DNA from: Tridacna crocea
Lineage: Eukaryota; Mollusca; Bivalvia; Cardiida; Cardiidae
Reading direction: 5' to 3'
Length of the DNA: 64,000 nucleotides
NCBI GenBank assembly: GCA_943736015.1
Contig: OX031073.1
Location: 22,099,210-22,163,209 of the forward strand
Part shown: piece by piece, positions 1 to 64,000 of the stretch
Position numbering within the stretch: position 1 is the stretch's first letter
Layout: each line of letters begins with the position of its first letter
Translations under genes and position numbers: made by a program
Notes under the pieces: model-generated
What the model was told of the DNA's origin: nothing
The model's database searches: none
Seen by the model: the letters and a program-made list of their open reading frames with translations, nothing else

Positions 1-1085
1 ACAAATACACGCACAGTTGGTAACAAAAGGACCTCGTCAGTAATTGTCATTGCAAACAATCTTGCATTATACAAACTTTACGTCAATATGTCTGTCTGTA
101 TGTAGATCGTAACGGCGATATCATAAAATAGCCGAATGACTCTCTTTCTACCGACTACACAACGTGCACGTGACACGACTGGGGTACTCTTGCAATTATC
201 ATTACGATACGCAGAAGGGTTGTATCAGAAAATATAAAGCAACAGAGATACTGGCTTATTGCGTGATTGCATAGTTTTGAATCGAGGTCAGCCCATAGCC
301 AGGCGTAAATTTTTCAGGCGAAACGGTTTAAGTGTGTACGACAAACACTTGCACTTACAACCCTCTCGCTTTGCATTATTGGTGTGTTACGTCATACATG
401 TACCACTAATGCAAACTTTACTGCAAACATTGTGTGGATAAAAGACTGATGTGATTTCTTTACGGATAGTAGGTTAAATTCCCCTGTGACTTTCATCATG
501 TACGGGGGTCTTATCTTGTTTGATTATTAAGGAGATTTCTTTCGTCATTGCGGATCAGGGTTCATTATGCAATCGTCAGCATGATTGAAAAAACATGGCG
601 GCGGCACCGTCTGCAATCGAACACGATACCGTTTAATTTAATTTTGGAATGAATCTAGCGGTAATTTAGCAAAACAGCGGCTGAATAATTCTAAAAGAAA
701 CGGTCCTAAAGATAAAATAAGCTCTTTTACGTAATTGTAACGTTATTTGATGACCAGATTTGCTGACAGAAACTAACTGGGAATAGTTCAGGCGTTACGT
801 GCAAAAGAATCTAAATTGTTCAATGTCCTATAAATAATGTAAAAACGTAAATAGGCATGTGTTAGTTTTAGTATTTGGAACATTGCTATTTCATTTTTGT
901 CAGAATAAATTTGTGAAAAACTATAATTAATAAGCCATAGTTCTGTAATCTGGTAATGGTTGGCGGATGGGCTGCGGGTAGTGTGTGGCGGGGCGGGGGG
1001 GGGGAAATCAGCGTTATAAACGTAACCCCGGATATAACGCTGTTGACGACCGTGGCTCCCACTGACAGCGTTATAACGGAGCTCC
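1..1085. other. No recognisable feature
   Basis: AT-rich DNA without convincing coding potential or a repeat seen elsewhere in the window. A short G run occurs near 990-1002. Confidence 0.5.
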
Positions 1086-1086
1086 A

Positions 1087-1306
1087 CTGTAACAATATTT
1101 TAGGCTTGTCCAAATCAAAAGCATAATTTGAAGATGACAAAATAAAAGTGACTGAAAATTTTAAATTTGTTTAGTGAAGGGTAGAAAACATTGTGGGGAA
1201 AGGAGAAAATGCTGGTTACCAGCATTTTCTCCTTTTCCCACAATGTTTTCTAAAGGGTTCTTTCTCAGGGTCATCAAAAGTAGGGATTATGTGGTAATGG
1301 TGTAAT
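1087..1306 (-). mobile_element. PAL-A MITE, R-core-L
   Basis: Full palindromic core (1189-1255); R arm degraded at the left end, L arm ends TATGTGGTAATGG. Confidence 0.75.
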
Positions 1307-1500
1307 CTCTTAGCGAAATTCTAGACCAGTCCAAATTTAAGCATTTCATACAATATTTAACAAATAATGGGACTCTCCTTTGAAAGGATAGAAAACATTG
1401 TGGGAAAAGGAGAAAATGCTGTTTACCAGCATTTTTGCCTTTTCCCACAATATTTCAAAAAGCTTTCTAACGGTTGTTAAAATTCAGGAGGCAAAGGATC
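1306..1500 (-). mobile_element. PAL-A MITE, degraded
   Basis: Abuts the previous copy. Core 1389-1455 with substitutions; both outer ends eroded. Confidence 0.65.
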
Positions 1501-1655
1501 AATTCTTTGCTGGATGGTAATATTTTCAGAGGCCTGTCATCATGTGACGTCAAATAATTTGGCAATTGTCATTTTATATAGTTGTTTAAAAAAGAAAATT
1601 AAAACAAAACAAAATCAGGAAAGAAGTAATTATTTGTTATTCACTGCAAAAAATC

Positions 1656-2183
1656 GTAGTCTCCATATAGAATAGTTCAGTGAGAGAATATCTTGGTTCC
1701 ACTAACAATACATACTACAGTAACATCTTTCCCAAGGAACAGTATTTTTGGCTTATGGTGTTATCCGTAATACAAGCAATATTTTGCACACAACTAATTA
1801 AAGAAGACTCCAGCGGTTGAATTTTTTGGCTTTGATATCATAGAAAAAATTGTGACAAAAGGTGTAAATGCCAGTTCACCTTTGCCTTTTCCCTCGGTGT
1901 TTTCTGAATGCCCTTATCCTAAATCTCAGAAATGTTCGCAAAAAGATTAATCCGAGTTAGATTCATAACTGATTCTCGAAAAAAATAACTATTTTGGTGC
2001 AAAGTATAGAAATAAAACATAGTGATGGTTGAAAATAAAAGCCACTGAAACAATGAGAGATTGTCTTTTTTAAGGCTTGACTAAACAAGTGGTCAAAGAT
2101 CAGAACACATGGGTTTAGCTATAGCAGAAGTGGTGGAATATAAGTTTAGTTTTCAATAACTGAACTATTCTATCTGGGACCGC
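1656..2183. mobile_element. Possible TIR element
   Basis: TAGAATAGTTCAGT near 1667 is inverted near 2160, giving imperfect terminal repeats around about 500 bp. A degraded PAL-B-like core (1840-1915) sits inside. No target duplication identified. Confidence 0.3.
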
Positions 2184-2388
2184 CATAACACTCCTGGTGA
2201 AATATTATTAACGGAGGCCAAGTTCTGGATTCCACATAGTGTGTGAGGAGAAATGATCATGTTGAATTATTTACCTTCTTCGTACAGTATATCTAGCTTA
2301 CGATTATACATTGAAACTGAAAACAAACAAAATTCAATAAATGAATAAAGAACTAACAGCCTTTGGTCGTCATCTGGGATAAAGAAGT

Positions 2389-2452
2389 GGACAGTGTGGA
2401 TAAGAGATCAGACTGCACATTCAGTGCAGTCTGATCTCGATCAAAACTGTCC
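2389..2452. repeat. GATCAGACTGCA hairpin, copy 1 of 10
   Basis: Inverted repeat whose arms read GATCAGACTGCAC and GTGCAGTCTGATC, with outer arms GGACAGT and ACTGTCC. The same hairpin recurs nine more times in the window. Confidence 0.8.
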
Positions 2453-2540
2453 ACATTGTGGGAGAGGTAGAAAAAACCTGGGTAGAAAAAACCTGAGGTA
2501 GAAAAAACCTGGTTACCAGCATTTTCTTCTTTTCCCAAAA
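2452..2540 (-). mobile_element. PAL-A fragment with expanded arm
   Basis: Partial core in which the motif GGTAGAAAAAACCT is repeated three times next to the palindrome tip. Confidence 0.55.
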
Positions 2541-2542
2541 TA

Positions 2543-2782
2543 TTGACTCTTTACCAAACAATCCTGATTTTTAACAACCCTAAGGGAGAAGCCTTTTAAA
2601 AACATTGTGGGAAAAGGAGAAAATGCTTGTAACCAGCATTTTCTCCTGCTACCACAATGTTTTCTATCCTATCAAAGACAAATGATCATAATTATGAGCT
2701 ACATTTACATTTATTTTGTTGTCTGCAATAATTGCTTTCAACTTGGACTGGTCTAAAATTACCTTGAGTGATAAAGAGTTGA
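2543..2782 (+). mobile_element. PAL-A MITE
   Basis: L arm CTCTTTACCAAACAATCC on the left, core 2602-2666, R arm on the right ending GATAAAGAGTTGA; flanking TTAA mutated to TTGA on both sides. Confidence 0.8.
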
Positions 2783-3130
2783 CAAAATTTTAGATGTGCC
2801 CAAATTGAAAGCACTAGTAAATGACAAATTAAACGTAACTCTAAAATTGAAATTTGTTTCCAGCAGGGTAGAAAACATTGTTGGAAAAGAAGAAAATGCT
2901 GGTTACAAAATATTTTCAAAAAAGCTTCTATCTCGGGGTCGTTAAAAGTCTGAATTGTGTGGTAAAGAGTAAATCCAACAATCCAATTTTTAAAACATTG
3001 TGTGAGAAAGACAAACATTCTGCTAACAAGCATTTTGCCCCTTAACCTTTTGTAGATGATGCTGATAACATGCATATTCTCATTCCCCAGCAATGTTTTC
3101 CATCCAATCAGAGATCTTTGACTAATTTGC
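2779..3130 (-). mobile_element. PAL-A copies, truncated and degraded
   Basis: R-first copy 2779-2975 lacks most of the second core arm (TGCTGGTTAC runs straight into ATATTTTC). It is followed by a strongly diverged copy to about 3130 that keeps only ends of the core. Confidence 0.6.
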
Positions 3131-3200
3131 ACCAATCTTTAAATTATCTTATTTCAGTTAAGGACTAACAAACTACTATTATTTCCAGTTTAAATGATTT

Positions 3201-3424
3201 TTAACCCTTTACCACACAATCTTGATTTGTAACAGCCTCGAGAAAGAACCCTTTTGAAAACCTAGTGGGAATAGGAGAAAGTGCTGATAGCAGCACTTTC
3301 TCCTTTTCCCGCAATGTTTTCCACCCAATCAAAGACAAATCTTCATTCGAGCCACATCTGATTTATCGTCTGCAAATGCTTTCAAGTTGGTCTTGTCTAA
3401 AATTAAGTGTGGTAAAGAGTTTAA
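3201..3424 (+). mobile_element. PAL-A MITE with co-varying core
   Basis: TTAA at both ends. Inner stem reads GAAAGTGCTG and CAGCACTTTC instead of the usual GAAAATGCTGG and CCAGCATTTTC: matched changes on both arms. Confidence 0.88.
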
Positions 3425-3528
3425 CTAATTCTGTCCAATAATCAAAATTTGTTAGTGTTGTCTTGTCACTCTCGTTCCTGAAAGTTATTTCCCTTGACTA
3501 AAGCATGCACAGTTCACCAATAGATAAC

Positions 3529-3757
3529 TTAACCCATTACCACACAATCCCTACTTTTGACGCCCCTGAGAAAGAAGCCTTTAGAAAACATTGTGGGAAA
3601 AGGAGAAAATGCTGGTAAACAGCATTTTCTCCTTTTCCCACAATGTTTTCCACCCTTCACAAAACAAATTTAAAATTTTCAGTCACTTTTATTTTGTCGT
3701 CTGCAAATGCTTTCAATTTGGACCAGTCTAAAATATTGTCGTTTGGTAATGGGTTAA
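3529..3757 (+). mobile_element. PAL-A MITE, young copy
   Basis: 229 bp with TTAA ends, CCCATTACC left and GGTAATGGG right. The core tip reads GGTAAACAGC, a mismatch shared only with the copy at 4059-4287, to which it is nearly identical. Confidence 0.93.
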
Positions 3758-3785
3758 TAAACCTAACAGACATTTAACTATTTAT

Positions 3786-3995
3786 CAATCAACAAATTTT
3801 TAGCCTGGTCCAAATTGAAAGCATTTTCCAATGACAATTTAAACATTAATCAAAACAAAAAAATTGTCTTTCAAAGGTAAAAAAAATTGTGGGAAGAGAA
3901 GAAAATGATGGTTACCAGCATTTTCTTCTCTTCCTACGATGTTTTCAAAAGCTATCTTCCTCAGGGTTGTTTTAAAGTCTGGATTGTAAGGTAAA
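3786..3995 (-). mobile_element. PAL-A MITE, degraded
   Basis: R-first copy; stem partly GGGAAGAGAAG and CTTCTCTTCC, so both arms changed together; ends eroded. Confidence 0.7.
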
Positions 3996-4058
3996 AGTAA
4001 AATAAAGCTTCTTTTTTCAATGACTAACTCATTTGGTGCTATGAAATCCTTACAAGCA

Positions 4059-4287
4059 TTAACCCATTACCACACAATCCCTACTTTTGACGCCCCTGAG
4101 AAAGAAGCCTTTAGAAAACATTGTGGGAAAAGGAGAAAATGCTGGTAAACAGCATTTTCTCCTTTTCCCACAATGTTTTCCACCCTTCACAAAACAAATT
4201 TAAAATTTTCAGTCACTTTTATTTTGTCGTCTGCAAATGCTTTCAATTTGGACCAGTCTAAAATATTGTCGTTTGGTAATGAGTTAA
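4059..4287 (+). mobile_element. PAL-A MITE, young copy
   Basis: Differs from 3529-3757 at one base that I can see (GAGTTAA for GGGTTAA). Flanks differ, so this is a second insertion or conversion rather than a larger duplication. Confidence 0.93.
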
Positions 4288-4348
4288 TTATATAAGTCTT
4301 GAGATAATCTAAATAATTGGAAATTCATGGTTCCTTTTGTCTGCTCCC

Positions 4349-4576
4349 TTAACCCTTTACCACACGATCCCGACTTTGAACGACCCTGAAAAAGAAGCCT
4401 TCTGAAAACATTGTGAGAAAAGGAGAAAACGCTGTAACCAGCATTTTCTCCTTTTCCCACAATGTTTTCTACCCTATCATAGAGAGAACTCATCATTTTA
4501 ACAACAGCGGAATTGTCGTCTGCAAATGCTTTCAATTTGAACCAGTCTAAAATTTTGTCTTGTGGTAAAGAGTTAA
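4349..4576 (+). mobile_element. PAL-A MITE
   Basis: TTAA ends; CCCTTTACCACACGATCCC left, TTGTGGTAAAGAG right; intact core. Confidence 0.9.
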
Positions 4577-4799
4577 GCAACATAGACAGTTTTGATCAAA
4601 GATCAAATAGCATATTTTGTCGAGTGGGATCTTGATCTAAACTTGCCCCAAAACTGTCGCAAAGCGGACAAATACCCTCTTACCAACACCTTGTTACTAA
4701 AGCAGGACAATCAGAGAATGGATGGACGGACCGACACATGTATGAAGTTTCAGAGTCCTAGGTCAAATGGCTTTTGAGTTTGACTACAGAAACATTTTC

Positions 4800-5650
4800 A
4801 CACAAAGTTCCCCTGTGACCTTTACCTTTGACCAATGTGACTCCAAAAATGACAGGGCACATGCTTGGGTCATTAGCAATGCCTCTATAAAAATTCAGGA
4901 CCCTGGGTCAATCAGCTATTGAGATAAGAATACCGAAACGTTTTTCAAACAAAGGTCATCTGTGACCTTGACCTATGACCCATTTGACCAAAATTATATG
5001 GCATCTCTTTGGGTCATAAGCAATACTTATATACAGATTCAGGGTCCTAGGTAAAATGATTTTTCAGTTATAGCACAGAAACGTTTTTCAAACAAAGTTA
5101 ATCTGTGACCTTGACCTATGACCCATTTGACCAAAATTACATGACACCTCCTTGGGTCATAAGCAACACTAGCATACAGATTCAGGATCCTAGGTAAAAT
5201 GATTTTTCAGTTATAGCACAGAAATGTTTTTCAAACAAAGTTAATCTGTGACCTTGACCTATGACCCAATTGACCAAAATTACATGACACCTCCTTGGGT
5301 CATTAGCATCACTTGTATACAGAACTAATTTTCAAACAAAGTTCATCTGTGACCTTGACCTATGACCCACTTCACTAAAATTACATGGCACCGCGTTGGG
5401 TCAGTAACAACACTTGCATACAGAAACAATTTTCAAACAAAGTTCATCCTTGACCTATGACCCACTTCACCAAAATTACATGGCACCTCCTTGGGTCATA
5501 AGCAACACTTGTACATAGAAACAATTTTCAAACAAAGTTCATCTGTGACCTTGACCTATGACCCACTTCACCAAAATTACATGGCACTTCCTTGGGTCAT
5601 AAGCAACACTTGTATACAGAAACAATTTTCAAACAAAGTTTGTGCCTCAA
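4800..5650. repeat. Tandem array rich in TGACCT half-sites
   Basis: About seven units of roughly 95-150 bp. Most units contain TGTGACCTTGACCTATGACC followed by a conserved TTGACCAAAATTACATGGCA-like stretch and TTGGGTCAT. A preamble starts near 4625 and the tail near 5700 has a GACAGACAGACAG run. Probably the tandem core of a Helentron-like or similar non-autonomous element; clear termini were not found. Confidence 0.75.
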
Positions 5651-6024
5651 ACATGTGACTCATACACAACAGGGCACTTCTCATACAAACATGGATGGAT
5701 TGGTGTACAGATGGCACAATTGACAGACAGACAGATATGATAAAACCAGTAAAACCCCTCTACTTCATAGGTGGGGGGGTTATAACAATACCTTTAAATA
5801 GCGCTCCCAGGATAGATATTAGTTCTAGCGCGGCCCAACCCCTTAACTAAATTCTTGATTACTACTATTGACACATAAACCATAATGTCTACCTTAAAAG
5901 TTCAACAATCATGTAATAACTAGTCTGAAAATAAAAACCAGTTCAAATCTTGAAAAACTAAGGGCATTATGACATGCAGAATAATCATATAGTCCAATCC
6001 ATGATCTAACTTTAACTCTTCACA

Positions 6025-6087
6025 AAACATCAACACATTAGACTTGTCCAAACTAAAAGCATTTCCAGACAACAAATCAAAAGTGAC
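6025..6087 (-). mobile_element. PAL-A R-arm fragment
   Basis: Contains GACTTGTCCAAACTAAAAGC and CAGACAACAAATC of the R arm, cut off by the next copy. Confidence 0.55.
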
Positions 6088-6300
6088 CTAACTCTTTACC
6101 ACACAATCCCTTCTTTTAACGACCATGAAGAAGACGGCTTTTGAAAACATTGAGGAAAAAGGAGAAAATGCTGGTAACCAGCATTTTCTCCTTTTCCCAC
6201 AATGTTTTCTACCTTTTATAAAGACAGAAATTATCATATTTGCAACATTTAATTTGTCATCTGCAAGTGCTTTCAATTTCATTGATTAGTAAAGGGTTAA
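6088..6300 (+). mobile_element. PAL-A MITE
   Basis: Left flank CTAA (altered TTAA), L arm CTCTTTACCACACAATCCC, core with GAGGAAAAAGG, right end AAAGGGTTAA. Confidence 0.85.
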
Positions 6301-6319
6301 TCAGTTGGATATGTCTATG

Positions 6320-6473
6320 ATGGAGAAGAAAACAGTAGAAAAATGCTGGTATTCAGCATTTTCTCCTTTTCACCCAATGTTTTCTTACAATCAAATGAGT
6401 AATATTTAATTTTGTCATCTGTAAATGCTTTCAGTTTGAACCAGTCTAACAGTGCTCTGTGATAAAAAGTTAA
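6320..6473 (+). mobile_element. PAL-A MITE, left-truncated
   Basis: Most of the L arm and the outer part of the first stem are missing; R arm complete to AAAAAGTTAA. Confidence 0.65.
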
Positions 6474-6513
6474 AAGATGTTTAGTATAAAATGTCCTTGA
6501 GTGCTTTCAACCT

Positions 6514-6912
6514 TTAAAGTAGTAGACCCCTAATACTTCTAGTGCTGCACTGCATAAACTTTTCTTGATAGTTGATTAATATGGTTTCATACAGGTATAA
6601 TACTTTTGCACATTTTTTAACGGACGAGAAATTTCTTTATGCCTATCTTGAAATTATTTGTAGATACTTTTGTTAGTTTCCAGAAAAGAAGGGTAATTAC
6701 TTGTCCAGAAAAGGAAGGTAATTACTATCTCTCTTTGTAATAAAAATATAGTGGTTTTAGATTTATAAATGATAATTCTAGAAAAGACAAAAAGGGAAAG
6801 GTGGCTTGGTTTAAGCAGTACAATAACACTCTTTTTTAATCATAGCAAATTTTGTACAATAATAATATCATTGTGGAAATAGCTGTTTTCTATTAGGGGT
6901 CTACTACCTTAA
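6514..6912. mobile_element. TTAA-flanked TIR element (GTAGTAGACCCC family), copy 1
   Basis: TTAA on both sides. Ends AGTAGTAGACCCCTAATA and inverted GGTAGTAGACCCCTAATA. Non-coding interior. Second copy at 52445-52814. Confidence 0.85.
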
Positions 6913-7004
6913 AAGCCCTCACTGAGATATTGCATAGAATATTACAATGCAGTAATCTAATTGCAAGATTACTAGAAAATTACTAGAAACATAACTAAGA
7001 CATT

Positions 7005-7194
7005 CAGAGCTCCAGATAAGGGAGTGATGGCATTCTAAATCCATAATTTCTCTTCCAAACCCTATGTTGTGGGAACTCATTAGAATCGTCTCAATAAGAC
7101 GATTCTAATGAGTACCCAAAACATAGGGTTTAATGCAGAATAATTAAAATTTTCAATTATGAAATCAAAATCACACCCTCTATCTGGAGCTCTG
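7005..7194. mobile_element. AGAGCTCC hairpin MITE, copy 1
   Basis: Termini CAGAGCTCCAGATA inverted at the right; central hairpin ATTAGAATCGTCTC / GACGATTCTAAT. Three other copies: 8982, 42133 and 56268. Confidence 0.85.
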
Positions 7195-7199
7195 ATCTT

Positions 7200-7829
7200 T
7201 TTTTTATCTAAGATGAAACAGCAAAAAGTATTTCCTGTTATAAAAGATGAAACAGTGAACAACTCTAATCAATAATATTTCACTTTTAACAATCAAACAA
7301 CAACTTTAAAACCATGTCCAGCCATGCCTATGATATTGTTTCCACAACTAATGGTTGCCAAGAAAAAAACAGTAAAAAAGTTCTAATAAAATAATCAAAT
7401 AAGCAAAATCTGTATAGTAAAAATCTAATTTTCTAAGCTGAGGAGAAAACAAACTGAAATGCAAATATACAACTCTTAGTACTAGTTTGTCAGCTACAGC
7501 CTCAAACTGATATCTCTCACGAAAGGGGCTGATTCTTTTACAGAACAAGAACCAGTCAAGTGGGACAGTAAAGATAAACACATGGACAGACAGTCAGACA
7601 GACAGACAGACAGACATAAATAAATGAATAAATCAGTGATCCATCTGCCCCTCAGCAAGGGATAAAAATAATAACAATAGAAGTACCACAAATAACAACA
7701 GAAGCACAGGTGCTTGTGTTTGGGTGCTTTTAATGGATCTACAATGGAAATTCTTAGTAACAAAAAATGGGGTGGGGCATAACTGAGTCGAAATGACTTT
7801 GATGGTAACCTGCCCAAATGGTATGACAC
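7200..7829. other. No gene; degraded interspersed repeat
   Basis: Short similarities between 7490-7690 and 8180-8480 (AAAGGGGC, CATCTGCC, ACAGACAGACAG run at 7594-7616) suggest an old repeat seen twice; boundaries unclear. Confidence 0.35.
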
Positions 7830-8027
7830 TTAACTCATTACCAACAGACAAAATTTTAGGTTTGTCCAAACTGAAAGCATTTGCAGACAACAAAATAAAA
7901 GTGACTGAAAAGTTGAATTTTGTTTTGTGAAAGGTAGTTACCAGCATTTTCTCCTTGTCCCACAATGTTTTCTATAGGTTTCTTTCTCAGGGTCATCAAA
8001 AGTGGGGATTGTGTGGTAAAGGGTCAA
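7830..8027 (-). mobile_element. PAL-A MITE lacking one core arm
   Basis: R and L arms complete with TTAA/TCAA ends, but the first core arm is gone: GAAAGGTAG joins directly to TTACCAGCATTTTC. The palindrome is abolished. Confidence 0.85.
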
Positions 8028-8356
8028 TCATTTGTCCAAGTTGGAAAGGAATATCTTCAGTAATAACAAAGTTTTTGCACCACAGCACAGCAATGCACAT
8101 GCAGACGACAACTGGGCTGTAACAATAACTCAACTTTTCCTCTGCAACAGTTGAGCTTAAAATTAAAGGAGCATATAAAGCTCTCTGTACCATTTTGTCA
8201 GCTATGCTGATATCTCCCATAAAAGGGGCATTAATGTATTTTTGTGCAGTTTCAAAATCAGTTAAGGAGACAGTGTAGTATACTGGTCTATCCCATACAT
8301 GTAAATGTAGCTGGATACAGGTATTTGGTGATATATCATGCCACCATATCGACATG

Positions 8357-8396
8357 TGGTTCAGTAGCTCAGTTGGCTTGGTTCCAACCCCGGTAT
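8357..8396 (+). repeat. tRNA-like remnant
   Basis: TAGCTCAGTTGG (A-box-like) lies close to GGTTCCAACCCCG (B-box-like), too close for a tRNA; probably a deleted SINE head. Confidence 0.3.
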
Positions 8397-8736
8397 TTTT
8401 TCACCACCTGTTACAATAGGATGGACAGACAATTGGAGAGACAAACACACAAAAACAATACCCATCTGCCTTTCAGTTGCAGACAATAACAACAAATACC
8501 AATAATGACTTAAAACACCAGACACTGTGTGAACACAGTATCTCTTGACATGCTGCATAAGAAGTGAGCTTAAAGCACAAACAGCAAAAGGGAGGTAAGT
8601 GCACTTATAATAAACTGCCTAGGGATATATTGCATACACAAATACTGTGCAATGAAAACAATAGCATGAATACTACTATATAAAACTGCTGCTTTCCCAC
8701 AAACAACAGACCAAAAATCTACAATAAAGCCACTGG

Positions 8737-8967
8737 TTAACTCTTCACCAAACATCAAAATTTCAGACCAGTCCAAACTCAAAGCATTTGCATACAGCAA
8801 ACTCCATAATAGCTGAGAGGATGAAATCGTCTTCAAATGGGTCCAAAGCATAGTGGCTAAAAGGAGAGAATGCTGTTTACCAGCATTTTTTCCTTTTCCC
8901 ACAATGCTTTTGAAGGCCTTCATCTTCAGAGTCATAAAAAACACAGTATTGTTTGGTAAACAGTTAA
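8737..8967 (-). mobile_element. PAL-A MITE, degraded
   Basis: TTAA on both sides; R arm recognisable, core imperfect (GGCTAAAAGGAGAGAATGC), L end GTTTGGTAAACAG. Confidence 0.75.
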
Positions 8968-8981
8968 AGGCAAGGTTGCAT

Positions 8982-9171
8982 CAGCTCCAGATAAGAGTGA
9001 GTGATGGTATTCTAAAGTCATTATTTCTCTTCCAAACCCTATGTTGTGGGTACTCATTAGAATCGTCTCGATGAGACGATTCTAATGAGTACCCACACCA
9101 TAGGGTTTAGTGGAGAAATATGAATGTTTTCCAATTTTGAAATCAAAATCACTCCCTCTATCCAGAGCTCG
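8982..9171. mobile_element. AGAGCTCC hairpin MITE, copy 2
   Basis: Central hairpin ATTAGAATCGTCTC-GAT-GAGACGATTCTAAT; outer ends CAGCTCCAGATA and TATCCAGAGCTC. Confidence 0.85.
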
Positions 9172-9226
9172 GGAACATGATAACTGTCAATCTACAGAAG
9201 CAAGAACTAGCTGTAGAACAGTCTAC

Positions 9227-9271
9227 CTGTGTCTAGCAGGTTATTGGTTTGGCCAGGCTCCTCTATATCAG
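9227..9271 (-). CDS. Candidate 45-nt cassette exon of the SLC4 gene
   Basis: On the minus strand ACAATTTACAG precedes and G|GTAGAC follows a 45-nt stretch that is open in the phase left by exon 5 and would add ADIEEPGQTNNLLDT with one base left over, preserving phase. It lies in one of the few repeat-free spots of this region. Related transporters have alternatively spliced cassettes at this point of the protein. No sequence homology supports it, so it is only a splice-signal and phase prediction. Confidence 0.35.
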
Positions 9272-9332
9272 CTGTAAATTGTACAAGTTATGTAATAATA
9301 ATATGTTAAATAATAGCCAATGGACGGTTATC

Positions 9333-9516
9333 AAACCTTTACCACACAGCAAAATTCCAGACTCAAAATCCAAAATCTAGAAACAGATTTGCAGCCAACT
9401 AATAAAATGTGGCTCAAATCTCTGGTAATCATCATTTTGTTCTTTTGGCACAATCTTTTCAAAAGACTTTTTTCTTGGGGTCCTTGAAACTCGGGATTGT
9501 GTTGAATGGGGTTCAA
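9333..9516 (-). mobile_element. PAL-A MITE, highly degraded
   Basis: Ends CCTTTACCACACAGC and GGGATTGTGTTGAATGGGG remain; core largely lost. Confidence 0.55.
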
Positions 9517-9518
9517 TC

Positions 9519-9735
9519 TTAACTCCATACCAAACTACAAAATTTTTGGGCTAGTCCAAATTGAAAGCATTGGCAGACCACAAAATAAATTGAAACTTGA
9601 TTTTGGAAAGGTAGAAAACATTTTGGAAAAAGGAGAAAATGCTAGTTACCAGCATTTTCTCCTTTTCCTACAATTTTTTAAAAAGCTTTCTTTCACAGGG
9701 CCGTTAAAAGTTGGGATTGTGTGGTAAAGTCTTAA
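9519..9735 (-). mobile_element. PAL-A MITE
   Basis: TTAA ends; core 9608-9676 with one-arm change ATTTTGGAAAAAGG. Confidence 0.85.
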
Positions 9736-9736
9736 C

Positions 9737-9905
9737 TAAATAATCAGATCTTTTTTACTATACTTGAGAAAGAAAGCCATAAAAGAAAACACATTGGGTC
9801 AAGAGAAAATGGTGGTCATTCTCTTCTTTTTCCTCAATGTTTTTAATTCTTTTTTTTTTTTCTTTTGGTTGTTAAAATTTGGTATTGTTTGGTAACCAAA
9901 TGATA
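9737..9905 (+). mobile_element. PAL-A MITE, highly degraded
   Basis: CTTGAGAAAGAAAGCC, a shrunken core and GGTTGTTAAAATTTGG; appears to have L-type sequence at both ends. Confidence 0.45.
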
Positions 9906-9953
9906 AAAACAGCCTACAGGTACTTGGGGATACTACACTAGCCCAATAATCCT

Positions 9954-10182
9954 TTAACCCATTACCACTCAATCCCTACTTTTGACGCCCCTGACAAAGA
10001 AGCCTTTTGAAAACACTGTGGGAAAAGGAGAAAATGCTGGTAACCAGCATTTTCTCCTTTTCCCACAGTGTTTTCTACCCTTTCTAGAACAAATTTCAAT
10101 TTTTCAGTCACCTTTATTTTGTCGTCTGCAAATGCTTTGAATTTGAACCAGTCTAAAATTTTGTCGTTTGGTAATGGGTTAA
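9954..10182 (+). mobile_element. PAL-A MITE with co-varying core
   Basis: TTAA ends, CCCATTACC and GGTAATGGG. Both stem arms carry the same change: GAAAACACTGTGGG and CCCACAGTGTTTTC. Confidence 0.92.
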
Positions 10183-10403
10183 CCCTTTACCACACATTGA
10201 CGACTTTTAACGATACTGAGAAAGAAGCCATGGGAAAACCTTGTGGGAAAAGAAGAAAATGCTGGTATCCAGCATTTTCTCCTTTTCCCACAAGGTTATT
10301 CTACCCTTTCAAAGAAAAATTGTTTTATTTAGGCCACAATAAAATTGTCGTCAATTATTACAATAAAGATGGGACTAATTTTTTTTGTGTGGTAAAGGGT
10401 TAA
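10179..10403 (+). mobile_element. PAL-A MITE sharing TTAA with both neighbours
   Basis: Matched stem change ACCTTGTGGG / CCCACAAGGT. Adjacent copies use the same TTAA on each side. Confidence 0.9.
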
Positions 10404-10575
10404 TCTTTACGACACATTCCCAACTTTTAACGACCCTGAGAAAGAGAGCCTTTGAAAACATTTTGGAAAAAGGAGAAAATACTGGTAGCCAGCATTTTCT
10501 CCTTTTCCCACAATGTTTTCTTAAGGCTTGTTTCCTAGGGTCGTTAAAAGTCCGGATTGTGTGGTGAAAGGTTAA
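10400..10575. mobile_element. PAL-A isomer, L-core-L
   Basis: 176 bp, TTAA ends. Left arm reads ACACATTCCCAACTTTTAAC and GACCCTGAG. Right arm is its inverse, GGGTCGTTAAAAGTCCGG then ATTGTGTGG. No R arm: the entire element is one inverted repeat. Confidence 0.9.
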
Positions 10576-10590
10576 GGAACATTTGACTAG

Positions 10591-10641
10591 TCGTCTGCAA
10601 ATGCTTTCAACACCGATAGTTCTAAAAGTTTGTCACCAGCT
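10591..10641 (+). mobile_element. PAL-A R-arm fragment
   Basis: GTCGTCTGCAAATGCTTTCA then a TCTAAAAGTTTGTC end. Confidence 0.6.
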
Positions 10642-10730
10642 ACAGTATTTTCAAATTATAAAAAGGAGAAATTATTGATAACTAAAAGGAAAAAAATTAA
10701 GAGAAGAAAAGTATATATTCTGAGCAAGTA

Positions 10731-10798
10731 AAAACACTGTGAAAAGAAGAGCAACTGCTTGTGACAAGCAGCTGTTATTTTTCTCTCATAGTTTTCAA
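10731..10798. repeat. Degraded palindrome, PAL-related
   Basis: AAAACACTGTGAAAAGAAGAG through GCTTGTGACAAGC to CATAGTTTTC keeps the PAL layout with a different tip. Confidence 0.45.
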
Positions 10799-10990
10799 AA
10801 TTTGTCCACTGCAGGGGCATAAAAAGGTGATACATTTATGATTGTAAGTAAACAAACCAGACATAGCCCTGTCATCCTCTCTAGCTAAGCTACAACACAA
10901 TCCCCCAGTTACATGGATGCCTTAGAATAATAAGGTTACCAACAATTTTACAAGATGCATACAAATTTGGATAAAGCATTTCAAGCTAAA

Positions 10991-11154
10991 TTAACTCTTT
11001 GCCACACAATCACAAGTCTATGGCAAAAGCCTTTAAAAAACGTGGGAAAAGGAAAAAATATTGGTAACCTGCATTTACTCTTTTTCCAATACTGTTTTGT
11101 GCCTTTCCAAACATACAATTCAAATAGTAAAATGTTACTTCTAACCAAAATTTG
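10991..11154 (+). mobile_element. PAL-A MITE, right-truncated
   Basis: TTAA then CTCTTTGCCACACAATC; core diverged; R arm lost. Confidence 0.65.
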
Positions 11155-11320
11155 ACCAAAATGCTGATGAAAATAGAGACTGAAAAGTATCATTAAGTGT
11201 AATGTTCTTGTACACAAATAAAAAAGCTCTTTTAAGTTTTCTGAAGTCAGTGGGTATTTTTTTTTTCACTTATAAAATCACTTTGTTATTCCTAGGCATC
11301 CATATACACTCATCTTCACA

Positions 11321-11835
11321 AGCCAAGGGTGACAATCCACTACCCTACTCTATCCTTGGCGGATCAAGCTTGATTTTTACATTCTCGCAATACCCATTTT
11401 CACTGGTTGCAGCCAGCTCTAACTGCACGAATCAAACTGCTCGTGGCATTTCATTTTTGATAAAAAAAAAGTACAAGGTCACAACCTTTCATATATAGAT
11501 AGAGGGTAAACATGGATAACTCCGTGGATGTGCACAGTATCTGTAGCGATTTATTACCAAATAAACATAGACGAACAATATTTACGGAAAGTTTCAGTGT
11601 GACCAATCAATTATTGGAGGTTTAGGCTATATTCCAGCATCTTACGATGGAATGTAGAATTACATGTGTAATTCATGTTAAATTATTGTATTCGTAAAAT
11701 GATATTTCATTGGCTACCAGAAATATGATGTAAAGGGGGATAATAACCAGCATCCTATAGGGGGTGTATCGTGAAAATTTTGAAATCGGCCTCGATCCGC
11801 CAAGGTAAGATTGACGTAATGATCGTAACCTTGGC
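11321..11835. mobile_element. TIR element with CCTTGGCGGATC inverted repeats
   Basis: AGCCAAGGGTGAC and TCCTTGGCGGATCAAG at the left are inverted at the right (GATCCGCCAAGG, AACCTTGGCT), giving TIRs of about 55 bp. The interior has a TATATATAG stretch 15-20 bp before an ATG opening a 39-codon frame (11512); no family recognised. Confidence 0.6.
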
Positions 11836-11907
11836 TCACAACGATGATATACACTAAGCCAAGCAAATGTTCTATAATACCCCTTTATACCAGAAATATC
11901 CTGAGTT

Positions 11908-12128
11908 TTAACTCTTTACCACACAACAAAATTTTAGACTTGTTCAAACTGAAAGCAATTGCAGACGACAAAATAAATGTAACTCAAAAATGGAAATTTG
12001 TTTCTAGCAGGGTATTGTGGGTAAAGGAGAAAATGCTGGTTACCAGCATTTTCTCCTTTTGTCACAATGTTTTCAAAAGGCTTCTTCCTAAGGGGTGTGA
12101 AAACTTGGGATTGTGTGGTAAAGGGTTA
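11908..12128 (-). mobile_element. PAL-A MITE
   Basis: TTAA ends; first stem shortened (GGTATTGTGGGTAAAGG), second intact. Confidence 0.85.
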
Positions 12129-12230
12129 ACAACCCTAGAGAAAAGGTGTTTGAAAACAATGTGGGGGAATAAAGGAGATAATGCAGCAAATAGCTTTTTT
12201 TTTTTCAGCTTTCTACTAACAGCAATCTTT
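12125..12230 (+). mobile_element. PAL-A fragment
   Basis: AACAACCCTAGAGAAAAGG and GAAAACAATGTGGGGGAA: inner L arm and first stem only. Confidence 0.5.
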
Positions 12231-12457
12231 TTAGCCTTTTACCACACAATTCCGACTTTTAATGGCCTTGATGAAGAAGGATTTTGAAAACATTGAGGGA
12301 ATGGGAGAAAATGCTGGTAACCAGCATTTTCTCCTTTTCCCTAAATATCATCCATCCTTTCCAAAACAAATTTCAAATTTTCAATTTGTGATTTTTGTCG
12401 TCTGCAAAGGCTTTCAATTTGGACAAGTCTAAAACATTTTGGTTTGGCTCAGGGTTA
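12231..12457 (+). mobile_element. PAL-A MITE
   Basis: L arm CCTTTTACCACACAATTCC, core with GAGGGAATGGG, R arm to AGGGTTAA. Confidence 0.83.
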
Positions 12458-12477
12458 AGCCCCATCAATGAGGAAAG

Positions 12478-12544
12478 GTCATCTAATTGCCTAAAAATGC
12501 TTAAAATTTGGATCAATCTAAAATTTGGTTGTCTGGTAAAGGAC
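12478..12544 (+). mobile_element. PAL-A R-arm fragment
   Basis: GGTCATCTAATTGCC then AATCTAAAATTTGG and GGTAAAGG. Confidence 0.5.
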
Positions 12545-12553
12545 TTCACTCAT

Positions 12554-12786
12554 TAACTCATTACCAAACGACAAAATTTTAGACTTGTCCAAATCGAAAG
12601 CATTTGCAGACAACAAAAAAAAAAAAGAATGACTGAAAAATGGAAATTTGTTTTGTGAAGGGTAGAAAACATTGTGGGAAAAGGAGAAAATGCTGGTTAC
12701 CAGCATTTTCTCCTTTTCCCACAATTTTTTCTAAAGGCTTATTTCTCAGGGTCGTTAAAAGTACGGATCGTGTGATAATGGGTTAA
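12554..12786 (-). mobile_element. PAL-A MITE
   Basis: TTAA ends; perfect core 12664-12730; an A-run expansion lies in the R arm near 12617. Confidence 0.9.
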
Positions 12787-12860
12787 GCCAACTCTAATTG
12801 GTCATCTGTAAATACTTTGAATGTTGATAGGTCCAAAATTTTGTTGTTTGGTAGAGTTGT
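12787..12860 (+). mobile_element. PAL-A R-arm fragment
   Basis: GGTCATCTGTAAATACTTTG, AAAATTTTGTTGTTTGGTAG; ends 50 bp from SLC4 exon 5. Confidence 0.55.
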
Positions 12861-12909
12861 AAATACATGTATTAACAAGTAGTTCCCATGTTCAGCAAAC
12901 AATACCCAC

Positions 12910-13125
12910 CTTGCTGATTTCCCATTTCCTTTGGCAAGGAGTACTTTCTGCCAATATCTGCCAGGGATCTGATTATGGGGAGGTGTATTTTACTTGAGTT
13001 GTTATCATGTTTTTTCTCGTGTTTCTCATTTAAATGACGATGTCTCTGCATCAATACGTCTCGCACTTGATCTTTCAGTGTCTCCTCCAGCTGATTGGTG
13101 GCTACAAGTTGATCTAACGTCAAAT
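12910..13125 (-). CDS. SLC4A7/8/10-like: SLC4 exon 5
   Basis: Acceptor TATTTGCAG, donor CAAG|GTGGGT. Encodes [20 protein letters not shown], then [20 protein letters not shown], then a stretch ending [15 protein letters not shown] and LPKEMGNQQ. The pattern R..LL.RH.H.NEK followed by (I/L)VRS(F/L)A(D/E)(I/V)GKK is typical of the family. It leaves one base, G. The following exon in relatives is a variable cassette zone before the GAEASNVLVGE block, which I could not find in the window. Confidence 0.93.
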
Positions 13126-16100
13126 CTGCAAATACAGAAATATAGTAAGATTTCTTTAACCTACATGCAAAACACCAACAAAAAAGGGTTTAGTTTTTTT
13201 AAAACACACTTATTAACCCTTTACCACACAATCCCGACTTTTAACGACCCTGTTAAAGTAGCCTTTCGAAAACATTGTGGGAAAAGGAGAAAATGCTGGT
13301 TTCCAGCATTTTCTCCTTTTCCCACAATGTTTTCTACCCTCCCCAATACAAATTTCAGATTTTTATTCGTCACTTCTATTTTGTCGTCTGCAAATGCTTT
13401 CATTTGGACCAGTCTAAAATTTTGTCGTTCGGTTAAGAGTTAATCGTATTTCTATTGTGAAACAAAGTTTTTCCCTATTTTCTTGCGTCTGATCAAGCAC
13501 TGATCCCTTGTTGTCAAACTACTTTATCATTCTATCAATTAACCCTTTACTCCATAGATACTCTTTTCTACACATTGCTTTCCTTTGGAAAAAAATTGTG
13601 GCAAAAGGTGAAATTGCTCATGACAAGCAATTTCACCTTTTGTCACAATGTTTTCTATGCTATCAAAATATGTCATATACACATAAGAAACAGCTTCATC
13701 CTTGCGGTTATTGAGGGTCAATTACAGATACCATAGAAATCCCCACTTTTAACGACCCTGAGAAGGAAACCCTTTGAAAACATTTTCGAATTGGTAACCA
13801 GCATTTTCTCTTTTTCCCATGATGTTTTCTTCTTTTTCAATATCAAAATTCAATCTTTGGTTCACATTTATTTTGTTTTCAGCATTTCCTCCTTTTCCTA
13901 TAATATTTCTCGTTTTCCTGCAATATTTTTTAAGGCCTTCTTTCTCAGGGTCGTCAAAAGTAGGGATTATGTGGTAATGGGTTAACTCTATACAGTTATA
14001 TCTTGAATTTTTAACCTTCCAACTGAGAGGGTTTTTTACAACATTTTGTAACATGGACAATTGCTGTTAACTTTTCACAAACATGGCCCATAGTTTAACC
14101 CTTTACCACACGACAGAATTTTAGACCAGACCAGCCTGCAAGCATTTGAAGTCAACAATTCATATGCAGTTCAAATGATGATAGAAAAAGGTGTCATATA
14201 CACATAAGAAACAGCTTCATCCTTGTTGTTATTTAGATTCAATTACAGATACCATAGAAATATTTTTAGGGGTATCTGGCTTTAAGTACAGGTTGCATTT
14301 TAGAAAGTTAACAACCAATTAAGGGCCGAGCCCTGGTAACTTAGTCAGTAGCGTGCAGGACTTGAGAACACAGAGTCCACGGTTCAATCCTTGGTCACAA
14401 CCTCTGGCTCGGCCAATTTCTTTCGAGGATTATGGTAGCCACTGCAACAGGACTCATTCCTCTCCCACCGATAACCATTGTTTTGACGATAGTTATTTGG
14501 GAAAGCAGCCAGTGGCTTGGAAAGGAAATTGTGCCAAGTAATGGTAAAAGAGACTCCTGGAACACATGGATAAGTGCTCTGGCCACTGCAATATAACTGA
14601 AATAATGTTGGAAAACAGTCTTGAAATACCATACAATCAATCAATCAACATTCTTAAGAATGGTTGCTGAATATGGACCCTGAACAACAATGTAAGAAAA
14701 TGCTTCTGAAGTATTAGCTAACACCCCCCCCCCCCATGACAAATTTTAGTTCCTTCCACACTGACAGCATCAACAGAGGGACAAATTCGGGATTATTACA
14801 AATGAGCTTTAGATCTCCGATACGGTAAAAAAACATTGTGGGAAATGGAGATAATGCTGGTTACCAGCATTTTCTCCTTTTCCCTCAATGTTTTCAAAAA
14901 CTTTCTTTCCCTGGGTCATGAAAACCAGGGATTGTTTGATGGAAGATTCACCAGCTTACCAACTATCTGGTAGAAGTACAGGGCATCCATATCTAGTATA
15001 ACACATCCATTGTGTATACAGGACCTGAGTTCAAACAGGGAGTGGAGGGACAGTGTGGCTACATGGGGCTTTGACCATCTCTCTCCTCCTTCCTCTACGT
15101 CCTCCTCAAACTTGATCCATCTGTAATATGAAATCAACATAATAGAGCCCATTATCTCCCGCTAGATGGCATTTTAATAAATACTCATCTATCTAATTTG
15201 GAATTCCTGGGTACAGAACGGAACCACTTTCCTACGCGACAACTGTTACATTGAATTTCAAACTAAAAGAAAGGTTTACTCAATAAAACGCTACATCTTA
15301 GAATTCACTCCGCTATGGTCAGCAGTTTAGAAAAATCTGGAGCTAAAGCAGGTCTCATTTCTCCTCAAACGTATTGATAAAAGCTATTTTCTACACTGCT
15401 ACTTTATAGAGCGTAATATTACAGTCAGCCCACTTTCGGGGCTAGTGATGCGTCATATAAGACAGTCGAATCTTCGAAGAATATGACATGCGCAGACAAC
15501 GTAATAGAGCCATACTGTGGCAAAAGGCTTCTCACAACTCCACAATGCATAATACCAAGCGACTCGTCACATCATTATGGATCCAAACAGTGTATTTTGC
15601 CTAACAACCAGCTGAAACATCAGGTAGACAGGTCCTTGGGCATGCAGAAAATTGTACAATAGCAGGTCCAGGTCTGCCCGCAACAACTGGGCAGGCTGAC
15701 CTGGGTTTATACATTTTGCAAATGGATGAAGTCCCTTTTTAAAACGAGCATAGCTCACATGCTAACAAATCTTTATTTGTGTAACTCATGTTGCCTAATT
15801 CTGAACACACCACACCATGTTCAAACAACGCTGTGGAAGAAGCCTTTTGAAAATAGTGTTAGAAAAGGACAAAATGTTGGTAACCAGCATATTCTATATT
15901 TACCACAATGTCTTCTATTATAATAAAGACATATTGCACCATATACATTAAGTTTACTAGATGTTGTCGAGTCTAAAATTTCATTTTTATGTGGAAACTA
16001 ATTCTTAAACCACCATTTAACCCTTTCCCAAACAATCCCTGGTTTTTACGGGTCTGAAATAGTAGCCTTTTGAAAACAATGTGGGAAAAGGAGAAAATGC

Positions 16101-19100
16101 TGGTAACCAGCATTTTCTCCTTTTCCCACAATGTTTTCTACTCTATCATAGACAGAAATCATCTTTTCAGCAAGAGTTGAATTGTCGTCTGCAAATGCTT
16201 TCAATTTGGTCTAGTCCAAAAGTTTGTCGTTTAGGAAAGGGTTAATTTCTTGTTTTAACCCTTTACCATGCAATCCCACATTTTAACACCCCTGTGAAAT
16301 AAGCATTTTGAAACAATTGTGGGAAAAGGAGAAAACGCAGGTAACCAGCTTTTTCTCCTTTTCCAACAATGTTCTCTACCCTTCCTAGAGCAAATTTCAA
16401 AATTTCAGTCACTTTAATTTTGTCATCTGCAAATGCTTTCAATTTGGACCAATCTAAAATTTTCCAGTTTGGCAATGAGTTAATTAGTCTGAAGAAGGCT
16501 TTTGAAAATAATGTAGGAAAGGAAAAATAACCAAGGAGCCCTGGATTTAAGGTACTGTATGTCACTAATTAACTCCTTACCACACAACAAAATTTTAGAC
16601 TGGTTCAAATTGAAAGCATTTGCAGACGATAAAATAAAGGTGACTGAAAAATTGAAATTTGATCTGGGAAGGGTATAAAACGCTGTGGGAAAAGGAGAAA
16701 ATGCTGGTTACCAGCATTTTCTCCTTTTCCTACAGTGTTTTCAAAAGACTTCTTTCTCAGGGGCATCAAAAGGAGGGATTGTGTGGTAATGGGTTAAACA
16801 ATCAACCACAAATGACTTCTTTGATTGAACTACAATTAACACTTAATTCATATTCTTGGAAGGCAAGATGGAAGCAGCACTGCCACATTATCTCTCGCTA
16901 GATGGCTCTCTATAAATACTCATCTATCTAATTTGGGCATCCTGGATACAGAGCCGAACCACTTTCCTACGCGACAACCATTACTTTGAATTTCAAACTA
17001 AAATAAACCTTTACTCAATAAAACGCTACCTCATGCAATTCACTCAGCTATGATCAGCAGTTTAAAGAAATCTAGAGCTAAAGCAGGTCTCATTTCTCCT
17101 CAAACATATTGATAAAAACTATTTTCTACATTGCTACTTTATAGAGCGTAATATTACAGTCATCCCGCTTTCGGAGCTAGTGATGCGTCATATAAGACAG
17201 TCGAATCTTAGAAAAAATATAACATGCGCAGACAACGAGCACTGCCATCTTTAAATTCACTCTAAGGGGGGTCTACGTACTTTAAGTTTGGATTGACAGA
17301 ACAAATACACAAACCTGGCTGTTTCTTTCCAGTGTAGGTCTCCGTCAGGTGTAGAAAACAGTTCCCCGAGCTCACAGAACAGATCATGTGTTTTGTGTTC
17401 TTCGTCATCTTCGTCCTCGCCAAGTAAGAACTGGACATGTTGGGACGGCGGCGTAGCTGTAATTGAGACACATTTAACCCATTACCACACAATCCCTACT
17501 TTTGACGACCCTGAGAGAGAAGTCTTTAGAAAACATTGTGGGAAAAGGAGAAAATGCTGGTAACCAGCATTTTCTCCTTTTCTCACAATGTTTTCTACCC
17601 TTCACAAAACAAATTTCAAATTTTCAGTCATATTTATTTTGTCGACTGCAAATGCTTTCAATTTGAACAGGTCTAAAATTTTGTCGTGTGGTAACGAGTT
17701 AATACTTCAAACTTGTTGTGCTAAAAAACAGTGAAATTCACATTTTTAAGTACGTAACCCTTTACCAAACGACAAAATTTTACACTGGCCAAATTGAAGG
17801 CAATTGCAGACGACAAATTAGACATTACTCAAAAACTGCAAATTGTTTCCAGCAGAGTAGAAAACACTGTGGGAAAATGAGAAAATACCGATTAGCGTCA
17901 TTTTCTCCTTTTCCCCCAATGTTTTCAAAAGGCTTCTATCTCGGGTCTTAAAAACCAGGGATTATTTGGTAAAGGATTAAATCTTAAATAAGTCAATACT
18001 TCTTATCTCAATATCTTTTCGAAAGCAATCTTTCTTAAGGTTCTTTAACCCTTTACCCCATTAGGCATTCCTATTGTATCTCTAATTGACCCTAAATGAC
18101 AGCAAGGACGAAGCTGTTTCTTATGTGTATATGACACCTTTTGATAGCATAGAAAACATTGTGGCAAAAGGTGAAATTGCTCGTCACGAGCAATTTCACC
18201 TTTTGCCACAATGTTTTCCAAAGGCTTCTACAAGCAATGCACAGAAATGAGTATCTATGGAGTAAAGGGTTGACTCATTACCAGAAGAAATTTTAGGCTT
18301 ATCCAAATCGAAAGCATTAAGACAACAAAATAAAAAAAAAGTGACTGAAAATTTGAAAATTGTTTTGTGAAGGGTAGAAAACCTTGTGGGAAAAGGAGAA
18401 AATGCTGGTTAGAAGCATTTTCTCCTTTTTCCGCAATGTTTTCTAAAGGCTTCTAAAGGCTCAGGGTCGTCAAAAGTTGGGATTGTGTGGTATTGGGTTA
18501 AAGTAAGGAAGTGAGGAAAACGGTCAAATATTGGCTACCATTGAAAGTTCAGAATCCCATTCTGCAAACAGAGCAAAAGCAACCAAAAGGCAATTTTTCC
18601 TTTTGATCTATGTTTCCAGACATATTTATGTAAATTTAAAGTTCTATGCCCATCTATACTGGTATTTAACTAGAATGTTTAAAAAGTTGCTCTAGCAAGA
18701 TTAATACATTTCCGGAGGAGACCGGATGAAAACTGGAAAAATGCCATGGCAAGGCCTAATAATAAATGGCTGAAAGTCCCTGAGGAGGGAAGAATTCATT
18801 TACATATTTGACAAAATCCTTCCTCCCAATACCTTTAGCAGAGCTTTAACCCTTCAACTCATTACCAAACGACAATATTTCAGGTTTGTCCAAATCTAAA
18901 GAATCTGCAGACGACAAAATAAAAGTCACTGAAAATCTGAAATTTGTTCTGTGAAAGGTAGAAAACATTGTGGGAAAAGGAGAAAATGCTGGTTACCAGC
19001 ATTTTTCTCCTTTTCCCACAATGTTTTCTACAAGCTTCTTTCTCAGGATTGTCAAAAGTAAGGATTGTGTGGTAATGGGTTAAGCTCCGAAATTTTTTTA

Positions 19101-22100
19101 ACTTGTGCGAGACCGAAATAAGTGCAACTTCATGGCTTCCTTTTGACTATTATAAGTGTTCTAGCAAAGTGGACTGTTTAGTCCAAAGATCAGACTGCAC
19201 ATTTTATACAGTCTGATCTTGACCTACACTGTCTGCAAAGCCAACCATGTTGGTGAAAGGCGCTTAACCCTTTATCACACAAGGACAACTTCTGACTACC
19301 ATGGTAAAGAAGCCTTTAGAAAACATTGTGAGAAAAGGAGAAAATGCTGGTTACCAGCATTTTCTCCTTTTCCCACAATGTTTTCTCCCCTATCAAAGGT
19401 AATTTGTACCATTTAAACCACACATACATAGTGATCTGCAAATGCTTTTGATTTATACAAGGCTAAAATTTTGTGGACTGGTAAAGTGTTCAAGGTTTTA
19501 GCAGGGGATGTGGTGGATGAAATATCAGTGGGAAGGAAAATGCATAAACCCCCTGTATGTTTTCAGTAAATACATTATTTCTGAGAAGTTCAGTTTGAGC
19601 TGGGAAAGTTTCAAATTTCAAGTGAAGGGATTTAATAAACTTTTACCACACAATTCTTAGTTTTAACGACCTTGATGAAGGTTCTGGGAAACGTGGGACA
19701 AAGACAAAATGCTGGTAACAGCATTTTCTCCTTTTACTACAATGTTTTCTGCCCTTCTCAAAGAAAGTTTCAATTTTCAAGCCACATTTTTTTTGTCGTC
19801 TGCAAATGCTTTCAATTTGTACAAGTCTACAATTTTGTAGTTTAGTAAAGAGTTAAGCCATGTTTTTATCATCTACAAATTCTTTCAATTTGGGACAGTC
19901 TAAAATTTTGTCGTTTGGGATTATTATAAAGTGAGAAAATCCTCTAACTAGAGCAAAATTCATATCACTGCTTTACGTCTGACACTGCTTTCATAGCTAC
20001 CCGCCTTTATGGTTATTGTAGATCAAGATCTGACTGCATAAAAAAGGCAGTCTGATCTTTGATCAATACTGTTTCCTTTGCTAATACAGGATACAAACAA
20101 AAGCAACCATAAAATTGCAAATTTTTTGGGTTTTAGATATAAACAGAAATTGTCTGTTCGGCTTATTTTTTCATCCTATAACAAAATTTCAGACCTGTCC
20201 ACATTTAACTCTTTACCAAACGACAAAGTTTTGAACCAGTCCAAATTGAAAGCACTTGCAGACAACAAAATAAATGTGGCTCAAAAATTGAAATTTGTTT
20301 TGGGAAGGGTAGAAAACATTGTGGGAAAAGGAGAAAATGCTGGTTACCAGCATTTTCTCCTTTTCCTACAATATTTTCAAAAGGCTCTCTTCTTCAGGGT
20401 CGTTAAAAGTCAGGATTGTGTGGTATAGAGTTAACGCATTTGACAAAAATTCAATGAGAAAGCTGATTTTGCTCAAATGTTTGGACTTGCATTTGATTCT
20501 TAAAGAAACCAATTATACGGGAAAAAAATTGTCAGTTACCATTTTGGGAAAGTTTTTTCTTTCTAATGCCTGCCTTGCAAGAGTCTCTTTAAACCATTAC
20601 CACACAATCCCTACTTTGGATGACCCTGAGAAAGAAGCCTTAGGAAAAAATTGTGGGAAAAGGAGAAAATGCCTGTAACCAGCATTTTCTCTTTTTCCCA
20701 CAGTGTTTTCTACCTTTCATAAAACAAATTTCAAACTTTCAGTCACTGTTATTTTGTTGTCTGCAAATGCTTTCGATTCGGACAAAGCTAAAATATTGTC
20801 GTTTGGTAATGTGTTAAATTACAAAAAAACTTTCCAATGCCTTGCAAAATGTTGGAGTCTGACCCTATGATATTAATCACATCATTCAGCCTTAGGATAA
20901 TCAATCACTGGGTGTCAGACAAGGTTGAATAGCCATCCTTTGGCAGAAAGTTTTTTTGTGTGCACATGAATACCATACAGACACCCAAGTATAGCACAGC
21001 AATTCAGAAACAGAGAGCAGCTTCATCAGAGGTCTTTAGAGTGGCCGCTAAACCCAAAAGACATTTCCATTCTACAGATGAGACCCATTATCTCCCACTA
21101 GATAACATTCTATAAATACTATCTAATTTGGGCATCCGGGGTACAGAACCGAACCACTTTCCTACGCGACAACCGTTACTTTGAATTTCAAACAGAAATA
21201 AATGTTTACTCAATAAAACGCTACCTCGTGCAATTTACTAAGCTATGATCAGCAGTTTAGAGAAATCTGGGGCTAAAACAGGCCTGATTTTTCCTAAAAC
21301 GTATTGATAAAAACCATTTTCTCCATTGCTACTTTATAAGGCGTAATATTACAGTCTGCCCACTTTTGGGACTAGTAATGTGTCATATAAGACATTAAAA
21401 TCTTCGAAGAATATGACATGCACAGACAACAGATAAGACCTAAATAATCCTTTATCACATTACCTCCCTTGTTTTCAGTGTAATATACCCATTACAAATT
21501 TCTTATTATACACACATTTGATATCACATTTGTGTGACGTCATTTTTGACGTCATTTTGTACGTATTACATTGAAATGAATACGTTTTATATACATTACT
21601 GCAGGTATTTATGAATATTTTTACATCATTTAACTTATTATCAAACGATAAAATTTTAGGTTTGTCCAAATCAAAAACATTTCCAGACGACAAAATAAAA
21701 ATGACTGAAAATGTGAAATTTGTTTTGTGAAGGGTAGAAAACATTGAGGGAAAAGGAGAAAATGCTGGTAAATAACCAGCATTTTCTCTTTTTCCACAAT
21801 TTTTTCTACCCTTCACAAAACAAATTTCACATTTTCAGTCATTTTTATTTTGTCGTCTGCAAGTGCTTTCAATTTGGACCCATCTAAATGTTTGTTGTTT
21901 GGTAAAGAGATAAAGCAGTGGACATTGCAGATCAGAGATCGGACTGCATGCAGTCTGATCTTCATCTACTAAGTACACAAAAGCTTCTTGTGTCATCAAC
22001 AGTAACGAAAGACACAATGCAGGTTTGACCTTATTTGACATTATAAAGTTCAATAAATACACCAGTAATTAGACAGGCTTTCTGGATAAAATTACTAGAA

Positions 22101-25100
22101 ACAGAACCAATCCCTGTTTATAAATTACTTCAATTTGACAGAGAGGAAAAATATTGGAGTGTGGAACAAAAAGTTCACCAACTTAACCCTTTACTCCATA
22201 GATACTCATTTCTATGCATTGCTTGTAGGGGCCTTTGGAAAACATTGTGGCAAAAGGTGAAATTGCTCGTAACGAGCAATTTCACCTTTTGCCACTATGT
22301 TTTCTATACTATCAAAAGGTGTCATATTCACCTAAGAAACGACTTCATTCTTGCTGTTATTTAGAGTCAATTAGAGATACCATAGAAATGCCTCATGGGG
22401 TAAAGGGTTAAGATAAAAATTTGTTTCTTTCTTAATGAAGTCTACATGACAATCAGTCAACCCCACTCTCATTGTTCATTAACCCATATATCGTGCTGTA
22501 GGCTAAAACAAGGGCTTTACTAAACTGCAAGTAGATCAAGACCAGACAGCACAGAATGTACAGTCTGAATTTAATGTTGTATTGTTAACTTGTCTTGCCT
22601 ATATTTTCTGATGTTAACTGGACTGTATTGTTCGATGTCAAAAAAGGTCAAATTTATGATATTGGTTCTAAATATAGAGTAAAAAGTGCCGAAAGATTTT
22701 ACTCGACTAATTTTGCCAATTAAACAATCATAGTTGCATTTGAAATCTCTGTATGAGCTATGCTCTGTAAAAAAGGGGCTTTATGTGTCTTTGAAAAGTT
22801 AAAAATGTTTCATCAGCAAAATTATATGAATTTAAGTACATAATAATAGCACAAACTCTTTACCACACAAGCAAACTAGAGCTGTCACTGAATGTGACTT
22901 AATACCCCTGCCAGCGCTTTGACAGAAAAAAAAAATGTCAAGTTCAAGGGGAGATAATTCCTCAACCAGGAGGAGTTGACACTTGAAAATTATGTCTTGC
23001 AAATATTCAAAATATTATCAGTATATGTGCAAATTTTCAATACAATTGCAGGAAACTGTAGGAGGAGTTTGCAACACAAAATTACTAGTATTCTGTACAC
23101 CGATGGACACATGGACAGATTCCAGTATAACCCCCGAAAACATTCATTTTGTGGTTTGCAGACTACAGTTTAAGCGCAGTTCAAAAGATGGAATTTTTAT
23201 ACGATAGAATAGAAAACATTGTGGGAGAGAGGCCTTTAGCAAACAAAGTAGGAAAAGGAGAAAATGTTTGTTACCAGCCTTTTCTCCTTTTCCTACTTTG
23301 TTTTCTAAAGGCCTCTTTCGTACCTTGGTCATTAAAACTCATCATTGTGTGGTAAAGGGTTAATATACAATACAGGGGCAAAGCCTGTAATACATACTAA
23401 AGATGACGGACATTTGTAAGAAAGTGGAAGAGTGATCATGCCTTTAGCCTTTTTCCTGCACAATTTTTTCTTTGACAAGCATACATGCAAAATGGATAAT
23501 ATAAAGCCCGGCTAAGCCACTTCAAGGTTTCACCCTGGCTATGATAATGCAATACATAATTACTGTTGAAAAATAACATCTTTACCCATTGTCAATATCT
23601 TAGACAGGACCAAGTTGAAAGTATTTGCAGACAACAATTTGCAGACTTGTGAAAGTTTAAGCGTAGCTCAATTACAGATGATATTTCTATATGATAAAGG
23701 AGAAAACATTGTGGGAAAAGGAGACAAGAGCTTCATGATGGCCCTGAAATCGCTCACCTGAGTCTATTGACCAAACATGAACCATCTAGTTTCCCAGTGA
23801 CCTAGTTTTTTATCAGACATTACCCATCATCATGCACTTTTGAGATATCAATAAGACAAACATTCTGACCAAGTTTCGTGAGTATTGGACTAAAAACGTG
23901 GCCTCTACAGCGTACAAAAGGGTTCTCTAAGATTTCACCAAGTGACCTAGTTTTGGACCCAACAATTACCCATTATCAAACTCTTTTGAGACATCATCAA
24001 AACAAAAATTCTGACCAAGTCTGAAGAGTATCAGGCAGAAAATGTAGCCTCTAGGATATACACAAGGTTTTTCTAATATTTGACCCAATGACCTAGTTTT
24101 TGACTCCACATGACCCATTTTCAAACTCATTCAAGGTATCGCCATGACAAATATTATGAACAAGTTTTAGGAGTATCAGACTGAAAATGTGTCCTCCAGA
24201 GCAAACAAAAGGTGTTTATAACATTTGATCTATTGACCCAGTTTTTGACCCAACATGACCCATTTTCAAACTCATCCAAGATATTATAAAGGCAAACATT
24301 CTGACTAATTTTCAAGAGTGTTGGACTGAAAATGTGGTATCCAGAGCATATACAAGGCTTTTCTAAGATTTGACCTGGTGACCTAGTTTTTAACCCCATA
24401 TGGCCCATTTTCAAACTCGTCTAATATATCATCAAAGCAAACATTCTGAGTAACTTACAAGAGTGTTGGACTGAAAATGTGGCCTCTAGAGCCTACAAAA
24501 GGTTTTTCTAACATTTGACCTGGTGACTAAGTTTTTGACTCCCCATGACCCATTTTCAAACTCGTCCAACATATCATAAAGGCAAATATTCTGAACAACT
24601 TTCAAGATTTTTGGACTGAAAATGTGGCCTCTAGAGCCTACACAAGGTTTTTCTAAGGTTTGACCTAGTGACCTAGTTTTTGATCCCACATGACTCATTT
24701 TCAAACTCGTCCAGGATATCATCAAGTCAAACATTCTGACCAACTTTCAAGAGTTTTGGCCTGAAAAAGTGGCCTCTAGAGCGTACACAAGGTTTTTCTA
24801 AGATTTGATCTTGTGACCTATTTTTTGACCCCACATGACCCATTGTTGATCTTGTCCGAGATATCATCCAGACAAAGATCCTGACCAGTTTTCATGAGTA
24901 TCTGACTAAAAATATGGCCTTTAGAGCTTACACAAGGTTTTTCTAAGATTTGACCTAGTGACCTAGTTTTTGACCTGGCATGACCCATTTTCAAACTCAT
25001 CCTAGATTTCATGGAGGCAAACATCCTGACCAACTTTTATGAGTAACAGACTGAAAATGTGGCCTCTAGAGCATACACAAGGTTTTTCTAAGATTTGATC

Positions 25101-28100
25101 TAGTAACCTTGTTTTTGACCCGACATGAACCATTTTTGGACTTGTCCGAGATATCATCAAGACAAACATTCTGACCAACTTTCAAGAGTTTTGGACTGAA
25201 AATGTGGCCTCTAGAGCGTACACAAGGTTTTTCTAAGATTTAACCTTGTGACCTAGTTTTTGACATGACCCATTTTCGAACTCGTCTGAGATATCATCCA
25301 GGCAAACATCCTGACCAACTTTCATTAGCATCAGACTGGAATGTGGCCTCTAGAGCATACACAAGGTTTTTCTAAAACTTGACCTAGTGACCTAGTTTTT
25401 GACCTGGCATGACCCATTGTTGATCTTGTCTGAGATATCATCCAGACAAACATCCTGACCAAGTTTCATGAGTATCCGACTGAAAATGTGGCCTCTAGAG
25501 CGTACACAAGGTTTTTCTAAGATTTGACCTAGTGACCTAGTTCTTGACCCGACATGACCCATTTTCGAACTCATCTGAGATTTCATCGAGGCAAACATCC
25601 TGACCAACTTTCATGAGTATCAGACCGGAAATGTGACACAGCACAATCACAATAGCTCACCATGAGCACTTCATGCTCAGGTGAGCTAAAAAAGCTGGTT
25701 ACCAGCATTTTCTCCTTTTCTCACTATGTTTTCAAAAGGCCTCTTTTTAGGGTCGTTATAACTCGTCATTGTGTGGTAACAGGTTAATATTGTTAGTTTC
25801 TGCTGTTTCTAGCATCTCCTACTTTTCCCACATATTTCCACAAACCTCCCCTTGTAGAGCTTGATTGATTGATTTATGGTCTTAATTGCCGTTTTCACCA
25901 ATATTTCAGTTATATTACAATGGCCAGTGCACCTATCCATGCTTTCCATGGAGTCCCTTCTTTCCAAGCCACTGGCTGCTTTCCCATAAAATCATTGTCT
26001 AATCAATGGTCAGCTGTGAGAGAGGAAGGTATCCTGTTGCAGTGAATATCATCAATCCTCGGAAAGAAATTAGCTAAGTCAGGGATTATAGTCAGGGATC
26101 AAACCCACAAGCCCCTGTTCTAAAGTTCTGCATGCTACAGGCTGAGCTTCTGGGTCTAACTTCCCTTTAACTCATTACCACACAATCCCTACTTTTGACA
26201 ACCCTCAGAAAGACGCCTTTGGACCCAGAAAACATTGTGGTAAAAGGAGAAAATGCTGGTAGCCAGCATTTTCTCATTTTCCCGCAATGTTTTTCTACCT
26301 TCACAAAACAAATTTCAAATGTTCACTTCTATTTGTCGTCTGCAAATGCTTTCAATTTGGAACAGCCTAAAATATTGTCATTTGGTAGAGTTAACCCTTT
26401 ACCACATATTGCCGACTTTTAAAGACCCTGAGAAAGAAGCCTTTTTAACTCTTTACCAAACGACAAAATTTTGGACTGTTCCAAATTGAACGCATTTACA
26501 GACGACAAAATTTGTATGGCACAAATGATTGGATTTGAATCAGATGTCTTGAAAACATTGTGGGAAAAGGAGAAAATGCTGGTTACCAGCATTTTCTCCT
26601 TTTCCCACAATGTTTTCAAAAGGCCTATTCCTCAGGGTCGTTAAAACTCGGGGTTGTGTGGAAAAGGGTTAAAGCATTGAAGGAAAAGGAGAAAATGTTG
26701 GTAACCAGCATTTTCTCCTTTTCCCACAATATTTTCTACTCTATCAACTGATAATTGCACCATTTGATCTACAGTTAAATTGTCATCTGCAAACGCTTTC
26801 AAATTGGACAATGCTAAAATTTTGCCATCTGGTAAAGGGTTAACCCTTTAACCCATAAGGCATTTCTATGGCATCTCTAATTGACACTAAATGACAGCAA
26901 GGATGAAGCCATTTCTTATGTGTATATGACACCTTTTGATAGTGTAGAAAACATTGTGACAAAAGGTGAAATTGCTCGTCACGAGCAATTTCACCTTTTG
27001 GCACAATGTTTTCTAAAGGCTCCTACAAGTAATGTGTAGAAATGAGTTTCTATGGAGTAAAGGGTTACGGGGATCTCTTTCAACTTGCATTTCGTCTCGT
27101 AAAGGATTAAAATCAATGTTTATTTTAAGCCAAGATATGCTTGTTTTAGTACTGGTATTACTGTTTTTGGAGATTTTCTGAAAAGTACTTGGCGCTCTGA
27201 GCTGTACAATTCAGGAAAATATTTGGAATAGAAAGGGATAAAACCGAGGGAGGCTGCTAAAAGCTGTCTATTAGGAGAAAAGAGCAATATGGACAAGACT
27301 GATTAATGACATTACAGAAATGTTGAAATGTCAGAGAGCACTTTAGATGGCAAGTCTAGTGTTTGCCTACATCCTCTCTATTTCCCCGAAGTTCACTCCT
27401 TCTGTCATCATTATATATCCTTGAAGACTGGAAATGCAACTTGATATATTTTACAGAACACTTAGTATTTCCCTAGCTGTGCAAAGTCAACATTGATAGA
27501 ACATTATGATTTGTTGTATTGGGGTTTAACGCCACTTTAACAGCTACGGTCATATCATGGCGGTCGGTGACGCACATGTGTTTTTACCCTGGCTTTCTCA
27601 TACCAGTACTAACACTATTTTCTTTCCAAAGCCACCAACTACTGTTCTCACTTGCTTTAGCAGAGGAGAAAGGCGAAAATACACCAGAAAGAAAGTTTGC
27701 CTCAGCCGGGTATTGAACTCACAACCACCAGGTTATGAGTCCGACACGCTCACCACTGAGCCACCCAGGCGGGCAGAACATTATGAACTTTTTACCAAAT
27801 GACAAAATTTTCAACTGATCCAAATCGAAGGCACTTGCAGACGCCAAAATAAACGTAACTCAAAAATTGAAATATGTTTCCAGCATTTAAAGTAGAAAAT
27901 ATTATGGGAAAAGGAGAAAATGCTGGTTATCAGCATTTTCTCCTTTGCCAACAATGTTTTCAAAAGGCTTCTATCTCAGGATCGTAAAAACCAGGGATTG
28001 TGTGGTAAAGCATTAAGGGAAATAACCACATCTGATGTGTTACAAGCATTTTCTCCTTTTTCACAATCATTTCAAAAGCCCTTTTTCATCCAGGGTCCTC

Positions 28101-31100
28101 AAAATTGTTTGATAACTTTAAGAAGGTAATAGAATATCCATGTATGGTGGCTTCAAATGCCTTATGTTGTACTGTACATGTAAAGCACCACCTAGTATTT
28201 ATTTGTTTGAACTGAAGAGGTCAGCACTAATGTTTTCAAATAGTTTATTGGCTTTTAATTTCAATACATTTTAGTACATCTACACAAACAAGTAGTTATG
28301 CTTTACATGACGGTCATTTGGCCTTCTTGTCGCTTTATCAAGTTGCATGATCTTGTCCAGCAATCTTCTTTCTCTTTTTTAATGAAATTTTTCTTTTTTT
28401 TCTGCTGCTTTATTTGCTTATTGAAAAACTACAATTATTTGAGGGGTCATTTGCAGACATGGCAAGTTCATTTAACAAATATTTTTCTGATATTCGTCAT
28501 ATAAAAATAAACCACCCCTATTTTCTGTTTCAATTTTTTGATTTCATTTTATTTACAAAACAATGACAAAACAGACTGTGTATCAGTACAATTTCGCAAG
28601 AAAAATGGACTTAGACAGCAAATTCTGTGGCAGTCTGCCTTTTAAACTCACCACTGTTGGAGAGGTCTGATGACACCTCTAATAAGCAAAACAAGTCATG
28701 ACCCACAGACAAATTCTCAATGTTGAAATGTTTGGTTTTCACAGAAAATAATGGACAAAAGAAAACTTCTCAGAAAAAAAAAGGTATTTCCTATTAAGTA
28801 ATGCTGTAGGTCTGAACAGGATGTCATTATTAGTATGCTTATTATGTAAATAAACAATGCGAGTATAACTTCCGCTTAACCCTTTCCCACACAATGACAA
28901 CTTTTGTCGTCCCTTGGAAAGCAGCCTTTTGAAAGCATCATGGCAAAACGAGAAAATGCTGGTAACCAGCATTTTCTCCTTTTCCCACAATGTTTTCTAC
29001 CCTATCAATAAACAATTGCACCATTTGAGCCACACTGAAATTGTCGTCTGCAAAATGCTTTCAATTATGAGAGGGCTAAAATTTTGTTGTCGGGTAAAGG
29101 GTTAACCTTTCACCACACAATCCCAACTTTTGAAGACCCTGAGGAAAAAGGCTTTTGAAAACATTGTGAGAAAATGCTGGTCATCAGCTTTCTCTCCTTT
29201 ACCAACAATGTATTCTCCTCTATCAAGGACAGAAATCATCATCTTAGCAATATTTTTTTGTCGTCTGCAAATGCTTTCAATTTGGACAAGTCAAAAACTT
29301 TGTGTTTTGGTAAGCTTTAGCTCTTTACAAGATGACAAAATTTTAGACTTGTCCAAAGTGAAAACATTTGCAGACAACAAAATAAAAGTGACTGAAAATT
29401 GGAAATTTGTTTTGTGAAAGGTAGAAAAGATTGTGGGGAAAAGGAAAAAATGCTGGTTACCAGCATTTTCTCCTTTTCCCACAATGTTTTCTAAAGGCTT
29501 CTTTCTTGAGGGTGTAAAAAGTAGGGATTGTGTGGTAATGGGTTAACTCTTTACAAGACGACAAAGTTTTAGCCTCGTCCGAATTGAAAGCTGATTTGCA
29601 ACGACAATTTAAATGTGACTCAAATAATGGGATTTGACCTTGAAACGGTTGAAAACATTGTGGGAAAAGGAGAAAATGCTGGTTACCAGCATTTTCTCCT
29701 TTTCCCACGATGTTTTCAAAAGGCTTCTTCCTGAATGACGTTTTAAAAGTCATCATTGTGTGGGAAAGGGTTAACCCTTCACCAAACAATCCCCGGTTTT
29801 TACAACCCTTAGATAGAAGCCTTTTGTGGGAAAAGGAGAAAATCCTGATAACCAGCATTTCCTCCTTTTCCCATAATCTTTTCTACACTGCCAGATACAA
29901 ATTTCATTTTTTGAGTTACGTTTATGATGTCGTCTGCAAATGCTTTCAATTTGGACAAGTCTAAAACTTTGTCGTTTGGTAAAGAGTTAACCCTTTTCCA
30001 AACAATCGCCGGTTTTTACGACCCTGAGATTGAAGCCTTCTGAAAACATTGTGGGAAAAGAAGAAAATGCTGGTAACCAGCATTTTCTCCTTTTCTCACA
30101 ATGTTTTCTACTCTTCTAAAGTCAAGTTTTAATTTTGGAGTCACCTTTATGTTGTCGTCTGCAAATGCTTTCAATTTGGACAAGTCTAAAACTTTGTCGT
30201 TTGGTAAAGGAGTTAATTATCTATCACCAAGATGGTTCACAACTCATAATGACAATACCAAATGACTCAAAAGATCAGTCCATTCTTTACCAAATATACA
30301 CGTTTTCTTGACCCTGGACAAAAAACCTACGAAAACACTGTGGAAAAGGGCAGACAATGCTTGTTGCCAGCATTTTTTTCCTTTTCCCACAATGTTCCTA
30401 CCATTTCTGTTCACCAATCTATGTGTAATATATATATGTTAGTTGTCATCTGTAGTTTCTTTTGTTCTTTAACAAACTACAACATTTAGGACTATTTCAA
30501 ATTGAAAGCATTTGCAGACAACAAAATAAATGTGAATCAAATATTGAAATTGGATTTGGAAAGGGTAGAAAACATAGTGGGAATTGGAGAAAATGCTAGT
30601 TAACAGCATTTTCTCCTTTCACACCATGTTTTCCCAGGCTTTCTTACTCCAGCTCGTCAAAAGTTGGGATTGTGTGGTAAAAAGATTTAAATGTTCTGCC
30701 GGTATAGACAATAAAAAGCTTGCCAGTCTGCTAAAGACTTACAACAGTCAAGAAATACCATACACCATAATCATTCAGCTTTTACATCCTAAAGCTTAGT
30801 ACCATAAATACCACCTTCACACTTAAGGATTTTTCCTATGTGTCCTTATAGATTGCCACTCATAGACAATCGCAAGCATCTGTATATAACTTGTTAGCAT
30901 TTGTTAATAACATGTCGCAACTTGCCGACACTCATGAGGATCCATGAAAGCGGAGACAAAATTTTTGACATGTCAAAAATTTTCTTATGAGTGTCCACGG
31001 ATAAAATTTCCTGTAGTTAACTCGTAAAGAACTTGTAATAATCCGTAAGTATCGTAAACCAGTCTTAACCCTCAGTAAACTATTTACAAGGATCCGTAAA

Positions 31101-34100
31101 TGTCTCGTAAACAATTTGTTTTACGATATGTTACGGTTAGGTTATGATTCTTTTACGGAATATTAAGAGTGCCTTAGTGACTAGAGCTGTAACGATACAC
31201 TCGAATATTCGGTGCACCGAATATTTTTTTCCCGGCGAATACGTATCGTATTCGTCTGTCCGAGAACCGAATATTGGCGAATACAACATTCATAAATAAT
31301 CCGGAATGCTTACAGCTCGATCAAATTCAACAAAGTTTTGCCTGAAGAACAAATCTGGGCAATTTTATGTTGATGTAAACAATGATTAAAAGAGAAACAA
31401 CTCCGAGAGGTTTTTATGACGCTTTATGGCACAATATGTCGTAAACTACACGAAATGGAATTGAAAACAATTGAAAATAGGTTTTTTATTCTAAATATTA
31501 ATTATAAGAATTTAAGAAATAAAAGTTTTTATCTATTTATCGTCATTGTGTACAGGTTTAACATTTAATACAGCGACATGCTGTAAAGGAGTCGCTCGTA
31601 TTTCCCGCAAAATGTCAGACGACCTTGTTAGTCCACCGGCAAAATTCAAGTTCCCCGTGTGGAAATATTTTGGGTTTCCACGAACAAAGGAGTGGGACAA
31701 GGTCATAAAAATAGAAATCGGCATAATACCGTAAAACGCCCCTCTGTTATACAGACAATGCTTACATGTGGCATTGTTTTTTGGTTAAATGAAGAAATTT
31801 AATCTAATGTTCGGCTTCATTCCGTTGAAAAATATTGTATTTTATGTATACGAAATGAATCCATAAACCAGTTGCAATTTTTTGACACATAATTTTGATT
31901 TTCATGGGTTTTCGCGATTTATGGGGGGCGGTTTACGGTATCATGCCTAGAAATCTCGACAGTGTACAGACTATGCAATCATGGCATAAAGTATATCAAG
32001 ATAAATATCAATCAATTTTAATAGGTCAAACTGACCAAATATGAAGTCGGCCCCTAGTCAAAACGGCCTCGGTCTGTTAAACGTACATTACAAGAAGTCA
32101 AATCAGCACCGTCCTTAAATGAAAATTATAACCTGTCAAGTCCAGAAATGGGCAATTTGGCCTTTTTATAGTATAATTTTTCAAATATATGTACTTATAA
32201 AGATATTTCTTTGATATTTATTTATATTTTTTCTAAGACTAATTTGGAGGCCAGCTTGTATGAAGATGACAAATGATTGGTATATCAATGTTTAGGATTA
32301 CAGATTTAGATGCTTAAGAGTGTGCATGAAGTATTTGTGAGATGTTTCCTACACATTTAAACAAATTCATAGTATCAAGCTGTAGAGTTGATTAACCTAT
32401 TACCCAATGACAAAATTTTAGACTTGTCCAAATTAAAAGCATTTGCACAAGACAAAATGAATGTTGCTAAATTGATGATTTATGTCTTTGATAGAGCAGA
32501 AAATGTTGTGGGCAAAGAAAAAAATGCTGGTTACCAGCAAATTCTGCTTTTCCCACAGTGTTTTCTACCCATTTGAAGAACTTTCTGCCATTTATATCAA
32601 ATTTGAAATTGTCTTCTGCAAAATCTTTCAGTTTGGAAGTCTAAAATCTGTTATTTGGGAAAGGGTTAAATCAGTATTTAAGCCAGGTAAGGTTTTCTTC
32701 ATTACTTTATTAATATTGATAAGACATTTTTTAAATCCAAAGTATTGAAAAAAAAAAATCATTTTGTGCCTGGAAAAAATTTATATTCATGAATAAATAT
32801 TCGTATTCGTGCCCCTGTATCGTGATGTGTATTCGTATTCGTGACCTCCTGTATCGTTACAGCCCTATTAGTGACGTTACCAATTTTAATTGTGTTCAGT
32901 TATGATTGCTTTAACCCATTACCACACAATCCCTACTTTTGACGCCCCTGAGTATGAAGCCTTTAGAAAACACTGTAGGAAAAGGAGAAAATGCTGGTAA
33001 CCAGCATTTTCTCCTTTTCCCACAGTGTTTTCTACCCTTCCCAGAACAAATTTCAATTTTTCAGTCACCTTTATTTTGTCATCTGCAAATGCTTTCAATT
33101 TGTACCAGTCTAAAATTTTCTCGTGTGGTAAAGAGTAAAGGACTCATAAGACTTATATACGAGTGATTTATGGATTTGTGTGAGTACTTTATGATTATAT
33201 ACATATATTTTACGATTTGATTCACTGATTGACTGATTGATTGATTGATTGTATGGTGTATAATGCCATTTTCGACATTATTTCAGTTATATCATGGCAG
33301 TTAGTGCCCCTATTCATGCATTCCTGGAGTTTCTTTTACCAGTGCTTCACAATTTTATTTCCAAGCCACTGGCTGCTTTTCCAAATGATCATCGTCGAAA
33401 CAATGGTTAGCGTTGGGAGAGGAATGAATCTTGTCGCAGTGGCTATCATCAATCCTTGAAAAGAAATTGGCAGAGCCAGCAATTGTAGCCAGGGATTGAA
33501 CCCTGGACCCAGTGTTCTCAAGTCCTACATGCTACCGACTGAGACACCAGGGCTTGGCTTACGATTTAGAAATGGTATGAAAGCATGCAAAATTTAAAAG
33601 TTCCTGTCAGTTGTTTTCAAGATGTCAAAGAGGCCTGATCTCTTTGATATGCATTATTGATAGACAAAATTGATATAATTGAAATCTGTTTTTCTCGAAT
33701 GCCATGTCATCTTGCTGGATGTCATCTGTTGAATGATGATACACAGAGAATTGCATGCATTTTGTACAAACACAAAAAGGACTAGTAAATACTCCTAACT
33801 TACTCGCAACTATTTGTAACAACACATTAACATGTTGTAATTTAGACGTATATGACTAGATTAATTGTAACCATCCATAATACAACAATCTGTAAACAGC
33901 TCTTCAAATGTCGTAACATGCTCGTATTTGTCCGTCATAACTCTGAACAAATCGTAGATATTTACCGTAAATACATCGTAACAACCCGTAATACATAGTA
34001 AATGGACATCAATAACTCGTAAAAGCGCCCAGATCGTAACAGTCTGTGTACTTTTACAGATATGTATCATCCGTAAGGACTCGTAGGAAAAATCCATAAA

Positions 34101-35427
34101 TTTGAAGGTGGTATATGTTAGAAAATTTATTCCCTACCATCAGTCATTGCCAAGTCCTCGTTGGTATGTTGAGCTGGTCGTCGGTGGTGTTTATGACCCC
34201 TACGTCTGTGTTTGTGTTGTGGGCGTGGCAGATGAAGGCCAACATATACAGTATCAGCTGATCTGTGATCTGTAATTATCAAAATAACAAGGTGTACCCT
34301 GATGTATGTTTCAATCATGGGAGATCTCAAATAGATTATAAAGTCCAAAATGTTTTAACCCATTACCAAACGACAATATTTTAGTCTGGTCCAAATTGAA
34401 AGCATTTGCAGATGACAAAATAAAGGTGACTGAAAATTTGAAATTTGTTTTGTGAAGGGTGGAAAACACTATGGGAAAAGGAGAAAATGCTGGTTACCAG
34501 CATTTTCTCCTTTTCCCACAATGTTTTCTAAAGGGTTCTTTCTCAGGGGCATCAAAAGTAGGGATTGTGTGGTAATGGGTTAATCTTGAGGGCTACCCTA
34601 TTGTTGAAACTGTCTTCTGTAGGATGCAATGTTTTCTTTTGCCAAATATTCAGGGTCCTTAAATCTTGCAATTGTGTGGTAAAGGGTTAATAGTTTTCTG
34701 CTTATAATAGATCCCAAAGAGAAAAATTACAACATGTTTGTGTGATTATATACTACTCAAAATTTGCTAAGGTTCACAACATTAAAGCAACCGACAAAAT
34801 ATTTGTGACCTGCATCGTTAGCGCCAGCTATTTTTACTTTGCATCCTGTGGACGCAGGGGCGAGGCTGGTGTGTAATTAGCAACGACCAGTCTGAAGAGG
34901 CTTGCATGTGGTGTATGCTTAATGTAATTATAATTATTAAAACAAGTAATTTTAAGTAGGTGATAAATTTAGCACCCTGCTGAGCTGCTAGGATGTGTCT
35001 CATCGGCGTCCTTGAACTTAAAAGCAGCATGATCGGCGATGCATTACAAAAGGTGCTTTACATCCTGTGGACACAGATGGAAATTTTTTCACGTCCAACG
35101 TTAGTTAAATTGCGTCCCAGACGCATTTTTTTGCGCTAATGCAAGCACTGGACCTGTATCGGGTATGATAATTCTATATGATGCATTACCACACTCATGA
35201 AATATACTATTTTTGGAAATGGAACTTTTCCATTCAAAATTGCATAGCTGCAACATATACCTATATCTAAATACCCAAGTGATCCCTATCAAATCGTGAG
35301 TAGTATACTTACCTTTAATTTCAGCATCACTGACATTTGAAGTGCTTACAAATGATCCAAAATCTCTCAATGGCATTGTCTGATTTTGCCCGTCCACAGA
35401 GTCCTGTGGGTTTGGTGACAGATCCAT
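12910..35427 (-). CDS. SLC4A7/8/10-like: SLC4 family Na+-coupled bicarbonate transporter, 5' part of gene (five exons)
   Basis: Five exons read on the minus strand join in phase (1-1-2-1-1 leftover bases) into about 255 residues. Seen: an acidic start, a His/Arg-rich block ([13 protein letters not shown]), then [40 protein letters not shown], a stretch ending [11 protein letters not shown], and ADIGRK. Known of the family: these blocks occur in this order in the N-terminal cytoplasmic (band-3 cyto) domain of animal NBCn1/NDCBE/NCBE proteins, which import bicarbonate with Na+ across the plasma membrane for pH regulation. Inferred: an SLC4A7/8/10-type orthologue; NBCe-type paralogues share some blocks, so subfamily is less certain than family. 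The membrane-domain exons are not visible and probably lie left of position 1. Introns are 0.86, 16.7, 2.2 and 1.8 kb, filled with mobile elements. Confidence 0.9.
13213..13443 (+). mobile_element. PAL-A MITE near exon 5
   Basis: TTAA ends, intact 67-bp core with tip GGTTTCC. Lies 88 bp upstream of the exon 5 acceptor. Confidence 0.9.
13539..13740 (+). mobile_element. PAL-B MITE, right end replaced
   Basis: Left end TTAACCCTTTACTCCATAG; core GTGGCAAAAGGTGAAATTGC with its inverse; right arm stops at ACCATAGAAAT where PAL-A L-arm sequence follows. Confidence 0.8.
13741..13984. mobile_element. Composite PAL-A, L arms at both ends
   Basis: Starts CCCCACTTTTAACGACCC, has partial cores of two copies with R-arm sequence between, and ends GGGTCGTCAAAAGTAGGG then GGTAATGGGTTAA. 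Confidence 0.7.
14095..14265. mobile_element. PAL-A/PAL-B chimera without core
   Basis: Left is a PAL-A R arm (TTAACCCTTTACCACACGAC). At about 14188 GATAGAAAA switches to the PAL-B right arm (GGTGTCATATACACATAAG, CCATAGAAAT). The palindrome between them is missing. Confidence 0.75.
14322..14648 (+). mobile_element. tRNA-derived SINE (SINE-1), copy 1
   Basis: tRNA-like head 14326-14400 with an A-box-like CTTAGTCAGTAGCG and B box GGTTCAATCC, a 240-bp body and an (AATC)n tail. Minus-strand copies at 25859 and 33219 share body and tail. Confidence 0.85.
14732..14945 (-). mobile_element. PAL-A MITE, degraded, next to exon 4
   Basis: Core 14832-14896 (GGGAAATGGAGATAATGC); ends eroded. Its right end is about 15 bp from the exon 4 donor. 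Confidence 0.75.
14960..15120 (-). CDS. SLC4A7/8/10-like: SLC4 exon 4, core of cytoplasmic domain
   Basis: Acceptor ATATTACAG, donor G|GTAAGC. Encodes [18 protein letters not shown], then [17 protein letters not shown], then [18 protein letters not shown]. These are among the most conserved residues of SLC4 N-terminal domains. The first base completes Arg with exon 3. A degraded PAL copy (14732-14945) ends about 15 bp past the donor, and a 352-bp element starts 30 bp from the acceptor, so this exon is tightly boxed by mobile DNA. Confidence 0.96.
15150..15501 (+). mobile_element. 352-bp element with 10-bp TSD, copy 1
   Basis: Flanked by TAATAGAGCC at 15140-15149 and 15502-15511. Ends CATTATCTCC and GACAACG form a short imperfect TIR (CRTTRTCTSC). 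A TATA-like AATAAATACTC lies near the left end. No coding capacity. Confidence 0.85.
15810..15997 (+). mobile_element. PAL-A MITE, degraded
   Basis: GAAGCCTTTTGAAAATAGTG, decayed core and an AGTCTAAAATTTC right arm. Confidence 0.6.
16017..16245 (+). mobile_element. PAL-A MITE, CCCTTTCCC-ended variant
   Basis: Left CCCTTTCCCAAACAATCCC and GGTTTTTACGG; right TTTAGGAAAGGG. Intact core, TTAA ends. Confidence 0.9.
16255..16483 (+). mobile_element. PAL-A MITE
   Basis: TTAA ends; L arm CCATGCAATCCC; core slightly decayed (CGCAGGTAACCAGC). Confidence 0.88.
16480..16550 (+). mobile_element. PAL-A L-arm/stem fragment
   Basis: TTAATTAGTCTGAAGAAGGC and GAAAATAATGTAGGAAAGG. Confidence 0.5.
16569..16797 (-). 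mobile_element. PAL-A MITE
   Basis: TTAA ends; stem arms AAAACGCTGTGGG and CCTACAGTGTTTTC. Confidence 0.9.
16886..17237 (+). mobile_element. 352-bp element with 10-bp TSD, copy 2
   Basis: Perfect duplication AGCACTGCCA at 16876-16885 and 17238-17247. Same length as copy 1. Confidence 0.9.
17315..17456 (-). CDS. SLC4A7/8/10-like: SLC4 exon 3
   Basis: Acceptor TCAATTACAG, donor AG|GTTTGTG. Read in phase it gives [20 protein letters not shown], then [19 protein letters not shown], then LHWKETA plus two bases of Arg. This is the conserved opening of the band-3 cytoplasmic domain. The correct frame is not the longest open frame here; it was chosen from splice phase and homology. A PAL MITE begins at 17474, 18 bp upstream of the exon, so the branch-point region of this acceptor is probably transposon-derived. 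Confidence 0.95.
17474..17702 (+). mobile_element. PAL-A MITE at the exon 3 acceptor
   Basis: TTAA ends; intact core. Its left TTAA lies 16 bases from the exon 3 acceptor AG on the minus strand. Confidence 0.92.
17754..17980 (-). mobile_element. PAL-A MITE
   Basis: GTAA/TTAA ends; stem AACACTGTGGGAAAATGAG, tip decayed (ACCGATTAGCGTC). Confidence 0.82.
18045..18273 (-). mobile_element. PAL-B MITE
   Basis: TTAACCCTTTACCCCATTAG left; core GTGGCAAAAGGTGAAATTGC, tip CTCGTCACGAG and inverse; right end TATGGAGTAAAGGGTTGA. Confidence 0.9.
18270..18501 (-). mobile_element. PAL-A MITE abutting PAL-B
   Basis: Shares TTGA with the PAL-B copy. Tip decayed (GGTTAGAAGC); TTCTAAAGGC duplicated near 18440. 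Confidence 0.85.
18854..19083 (-). mobile_element. PAL-A MITE
   Basis: TCAA/TTAA ends; near-perfect core 18960-19028. Confidence 0.9.
19170..19234. repeat. GATCAGACTGCA hairpin, copy 2
   Basis: GATCAGACTGCACATTTTAT then ACAGTCTGATCTTGACC. Confidence 0.75.
19264..19493 (+). mobile_element. PAL-A MITE
   Basis: TTAA left, TTCAA right; L arm diverged (AAGGACAACTTCTGAC); intact core. Confidence 0.85.
19632..19856 (+). mobile_element. PAL-A MITE
   Basis: TTAA ends; core shortened (ACGTGGGACAAAGAC). Confidence 0.8.
19865..19915 (+). mobile_element. PAL-A R-arm fragment
   Basis: TTCTTTCAATTTGGGACAG then AAAATTTTGTCGTTTGG. Confidence 0.6.
20013..20074. repeat. GATCAGACTGCA hairpin, copy 3
   Basis: TAGATCAAGATCTGACTGC and GCAGTCTGATCTTTGATCAA. 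Confidence 0.7.
20175..20434 (-). mobile_element. PAL-A MITE beside an R-arm fragment
   Basis: The complete copy is 20204-20434 with TTAA ends and an intact core. The preceding AACAAAATTTCAGACCTGTC (20179-20198) is another copy's R arm. Confidence 0.88.
20589..20817 (+). mobile_element. PAL-A MITE
   Basis: TTAA ends; core tip CCTGTAACCAGC breaks pairing by one base. Confidence 0.88.
21086..21430 (+). mobile_element. 352-bp element family, copy 3
   Basis: Flanks AGATGAGACC (21076-21085) and AGATAAGACC (21431-21440), 9 of 10 identical. Confidence 0.85.
21630..21913. mobile_element. PAL-A isomer, R-core-R
   Basis: 284 bp. R-arm sequence is inverted at both ends: CAGACGACAAAATAAAAATG on the left, CATTTTTATTTTGTCGTCTG on the right; tip expanded to GGTAAATAACC. 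No L arm. Confidence 0.92.
21917..21972. repeat. GATCAGACTGCA hairpin, copy 4
   Basis: GATCGGACTGCATGCAGTC then TGATCTTCATCTAC. Confidence 0.7.
22183..22411 (+). mobile_element. PAL-B MITE
   Basis: TTAA ends; CCCTTTACTCCATAGATAC left, GGGGTAAAGGG right; core tip CTCGTAACGAG. Confidence 0.92.
22528..22580. repeat. GATCAGACTGCA hairpin, copy 5, degraded
   Basis: GTAGATCAAGACCAGACAGC and TGTACAGTCTGAA. Confidence 0.5.
22852..23362 (-). mobile_element. PAL-A copy interrupted by another repeat
   Basis: Outer end AACTCTTTACCACACAA at 22855 stops; a foreign stretch 22873-23165 (CTAGAGCTGTCACTG to GACAGATTCC) intervenes. R-arm text resumes (GTTTAAGCGCAGTTC) and a core follows with matched stem change CAAAGTAGG / CCTACTTTG, ending GGTAAAGGGTTAA. 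Confidence 0.7.
23578..25787 (-). mobile_element. PAL-A MITE split by a 2-kb Helentron-like element
   Basis: Left part 23578-23724 runs R arm to GTGGGAAAAGGAGA. Right part from about 25693 resumes GCTGGTTACCAGC, second stem, L arm, TTAA. Removing the insert restores the palindromic core. Confidence 0.88.
23725..25692 (+). mobile_element. Helentron-like (HINE-type) element with 145-bp tandem core
   Basis: 5' end CAAGAGCTTCATGATGGCCC then CGCTCACCTGAG. About 12 tandem units of 143-147 bp follow (each with TTTTTCTAAGATTTGACC and GTGACCTAGTTTTTGACC). 3' end is a long hairpin, AGCTCACCATGAGCA-CTTCA-TGCTCAGGTGAGCT, then AAAAA. 5' GCTCACCTGAG is complementary to 3' CTCAGGTGAGC. Subterminal inverted repeats, tandem core and 3' stem-loop fit HINE elements; no Rep/helicase is present. 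Confidence 0.75.
25859..26157 (-). mobile_element. SINE-1, copy 2
   Basis: Tail (GATT)n at the left, body GCCACTGGCTGCTTTCCC, tRNA-like head near 26095-26155. Confidence 0.8.
26167..26394 (+). mobile_element. PAL-A MITE
   Basis: TTAA ends; 5-bp extra GACCC before the stem; shares its right TTAA with the next copy. Confidence 0.88.
26391..26843 (+). mobile_element. PAL-A MITE interrupted by another PAL-A copy
   Basis: Outer copy: L arm 26391-26448, then the insert, then core and R arm 26669-26843. TTAA at 26445-26448 and 26669-26672 borders the insert; the empty site would read AGAAGCCTTTTTAAAGCATT. Confidence 0.93.
26445..26672 (-). mobile_element. PAL-A MITE nested in PAL-A
   Basis: Complete 228-bp R-core-L copy inserted at a TTAA at the first-stem boundary of the outer element. 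Confidence 0.93.
26840..27067 (-). mobile_element. PAL-B MITE
   Basis: Shares TTAA with the preceding copy; core CTCGTCACGAG tip; right end TATGGAGTAAAGGGTTAC. Confidence 0.9.
27068..27497. other. No recognisable feature
   Basis: AT-rich, no coding signal and no repeat match seen inside the window. Confidence 0.5.
27510..27774 (-). mobile_element. tRNA-derived SINE (SINE-2, GGGGTTTAACGCCAC type)
   Basis: Perfect 12-bp duplication AGAACATTATGA at 27498-27509 and 27775-27786. On the minus strand: tRNA-like head (GGTGGCTCAGTGGTGAGC, B box GAGTTCAATACCC), body, then a tail ending in a conserved GGGGTTTAACGCC block as in molluscan SINEs (possibly MetaSINE-like). Relatives at 47025 and 60664. Confidence 0.88.
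27783..28016 (-). mobile_element. PAL-A MITE
   Basis: R-first; core AATATTATGGG variant; ends GTGGTAAAGCATTAA. Confidence 0.82.
28039..28115 (-). mobile_element. PAL-A half-core and L-arm fragment
   Basis: TTACAAGCATTTTCTCC to CCAGGGTCCTCAAAATTG. Confidence 0.55.
28116..28875. other. No recognisable feature
   Basis: AT-rich, with T-rich tracts near 28375-28400; no coding support. Confidence 0.5.
28876..29105 (+). mobile_element. PAL-A chain, member 1 of 6
   Basis: CCCTTTCCCACACAATG; first stem decayed (GAAAGCATCATGGC). Confidence 0.88.
29102..29320 (+). mobile_element. PAL-A chain, member 2
   Basis: Stem shortened by loss of GGGAAAAGG on one arm; right TTAA decayed to TTAG. Confidence 0.82.
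29317..29546 (-). mobile_element. PAL-A chain, member 3
   Basis: R-first, near-perfect core. Confidence 0.9.
29543..29774 (-). mobile_element. PAL-A chain, member 4
   Basis: R-first, perfect inner core; the L arm has CTGAATGACGTTTTAAAAG. Confidence 0.9.
29771..29990 (+). mobile_element. PAL-A chain, member 5
   Basis: CCGGTTTTTAC-type L arm; the first stem lacks GAAAACATT. Confidence 0.88.
29987..30216 (+). mobile_element. PAL-A chain, member 6
   Basis: GCCGGTTTTTACGACCC L arm, intact core, right TTAA at 30213. Confidence 0.9.
30278..30472 (+). mobile_element. PAL-A MITE, degraded
   Basis: ATTCTTTACCAAATATACACG left; core with CACTGTGGAAAAGGG; R arm decayed. Confidence 0.65.
30469..30690 (-). 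mobile_element. PAL-A MITE
   Basis: TTAA ends; second stem shortened (CCTTTCACACCATG). Confidence 0.82.
31546..31734 (+). pseudogene. Remnant of hAT transposase N-terminus (BED-finger start)
   Basis: Frame contains [14 protein letters not shown], resembling the first strand of a BED zinc finger (VWKYFGF motif) as found at the start of ZBED/hAT transposases. The zinc ligands and catalytic domain are absent and the frame stops after about 62 residues. Its position inside the hAT element supports the reading; similarity was judged by eye. Confidence 0.55.
32392..32667. mobile_element. PAL-A isomer, R-core-R, nested in hAT
   Basis: 276 bp, TTAA ends. Both arms are R type (GACTTGTCCAAATTAAAAGC left; TCTTCTGCAAAATC and TTTGGAAGTCTAAAATC right). 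Confidence 0.85.
32911..33138 (+). mobile_element. PAL-A MITE
   Basis: CCCATTACC left; stem arms CACTGTAGG and CCCACAGTG largely co-vary; right end GTAA. Confidence 0.88.
33219..33558 (-). mobile_element. SINE-1, copy 3
   Basis: (GATT)n tail at the left; tRNA-like head reversed at 33484-33556 with B box complement GGATTGAACCC. Confidence 0.88.
34138..34269 (-). CDS. SLC4A7/8/10-like: SLC4 exon 2, His/Arg-rich regulatory segment
   Basis: Acceptor AATTACAG at 34270-34271; donor G|GTAGGG after 34138. Encodes [17 protein letters not shown], then [13 protein letters not shown], then [11 protein letters not shown]. The YVGLHLP block followed by the basic His/Arg cluster is diagnostic of the NBCn/NDCBE N-terminus; in vertebrate relatives this cluster takes part in autoinhibition and IRBIT binding (family knowledge, not shown here). 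Leading phase 2 bases complete an Asp codon with exon 1. The right TIR of a 3.3-kb transposon ends only 24 bp beyond its donor. Confidence 0.9.
34355..34583 (-). mobile_element. PAL-A MITE upstream of exon 2
   Basis: TTAA ends; near-perfect core; 86 bp from the exon 2 acceptor. Confidence 0.9.
34580..34690 (-). mobile_element. PAL-A fragment
   Basis: Second stem and L arm (TTCAGGGTCCTTAAATC, GTGGTAAAGGGTTAA) with traces of L type at the left. Confidence 0.6.
34691..35312. other. Intron 1, no further feature
   Basis: Contains CATCCTGTGGAC twice (34842 and 35065), otherwise unremarkable. Confidence 0.45.
35313..35427 (-). CDS. SLC4A7/8/10-like: SLC4 exon 1 (first coding exon)
   Basis: ATG at 35427-35425 in a good context (AAC before, G after), with an in-frame TGA 30 nt upstream on the contiguous strand. 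It encodes 38 residues starting [14 protein letters not shown] and ending NVSDAEIK plus one base, then donor GTAAGT. The acidic, poorly conserved start matches the variable N-terminus of this subfamily. A possible 3' splice site (ATTACAG or TTACAG) lies 20-45 nt upstream, so the 5' UTR may be spliced. Start choice is supported by the stop and by phase agreement with exon 2; residue-level homology here is weak. Confidence 0.72.
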
Positions 35428-35713
35428 GTTTTTGATTTGGTCTCTGTAACACCCGACCTCTCACCAATAAAGTCACCTGTAATATTATTATGGATGTTTG
35501 TTCTGTTGTGTGCCCTGTCTCTCTGTAGTGTTATTTATACAGTATGTCCTTCAAATAGCTGTGCTGTTATGATAGAACTGATTCTTGTGAAGCATCTTTC
35601 ACCTGAAATTACAATTACATGAATAGAACATGTATCTTCTGATAAGAGCCTCTTGTCAATAACAGCCCTCTGTTGATAACAGCTGATTGTACATGTACAG
35701 GAAACTGTAGTAT

Positions 35714-35937
35714 CTAACCCTTTACAACATGACAAGATTTTAGACCTGTCCGAATTGAAAGCATTTGCTGATGACAGTTTCAATATGGCTCATGTGAAAA
35801 GATTTTTCTTTGAAAGGGAAGAAAACATGGTGGGAAAAGGAGAAAATGCTGGTAACCAGCATTTTCTCCTTTTTCCCATAATGTTTACAAAAGCCTTCTT
35901 TTTTGTGTTAAAAGCTGTCATGTGCAGTAAAGGGTTA
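35714..35937 (-). mobile_element. PAL-A MITE upstream of exon 1
   Basis: CTAA/TTAA ends, near-perfect core; about 290 bp upstream of the SLC4 ATG, so it could lie in the promoter or 5' UTR region. Confidence 0.88.
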
Positions 35938-36040
35938 ATCCATAGTGCTATATATCTAAATTGGAACTTTTAAGCCAATAGTATAAAACCAAAATTTTGC
36001 CATTTCAAATGTAATTTGAAGTGATAGGTATCTCTTTATT

Positions 36041-36132
36041 GGACACTGTGGATCCAAGATCAGATGGTATGTTCTGTGCAGTCTGATCTTGATCTACACT
36101 GTTTGCAAAATGGTCGGGAGTCCTTAGCAGCC
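36041..36132. repeat. GATCAGACTGCA hairpin, copy 6, with TTAA-type end
   Basis: GATCCAAGATCAGATGG and GTGCAGTCTGATCTTGATC, then AGCAGCCTAAGGGTTAA. The last motif suggests the hairpin is the centre of a further TTAA element. Confidence 0.65.
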
Positions 36133-36147
36133 TAAGGGTTAAGATAT

Positions 36148-36534
36148 TTAACCCTTTACCACTCAATGCCGGCTTTTAACGACCCTGAGAGGGAGGCTTT
36201 GGAAACATTAAAGGAAAAGGAGAAAATGCTGGTTAGCAGCATTAATTTTCCTTCCTTCACCACAATGTTTTCTATCCTGTGAAAGACAAATTTCATCATT
36301 TAGGCCACATAAATATTGTCTTACAGCGACGTAGAAAGGATTTCAAGATTGGGGGGGGCTAACTTCGAAATACTGAGGTTTTTTGCGTGGTTGTTTCATT
36401 ACGCTAAGAACTCGTATTTTAGTTACTATGATTTTCAGCCCCCCCCCAGCCCCCCCTGTTCCTACGGGCCTGTCTTATGTAAATGTTTTCAAATTAGACG
36501 AGTTGAAAGTTTACTTGTATGGTAAAGGGGTTAA
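36148..36534 (+). mobile_element. PAL-A MITE split by a hAT MITE
   Basis: TTAA ends; core decayed (ACATTAAAGGAAAAGG); R arm interrupted at ATTGTCTTA and resumed at TGTCTTATGTAAATG. Confidence 0.88.
36324..36470. mobile_element. 147-bp hAT-like MITE
   Basis: Ends CAGCGACGTAGAAAGG and inverted CAGGCCCGTAGGAAC, with a G9 tract left and C tracts right. Flanked by TGTCTTA on both sides (7 of an expected 8 bp). Removal restores the PAL R arm. Confidence 0.85.
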
Positions 36535-36589
36535 GAAGAGTAGCAATACTTATTTCACAAACATTGAAGGTAGTCATTATAAAAGGTTT

Positions 36590-36990
36590 TAGTACCTATC
36601 TTGTAATCATTCATTGGAATTATCTCAGTGAACAATTCTAACAAATATCAATGTTGTAGGTTGTCATTATCAGTTTTTTTCCAGCCCGATGTTATGATAT
36701 TTATTTGTTCCGTCAAATTGTGGCAGTGCCAATGCATACCCACGACATAGGTTTAAGGGAAGAAATTGGGTTTCTCAGATATCAATATCCACATAAGTAT
36801 GGACCCCAGCATTTGTATAAAATAATCACCTCTTTCTTTTTTTCTAATGAGGAAGAAAAACTATGACATCTTCTCCACAGAGATATCCTAACTCAAGGGA
36901 AATGTTTGCCAATAACACAATTATAGGAAATATCAGCACTGGTAATAGAGATAATTCCATTTCTGTGACTGGAGTTCTTACCCCGTGATG
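36590..36990. other. No recognisable feature
   Basis: No coding or repeat signal identified. Confidence 0.45.
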
Positions 36991-37220
36991 ATAACCCTTT
37001 CCCAAACGACAAGTTCTGGACTCTCCCAAACCGAAAGAGTTTGCAGACGAAAATTTTAGATTTGGAGAAAATAGTAGAAAGTTCTCAAAAAGGGTAGAAA
37101 ACACTGTGGGAACAGGAGAAATTGCTCCTTACGAGCAATTTCTCCTTTTCCCACAGTGTTTTCAAACGAATTTTACTGCAGACACGTAAAAACCACTGGG
37201 CTTGTTTGGGAAAGAGTTAA
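36991..37220 (+). mobile_element. PAL-C MITE
   Basis: CCCTTTCCCAAACGACAAG left; TTTGGGAAAGAGTTAA right. Core CACTGTGGGAACAGG with tip AATTGCTCCTTACGAGCAAT. Arms differ from PAL-A and B (AACCGAAAGAGTTTGCAGAC; TTACTGCAGACACGTAAAAA). Confidence 0.9.
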
Positions 37221-37440
37221 CCTAATAGTACACAATCTCTACTTTTGACAACCCTGAGAAAGAAACATTGTGGGAAAAGGAGAAAATGCTGTTAACCAGC
37301 TTTTTTTTTCCTTTTCCTGCAATGTTTTCTACTCTTCACAAAATAAATTTCAAATTTTCAGTCACTTTTGTTTTGACGTCTGCAAATAGATCTACTTTCG
37401 ATAATGGACAAACCTAAAATTTTGTTGTTTGGTAACAAAG
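37217..37440 (+). mobile_element. PAL-A MITE abutting PAL-C
   Basis: Shares TTAA with PAL-C; L arm short; second stem has a T run. Confidence 0.82.
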
Positions 37441-37451
37441 GCAGTGTGAGG

Positions 37452-38616
37452 TAGGGCTCCGTACCGGTACTCGATATATATCGAAAACCGGTATTTTACG
37501 TTCGATAGATATATCGTATCGAACGTTTCTGTATCGAACAAAATATCGATCATCAAAAGAAAATAAAAGTAAAGCATATAAATACCCAGTTTAGGTGTTT
37601 TGAACGGCGAAATTCATTACGAGTTTACTTTAGGTAATCTCTAAAGTTGAGTAGTCGTAGAGGTAGGTGTGGCTACCTGGGAAACCTACAACCAATCGAA
37701 ATGCGTCATTCTTTATTACTCGCCCTGTATCCGTTACACAATGGATGACAATTAGCTAATACCCATATTCTCGTTCCCCCGTCATGTTGTTTGAAATCTG
37801 CAAATTATGCATCAATCAGAAGATTGCAGACAAATTTACGCTGATAATTGGTCAATATAGTTGATTAAAGAAAGGTAATGAACATCTCGTGATGTGATCG
37901 AGAGGTAGCGATGGAAATAATTGAAGCCGTGACCTTTCAACCTTCCTAAGATTTTATTTGGTCGATCTTTTAATATTGCCGAAAAATGTGGCTCGAAAAT
38001 CATATCTCTTTTTCCATTAGATTATCTGAAATCAGTGTTCCGACTCGTGTAAATTATTGTGTAAATCATTTTATTGACTTGAAATTTGCATAACAAATGT
38101 TAATCACACGCGAGACCTCACGTAAGAAAAAACATGGACAAAAAAGGCCATTATCTGTTTATCGTGAGTAAAATAACAGGTTTTGATGCTAGTTCTAATC
38201 CTTATTGAGAAATCTATGTCGAATCATGCGAACATACCTATCCAGAAATTAACACGCATGAAAAATTGTTCGGTGAAAAAAAAAACCACGGAAACCCATG
38301 ACACAACAAAATGTCTCCTTGACATTGTCCGATCAGAGTCCTCTTAGACTGTCTTTTCAGCTTTTTTATGTGTAGTAAATGTAGATCTAGTTTGAATTCA
38401 TATTAATTTAGGCCTACATAATTATGAAATTTCAATACAATCTAGAAGTGTTAAATTTGCGGTATTTTGTTTTTCAGGTATGCTGAAAAAAGAACAATTT
38501 TCGCATTTTTTTCTGTCTTTTATTGAAAATTGAAATATCATATGATATATCGAATATCGATCATTTTGTATCGATACAAATATCGTATCGATCAAACTGA
38601 CCGATATGGAGCCCTA
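37452..38616. mobile_element. hAT-type element (1.17 kb), non-coding
   Basis: 8-bp duplication GTGTGAGG at 37444-37451 and 38617-38624. TIR starts TAGGGCTCCGTACCGGTA left and inverted TAGGGCTCCATATCGGTC right. Subterminal ATATATCG/TATCGAT motifs abound at both ends. No transposase remnant seen. Confidence 0.93.
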
Positions 38617-38641
38617 GTGTGAGGTATTTTAGAGAATAACA

Positions 38642-38706
38642 GACAATGTAGATAACTGATCAGACTGCACATAATATGCTGTCTGATCATTGATCTACAA
38701 TGTCCA
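38642..38706. repeat. GATCAGACTGCA hairpin, copy 7
   Basis: GATCAGACTGCACATAATA and GCTGTCTGATCATTGATC. Confidence 0.75.
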
Positions 38707-38824
38707 AAAGGTTGCGATTTATTTTGGTCAAAGCAGCCTTGAAACATCTACAGAAGGGTTTTCCTACTGATTGAAAATACCGGTACATAGATAAATTTGC
38801 CTAGCTTTTTGAAAGTCATCTCTC

Positions 38825-39044
38825 TTAACCCTTTACTCCATTTTGACGTATCAACAACAGACAGCTTTTGAAAACATTGTGGGAAAAGGAGAAATTGCTC
38901 ATTACGAGCAATTTCTCCTTTTCCCACAATGTTTTCCACTCCATCAGATATTTGTATCCTCATTTGTCCATATTTTTGACATCATATCTTTATTTGCTGT
39001 TGAAATGGAAGAGCCTCAAATTGGCATATTAGGTAAAAGGTTAA
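38825..39044 (+). mobile_element. PAL-D MITE
   Basis: TTAA ends; CCCTTTACTCCATTTTGACG left; ATTAGGTAAAAGG right. The core joins the PAL-A stem (GTGGGAAAAGGAGAAA) to the TTGCTCATTACGAGCAA tip. Arms unlike A, B or C. Confidence 0.88.
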
Positions 39045-39132
39045 AATTTTACAAGAAATGAAAAATCTGAGTTTCTTACATTGAAAGCTTTTGCAGAAAA
39101 TGCGACTCAAAAGCAGCAAATTGTCTTCTTAA
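39041..39132 (-). mobile_element. PAL-A R-arm fragment
   Basis: ACATTGAAAGCTTTTGCAG and GCGACTCAAAAGC between TTAA motifs. Confidence 0.55.
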
Positions 39133-39317
39133 CTCTCTTACCACCCCCAATCATTATTTTTAACAACCCCGAGAAAGAAACCCTTTGAAAACATTGGTAA
39201 CCAGCATTTTCTCCTTTTCCAAATCGCATTTCAAATTTTGATTCACAATTCTTTTGTCTTCTGCAAAAGCTTTCAATTTAGAGCTATCCAAAATTTTGTT
39301 GTTCGTTATAGAGTTAA
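39129..39317 (+). mobile_element. PAL-A MITE lacking most of one core arm
   Basis: GAAAACATT runs directly into GGTAACCAGCATTTTC; L and R arms intact. Confidence 0.83.
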
Positions 39318-39485
39318 GAAAACTGTGGTAAAAGGAGAAAATATTGGTAACCAGCGAATTCTCCATTTCTCACAATGATTTCTACCTAAACCAAAACAAA
39401 ATTCAATTTCCCAGTCTCATTCATTTGTCGTCTACAAAAGGTTTAAATTCAGAAAGGTCAAAATTTTTCTTGCTTGGTAAAGATC
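39314..39485 (+). mobile_element. PAL-A MITE, L arm missing
   Basis: TTAA joins GAAAACTGTGGTAAAAGG directly; R arm to GGTAAAGATC. Confidence 0.75.
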
Positions 39486-39493
39486 TGAAACAT

Positions 39494-39705
39494 TTAACAA
39501 TCCCTACTTTTGAAGACCCTGAGAAAGAAGCCTTTAGTAAACATTCTGGGAAAAGGAGAAAATGCTGGTAACCAGAACCATTTTCCCAGAATGTTTTCTA
39601 CCCTTCACAAAACAAATTTCAAAATTTCAGTCACTTCTATTTTGTCGTCTGAAAATGCTTACGATTTGAACAAACCGTAAAAACTGTCGCTTTGTAATGA
39701 GTTAA
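39494..39705 (+). mobile_element. PAL-A MITE, trimmed ends
   Basis: Left end starts within the L arm (TTAACAATCCCTAC); stem ACATTCTGGG / CCCAGAATGT co-varies. Confidence 0.83.
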
Positions 39706-39948
39706 CTCTTTACCAAATGATAAAATACTGGACTAGTCCAAATGGAAAGCATTTGCAAACGACAAAATTGATGGGACTCAAAAATGAAAATCTAATTTGA
39801 AGAGGGTAGAAAACATTGTGGGAAAAGGAGAAAATGCTGGTTACCAGCATTTTCTCCTTAACCAGCATTTTCTCCTTTTCCCGCCATCTTTTCAAAAGCT
39901 TTCTTTATAGGGGTCATTAATAGTCGGGATTGTGTGGTAAAGAGTTAA
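39702..39948 (-). mobile_element. PAL-A MITE with duplicated stem segment
   Basis: TTAA ends. ACCAGCATTTTCTCCTT occurs twice in tandem at the core tip (39842-39881). Confidence 0.88.
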
Positions 39949-40197
39949 CTCTTTCCCAAACAATCCCTGGTTTTTACGTCACTGGGAAAGACGGCTTTTA
40001 CGTCACTGGGAAAGACGGCTTTTGAAAACATTGTAGGAAAAGGAGAAAATGCCGGTAACCAGCATTTTCTCCTTTTCTCTCAATGTTTTCTACCCTGTCA
40101 TAGACAAAAATCATCATTTGCATTACATTTGATTTGTCGTCTGCAAATGCTTTGAATTTGATCTAGTCCAAAATTTTGTCGTTTGGTAAAGAGTTAA
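39945..40197 (+). mobile_element. PAL-A MITE with duplicated L-arm segment
   Basis: A 27-bp tandem repeat starting TTTACGTCACTGGGAAAG precedes the core. Shares TTAA with the previous copy. Confidence 0.9.
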
Positions 40198-40386
40198 ACA
40201 TCTCTGGCTACAGTTCCTGTCACCTCGATCAGGAAAACAGCTGTTCAAGCTTATATCATACTTTGTGAGAACATTGCATTTCTCTCTAGTTTGGCAACCT
40301 CTCAAATATTTTTCTTTAATTTCTACACTGTTGATGGAGTAACCTGATGAAACCAAATTCTTAGTTGAAGGCTTGGATAACATCTT

Positions 40387-40577
40387 TTGAACTCTTTTAC
40401 CACACAACAAAATTTAGGACTTGTCCAAACTCTAAGCAATTCAGCAGATGACAGAATATGCATTGAAAGGGTAGGAAAAAATAACAGGAAAAGGAAAAAT
40501 ACCTGGTTATCAACATTTACTCCTCTTGAAAGGATTCTTTCTCAGGGTCATTAGAACTTTGAATTTGTTTTATAAAT
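40387..40577 (-). mobile_element. PAL-A MITE, degraded
   Basis: CTTTTACCACACAACAAAAT; core poorly conserved; L arm to TTAGAACTTTG. Confidence 0.65.
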
Positions 40578-40760
40578 GATTGAATAATAATATGGATCAT
40601 CAAATTTTTCTGAGGTTTGATGCAACAATCTATGTGAAAACAGAATGGCACAATAAAAGAATTTCTTCATTCCCCCACTTCCTCATTTTGGGTCTGATTC
40701 TACTGTCCTCCTCCACCACCCCCACCACTCCCACAAATCAAAGAGTTGAGAATGCTGAAG

Positions 40761-41285
40761 TGGTATTTGTCAAGGAAACCCATTGTGTGAGACATATTGT
40801 TCAAATATTGGCTTAAAAGTCAACCCACTAAGCGAACGAATACCTTTTCGGTTGAAGGGAGATTACTCATGTAACTTAAAACTATAATTTTGAAATATCT
40901 TTAGCCTTTTACATTAAATTTCCAACATTACAATCAATTACTTTTATCTATAAATATTTGTGAGCAATCAAATGGAATAGCGCGCAATCATAGGACGAAC
41001 AAGCCATGGAACAAATTTGTTTTGAAACGAAAAAGCCCAGTATCAGTAGGCAAATTTGTATCATTGCACCAATAAAAGGCTATGAGTGAGAGAAGCTACT
41101 TTCAATCAAAAATAAGTATCTCAATGATCAATGGCTTCGCCCAATGTATTTCAATATGCCATTTCAAATTACATATCTGAGTGCCACCGAAAAACTCATT
41201 TCCTTCGGCGCTGCACAAAATAAGATACATGGTTATCGAAATTCAATCTTGAACTCTTAGTGGTATTGTCTTTGACAAATACCAC
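40761..41285. mobile_element. TIR element (GTGGTATTTG), copy 1
   Basis: Ends GTGGTATTTGTCAAGG and inverted TTTGACAAATACCAC. The interior matches 59712-60297 in inverted orientation (for example AATATTGGCTT and AAGGCTATGAGTGAG). Confidence 0.75.
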
Positions 41286-41481
41286 AAAAATGGGTCATTT
41301 TCTCCTCATACTGTAACTATTCCTATCTGAGTTCTGAATCAATCTTATTTGGTATTGGTCACTTTTCTGCATATGCACTGACCACTCTACCTCCAGATTG
41401 AGTTGGTTTCTAGACAAGATGGATTTCATTGATCTATGACCTCATCATGGCTTTTTTGGTACAATGCATCACCACATGGTT

Positions 41482-41739
41482 TGCAACACGCGAAAAGGGA
41501 CATTCAGACATGTGCGTAAAGTGCCGTCTAGGATCAGCCTGCGCAGTCCGCACAGGCTAATCCGGGACGACACTTTCCGTTTTAATGCAATTTTCTGTTT
41601 TGCGCATGTCTACTGTAGCACAAAATCTAATGTAGTCGTAAAGTGCCATCTCGGATTAAATTAGCCTGTGCAGACTGCGCAGACTGATCCGAGACGACAC
41701 TTTATGCAGATGTCCGAATGTCCCTTTTCGCGTGTTGCA
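41482..41739. mobile_element. Palindromic MITE (GCAACACGCGAAAAGGG)
   Basis: TIR TGCAACACGCGAAAAGGGAC inverted at the right end. The inner part is itself inverted (GTAAAGTGCCGTC / GACGACACTTTA) with nested hairpins around AGCCTGYGCAG. I recognise the AGCCTGTGCAG...GACGACACTTT style as common in bivalve sequences. ACCACAT occurs near both flanks, but not directly abutting. Confidence 0.85.
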
Positions 41740-41745
41740 CACCAC

Positions 41746-42104
41746 ATTGTCTAAACATGTCATATGTTTTGAAGATTCAACCTATGACGCATCACTCCCC
41801 CGAATGTTGGGGGGATTGCACTAGTACATGCTCATAAAGTAGCAATGGAGCAAATAGCTATTATCAATACTTTTGAGGAAAAATAGGGCCGGTTTTAGCT
41901 CCATATTTCTCTAAGCTGTTATAATTTAGCTGATCATAGCTGCATGAGTCGCACCAGGTAGCTTTTTTATTTAGTAAACATTTATTTTAGTTTGAAATTC
42001 AAAGTAACAGTTGTCGCCTAGAAAAGTAGACTGGTTCTGTACCCAGAATGCCCAAATTAGATAGATGTGTATTTATAGAATGCCATCTAGCTGGAGATAA
42101 TGGC
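41746..42104 (-). mobile_element. 352-bp element family, copy 4
   Basis: Inverted copy ending GAGATAATG at 42104; the flanking 10-mers match poorly (about 6 of 10), so this copy is older or rearranged. Confidence 0.75.
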
Positions 42105-42132
42105 ATCACAAAGGTGCATTGAACTCCTTTTT

Positions 42133-42347
42133 CAGAGCTCCAGATAGAGGGAGTGATTTTGAATTCAAAATTGAAAAAGAAAATCATTCTGCGCTAAACC
42201 CTATTTTATGGGTACTGATTAGAATCGTCTCATGGTACTGATTAGAATCGTCTCATGGAGACGATTCTAATGTGTTACCCACAACATACGGTTTGGATGA
42301 GAAATTATGGATTTAGAATACTATCACTCCTGCCAGAGCAAGGCTCT
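42133..42347. mobile_element. AGAGCTCC hairpin MITE, copy 3
   Basis: CAGAGCTCCAGATAGAGG left; the right end is decayed. A 23-bp unit (ATGGTACTGATTAGAATCG...) is duplicated in the hairpin stem. Confidence 0.8.
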
Positions 42348-42348
42348 C

Positions 42349-42577
42349 TTAACCCATTACCACACAATCCCTACTTTTGACGCCCCTCATAAAGAAGCCT
42401 TTTGAAAACACTGTGGGAAAAGGAGAAAATGCTGGTGACCAGCATTTTCTCCTTTTCCCACAATGTTTTCTACCCTAATAGAAACAAGTTTCAATTTTTG
42501 AGTTACAATTATTTTGTAGTCTGCAAATGCTTTCAATTTGGACCAGTCTAAAATTTTCCCGTGTGGTAAAGGGTTAA
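42349..42577 (+). mobile_element. PAL-A MITE
   Basis: CCCATTACC left, GGTAAAGGG right (mixed end types); first stem CACTGTGGG, second CCCACAATG, so one-arm change. Confidence 0.9.
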
Positions 42578-42857
42578 AGTCTTATTTCTAACAAGAATTT
42601 GCAAAGCAGGGCTTTCTCTTCCAGATAAATGATACCATTGAATGGCCATCTTTATTTACATCTGCCATATCTATCGTTAGACCAGAGTTTACCTTATTGT
42701 AACCTCCTACAAAACACTTTTTGTTTACATTTTCACAGACTGAAAATTTGACTCTTTGCAGTGACAAATATTTTCAGAGTGAAGCTAATTAACTCATATT
42801 GATTGCCAATATTTTTGTAAGTTGTCTGCTGAATATTTGTCTCGGGAAGTATTGACT
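42578..42857. other. No recognisable feature
   Basis: No coding or repeat signal found. Confidence 0.4.
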
Positions 42858-43322
42858 TGTCTTTTTACCAGACGACAAAATTTTAGGCTGGTCCTGGTGG
42901 TCCAAATCCAAAGCAGTTGAAGACTTTATAAATTGAATGTTGCTCAAATGATGAAATTTGTATATGAAAGGATAGCAAAAATATTGTGGGTAGTGGAGAA
43001 AATGCTCTTTACCAGCATTTTCTGCTTTACACTCGATCTTCTCAAAATGTTTCTCCCTCCGGGTTGTTTAACCCATTACCACACAATCCCTACTTTTGAC
43101 GCCCTTAAGAAAGAAGCCTTTTGAAAACACTATGGGAAAAGGAGAAAATGCTGGTAACCAGCATTTTCTCCTTTTCCCAGTGTTTTCTACCCTTCCCATA
43201 ACAAATTTCTATTTTTTAGTCACCTTTATTTTGTTGTCTGCAAATGCTTTCAGTTTGGACCAGTCTAAAATTTTCTCGTGTGGTAAAGAGTTAAACTCAG
43301 GATTATCCTGGTAAAGAATTAA
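42858..43322 (-). mobile_element. PAL-A MITE interrupted by another PAL-A copy
   Basis: R arm and core 42862-43040, L arm to GGGTTGTTTAA, insert, then TTAAACTCAGGATTATCCTG and GGTAAAGAATTAA. The insertion used the TTAA normally present in the L arm (GGGTCGTTAAAAGTC). Confidence 0.88.
43068..43294 (+). mobile_element. PAL-A MITE nested in a PAL-A L arm
   Basis: TTAA at both borders; stem lacks CACAA on one arm (CCTTTTCCCAGTG). Confidence 0.92.
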
Positions 43323-43546
43323 CCCTTAACCAGACAACAAAATTTTAACCTAGTCCAAATTGGAAGCATTTGCAGACGACAATTTCAATGCGACTCAAAT
43401 GGTGCAAATTTTCTTTGATAGGGTAGGAAACATTGTGGGAAAAGGAGAAAATGCCGGTAACCAGCATTTTCTTCTTTTCCCACAATGATTCAAAAGGCTT
43501 CTTTTCAAGAGGTGTCAAAAGTCAGCATTGTGTGGTAAAGAATTAA
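43319..43546 (-). mobile_element. PAL-A MITE
   Basis: Shares TTAA with the outer copy; core tip GCCGGTAACCAGC. Confidence 0.88.
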
Positions 43547-43733
43547 TCCAAATATTAATTATGATGTCTAGGAGATCTGGAATGATTGCCGTCTCATACC
43601 ACAGAAAACTCTCTCAATTGTCCTGATGCCAAACAATTCTGGTTTTATGACCATAGAGAGAGAAGCTAATATAATAAGAAGAGCACCCCATGTGGGTGCC
43701 ACTGGTTGGCTGCATTTGCTTTCCGGTGAAAAT

Positions 43734-44084
43734 CATTATCTCCTGCCAGATGGCATTCTATAAATAGTCTCATCTAATTTGGGCATCCTGGGTACAGAAC
43801 CGAACCACTTTCTTATGGGACAAACATTATTTTAAATTTCAAACTAAAAAAAATGTTTACTCAATAAAACACTACCTTGTGCTATTCACTCAGCCATGAT
43901 CAACAGTTTAAAGAAATCTGGGGCTAAAACAGGCCTGATTTTTCCTCAAACGTATATTGATAAAAAACATTTTCTCCATTGCTACTTTATAGCACGTATT
44001 ACTACTGTCTGCCCGATATCGGGGATAGTGATGCGTCATACAAGACAGGTCGAATCTTCGAAGAATATGGCATGCGCATACAAC
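43734..44084 (+). mobile_element. 352-bp element family, copy 5
   Basis: Flanks CGGTGAAAAT (43724-43733) and CAGTGAAAAT (44085-44094), 9 of 10. Confidence 0.87.
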
Positions 44085-44188
44085 CAGTGAAAATACTTAT
44101 TCAAAAGCGAGGCATGATTGTGTCAAAAGTATTCTAATGGTTAACTGCCCCTGTTGTATGCTTCCCCTTTTTATTGTTCACTACTTGT

Positions 44189-44400
44189 TTAACCCATTGC
44201 CACACGATCCCTACTTTTGATGACACTGAGAAAGAAGCCTTTAGAAAACGTTGTGGGAAAAGGAGAAAATGCTGGTAACCAGCATTTTCCCCTTTTCCCA
44301 CAATGTTTTCTACAGTTCACAAAACAAATTTCAAATTTTCAGTCACTTCTATTTTGTCATTTGGACAAATCTAAGAATTTGTCATTTGGTAAAGAGTTAC
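44189..44400 (+). mobile_element. PAL-A MITE, R arm shortened
   Basis: TTAA left, TTAC right; the TCTGCAAATGC segment of the R arm is deleted. Confidence 0.87.
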
Positions 44401-44402
44401 CC

Positions 44403-44622
44403 TTAAGTCATTACCAAATTTTAGATTTGTGAATATCGAAAGCATTTGGAGACGACAAAGTAAAAGTGACTGAAAATTCGAAATTTGTTTTGTGAAGTGT
44501 AGAAAGTATTGTGAGAAAAGGAGAAAATGCTAATTACCAGCATTTTCTCCTTTTCAAACAATGTCTTCTAAAGGCTTCTTTCTCAGGGTAGTTAAAAGTC
44601 TGCATTGTGCGTAAAGGGTAAA
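44403..44622 (-). mobile_element. PAL-A MITE
   Basis: TTAAGTCATTACC; R arm lacks ACGACAA; tip TGCTAATTACCAGC. Confidence 0.82.
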
Positions 44623-44726
44623 CCCTTCACCAAACAATCCCAGCATTTTCTCCTTTTCCAACAATGTTTTCAAAAGGGCTCTATCTTAGGGTCGTAAAAA
44701 CTGGGGATTGTTTGGTAAAGGGTTAA
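44619..44726. mobile_element. PAL-A mini-isomer, L-half core-L
   Basis: About 105 bp: L end CCCTTCACCAAACAATCCC joins AGCATTTTCTCC, one stem arm, then the L arm inverted to GGTAAAGGGTTAA. Confidence 0.8.
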
Positions 44727-44739
44727 GTGAAGTGATACT

Positions 44740-44850
44740 CAAAATGACAAGAAATGAAAAGGGAGGGTGAAGGGTGAAAAAAAAGTTGGAAAAGGAAAAA
44801 TTGCTGGTTTCCAGTATTTTTTATTTTTCCTGTAGTGCTTTCTAATTCCC
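44740..44850. mobile_element. PAL-A core, degraded
   Basis: GTTGGAAAAGGAAAAATTGC, GGTTTCC tip and a decayed inverse arm. Confidence 0.5.
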
Positions 44851-45083
44851 TTTTATCACAGAATCCAAAGGAGAAAAACCCAAGATTGTTTCATACATAA
44901 ACAGTGTGAAGCAGTGTGGAAGTTACCTAATTTGATTTCGCTGTAAGGTGAAACTTCATTACTGCCGTCTGGTTAAAAGAGTTGGGCAGACATAATTTTT
45001 TGAATTAGAGAGGACATATTAAGTCAAGACCTTCTAATGCTCCCAAGTTAATTATGGAATAAGGCTATACCAGACATTACAGT

Positions 45084-45452
45084 TTAACCTTTTACCACAC
45101 AGAAATTTTTTAGACCTATCCAAATTGAAAGCATTTGCAGATGACAATCCCGGGTTTTAACCCCTTACTCCATAGATACTCATTTCTACGCATTGCTTGT
45201 AGGAGCCTTTGGAAAACATTGTGGCAAAAGGTGAAATTGCTCGTGACGAGCAATTTCACCTTTTGTCACAATGTTTTCTATGCTATCAAAAGGTGTCATA
45301 CACACATAAGAAACAGTTTCATCGTTGCTGTTATTTAGGGTCAATTAAAAATACCGTAGAAATGCCTCATGGAGTAAAGGGTTAATGACCCAGAAAAAGA
45401 CAGTGCTTTCAATTTGGACAAGGCTAAAATTTTGTCACCTGGTAAAGTCTGC
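45084..45452 (+). mobile_element. PAL-A remnant hosting a PAL-B copy
   Basis: Left: R-type end 45084-45150, then ATCCCGGGTTTTAA. Right of the insert: TTAATGACCCAGAAAAAGAC, then TTTCAATTTGGACAAGGC and GGTAAAG. The empty site equals the L-arm text CCCGGTTTTTAACGACCC. Confidence 0.78.
45157..45385 (+). mobile_element. PAL-B MITE nested in PAL-A
   Basis: TTAA at both ends; core tip CTCGTGACGAG; 229 bp. Confidence 0.92.
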
Positions 45453-45474
45453 AAACACTTTGAGCGTATTCATT

Positions 45475-45952
45475 TCGCCTGTTCTGGCACAATATTCTGT
45501 GTTCTTGAGTGCTGTTCTGAAATGTGCGAAAGAATATTTCCGAACAGAATACACTGTTCCTGAAGTATGTTCTGAATGGAGCATGTTTGGAACACTGTTC
45601 TAAACCATATCAAAATGAAAGAATATTGGCATGATGGCTGTTGCAAGAGCTATTCTCATAGCTGTGTTAGTTAAGGAAATGATCAGCTGCAGAGAAAGAG
45701 TAGAGACGAGTCTACTATGCCCCTATTTACGGTATTCATGTCATAAAATAGAACAATTGCAAATTTTGCCATGAGGAATTTGACCGTCGTCCAGCCATCT
45801 TGTATCACCTAGCAACCGTTCAGCTGGTGTGCTACACCTCGATTGGATTAGAACAGTCAGAACATGTTCTGAAGAACACAGCACAGTGTTCCGAAATACT
45901 CCATAATGACCTAAAATGTGTTCGGAATGTTCAGAGTAGCGAAAGGAATATG
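45475..45952. mobile_element. TIR element (TATTCNTTTCGC)
   Basis: GTATTCATTTCGCC left, inverted GCGAAAGGAATA right; AGAACA/TGTTCT words recur throughout (GAACACAGCACAGTGTTCC). No coding region. Confidence 0.6.
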
Positions 45953-46011
45953 CCCTTTCAAATCAGACGAGTCTAAACTCTGGTCAATTGGTGAAAGGCA
46001 TAAGAGAAAGT

Positions 46012-46241
46012 CACAACCCTTACAGAACAGCAAAATTTTTAGATAGGTCCAAACTGAAAGCATTTGCCAGTGTGAAATAAAATATTGACTAAAAACTAAA
46101 AATGTGCCATTGGAAGGACAGAAAACAAAGACGAAAAGGAGAAAATATTGGTTATCTACATTTCCTCCTTTTCCATCAATGTTTTTCAAAGTCACTTTCC
46201 TTCGGGTTGTTGAAACTTTGGATATGGTGGTAATGAGTTAA
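46012..46241 (-). mobile_element. PAL-A MITE, degraded
   Basis: ACCCTTACAGAACAGC left; stem ACAAAGACGAAAAGG; right TTAA. Confidence 0.7.
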
Positions 46242-46466
46242 CTCTTTATCAAACGACAAAATTTTGGACTTGTCCAAATTGAAAGCACATGCAGGCAACA
46301 AAATAAATGTGACCCAAAAATAGAATTTTGATTTTGGAAGGGTAGAAAACATTGTGGGGAAAGAAAAAAATGCTGGTTACCAGCATTTTCTCCTTTTCCC
46401 ACAATGTTTTCTAAAGGCTTCTTTCTCAGGGTCATCAAAAGTAGGGATTGTGTGGTAATGGGTTAA
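46238..46466 (-). mobile_element. PAL-A MITE
   Basis: Shares TTAA with the previous copy; near-perfect core. Confidence 0.9.
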
Positions 46467-46790
46467 TTAACAGATAAAATCAAAACAAACTTAGAGGTCT
46501 ATGGAAGAGCCTTCAAAGAAACATCAAATAAGAAAATTAAAAATCAAAATCACCAACAGCTTCAATAGAATTAAGAGGATTTGTGATTTTTTTGGTTTCC
46601 ATGACAACCAGTTTTTCATAAAATGGTTCCTCTAAGAAACAGAAGGAATTAGATGATAATTTCTCTCATGAATAAAAATAGTGCAATAAGACAACACAGC
46701 ATGGGGGATACCACTTGCAACAGGGAATTCCAGAAATTTGTTTGCGTTATATTTTACCATGACATTGTCTTTTTGTTTTGTTTGTATTGG
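46467..46790. other. No recognisable feature
   Basis: No coding or repeat signal identified. Confidence 0.4.
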
Positions 46791-46793
46791 TGT

Positions 46794-47020
46794 TTACCTC
46801 TTTACCACACAATCACGACTTTTAACGACCCTGAGAAAAAAGCCTGTAGAAAACATTGTGGGAAAAGGTGAAAATGCTGGTAACCAGCATTTTCTCCTTT
46901 TCCCACAATATTTTCTATCCTATCAAAGTCAGAAATCATCATAACCAAGAATGAATTTGTTGTCTGCAGGTGCTTTGAATTTGGTCCAGTCCAAAAATTT
47001 GTTGTTTGGTAGAGAGTTAG
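46794..47020 (+). mobile_element. PAL-A MITE
   Basis: TTAC/TTAG flanks; intact core except GAAAAGGTG. Confidence 0.87.
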
Positions 47021-47024
47021 TGTG

Positions 47025-47232
47025 GTCTGCTCTATAATCTATACCTAGGTCATATCATAATGGTCTGTGCACATACACATGTGTTTCCTGGCTTTTGCAC
47101 ACCAGCTCTTTGAGCCAATGATCAATTATCTCACATGCATCAGAATTGACAAAAAAAAAAATGCAGAAAAAAAACTTTGCTGCAACCAAACAAAATCATG
47201 AGTATCAATGCTTACCACTGAGCTTCCCCGCT
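47025..47232 (-). mobile_element. SINE-2 relative, degraded
   Basis: GGTCATATCATAATGG, GTGTTTCCTGGCTTT and ACCACTGAGCTTCC align with the copy at 27510. Confidence 0.6.
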
Positions 47233-47277
47233 AGGCACCACATTTTTGGACCAAACAACTAAACATCTGACTTGTAT

Positions 47278-48441
47278 AATACCCCCATTCCAAAAGGCTG
47301 CGATCTACGGCGTTCTCACAGAGCGCTGTTCATCGCCATGCAGAGCGCAGAGAGCGCTACAAGATCTGTAACTGATCACAAAGATTGCCAAGATCTCCAT
47401 CAGTCTACTCCCTTGCACAAAGATCCATGGCGATCTCTTCAAAACGCCGTCACATCACTACTTAATCGCTCATATCACTATCTTGAACTTAAACATCGTA
47501 ACTGGAGCGCTATTGGATTGGTCAAGAGCACAAATGTTCGCCAGTATGCTAGTCATTACACTCCTATGTGATCCAATAGCGACCATTAGAGATGCAGTAG
47601 AGCTCCATTGCGATCAAGTGGCAATACCATAGAGCTGTTACAATCAAGTAGCGATATGATAGCACTCTGTTACGATCAAGTATCGGTATAATATAACAGC
47701 GCTCCATTACGATCAAGTGGCGATATGATGCCGCTCTGATCGCGCTTTTGGAGGACTATGTAAAAGAGTGCTTGTCTCAGCTATCATCATTTTAGGGTGG
47801 ACTGGTAGAGCAGTGGTAAAACGCTGGACTTTCAACCCCGAGGCCCGAGGTTCGATACCCGGCCCAACCAAGACCTTTCTGAGACACCTTGTGTTTCCCA
47901 AAAAACTAGAGGGGAACTGGTTTTGAGCCCAGAGGCAGCCTAGAGAGTGTCATTGCTTTACACTGAGGAAGGAACCAAGGAGGTATATTCCAAGAAGAGC
48001 TCGCAGCTTGTGTACACTCGGATTTCCTTGTATCAGATTTTTTCTCTCTAATGGTCCATACCATATATGCCTCGAGCACAGAGGGACCTTCATCCTACAA
48101 AGTTATCATATCATCATTTCGCTTTTGGAAACCACCTGGTGTAGGTACAATAAATTCTTTGGCCAACTACAGTATGCCACCCAGGGGAAGGAGCGATAGC
48201 CTTGGGTCACTAATGGAGCGAAAACAGGTCGTACAAGGTCGCAACTCCTAGCAAGGCTACGATAGTGACCATGTACAGTTCAATCTCTATCAGATCTCAA
48301 TAGTCGTTACTAGATCCCTAGCGGAGCATCATCTGGTTGTTATCTGAGAGGGAGTGTCCTCACCAATCTGACGGCGATCTACAGTGCTCTGTATAAGCAC
48401 ACAGAGCGCCGTAGATCGCGGCCTAGTGGATAGGGGTATAA
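47278..48441. mobile_element. TIR element with internal GATCAAGTGGCGAT repeats
   Basis: Left CCCCCATTCCAAAAGGC, GCGATCTACGGCG; right inverted (CGCCGTAGATCGCGGCC, GATAGGGG). TATAA occurs at both borders. About four units of a 40-bp motif at 47600-47740. A tRNA-like SINE lies inside. Confidence 0.7.
47795..47990 (+). mobile_element. tRNA-Glu-like SINE head plus body
   Basis: 47795-47870 resembles a tRNA: CTGGTAGAGCAGTGG A box, loop CTTTCAA (TTC anticodon position), B box GGTTCGATACCC. The acceptor stem pairs at about 5 of 7 positions and the anticodon stem fails, so a SINE head or pseudogene is more likely than a working tRNA. Confidence 0.6.
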
Positions 48442-48486
48442 CTTAAACATAATTTATCAGACAACAGAACTTCTGACTTGGCAAAA

Positions 48487-48689
48487 TTAACCTTTTACTA
48501 TACCAAACAATCCTGTATTTTAAATGCCAAAGGGGAAAACATCTTCGGAAAACATTATGGAAAAAGCTGAAAATGCTGAATAACAGCATTTTCTTGTTGT
48601 GCCAGACAGTTTTGTTGTCCCTGACCTTCTTTAAAAAAAAAAATTATAACCTGAGCCACATTTTAATTGTCATATGCACACAGTGTTAA
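48487..48689 (+). mobile_element. PAL-A MITE, degraded
   Basis: TTAA ends; tip TGCTGAATAACAGC; R arm decayed. Confidence 0.72.
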
Positions 48690-48930
48690 CTAATTACCAA
48701 ACAAGAATATTTTAGGATTTTCCAAACCTAAACCATTTGCAAACAACATAATAAAAGTGACAGAAAATTTGAAATTCCTTTTGTAAAGGATAGAAAACAT
48801 TGTTTGAAAAGGAGAAAATGCTGGTTACCAGCATTTTCTCCTTTTCCCAAAATGTTTTCTAAAGGCTTCCTTCTCAGTAGTACTACTTCTCTGGGTCATC
48901 AAAAGTAGAGATTGTGTGGTAATGGGTTAA
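48686..48930 (-). mobile_element. PAL-A MITE
   Basis: Shares TTAA; 16-bp insertion AGTAGTACTACTTCTC in the L arm. Confidence 0.88.
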
Positions 48931-49084
48931 ATGATCAATGATGAATACCAGACAACCAAACATATCGACAAGTCCAAATTTACCAGGGTTTACAATACAA
49001 CATTTAATTTTCCAAACTGAAAGCACATGATGACAATAAATCAGCATTTCCTAAAATTACTAGGTTTGTCCATGAAACAATAAC

Positions 49085-51310
49085 TAGAAGGTTCTGAAGG
49101 GCCTGATATCGCTCTACTGGCAGAGATTTTGCTTTTATTCTAGCATACACTATGAATTCATGATGCAAAAAGAAAACAAGAGGACCATGATGGTCCTTTA
49201 TCGCTCACCTGAGTACTAAGCTGTAAAATCAAACTTGTGACCCCTGGGCAGGGCCAATTTTGACCCCAGGGGCATCCTAAGAAAAAAAACTTGCTAGAGG
49301 TACACTAGGAGATGCAACTTAAAAAATATCAAAGCTCTATACCTTCTAGTTTCAGAGAAGTAGAATTTTAAAGTTTTCCTTCTTTGTTCATATGTTTCGA
49401 ACTTGTGACCCCTGGGCAGGGCAAGTTAAGACCCCAGGGGCATCGTATGAAGAAACTTTGTAGAAGTCCACTAAAAGATGCTACATACCAAATATCAAAG
49501 CTCTACGCCTTCTAGTTTAAGAGAAGAATAATATTGACATTTTCCTTCTTTGTTCCTATGTTTCGAACTTGTGACCCATGGGGGAGGGCAAGTTTTGACC
49601 CCAGGGGCATCATATGAACAATCTTGGTAGAGGTTCACTAGGAGATGCTACATACCAAATATCAAAGCTCTGCACCTTCCAGTTTCAGAGAAGAAGAATT
49701 TTAAAGTTTTCCTTCTTTGTTCCTATGTTTCGAACTTGTGACCCCAGGGGCAGGGCCAGTTTTGACCCCAGGGACATCATATGAACAACCTTGGTAGAGG
49801 TCCACTAGGATATGCTACATACCAAATACCAAAGCTCTACATATTCTAGTTTCAGAGAAGAAGATTTTCATAGGTTTTCCTTCTGTGTTCCTATACTTCA
49901 AACTTGTGACCCCCCGGGGCGGGGCCAATTTTGACCCCAGGGACATCATATGAACAATCTTGGTAGAGGTCCACTAGGAGATGCTACATACCAAATATCA
50001 AAGCTCTACGCGTTCTAGTTTCAGAGAAGAAGATTTTCAAAGTTTTCCTTCTTTGTTCCTATGTTTCAGAATTTTGACCCCCAGGGCTGGGCTAGTTTTG
50101 ACCCCAGGGATATCATATGAACAATCTTGGTAGAGGTCCACTAGGAAATGTTACATACCAAATATCAAAGCTCTGCACCTTCTAGTTTCAGAGAAGAAGA
50201 ATTTTAAAGTTTTCCTTCTTTGTTCCTATGTTTCAAACTTGTGACCCCCGGGGCTGGGCTAGTTTTGACCCCAGGGACATCATATGAACAATCTTGGTAA
50301 AGGTCCACTAGGAGATGTTACATACCAAATACCAAAGCCCTGCACCTTCTAGTTTCAGAGAAGAAGAATTTTAAAGTTTTCCTTCTTTGTTCCTTTGTTC
50401 CAAACTTGTGACCCCCGGGGCGGGGCCAGTTTTGACCCCAGGGACATCATATGAACAATCTTGGTAGAGGTCCACTAGGAGATGCTACATACCAAATATC
50501 AAAGCTCTACGCCTTCTAGTTTCAGAGAAGAAGATTTTCAAAGATTTTGCTATTTTTTTCCTTTCGGTTGCCATGGCAACCAGAATTATGGGTGGAATTC
50601 AATCTCTTGAACAACTTTGGTAGAGCTTCACCCAAGGAACATCCCTGCCAAGTTTCATCAAGATTGGCCCAGTGGTTTAGGAGGAGAAGATGTTTAAAGA
50701 AATTGTGGACGACGGACGACGCACGACGCACGATGGACGACGGACGACGGACGACGGACTTTGGGCGATCACAAAAGCTCACCATGAGCACTTTGTGCTC
50801 AGGTGAGCTAAAAAATACAATGATTAAAACCAGAAATGCCGACTTCAACAGATTAAATAAGAAATCAAAAATTTCAACTTGAAATGGCTTCTTTTCCCAT
50901 ACTGTTTGTTGGATTTTTTTCAAAATCGATAGGGTTGAAGCTATTGATAAGATAAAAAAACTCTGCAAGTTTCACAAAAATCTGATAACAAAATTAATGC
51001 AGACTTTATCACGTACACAAGAAATAAACAAGAAATGCATATTTTAATGCGTAAACAAGAATTGGTAATTTTTAACTTAAAATGGCTACTTTTCCCATAC
51101 TGTTTGTTGGATTTATTTCAAAATCGATACTGTTGAAGCTTTTGGCGAGATAAACAAACCATGCAAGTTTCACAAAAATCTAATAACAAATGCACATTTT
51201 ATCCCGTAAACAAGAATTTGAAATTTTCAACTTGAAATGGCTACCTTTCCCATACTGTTGTTTGGATTTTTCTCAAAATAAATTTGGTTGAAGCTACTGA
51301 TAAGATAAAA
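49085..51310 (+). mobile_element. Helentron-like element type 2, interrupted
   Basis: 5' end GGGCCTGATATCGCTCTAC, TGGCAG at 49096-49122; tandem units (CATACTGTTTGTTGGATTTT) resume at 50880 after an insert and run to about 51310. The 3' end is not preserved here. Confidence 0.6.
49183..50812 (+). mobile_element. Helentron-like element type 1 with 166-bp tandem core, nested
   Basis: 5' CAAGAGGACCATGATGGTCC and CGCTCACCTGAG. About eight units of 165-168 bp (GACATCATATGAACAATC; CATACCAAATATCAAAGC). Then GTTGCCATGGCAACC, GACGGACGACG repeats and the 3' hairpin AGCTCACCATGAGCACTTTG...CAGGTGAGCT with AAAAA. Same termini as the element at 23725 but an unrelated tandem unit. Confidence 0.78.
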
Positions 51311-51599
51311 ATCAAAGGACTGAAGGTCCTGAAAGTCGCACTAATGGTGAAACCTTGATATTTTGGGACTGATAGATGGTCATCACCCTTTTACAGGACA
51401 ATCTTGCTTTTACGTAATTCAAACAGCTTTGGAAAACAGAGCTGAAAGAAAGAAAAACTCATTTTTTTTTACTCAAGGTTTTCTTCCAATTAGACTCAAA
51501 TTTAATGGTGTAGTCAAATTTGATTAGTTTTCAGCAATTCTTCGATTTTGACTAGTCTGCAATTTACTTGAGCAAATGCAGTTACTTGTAATAGGCAGC

Positions 51600-53115
51600 T
51601 TCCCACCAAGTTAGATCTTTTCATTTTTCTTTTTCTTTAATATATCAATGTTGGCATATAGCCTGACATAATATACCCAAAACAATATTAAATGTATGTC
51701 ATTGGTCACCTCTATTACTTGGAACTTACTGAAACAGTGCCACTGCATACCGATGCTAGCACTTGACAATTTTTGAAAAGGGACACATAAGGGACATCTC
51801 TGTGAAATCATTTCAAAATCTGACCAACCATTTCAGTGAAGAAAAATTTTCAAGATTTTCTTCATGTCCGAAAAGTGCAAGTGGACCCCATTTACCAGAG
51901 CCATGTTTCTTGATGGATCAGAATTTCGAAAACATTTTTGAAAATGGTCACCCAAGGAAGATTGCTTTGAAATTATTTTAAAATCTGATCATGGGTTTCA
52001 GAGAAGGTGAATTTTCAAGAAATTCTTCATTTCCATATAGTAGCCCCAATTCACCTGAGCCATGTTTCTTGGCAAATCAAAATTTCGCGAACAAGTTTTT
52101 AAAAGGGTCACCCAAGGAACATCTCTGTGAACTTTTTTCAATATCTGATCAGCCGTTTCAGAGAAGTAAGAATTTTCAAGAATTTCTGCATGTCCATATA
52201 AGTACAAGTAGCCCCCATTCACCAGAGCCATGTTTCTTGACAGATTGAAATTTCGCAAACAATTTTTGAAAGGGTCACCCATAGAACATCCCTGAGAAAT
52301 TATTTCAAAATATGACCAGTGGTTTCTGAGAAGAAGAATTTTTTAGAATTTCTTCATTCCTGTATAGTGCAAATAGCCCCCATTCACCAGATTCATGTTT
52401 CTTGACTGATCAAAATTTCACGAAAAAGTTCTGGAAAGGGTCACTTAAGGTAGTGGACCCGTAATAAGCATAGTGCAGCATGGCATAAAATTTCTGGACA
52501 GTTGATAAGACATATTTTGTACAGATATGATACTATTGCACATTTTTGACCGAACAGAAATTCCTTCGGGGTCCGTCTTGAAATTATTTGTTGATAATTT
52601 TGTTAGTTTCCAGAAAAGGGAGGTAATTATCATATCCATTTGTAATGAAATTATAGTAGTTATAGATTTATAAATGATAATTCTAGGAAGGACAAAAAAG
52701 AAAAAGTGGCTCGGTGAAAGTAGTACAATAGTGCTCATTTTTAATCTTAGCAAATTTTCTAGGGTAATATTATAGTGGAAATAGCTGTTTTCTATTACGG
52801 GTCCACTACGTTAAGGAACATCTCTGTGAAATTATTTTAAAATCTGGCCAGCTGTTTCAGAGAAGAAGATTTTTAAAGAATTTCTTAGAAAACTGTTTGG
52901 TTGCCATGGCAACCAAAACTTTTGACGTAATCAAATTCTGTGAACAATTTTCAAAGAGGACCTCCCAAGGAACATTCCAGCCAAGTTTGGTCCATATTGG
53001 CCCAGCGGTTTTGGAGGAGTTGATGTTTAAAGAATTGTTGATGACGCATGACGGATGACAGACACCAGGTGATCCTAAAAGCTTCCCTTGAGCATGTTGT
53101 GCTCAGGTTAGCTGA
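51600..53115 (+). mobile_element. Helentron-like tandem array with inserted TIR element
   Basis: Units of about 163 bp with GGTCACCCAAGGAACATC and CAGAGAAG. 3' part has GTTGCCATGGCAACC, ATGACGGATGACAGAC and TTGAGCATGTTGTGCTCAGG. The 5' end is unclear. Confidence 0.65.
52445..52814. mobile_element. TTAA-flanked TIR element (GTAGTGGACCC), copy 2
   Basis: TTAA at 52445-52448 and 52811-52814. TIR GGTAGTGGACCCGTAATA and inverted CGTAGTGGACCCGTAATA. The host tandem unit reads CACCCAAGGAACATC at the empty site. Confidence 0.9.
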
Positions 53116-53236
53116 AAAAACAGTCCGAAGGTTTTTCATCTCAACCAAACTGACTCTCAAATTATAAAAAATATTTGCAAAGTAATTAATAACTATGCAA
53201 TCTACAACAGGTTAAAGACCATTGTGAATAATTAGT

Positions 53237-53455
53237 TTAACTCATTACCAGACCAGCCCAATTTTAGGCTTGTCCAAATTGAAAGCATTTGCAGACGACA
53301 AAATAAAAGTGACAGAAAATTTGAAATTTGTTTTGTGAAGGTTAGAAAAAATTGTGGGAAAAGGAGAAAATGCATTTTTTTCCCTTTCCCACAATGTGTT
53401 CTAAAGGCTTCTTTCTCAGGGTAGTCAAACTAGGGATTGTGTGGTAATGGGTTAA
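53237..53455 (-). mobile_element. PAL-A MITE with damaged core tip
   Basis: TTAA ends; core tip deleted (GAAAATGCATTTTTTTCC). Confidence 0.87.
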
Positions 53456-53666
53456 TCACCACATTAAATTTGTTACACTCTTGTTGAGTTTTGAAATTGT
53501 ATCTTTGCTATCCAAACAATGTAATTATTGTATCAAATTCTTTCTCAGGGTAGTCGAAACTAGGGATTGTGTGGTAATGGGTTAATCACCACATTAAATT
53601 TGTTACACTCTTTTTGAGTGTTGAAATTGTATCTTTGCTTTCCAAACAATGTAATTAATGTATCAC
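53409..53666. repeat. 129-bp tandem duplication
   Basis: The last 47 bp of the PAL copy plus about 82 bp of flank are repeated (TTCTTTCTCAGGGTAGTC at 53409 and 53538), with a few differences. Confidence 0.9.
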
Positions 53667-54020
53667 ATTTTTCTGTTATATCATTTCTTTAAATGTGCTG
53701 ATGCTTATGTTTTTTTTTTTTCATATATAAAACATATTTTTATAATGATGGATAAATATTTTTGAAGTATTCAATATGCTTTTTTTTTTTTCATTAATAG
53801 TAACTTTATCTTCCTTAAAAAGAAATAGAAAGAAAAAAGGGATTTTATCACTAAGCATTTGATTGACTTCGCTATGTTTATTGTTAAATAAGTTTCATCA
53901 TTGGTTTTAATCATGTAAGGCAAATTCAAAATAAAGCAAGAGTTATATAAATCGTCATGATGACGAATACGTAATTTCTATTAATTTTTACACAAATTGA
54001 AGTTAGAAATACTATAAAAA
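53667..54020. other. AT-rich, no feature
   Basis: Two T-runs of 10 or more bases (53711, 53781); nothing else seen. Confidence 0.45.
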
Positions 54021-54034
54021 TCATGTGTTCATTT

Positions 54035-54155
54035 TGACTACACATTGGGTACGTTTTGACTCCACTTGGGTAGGTTTAGACTTCATTTGGTTAAGTTTTG
54101 ACTCCATTCGGGTACGTTTTGACTTGGGTACGTTTTGGTTTGAGTACGTTTTGAC
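54035..54155. repeat. Short minisatellite (GGGTACGTTTTGACT)
   Basis: Five to six imperfect units of GGGTACGTTTTGACTCCA with variable spacing, some shortened to TTGGGTACG. Confidence 0.75.
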
Positions 54156-55250
54156 TGTAAACCCCTCAACAGTGCAACTGTCAATGTACGGTCGTAATTG
54201 CTGTATTTTACCTTGCGTTCCATATTTCATGTTGTATTTACTGTATACGGAGGGGATGCAATATCCTTGTCGCCACTCTTTTGGGGTCCGAACAAATGCA
54301 GTCATCAACATTTTAACTTTACTGGTGTTAATCGTTATAGATCTATGCGTTTGTTTTCTATCCCGTCTGCCATTTGCATTTTCTTAATCAAAGTACAATT
54401 TTGTACTTCAAACTTAAGCTGATCAAAGACCTAAAATACTAGAATTGATAGCAAAAGTTCATGTCTGATTTCCATAAAATCGTGTATGTAAGCGTTTCGC
54501 ATGCAGTTTTATATGTTACAAAAGTGTTTTGATGTGTAATGGAATAGTTTTTGGGTGTTTTGGGGTATTCGAGTGGTTTGGGGTGTTTCATCCGAGACGT
54601 ACGTTACAAACTAGGTCAAAGCTGCGGAACGAAACAAATTTTCAAATTTAGAGCGAGTTTTACGATATTTAACCCTGAATTCATGGTTTGCATGGTTTAA
54701 AAGAGTTGATTTCAAATGACATCACTCGAGTCCGAAATTCCACCTTTATAAGCGAAGCTCTACCGGTCTCGATAATACATGAATATTTACAGTAAAGTGC
54801 TCTCGATAAGCCATATTAATCCGCGATCCCTTTTAAACTCACATTAAGCACTGATGGGGGATATCTTAGCTGAATTGTGTTTTCTTTACCCATCTAAACA
54901 AAGATAGATGTTAAATTTTCACATGATATACAAAATAACCGCATTTTTTTTTAATTTAAAATTTGTGTCACGTTCTCCTTTTTCTAGCGTAGGTATATGA
55001 GTTATATGAGTTACCGGGTCCAGTCCCATCATAAAGAACAAATTCCAGATATACCAAAGAAAAAGTAGTTCTACAGCGATTGGGTTTAAAGCAGAGTAAC
55101 TGCACCTCGTTTATGAAGTATATACGACGTTTTTGATCCAATTTTTTTCATGATTCTTCAACCCACTATAGACACCCCCCAACCCACCCTGAGCTCCTCG
55201 AGCTCATCGCAAAAAGTCGAACGTTTTGACAAACGTGCGACTTAAAAACT
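54156..55250. other. No recognisable feature
   Basis: No gene signal or repeat identified; GAGCTCCTCGAGCTC near 55189 is a short palindrome. Confidence 0.4.
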
Positions 55251-55254
55251 GTGT

Positions 55255-56030
55255 AATTTTCACAAAATCTGACAAGAAAGACCGACTTTATTGTGTAAAC
55301 ATGAATTAGAAATTTTCAACTTGAAAGGGCTATTTTTCCCATACCATTTGTTGGATTTTTTTCAAAATCAATAAGGTTGAAGCTATTGATGAGATACACA
55401 AACTGTGCAAGTTTCACAAAAAACTGACCACAAATACAGACTTTACCATGTAAACAAGAATTAGAAATTTTCAACTTGAAATGGCTACTTTTCCCATACT
55501 ATTTGTTGGATTTTTCTCAATATCAATAGGGTTGAAGCTATTGATGAGATAAACAAACTGTGCAAGTTTCATGTAAATCTGACCACAAATGCAGACTTTA
55601 TCGCGTAAACAAGAATTTGAAATTTTCAACTTGAAATGGCTACTTTTCCCATACTATTTGTTGGATTTTTCTCAAAATCAATAGGTTGAAGCTATTGATG
55701 AGATAAACAAACTGTGCAAGTTTCATGAAAATCTGACCACAAATGCAGACTTTATTGCGTAAACAAGAATTTAAAATTTTCAACTTGAAATGGCTACTTT
55801 TCCCATACTGTTTGTTGGATTTTTCTCAAAATCAATAGGGTTGAAGCTATTGATGAGATAAACAAACTGTGCAAGTTTCATGAAAATCGGGCAACAAATA
55901 CAGACTTTATCACGTAAACAAGTAAAAGACTAACAGACGGACAGACGGATGGCAGACAGACAGACAGACGGACGGACGGATACCATGCCATGACATAAGC
56001 TCTGCTGGCTGAAAGCCAGTAGAGCTAAAA
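55255..56030 (+). mobile_element. Helentron-like element type 2, 3' part
   Basis: Units of about 160 bp (ATACTATTTGTTGGATTTTT; AAACTGTGCAAGTTTCA), then GACAGACGGACAG repeats and the 3' hairpin AGCTCTGCTGGCT-GAA-AGCCAGTAGAGCT followed by AAAAA. Confidence 0.72.
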
Positions 56031-56035
56031 ACATC

Positions 56036-56190
56036 ACGGAACGGGGAGAAAATGGTGTTAAGTAATGTTAACCCAGGCATATTTTCAAAAGCCTCAACAT
56101 GGGCATTAATTCTTTATCAAACAACAAGATTTTAGGTATGTCCAAGTTAAAAGATGCCGCAGGCGACCGATATGATAAAAACATTTTGAA
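56036..56190 (-). mobile_element. PAL-A fragments
   Basis: GGGGAGAAAATGGTGTTAAG with half core, then R-arm end TTCTTTATCAAACAACAAG. Confidence 0.5.
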
Positions 56191-56267
56191 TCTTGTATAC
56201 AGTCATGTTTGTTTACATTAGTTTGACAGCAAAGTAGTTCAGACACCACAGATTTTTTTTCATGGAG

Positions 56268-56476
56268 CCAGAGCTCCTGAGATACGAGGGAGTAATGGTA
56301 TTTTAAATCCATTGTTTCTCCTGCAAACCCTATGTTGTGTGTACTCATTAGAATTGTCTCATTAGAATCGTCACAATGAGACGATTCTAATGAGTACCCA
56401 TATCATACAGTTTAGTGGGGGGAATAATTAATATTTTCAATTTTGAATACAAAATCACTCATATCTGGAGATCTGT
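56268..56476. mobile_element. AGAGCTCC hairpin MITE, copy 4
   Basis: CCAGAGCTCCTGAGATACG left, ATATCTGGAGATCTG right; extra partial stem copy (ATTAGAATTGTCTC then ATTAGAATCG). Confidence 0.8.
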
Positions 56477-56705
56477 CATCATAAAGCATGAATTCTTTTT
56501 TCAGCCAATCAGAACTTGTCAATATTTACGAAAACAACTAATATTGAATAATTCAAAAAACATTCACAGACAGAATTAGGAAAACACACAATCAATATTA
56601 TTAGAATGAATGATTCCTGGAACTTCTTATCAGATCAAGTTAATTATGGCTTCAAGGATCAACTCCTTTAACGGTCATCTTAACAACCACTGGCGTAACC
56701 AGTCT

Positions 56706-56900
56706 TTAACTCTTTAAAAGCCTATTGAAAACATTGTGAGAAAAGGGGAAAATGCTGGTAACCAGCATTTTCTCCTTTTCCCACAATGTTTTCTACCCTG
56801 TCAAAGAATGATTGCATCATTTGAGCCGTGCTGAAATTTTCATCCACAAATGCTTTCAATTTGGACAAGGCTAAAATTTTGTCATGTGGTAAAGGGTTAA
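56706..56900 (+). mobile_element. PAL-A MITE, L arm internally deleted
   Basis: TTAACTCTTTAAAAGCC joins the tip of L to its inner end; core and R arm intact. Confidence 0.87.
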
Positions 56901-57128
56901 CACATTACCAAACGACAATATTTTAGACTCGTCCAAATTGAAAGCATTTGCAGACGAAAAAATAAAAGTGACTGAAAATTTGGAATTTGTTTTGTGAAGG
57001 GTAAAAAACATTGTGGGAAAAGGAGAAAATGCTGGTTACCAGCATTTTCTCCTTTTCCCACAATGTTTTCTTTCTAAAGGCTTCTTCCTCAAGGGCGTCA
57101 AAAGTAGGGATTGTGTGGTAAAGGGTTA
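56897..57128 (-). mobile_element. PAL-A MITE
   Basis: Shares TTAA; near-perfect core; TTTCTTTCTAAAGG small duplication. Confidence 0.9.
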
Positions 57129-57504
57129 AGGAATCTGCTAGACGAAATGTTATGGTAGCAACAGTTACAATCTCCCTGAAAAACGTATCAAAGTAACAAC
57201 GTTGATGTAAAGAAGTCAGCAGAAAAAAGTACCTACAAGTCAACATCTTTCTATCAACATCTTCAAGGATATCATTGAACCATGCTCTAAAAAAAGGGGG
57301 ACTAATGCATTTGCAAAAAGTATCAACACATATCAGCCAGCGCAATTCGTGCAGATTTTCAAGGGTCAACACTTTTTTTTTGGTTTTGTAAATGATCTGC
57401 ATGTCAAAGGACCAGTCTACCTCCCAAATCCAGTCGATTTGCAGGCTAAATAGATTTTACAGGTCCATAATTTACGTGTCAAGTTGCTTGATATAATATG
57501 GTAC

Positions 57505-57733
57505 TTAACCCGTTCCCGAACAATCCCTGGTTTTTACGACCCCGAGATATAAGCCTTTTGAAAACATTGTGGGAAAAGGAGAAAATGCTGGTAACCAGCA
57601 TTTTCTTCTTTTCCCACAGTGTTTTCTACCCTTCACAAAACAAATTTTAATTTTTGAGTTACGTTTATTTTGTTGTCTGCAAGTGCTTTCATTTTGGACC
57701 AGTCTAAAATTTTGTCGTTTGGTAAAGAGTTAA
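57505..57733 (+). mobile_element. PAL-A MITE, GGTTTTTAC variant
   Basis: CCCGTTCCCGAACAATCCC left; intact core; TTAA ends. Confidence 0.9.
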
Positions 57734-57886
57734 AAAGCAAGCCCCCCTTGTTTCAGAGCATGGCTTATTTGTTTCATAAAGCTGGCACATACCAAGAGAG
57801 ACAGCATGATCGAATAATGGCATCTTTTCTGTGGGAAGGATAATAATCTACTGGAAGTTTCTAAAACAGCCCAATCATAACCCTTA

Positions 57887-58113
57887 TATTCTTTACCACA
57901 CAATCCTGACTTCTGACAACCCTGAGAAAGAAGGTTTTTGAAAACATTGTGGGAAAAGGAAAAAATGCAGGTAACCAGCATTTTCTCCTTCCCCCACAAT
58001 GTTTTCTATCCTTCATAAAACAAGTTTCAAATTTTCAAACACTTTTATTTTGTCCTCTGCAATTGCTTCTGATCTGGACTAACCTAAAATTTTGTCTTTT
58101 GGTAATGAGTTAA
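57887..58113 (+). mobile_element. PAL-A MITE
   Basis: Left flank TATT, right TTAA; core near-perfect. Confidence 0.87.
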
Positions 58114-58139
58114 TGAACAATCATGTGTTATAACAATTT

Positions 58140-58313
58140 TGGAGAAGATGGCTGTTGCAAATATGGTGGAAAAAGGAGAAAATGCTGGTAACCAGCATTT
58201 TCTCCATTACCCTCCATGTTTTCAACTTTATCATAGACACAAATCATAAACTGAGTGACATTCATGTTGTTGTCTGTGCAAATGCTTTCAGTCTGATTGA
58301 GTCTAAAATTTTA
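58140..58313 (+). mobile_element. PAL-A MITE, truncated
   Basis: L arm lost; core with AATATGGTGGAAAAAGG; R arm to CTAAAATTTTATTG. Confidence 0.7.
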
Positions 58314-58636
58314 TTGAAATAAAACAGGTGGGGTGTATAAATGACACGCAAACTGTAACCCATGGTTACCAATCATAAAACTATCAAATTTAAAATCAAC
58401 AAATTTAAATTCACATTAGAACAAAAAAAAGATCTCATCTCAAAAGTGTTTACAAAATTAAACAGCACCTAGATATCTCAATCACTTTGATATGTAATTC
58501 AATCTCAATTTGGGATGTAATTTGACTCTTAGAATGCCATATATAGCCTACAAACATTTTGTTTCTAGAGATAAGCCCGAAATAATTAAACTTCAATGAC
58601 TTTACTTTAGTCCGGAATGCCACAGCAAAGTGAGAA

Positions 58637-58700
58637 TGTGCAGATCAAAGATCAGACTGCACATTTTGTACACTTCATCTTGACCTGCACTAGCTGCAAA
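58637..58700. repeat. GATCAGACTGCA hairpin, copy 8
   Basis: GATCAAAGATCAGACTGCAC; the second arm has a deletion (ACACTTCATCTTGACC). Confidence 0.65.
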
Positions 58701-58725
58701 GGCAGCTGCATTGGTGACAAACCCT

Positions 58726-58954
58726 TTAACTCTTTACCACACAGTCCCGACTTCAAACGACCCTGAGAAAAAAGCCTTTTGAAAACATTGTGAGAAAAGG
58801 AGAAAATGCTGGTAAGCAGCATTTTCTCCTTTTCCCACAATGTTTTCTACCCTTCCCAGAACAATTTTCAATTTTTCAGTCTCATTTATTTTGTCGTGTG
58901 CAAATGCTTTCAATTTGGACAAGTCTATAATTTTGTCATTTGGTAAAGAGTTAA
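58726..58954 (+). mobile_element. PAL-A MITE
   Basis: TTAA ends, intact core (GGTAAGCAGC tip). Confidence 0.9.
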
Positions 58955-59167
58955 AGGTATTATGAAATGTTGGCAGTTGAATATAAAATTAATCTGCAAT
59001 TTACTTTTCAATTTCCAATAAAAATTTCCTTTCAAATGGAAAACTAACAAAAACAACTGACAGCAATATGTGCAAGATCTGGGCAAAAACGTGAAAAACA
59101 ATCATACGGAAAAACTGAAAAAAAAATCCTATCTCAAACAGGAATGAGCAGTACCATTGCATACTAG

Positions 59168-59220
59168 TAATTTTTTACCAAATGACAAAATTTCTCACTT
59201 GTCCAAAATGAAAGCATTAA
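59168..59220 (-). mobile_element. PAL-A R-arm fragment
   Basis: TTTACCAAATGACAAAATTT then CTTGTCCAAAATGAAAGC, ending at TTAA of the next copy. Confidence 0.65.
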
Positions 59221-59427
59221 CTCTTTACCAAATGACAGAATTTCAGACTGGTCCAAACTGAAACCCTTTCCACACAACAAGAGTCATTAGATTCAAACAC
59301 TGAAATTTCTAGTGGAAATTAATGGTAGGAATCATTGTGAGAAAAGGAGAAAATGCTGGTAACCAGCATTTTCTCCTATACCCTCAATGTTTTCAAAAGC
59401 TTTCATTTCATGAGGCCTTTTCAAACT
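59217..59427 (-). mobile_element. PAL-A MITE
   Basis: TTAA left; core ATCATTGTGAGAAAAGG; L arm decayed. Confidence 0.78.
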
Positions 59428-59708
59428 AGCAACCAGCATTTTCTCCTTTCCCTACGATGTTTTCTTCCTTTGCCACTTTATCCATCATTTCAGCCCTTTA
59501 CATGTACCAGACAATCTCTGGTTTCCATGATGCTGAAAAAGGTGTTTGAAAACATTGTAGGAAAAGGAGAAAATGTTGGTTATACCAGCATTTTCTCCTT
59601 TTCCCACATTGTTTTCTACCCTATTAGAGTCCAAAAGCTAATTTATAACAATTCTGAATTTGTCATCTGCAGAATGATGCTCAAAGTAAAACTGTTGGGA
59701 AAAGTCTA
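59428..59708 (+). mobile_element. PAL-A half core followed by a degraded copy
   Basis: AACCAGCATTTTCTCC alone at 59430, then a copy 59494-59708 with core tip GGTTATACC. Confidence 0.7.
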
Positions 59709-59711
59709 ATT

Positions 59712-60297
59712 GTGGTATTTGCTGAAGACAATACCAATACGAGTTCAATATGAATTTTGATGGCCATGTACCGTATTTTGTGCAAAGCTGAAGGAAATAA
59801 ACCTAATTAAACTCAAATTTCTCTGGCAAATGAGTTCTTCGGTAGTATTCAGATATAAAATTGGAAATGGCACGTTAAAATACACTAGGTGAGGCCATCG
59901 ATCATGGAAATACTACTTTTTTACTAAAAATTACTTCACTCACTCATAGCCTTGTATTGGCGCATTGCTACAAAATTTCTTCTACCAACTGCTTGGTCCT
60001 GAGGTTCAAAATCATAGTTTTCAGGTACAAACTTAATCCTATTCTGTGTACTCACATGGTTTCTCTCAATATCCATCACACATCCTACTGCCAAAAGTTA
60101 CACATGACTCCTCCTCATGATCAAAGGGAGGCCACCAATACACAAATAATCCTAATTTTGTCATGAGTACTCTCCTTTCAACCAAACCAGGCATTCACTT
60201 GCTTAGTAGGTTGATTTTCAAGCCAATATTTGAATAATATTGCTCTTTTTCTTTCAAACTATCAATTCTACACAATGGCTTCCTTGGCAAATACCAC
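59712..60297. mobile_element. TIR element (GTGGTATTTG), copy 2
   Basis: GTGGTATTTGCTGAAG left, CTTGGCAAATACCAC right; inverted relative to the copy at 40761. Confidence 0.75.
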
Positions 60298-60298
60298 T

Positions 60299-60700
60299 TC
60301 AGCGTTCTCAATGCTTTGATTTTTTTTGTTTGGAAATGGTTCATTTGTGATCTAGGTTCATGGATTTGTCAATTTCAGGGACAACACTGATTGATACAAC
60401 CTTTATTACTGTTCGTGTATATTCAAGTAGGTCCTCGAGACTGTCACGAGATAACATCATTAGTTGGTTGGTTGTATTGGGGTTTTAACGCCACATTACT
60501 TCAGCGTTCTCAATGCTTTGATTTTTTGTTTGGAAATGGTTAATAATTATGTGACCTAAGTTCATGGGTTTGTCGATTTCAGGAATGACACTGATTGAGA
60601 CAACCTTCATTACTGTTTGTGTATATTCGAACTAGGTCCTCGATACTGTCACGAGATAACATTAGTAGTTGGTTGGTTGTATTGGGGTTTAATGCCACTT
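60299..60700. repeat. 202-bp tandem duplication
   Basis: TCAGCGTTCTCAATGCTTTG starts units at 60299 and 60501. Each unit ends in the 3' end of SINE-2 (GTTGGTTGTATTGGGG). Confidence 0.88.
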
Positions 60701-60915
60701 TAACAGCTAAGGTCATATCATGGCGGTCGGTGAAGCACACGTTTTTTCCTGGCTTTCTCATACCAGTACTAACACAACTTTCTTTCCAAACTACTTTTCT
60801 CACATGCTTCAGCAGAGGTGAGAGGCAAAAATATGCTGGAGAGAAAGTTCGCCTCAACAAGGTATCGAACTCACAACCACCAGATCATGAGTCCGACATG
60901 CTCACCACTGAGCCA
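60664..60915 (-). mobile_element. SINE-2, copy 2
   Basis: GTTGGTTGTATTGGGGTTTA left (tail), body, tRNA-like head ending TCACCACTGAGCC. Aligns along its length with 27510-27774. Confidence 0.85.
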
Positions 60916-60928
60916 TGATGATGATGTA

Positions 60929-61154
60929 TTCACCCATTCCGAAACGACAAATTTTGGACTCTTCCAAACCGAAAGAGTTTGCAGATGACTATTTTAGATT
61001 TGGAGAAAATGGCAGAAAGTTCTGAAAAAAGGTAGAAAACAGTGTGGGAAAAGGAGAAATTGCTTGTTACGAGCAATTTCTCCTTTTCCCACACTGTTTT
61101 CAAAAGACTTTTACTGCAGACACGTAAAAACCAGGGCTTGTTTGGGAAAGGGTG
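60929..61154 (+). mobile_element. PAL-C MITE
   Basis: CCCATTCCGAAACGACAAAT left, TTTGGGAAAGGG right; matched stem change CAGTGTGGG / CCCACACTG; tip GCTTGTTACGAGC. Confidence 0.9.
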
Positions 61155-61322
61155 ACTATTTTAGATTTGGAGAAAATGGCAGAAAGTTTTGAAAAAGGTA
61201 GAAAACAGTGTGGGAAAAGGAGAAATTGCTCGTTACGAGCAATTTCTCCTTTTCCCACACTGTTTTCAACAGACTTTTACTGCAGACACGTAAAAACCAG
61301 GGCTTGTTTAGGAAAGGTTTAG
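61154..61322 (+). mobile_element. PAL-C second unit, left end missing
   Basis: GACTATTTTAGATTTGG follows the first unit's right end directly; the core tip is now perfect (CTCGTTACGAG). Confidence 0.9.
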
Positions 61323-61548
61323 CGATGATCAGCCTATGTCATGTTTTCTGTTTACAGACTGTTAATAAACTTGGTTTTCCAAGCCTAGAATGGGAACAAA
61401 ACGATCAAGTGAATGAAAGTTTGTCGGGGGTCATTTCTGTCATGATCCAAATAAAAAGTTTCTGAAGTATGAATCCCTACCTAAACCTATCCACAGTCTT
61501 CCCCCCCCCCCCCGACCAAAACATTAAACACAGGTATCTCTTTGTTAG

Positions 61549-61744
61549 GCCTTGAAAGCATTTGCAGATGACAAAATAAATGAAGCTCATAATTTATCAT
61601 GATTTCTGTTTTTGATATAGTAGAAAATATTGTGGGAAAAGGAGAAAATGCTGGTCACCAGCATTTTCTCCTTTTCCCACATTGCTTTCAAAGGTCTTCT
61701 TGTTCAGGGTCATTAAACATCAGGATGTTGTGGTACAGGGTTAA
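61549..61744 (-). mobile_element. PAL-A MITE, left-truncated
   Basis: R arm starts within GAAAGCATTTGCAGATGAC; perfect inner core (GGTCACC tip). Confidence 0.83.
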
Positions 61745-61971
61745 CTCTTTACCACACGACAAAATTTTAGACTGGTCCACATTGAAAGCACTTGCAGACG
61801 ACAAGATAAACATAACTCAAAAATTGAATTTTTTTTTAACAGAAGGGTAGAAAACATTGTGGGAAAAGGAGAAAATGCTGGTTACCAGCATTTTCTCTTT
61901 TTCCCACAATGTTTTCTGAAATGCTTCTTTCTCAGGGTTGTTAAAAGTCAGGATTGTGTGGTAAAGACATA
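61741..61971 (-). mobile_element. PAL-A MITE
   Basis: Shares TTAA; near-perfect core; right end GTAAAGACATAAG. Confidence 0.88.
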
Positions 61972-62380
61972 AGACATTCATTCAACAAAAACCTTGTTAC
62001 AGAATAACAATAAATGAACTTACTGACACAGTACAGGAAATTCCAGTGTCTTCAGTTTCCTTATGTATTCCTAATTAGTTACAGCACAACATCCCACCTG
62101 CTGTCAGTTACATCCACAACAAAATAGATAATTAAAGAACAGGAACAGCTTTCAACTATATAACTGTTTACTGTTCTCCTATGAATTCTACAATCAAGAT
62201 CTATGGCAATTAATACTTTACAAACCTTCATCCAAATATTACATAATTCAGATATCAAATCCACTGCAACAAATGTTTGCTGTACCCTTATTTTGCCAAA
62301 ATACATAACATGGACTTAGTAATTCAGTACTAAAGATGCAATTTTAGAGCATTTTTTGCCCAAATATTTAGCATGAAAGC
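61972..62380. other. No recognisable feature
   Basis: AT-rich, open frames short and without recognisable similarity. Confidence 0.45.
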
Positions 62381-62446
62381 AGACAGTGAAGATCCAAGAT
62401 CAGACTGCACATTCTGTGCAGTCTGATCTTGGGTCTACACTGTCCA
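62381..62446. repeat. GATCAGACTGCA hairpin, copy 9
   Basis: GATCAGACTGCACATTCTGT, then GCAGTCTGATCTTGGG; near-perfect stem. Confidence 0.82.
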
Positions 62447-62743
62447 AACAAGCTATTAAATCCAAATTCAACCCTTTGAGAGTTTAAAATCAAAACATAG
62501 TTGACCTACTAAAGTGTACTTTCGTCATTGAGACTCCTCGCATTCATGAGAGTGCATCGTGGCATACTGTTCTCAAAACCTGATAATCAATACGGAGAGT
62601 TCAGCCTGTTTTCTAAGGCCAATTACACCCTCGAGAAGGATCCGACTCATTCTTCTTATCTCTCTGTACCCACAGACAAGCTTTTACAAATCTCTCATCA
62701 TCACAAAAGCTTTCTCCAGATTTACTCAAGTAGAAATAGCCTC

Positions 62744-62973
62744 TTTACTCTTTACAAAACGACAAAAATTTTAGGCCAGTCCAAATTGGAAGCATTTGCA
62801 GACGACAAAATAAATGCGACTCAAAATTTGAAATTTGATGTGGCAAGGGTAGGAAACATTGTTAGAAAAGGAGAAAATGCTGGTTACCAGCATTTTCTCT
62901 GTTTCCTACAATGTTTTCTAAGCTTTCTTTCTCATAGTCGTTAAAAGCCGAGATTGTGAGGTAAAGAATTGAC
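62744..62973 (-). mobile_element. PAL-A MITE
   Basis: CTCTTTACAAAACGACAAAA left; core ACATTGTTAGAAAAGG; ends GTAAAGAATTGA. Confidence 0.85.
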
Positions 62974-63074
62974 AAATTTTCCAACTCAATAACTAGAAAA
63001 TCTTGGATTCTATAGTGAAAACCCAAAGATTGATATTTCAAAGTTCTGTTTTGAGGAACAATATCTCCTTCTCG

Positions 63075-63141
63075 GACAGTGTAGATCAAAGATTAGACTG
63101 CACATTTTGTGCTGTCTGATCTTCATCTACACAATCCACAA
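63075..63141. repeat. GATCAGACTGCA hairpin, copy 10
   Basis: GATCAAAGATTAGACTGCAC, then GCTGTCTGATCTTCATC; followed by TTAGCAGCCTAGGGGTCAA as after copy 6. Confidence 0.78.
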
Positions 63142-63176
63142 AAGGTCAGTGAGTCGGGCTTAGCAGCCTAGGGGTC

Positions 63177-63305
63177 AACTTTTTTCCAAACAAACTCAAC
63201 TTTTAACAGCCCGAAAGAAATAGTTTTGAAAGATGGTGGGAAAGGGGAAGATGTTGGTAACCAGCATTTTATCCTTTTCCCACCATGTTTTCTACCCTAG
63301 AAAGA
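63177..63305 (+). mobile_element. PAL-A MITE cut by a Helentron-like element
   Basis: L arm and core with matched GATGGTGGG / CCCACCATG change; stops after TTTTCTACCCTAG. Confidence 0.8.
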
Positions 63306-63306
63306 A

Positions 63307-64000
63307 CAAGAGGGCCATGATGGCCCTGTATTGCTCCACTGGCTGGTAAGTCAAAACAATACAAGCCAAACATTACAATACTTGGCCAATTGGTTTTTAA
63401 CTAGAAGGCATACAAAATTTTCTTCTATAAAATCCTATCAGAAACTTATGACCCCAGGGAAATGCCTTTTTTGGCAACAAAACTACAATTGAATCCTGGT
63501 GGAGGTCCACAAGATACAGCCCCATACCAAACAAAACTAGGGCTATCACTCAACGTGAACATATCCCCCACCAGCTCCTTGCCACCAAACAGGTCTTTGT
63601 CACAGAATGCAGAATGGTTGAGTACAAAAGTAAGAGTTGAACATGAGCGGCAAATTGTCGCAAGATACGCCCATCTTACCCCAAGTTATTAAGCTGGGGC
63701 ATGCACCGGACAAAATTCAAGTATGAAAAACGACAAAGGGCAATAACTCAAAAATTAAGCGAGCAAGAGTTATGATTCCTGTGCACTGCACTCCCCCTTG
63801 ATGAGATCTATCCATCCATGAAATTTCATAACCCTAGCTAGTATAGTTTTGGAGATATTCACTGGACCAAATTCAAGTATTAAAAATGATAAAGGGCAAT
63901 AACTCAAAAATTAAGCAAGCAGGAGTTATGATTCCTGTACACTGCACTCCCTCTTGGTGAGATCTATCCAGCCATGAAATTTCATAACCCTAGCTAGTAT
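63307..64000 (+). mobile_element. Helentron-like element, 5' part, runs off the window
   Basis: 5' CAAGAGGGCCATGATGGCCC then TTGCTCCACTGGCTGG. From 63710, tandem units of about 165 bp (AAAGGGCAATAACTCAAAAA; TTTCATAACCCTAGCTAGT). Confidence 0.72.

What the first reader, a model, noticed from the sequence alone, without database searches (positions are those of the whole stretch)
1087..63305. About 100 copies of a palindrome-cored, TTAA-targeted MITE superfamily (PAL) fill the window
Each copy has a 67-bp nearly perfect palindrome at its centre, flanked by two unrelated arms, L and R, between TTAA sites. Copies occupy roughly a third of the window. A central palindrome much longer than the terminal repeats is unusual for piggyBac-like MITEs, which normally have short TIRs only. 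The single central base (A in L-first, T in R-first copies) marks orientation. I do not recognise this family by name.
Basis: partly seen in the sequence, partly recalled or inferred. Interest (0 to 1): 0.85.

Follow-up and report, generated by a model that had tools for sequence, protein, structure and literature searches.

The report
Million-copy mobile element with central palindrome
About a fifth of the sampled parts of this animal genome consists of a roughly 230-base jumping element that inserts at TTAA sites and carries a mirror-image DNA hairpin whose two halves changed together when new lineages of the element spread, which suggests that the hairpin shape helps it multiply.

Summary
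The window has 98 cores of a 67-bp near-perfect palindrome inside ~228-bp elements covering 35% of it. It is not local: 22% of 190 kb taken elsewhere in the genome is the same family, 208,145 exact inner cores are counted genome-wide, and I estimate 0.9-1.0 million palindrome-bearing copies.

Ends read TTAA-CCCTTTACCA...TGGTAAAGAG-TTAA. One clean single-TTAA empty site and two imperfect ones were found, PAL nested in PAL. Five piggyBac families of this genome have 12-13-bp CCC-type inverted ends at TTAA, but none has PAL's ends, so the transposase donor is unidentified.

New here: the palindrome varies 6-9% between copies, the arms 21%. Subfamilies B-D keep the palindrome through compensated changes at five stem pairs. 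An unrelated TTAA family (P7) has another 66-bp palindrome 105-110 bp from one tip. Dead copies mutate nearly independently in the two palindrome arms, so I read the compensation as selection on spreading lineages. The closest published kind is the coral CMITEs. How the palindrome acts is unknown; a DNA fold-back aiding end pairing is my preferred guess.

The parts
1090..63309 (.). Extent of the PAL hits in the window (123 non-overlapping profile hits, 60 full length, 34.8% of the bases)
   Evidence: nhmmer with the 229-bp profile, reversed control 0 hits; first and last hit
3529..3757 (+). Well-preserved full PAL-A copy: TTAA, L arm, 67-bp palindrome at 3584-3650, R arm, TTAA
   Evidence: second in the printed profile table; exact TTAA at both ends
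4059..4287 (+). Well-preserved full PAL-A copy, palindrome at 4114-4180
9954..10645 (+). Three PAL-A copies in a row, neighbours overlapping at a TTAA (9954-10181, 10179-10402, 10402-10645)
   Evidence: also seen as a tandem repeat of period 225
43068..43294 (+). PAL-A copy inserted inside another PAL copy; the joined flanks align without gap to an uninterrupted PAL (77%), whose TTAA lies one base off
26445..26672 (-). PAL-A copy nested in another PAL copy at the edge of the palindrome; the joined flanks align to PAL at 89.7%, the relative reads TTGA where TTAA lies here
22183..22411 (+). Subfamily B: arms unlike A; palindrome GAAAACATTGTGGCAAAAGGTGAAATTGCTCGT-N-mirror at 22238-22304
   Evidence: ends
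18045..18273 (-). Subfamily B copy, palindrome 18152-18218 with 33 of 33 pairs; right end reads TTGA
   Evidence: ends counted from the printed flanks
38825..39044 (+). Subfamily C: different arms; palindrome with ...AGGAGAAATTGCTC... core at 38870-38936
36992..37220 (-). Subfamily D: core as in C plus a compensated pair 8 (CACTGTG/CACAGTG)
35935..36142 (-). P7-family element: different 66-bp palindrome (36040-36105), long arm 105 bp, short arm 37 bp, TTAA-type ends
39129..39317 (+). PAL copy with most of one palindrome arm missing; one of 20 short-core copies among 190 arm-anchored ones

Best explanation
PAL is a non-autonomous, piggyBac-type (TTAA) MITE superfamily of about 210-230 bp, moved in trans by cut and paste. 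Its ~66-bp palindrome is a cis-acting part that spreading lineages keep; copies that lose it stop multiplying. I think it most likely acts as DNA structure: the palindrome extrudes as a hairpin or cruciform and works as a hinge or fixed fold, letting the two tips of a stiff ~228-bp element meet in the transpososome. Shown here: TTAA flanks with one clean empty site, ends of piggyBac class (L tip) in a genome with many piggyBac genes, a palindrome more conserved than arms and tips, compensated changes, near-constant spacing to the long-arm tip in four families, and no palindrome-less group in the sample.
For: Insertion: 93 of 162 full copies have exact TTAA at both ends; clean empty site at L013:8261-8488, near ones at window 43068 and 26445. 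Ends: five piggyBac families of the same genome have 12-13-bp CCC-type TIRs at TTAA. Conservation: per-site mismatch is palindrome 0.062-0.087, tips 0.113 and 0.152, arms 0.211 and 0.213 in 185 copies; at A/T sites alone 0.056 against 0.176 and 0.193. In copies found by their arms alone, the 93 cores of exactly 67 bp differ from the consensus by 0.048 on average. Compensation: stem pairs 8, 14, 21, 26 and 31 show 21, 19, 15, 29 and 21 complementary double changes in 218 cores against 4.3, 4.2, 1.9, 4.4 and 3.2 expected; the other 28 pairs sum to 43 against 29.9. Pair-8 C-G falls in at least two places on a tree built from the arms alone. Spacing: long arm 107, 107, 108 and 110 bp in A, B, C and P7; compared without tips, their arms show no clear similarity (highest z 3.2, A-C short arm; the other 11 comparisons 1.2 or less). 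Seven of 27 P7 matches have candidate ends giving long arms of 105-110 and short arms of 37-44 bp. Necessity: of 190 arm-anchored copies, 93 have a core of exactly 67 bp and 20 a core under 58 bp, all 20 different.
Against: No element with CCCTTTACCA ends and a transposase was found; ends of only 10 of 20 piggyBac loci were assigned, and PF13843 counts are lower bounds. The R tip mostly begins CT, not CC. Nothing tests hairpin extrusion or transposition. Within A-D the palindrome sequence itself is conserved, not only its symmetry, which also fits a protein-binding site. One-sided changes exist at the five pairs too (for example 24 and 24 at pair 8, 21 and 22 at pair 14). Dead copies carry a small mirror excess (124 observed against about 84 after correction by the non-mirror control). 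Only five compensated pairs carry the case inside A-D. The short arm varies (55, 55, 45, 40 bp), so only the long-arm distance is near constant, over four families. In 20 of 27 P7 matches the ends were not found at those places. Some short-core projections rest on partial arm hits.
Confidence: 0.5

Rival explanations
1. The palindrome is a two-fold symmetric binding site for a dimeric protein (the transposase's cysteine-rich domains or a host factor); both half-sites change together when the protein's specificity changes.
For: piggyBac and piggyBat cysteine-rich-domain dimers bind palindromes within about 120 bp of a transposon end (PMC11707139, passages read). A piggyBac in this genome (F3) has the palindrome GCGTCCCCTTTTGGGGACGC just inside one tip. 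The palindrome sequence is more conserved than the tips within PAL-A. PAL's palindrome starts 40-55 bp from the L tip, within that published range.
Against: The published sites are 14-19 bp; here symmetry extends over 66-67 bp. P7 has the same layout with a palindrome that shows no clear similarity (stem z -0.5 to 2.0 against A-D), though it could be bound by another protein.
Confidence: 0.27
2. The palindrome matters as RNA: transcripts fold into a 33-bp hairpin (pri-miRNA-like or siRNA source) that affects the element or its host.
For: As RNA the seven palindrome types tried, some idealised by hand, fold into one hairpin at -51 to -65 kcal/mol. A 33-bp stem is close to a pri-miRNA stem (recalled).
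Against: No Rfam family reaches its gathering score in the window. The main type at four of the five compensated pairs is a G-C/C-G or A-T/T-A swap, which cannot pass through a G-U intermediate. No expression data were available.
Confidence: 0.12
3. No selection: mirrored changes come from template switching or gene conversion between the palindrome arms (quasipalindrome correction).
For: A mirror excess exists in background mutations: at pair 29, 124 doubles against 33.5 expected from singles. Locally, without the five pairs, the mirror ratio is 1.39 against 0.92-1.36 at twelve other offsets.
Against: The one non-mirror control counted already gives 117 and 111 against about 46 each, so the mirror-specific excess is about 1.5-fold, too weak to make subfamily variants two-sided. 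It also does not explain why the palindrome changes about three times less than the arms or the near-constant spacing.
Confidence: 0.1
4. PAL belongs to another TTAA superfamily (Kolobok) or to an unknown transposase class.
For: Kolobok also duplicates TTAA, and its KolobokP lineage is rich in bivalves (PMC9587614). PAL's own donor was not found, and no Kolobok transposase was searched for here.
Against: Kolobok ends are 5'-RR...YY-3' (PMC9587614); PAL ends begin CC or CT in most copies, like the piggyBac elements of the same genome at the L tip.
Confidence: 0.05

Closest known systems
CMITE families of Acropora corals (PMC2872659, parts 1-3 of 4 read)
   Same: piggyBac-type MITEs with TTAA duplications and CCCTTT-type ends; an internal region more conserved between families than the TIRs; several families with different ends sharing one core; tandem copies; internal region proposed to help transposition.
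   Different: CMITEs are ~100 bp, about 1,600 copies in A. millepora; 'palindrom', 'hairpin', 'cruciform' and 'stem-loop' do not occur in the paper's main text. PAL is ~228 bp, near a million copies, and its core is a 66-67-bp palindrome with compensated changes.
piggyBac elements of this same genome (F2, F3, F5, F6, F7)
   Same: TTAA sites and 12-13-bp inverted ends starting CCC; F5 and F6 start CCCTTT.
   Different: Their TIR sequences differ from PAL's beyond the first bases; they carry transposase genes.
MADE1 (PMC1784062, search listing only) and palindromic TTAA elements of C. elegans (recalled, no call)
   Same: Short palindromic DNA spread as a mobile element.
   Different: There the whole element is the palindrome (recalled); here it is an internal module between two non-palindromic arms.
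piggyBac/piggyBat end palindromes bound by cysteine-rich domains (PMC11707139, passages)
   Same: Palindromic DNA as a functional part of a piggyBac-type element, within about 120 bp of an end.
   Different: 14-19 bp, imperfect in piggyBat; no compensatory change mentioned in the passages read.

Membership tests
piggyBac-type MITE | TTAA target site, duplicated on insertion | tested here: met
   93 of 162 full copies have exact TTAA at both ends; one clean and two imperfect empty sites
piggyBac-type MITE | Short TIRs starting CC(C/T)T | tested here: inconclusive
   L tip begins CC in 110 of 162 full copies; R tip begins CC in 50 and CT in 89; consensus tips CCCTTTACCACAC and CTCTTTACCAAAC
piggyBac-type MITE | Small, homogeneous, no coding capacity | tested here: met
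   median 227 bp, 5-95% 211-237 in 162 full copies; longest closed ORF in the window 159 aa; ORFs were not run against family libraries
piggyBac-type MITE | Autonomous piggyBac partner sharing the ends | tested here: inconclusive
   118 PF13843 matches, a lower bound; 20 loci examined, ends assigned for 10, none with PAL ends
Kolobok | 5'-RR...YY-3' ends at TTAA | tested here: not met
   L tips mostly CC, R tips mostly CT or CC; rule from PMC9587614
CMITE-like (internal region conserved above TIRs) | Internal region more conserved between families than TIRs and arms | tested here: met
   0.062-0.087 against 0.113/0.152 (tips) and 0.21 (arms)
CMITE-like (internal region conserved above TIRs) | Sequence homology to the coral core | not tested
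   the published 60-bp coral core was read but not aligned to PAL
microRNA-type hairpin | Match to a described RNA family | tested here: not met
   0 Rfam matches at gathering score in the window

The most novel reading that the evidence does not exclude
Palindromicity itself is a selected cis-element of a DNA transposon: a ~66-bp DNA fold-back set at a near-fixed distance from one tip lets very short elements synapse their ends, and it has been kept or rebuilt, with compensated substitutions or wholly different sequence, in separate TTAA families, helping one of them reach about a million copies and a fifth of the genome.
Probability: 0.3. Interest if true: 0.82.

Novelty: new variant of a known kind. 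Interest (0 to 1): 0.62.

Why it matters
MITE success is usually put down to their tips and to a borrowed transposase. Here an internal DNA structure appears to be under selection, with the compensatory pattern normally used to prove RNA stems. If it works as DNA shape, it would help explain how elements only slightly longer than DNA's stiffness length pair their ends. The abundance alone (22% of the sampled genome from one family, near a million copies) makes it a large part of this animal's genome.

Tried and rejected
(1) Ongoing gene conversion as the main cause of mirrored changes: the mirror double at pair 29 looked 3.7-fold enriched (124 against 33.5), but the one non-mirror control was itself 2.4-2.6-fold enriched (117 and 111 against about 46), so only about 1.5-fold is mirror-specific. 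(2) The palindrome as an independently mobile insert in palindrome-free L-R elements: no paired orphan L and R arms were found (0 pairs from 11 L and 23 R orphans, same strand, within 400 bp); the 20 short cores look by eye like deletions. (3) Kolobok membership: end rule not met; no Kolobok transposase search was run. (4) A partner with CCCTTTACCA ends: not found in the 20 loci read. (5) RSS/Transib-like heptamer CACAATG in the palindrome (motif recalled): noticed, judged post hoc and too short to count. (6) Species: chromosome lengths do not match Tridacna derasa (PMC11490831, table passage), though 18 large contigs and ~1.05 Gb resemble it; T. maxima passages (PMC11700175) were no help; unresolved. 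(7) Exact PAL core and a degenerate P5/P7 core in IMG/VR: 0 hits each. (8) Four core words in the held papers: 0 papers. (9) Joined flanks that match a junction of two PAL copies (several of the 22) do not show which copy came first and are not counted as empty sites.
Full report
WHAT IS THERE. The window has 98 places that match a 67-bp core at 40 or more positions; at 38 or more there are 102 in the window and none in one shuffle. A profile of it finds 123 non-overlapping hits in the window (60 full length) covering 34.8%, with 0 hits in reversed sequence.

IT IS GENOME-WIDE. The window is C18:22099210-22163209 of a 1.049-Gb assembly with 18 large contigs. In nineteen 10-kb stretches taken at fixed positions (18 at 10 Mb, one at 20 Mb of C1; a twentieth did not exist), the same profile covers 22.1%. 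The exact inner 29-bp core occurs 208,145 times in the whole genome, 0 times read backwards, that is 198 per Mb against 216 per Mb in the sample, so the sample looks representative. With 41 exact cores for 185 palindrome-bearing hits in the sample, about 0.94 million palindrome-bearing copies follow; direct scaling of 185 per 190 kb gives 1.02 million. Counting error on 41 alone is about 16%.

INSERTION. Of 162 full copies, 93 have exact TTAA at both ends. The joined flanks of 161 were searched in the 254 kb held; 22 had a match spanning the junction outside the copy itself. The clean case is L013:8261-8488: its joined flanks match a PAL L arm reading ACTTTTAACGAC with one TTAA. At window 43068-43294 the joined flanks also restore a PAL arm, with the relative's TTAA one base off; at 26445-26672 they restore a PAL at 89.7%, but the relative reads TTGA there. 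Several of the rest are junctions of two PAL copies, which do not show which copy came first, and some are weak chance-like matches. So TTAA duplication is shown by one clean case, supported by the flanks of many.

WHICH TRANSPOSASE. The Pfam family DDE_Tnp_1_7 (PF13843) has 118 matches in this genome, a lower bound. I read flanks of 20 of these loci (both sides of nine, upstream only of eleven). Five families have both ends: F2 CCCTATCCTCCAC (13 of 13 identical), F3 CCCATTTATGCCT (13 of 13), F5 CCCTTTATATAC (12 of 12), F6 CCCTTTCAGYGC and F7 CCCTWGTCATGC (11 of 12 each), all at TTAA; five more loci share the F5 or F7 left end; ten were not assigned. PAL's L tip CCCTTTACCA is of this class but matches none of them; its R tip is CTCTTTACCA in consensus, with CC in 50 and CT in 89 of 162 copies. 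So 'piggyBac-type' rests on TTAA and the L tip, not on an identified donor.

THE PALINDROME IS THE CONSERVED PART. In 185 full copies, mismatch to consensus is 0.062 in the inner palindrome, 0.087 in its outer parts, 0.113 and 0.152 in the tips, 0.211 and 0.213 in the arms; at A/T sites alone 0.056 against 0.176 and 0.193. That set was found with a profile containing the palindrome; in copies found by arms alone, the 93 cores of exactly 67 bp differ by 0.048 on average. Since mutations after insertion should hit all parts alike, the palindrome value is an upper bound for them, and the rest of the arm divergence should predate insertion: lineages diverged in the arms while keeping the palindrome.

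IT CHANGES IN MIRROR FASHION BETWEEN SUBFAMILIES. Subfamilies B (for example 22183-22411), C (38825-39044) and D (36992-37220) carry palindromes that differ from A at stem pairs 8, 14, 21, 26 or 31 on both sides. Over 218 cores these five pairs show 105 complementary double changes against 18.0 expected from the column frequencies; the other 28 pairs show 43 against 29.9. One-sided changes occur at these pairs too, and 20 double changes there are not complementary. On a tree from the arms only (183 copies), pair-8 C-G copies fall into at least two separated groups (minimum 8 changes for 16 copies, 15.5 when shuffled); pair 26 needs 2 changes for 13 copies. The main type at four of the five pairs is a G-C/C-G or A-T/T-A swap. 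The L arms of A, B, C and P7, with the tip and the last 8 bp removed (those share a CTTTTG-like motif next to the palindrome), show no convincing similarity (A-C z 3.2, others 1.1 or less), nor do the R arms without tip (z 1.2 or less), while the A-D stems match at z 14-21.

A SECOND FAMILY WITH THE SAME LAYOUT. A different palindrome (P7, CGGACAGTGTAGATC...) sits in TTAA elements such as L006:5567-5782, found by its tips rather than its palindrome. In A, B and C the long arms are 107, 107 and 108 and the short arms 55, 55 and 45. P7 stems are not similar to A-D stems beyond chance (z -0.5 to 2.0) but are weakly similar (z 4.7) to P5, a palindrome in a repeat without TTAA ends as far as I read.

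TIP-ANCHORED VIEW. Searching for pairs of TTAA-type tips 120-400 bp apart gave 203 pairs: 172 contain a PAL-like core, 2 another palindrome and 29 none; of the two, one is P7 and one a PAL copy with a shortened core; many of the 29 look like chance pairs or PAL copies with deletions.

IS THE PALINDROME NEEDED? Copies found by their arms alone (190 with both arms): 93 have a core of exactly 67 bp, 23 of 66 and 14 of 68; 20 have a core under 58 bp, all 20 different, and 9 have one over 76 bp. Deletions of 6 bp or more number 20 in the palindrome of 185 copies, about 1.7 times the rate per base in the arms, and are longer (up to 36 against 17 bp, no significance test). So copies with a damaged palindrome arise but, in this sample, form no group.

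A CONTROL THAT CHANGED MY VIEW. Genome-wide, the mirror double at pair 29 occurs 124 times, against 33.5 expected from 2651 and 2628 singles and 208,145 intact cores. That looked like strong arm-to-arm correction. But a non-mirror double (pair 29 on one side with pair 28 on the other; singles 3580 and 3624) occurs 117 and 111 times against about 46 each (this includes a small tandem cluster at C3:4532765-4533348). Old copies simply carry more changes. The mirror-specific excess is about 1.5-fold; locally 1.39 against 0.92-1.36 at other offsets. This rests on one mirror and one non-mirror pair; the other planned counts did not complete. Dead copies therefore mutate nearly independently in the two arms, and two-sided subfamily changes are better explained by selection on lineages able to spread.

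HOW IT MAY WORK. Cut and paste by a piggyBac-type transposase acting in trans. For the palindrome I prefer a DNA fold-back: a ~228-bp element is only slightly longer than DNA's stiffness length (about 150 bp, recalled), so a cruciform or hairpin between the arms could act as a hinge for tip pairing. It accounts for symmetry kept while sequence changes, the near-fixed distance to one tip, and recurrence in P7. Neither palindrome model is tested here.

WHAT IS KNOWN. The coral CMITEs (PMC2872659, parts 1-3 of 4 read) are the nearest kind: piggyBac-type MITEs with an internal region more conserved between families than the TIRs and of unknown origin. 'palindrom', 'hairpin', 'cruciform', 'stem-loop' and 'central' do not occur in its main text. 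The Kolobok end rule is from PMC9587614 (parts 1-2 of 6). The rows shown by the paper searches held no title or abstract start describing PAL; several searches had more papers than rows shown. Passages on bivalve TEs (PMC10294476) mention piggyBac and MITEs, and the text holds neither 'TTAA' nor 'palindrom'. Subscription papers, Repbase and Dfam were not searched, so the family may already have an entry.

LIMITS. Subfamily arms and some palindromes used were typed or idealised by hand from printed copies.

Noticed in passing
window 7061-7127, 9038-9104, 56343, 42223; L003:8559, L008:6285: Another repeat (P2) with a ~67-71-bp near-perfect palindrome (CCTATGTTGTGGGTACTCATTAGAATCGTCTC...) between arms with GAGCTCCAGATA-type inverted ends; no TTAA seen by eye.
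   Followed up: partly
window 41514-41580 and 41641; L002:6084, L007:1723 and others: P5 repeat with a 67-bp palindrome (GCGTAAAGTGCCGTC...CAGCCTGCGCAG...), weakly similar to the P7 palindrome (z 4.7); copies differ by paired changes.
   Followed up: partly
L007:367-433 and L003:1369-1435: Two 67-bp palindromes (P3; 33 and 30 of 33 pairs) in different flanks that differ from each other at several mirrored positions.
   Followed up: no
PAL-A, B, C and P7 short arms: A CTTTTG or CTTTG motif stands directly at the start of the palindrome on the short-arm side in all four families compared, though the rest of the arm is unlike.
   Followed up: no
window 4734-5640, 23843-25635, 49232-50562, 51766-52444, 55246-55922, 63704-64000: Tandem arrays with periods 143 (and 101), 145, 167, 165, 155 and 156 bp; the first carries GTGACCTTGACCTATGACCC-like text.
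   Followed up: no
window 60986-61317: 166-bp tandem duplication (96% matches) whose two units carry subfamily-D palindromes with 32 and 33 of 33 pairs.
   Followed up: no
C7:38462639 piggyBac (F3), left tip in L024/L056: A piggyBac element whose left tip is followed by the palindrome GCGTCCCCTTTTGGGGACGC, a possible binding site of its own transposase.
   Followed up: no
G000:C3:4532765-4533348: Tandem row of five PAL inner cores sharing the same two non-mirror changes, spaced by multiples of about 69 bp.
   Followed up: no
window 1-64000: No closed ORF over 159 aa and no Rfam match at gathering score; the window looks gene-poor, but ORFs were not compared with protein families.
   Followed up: partly
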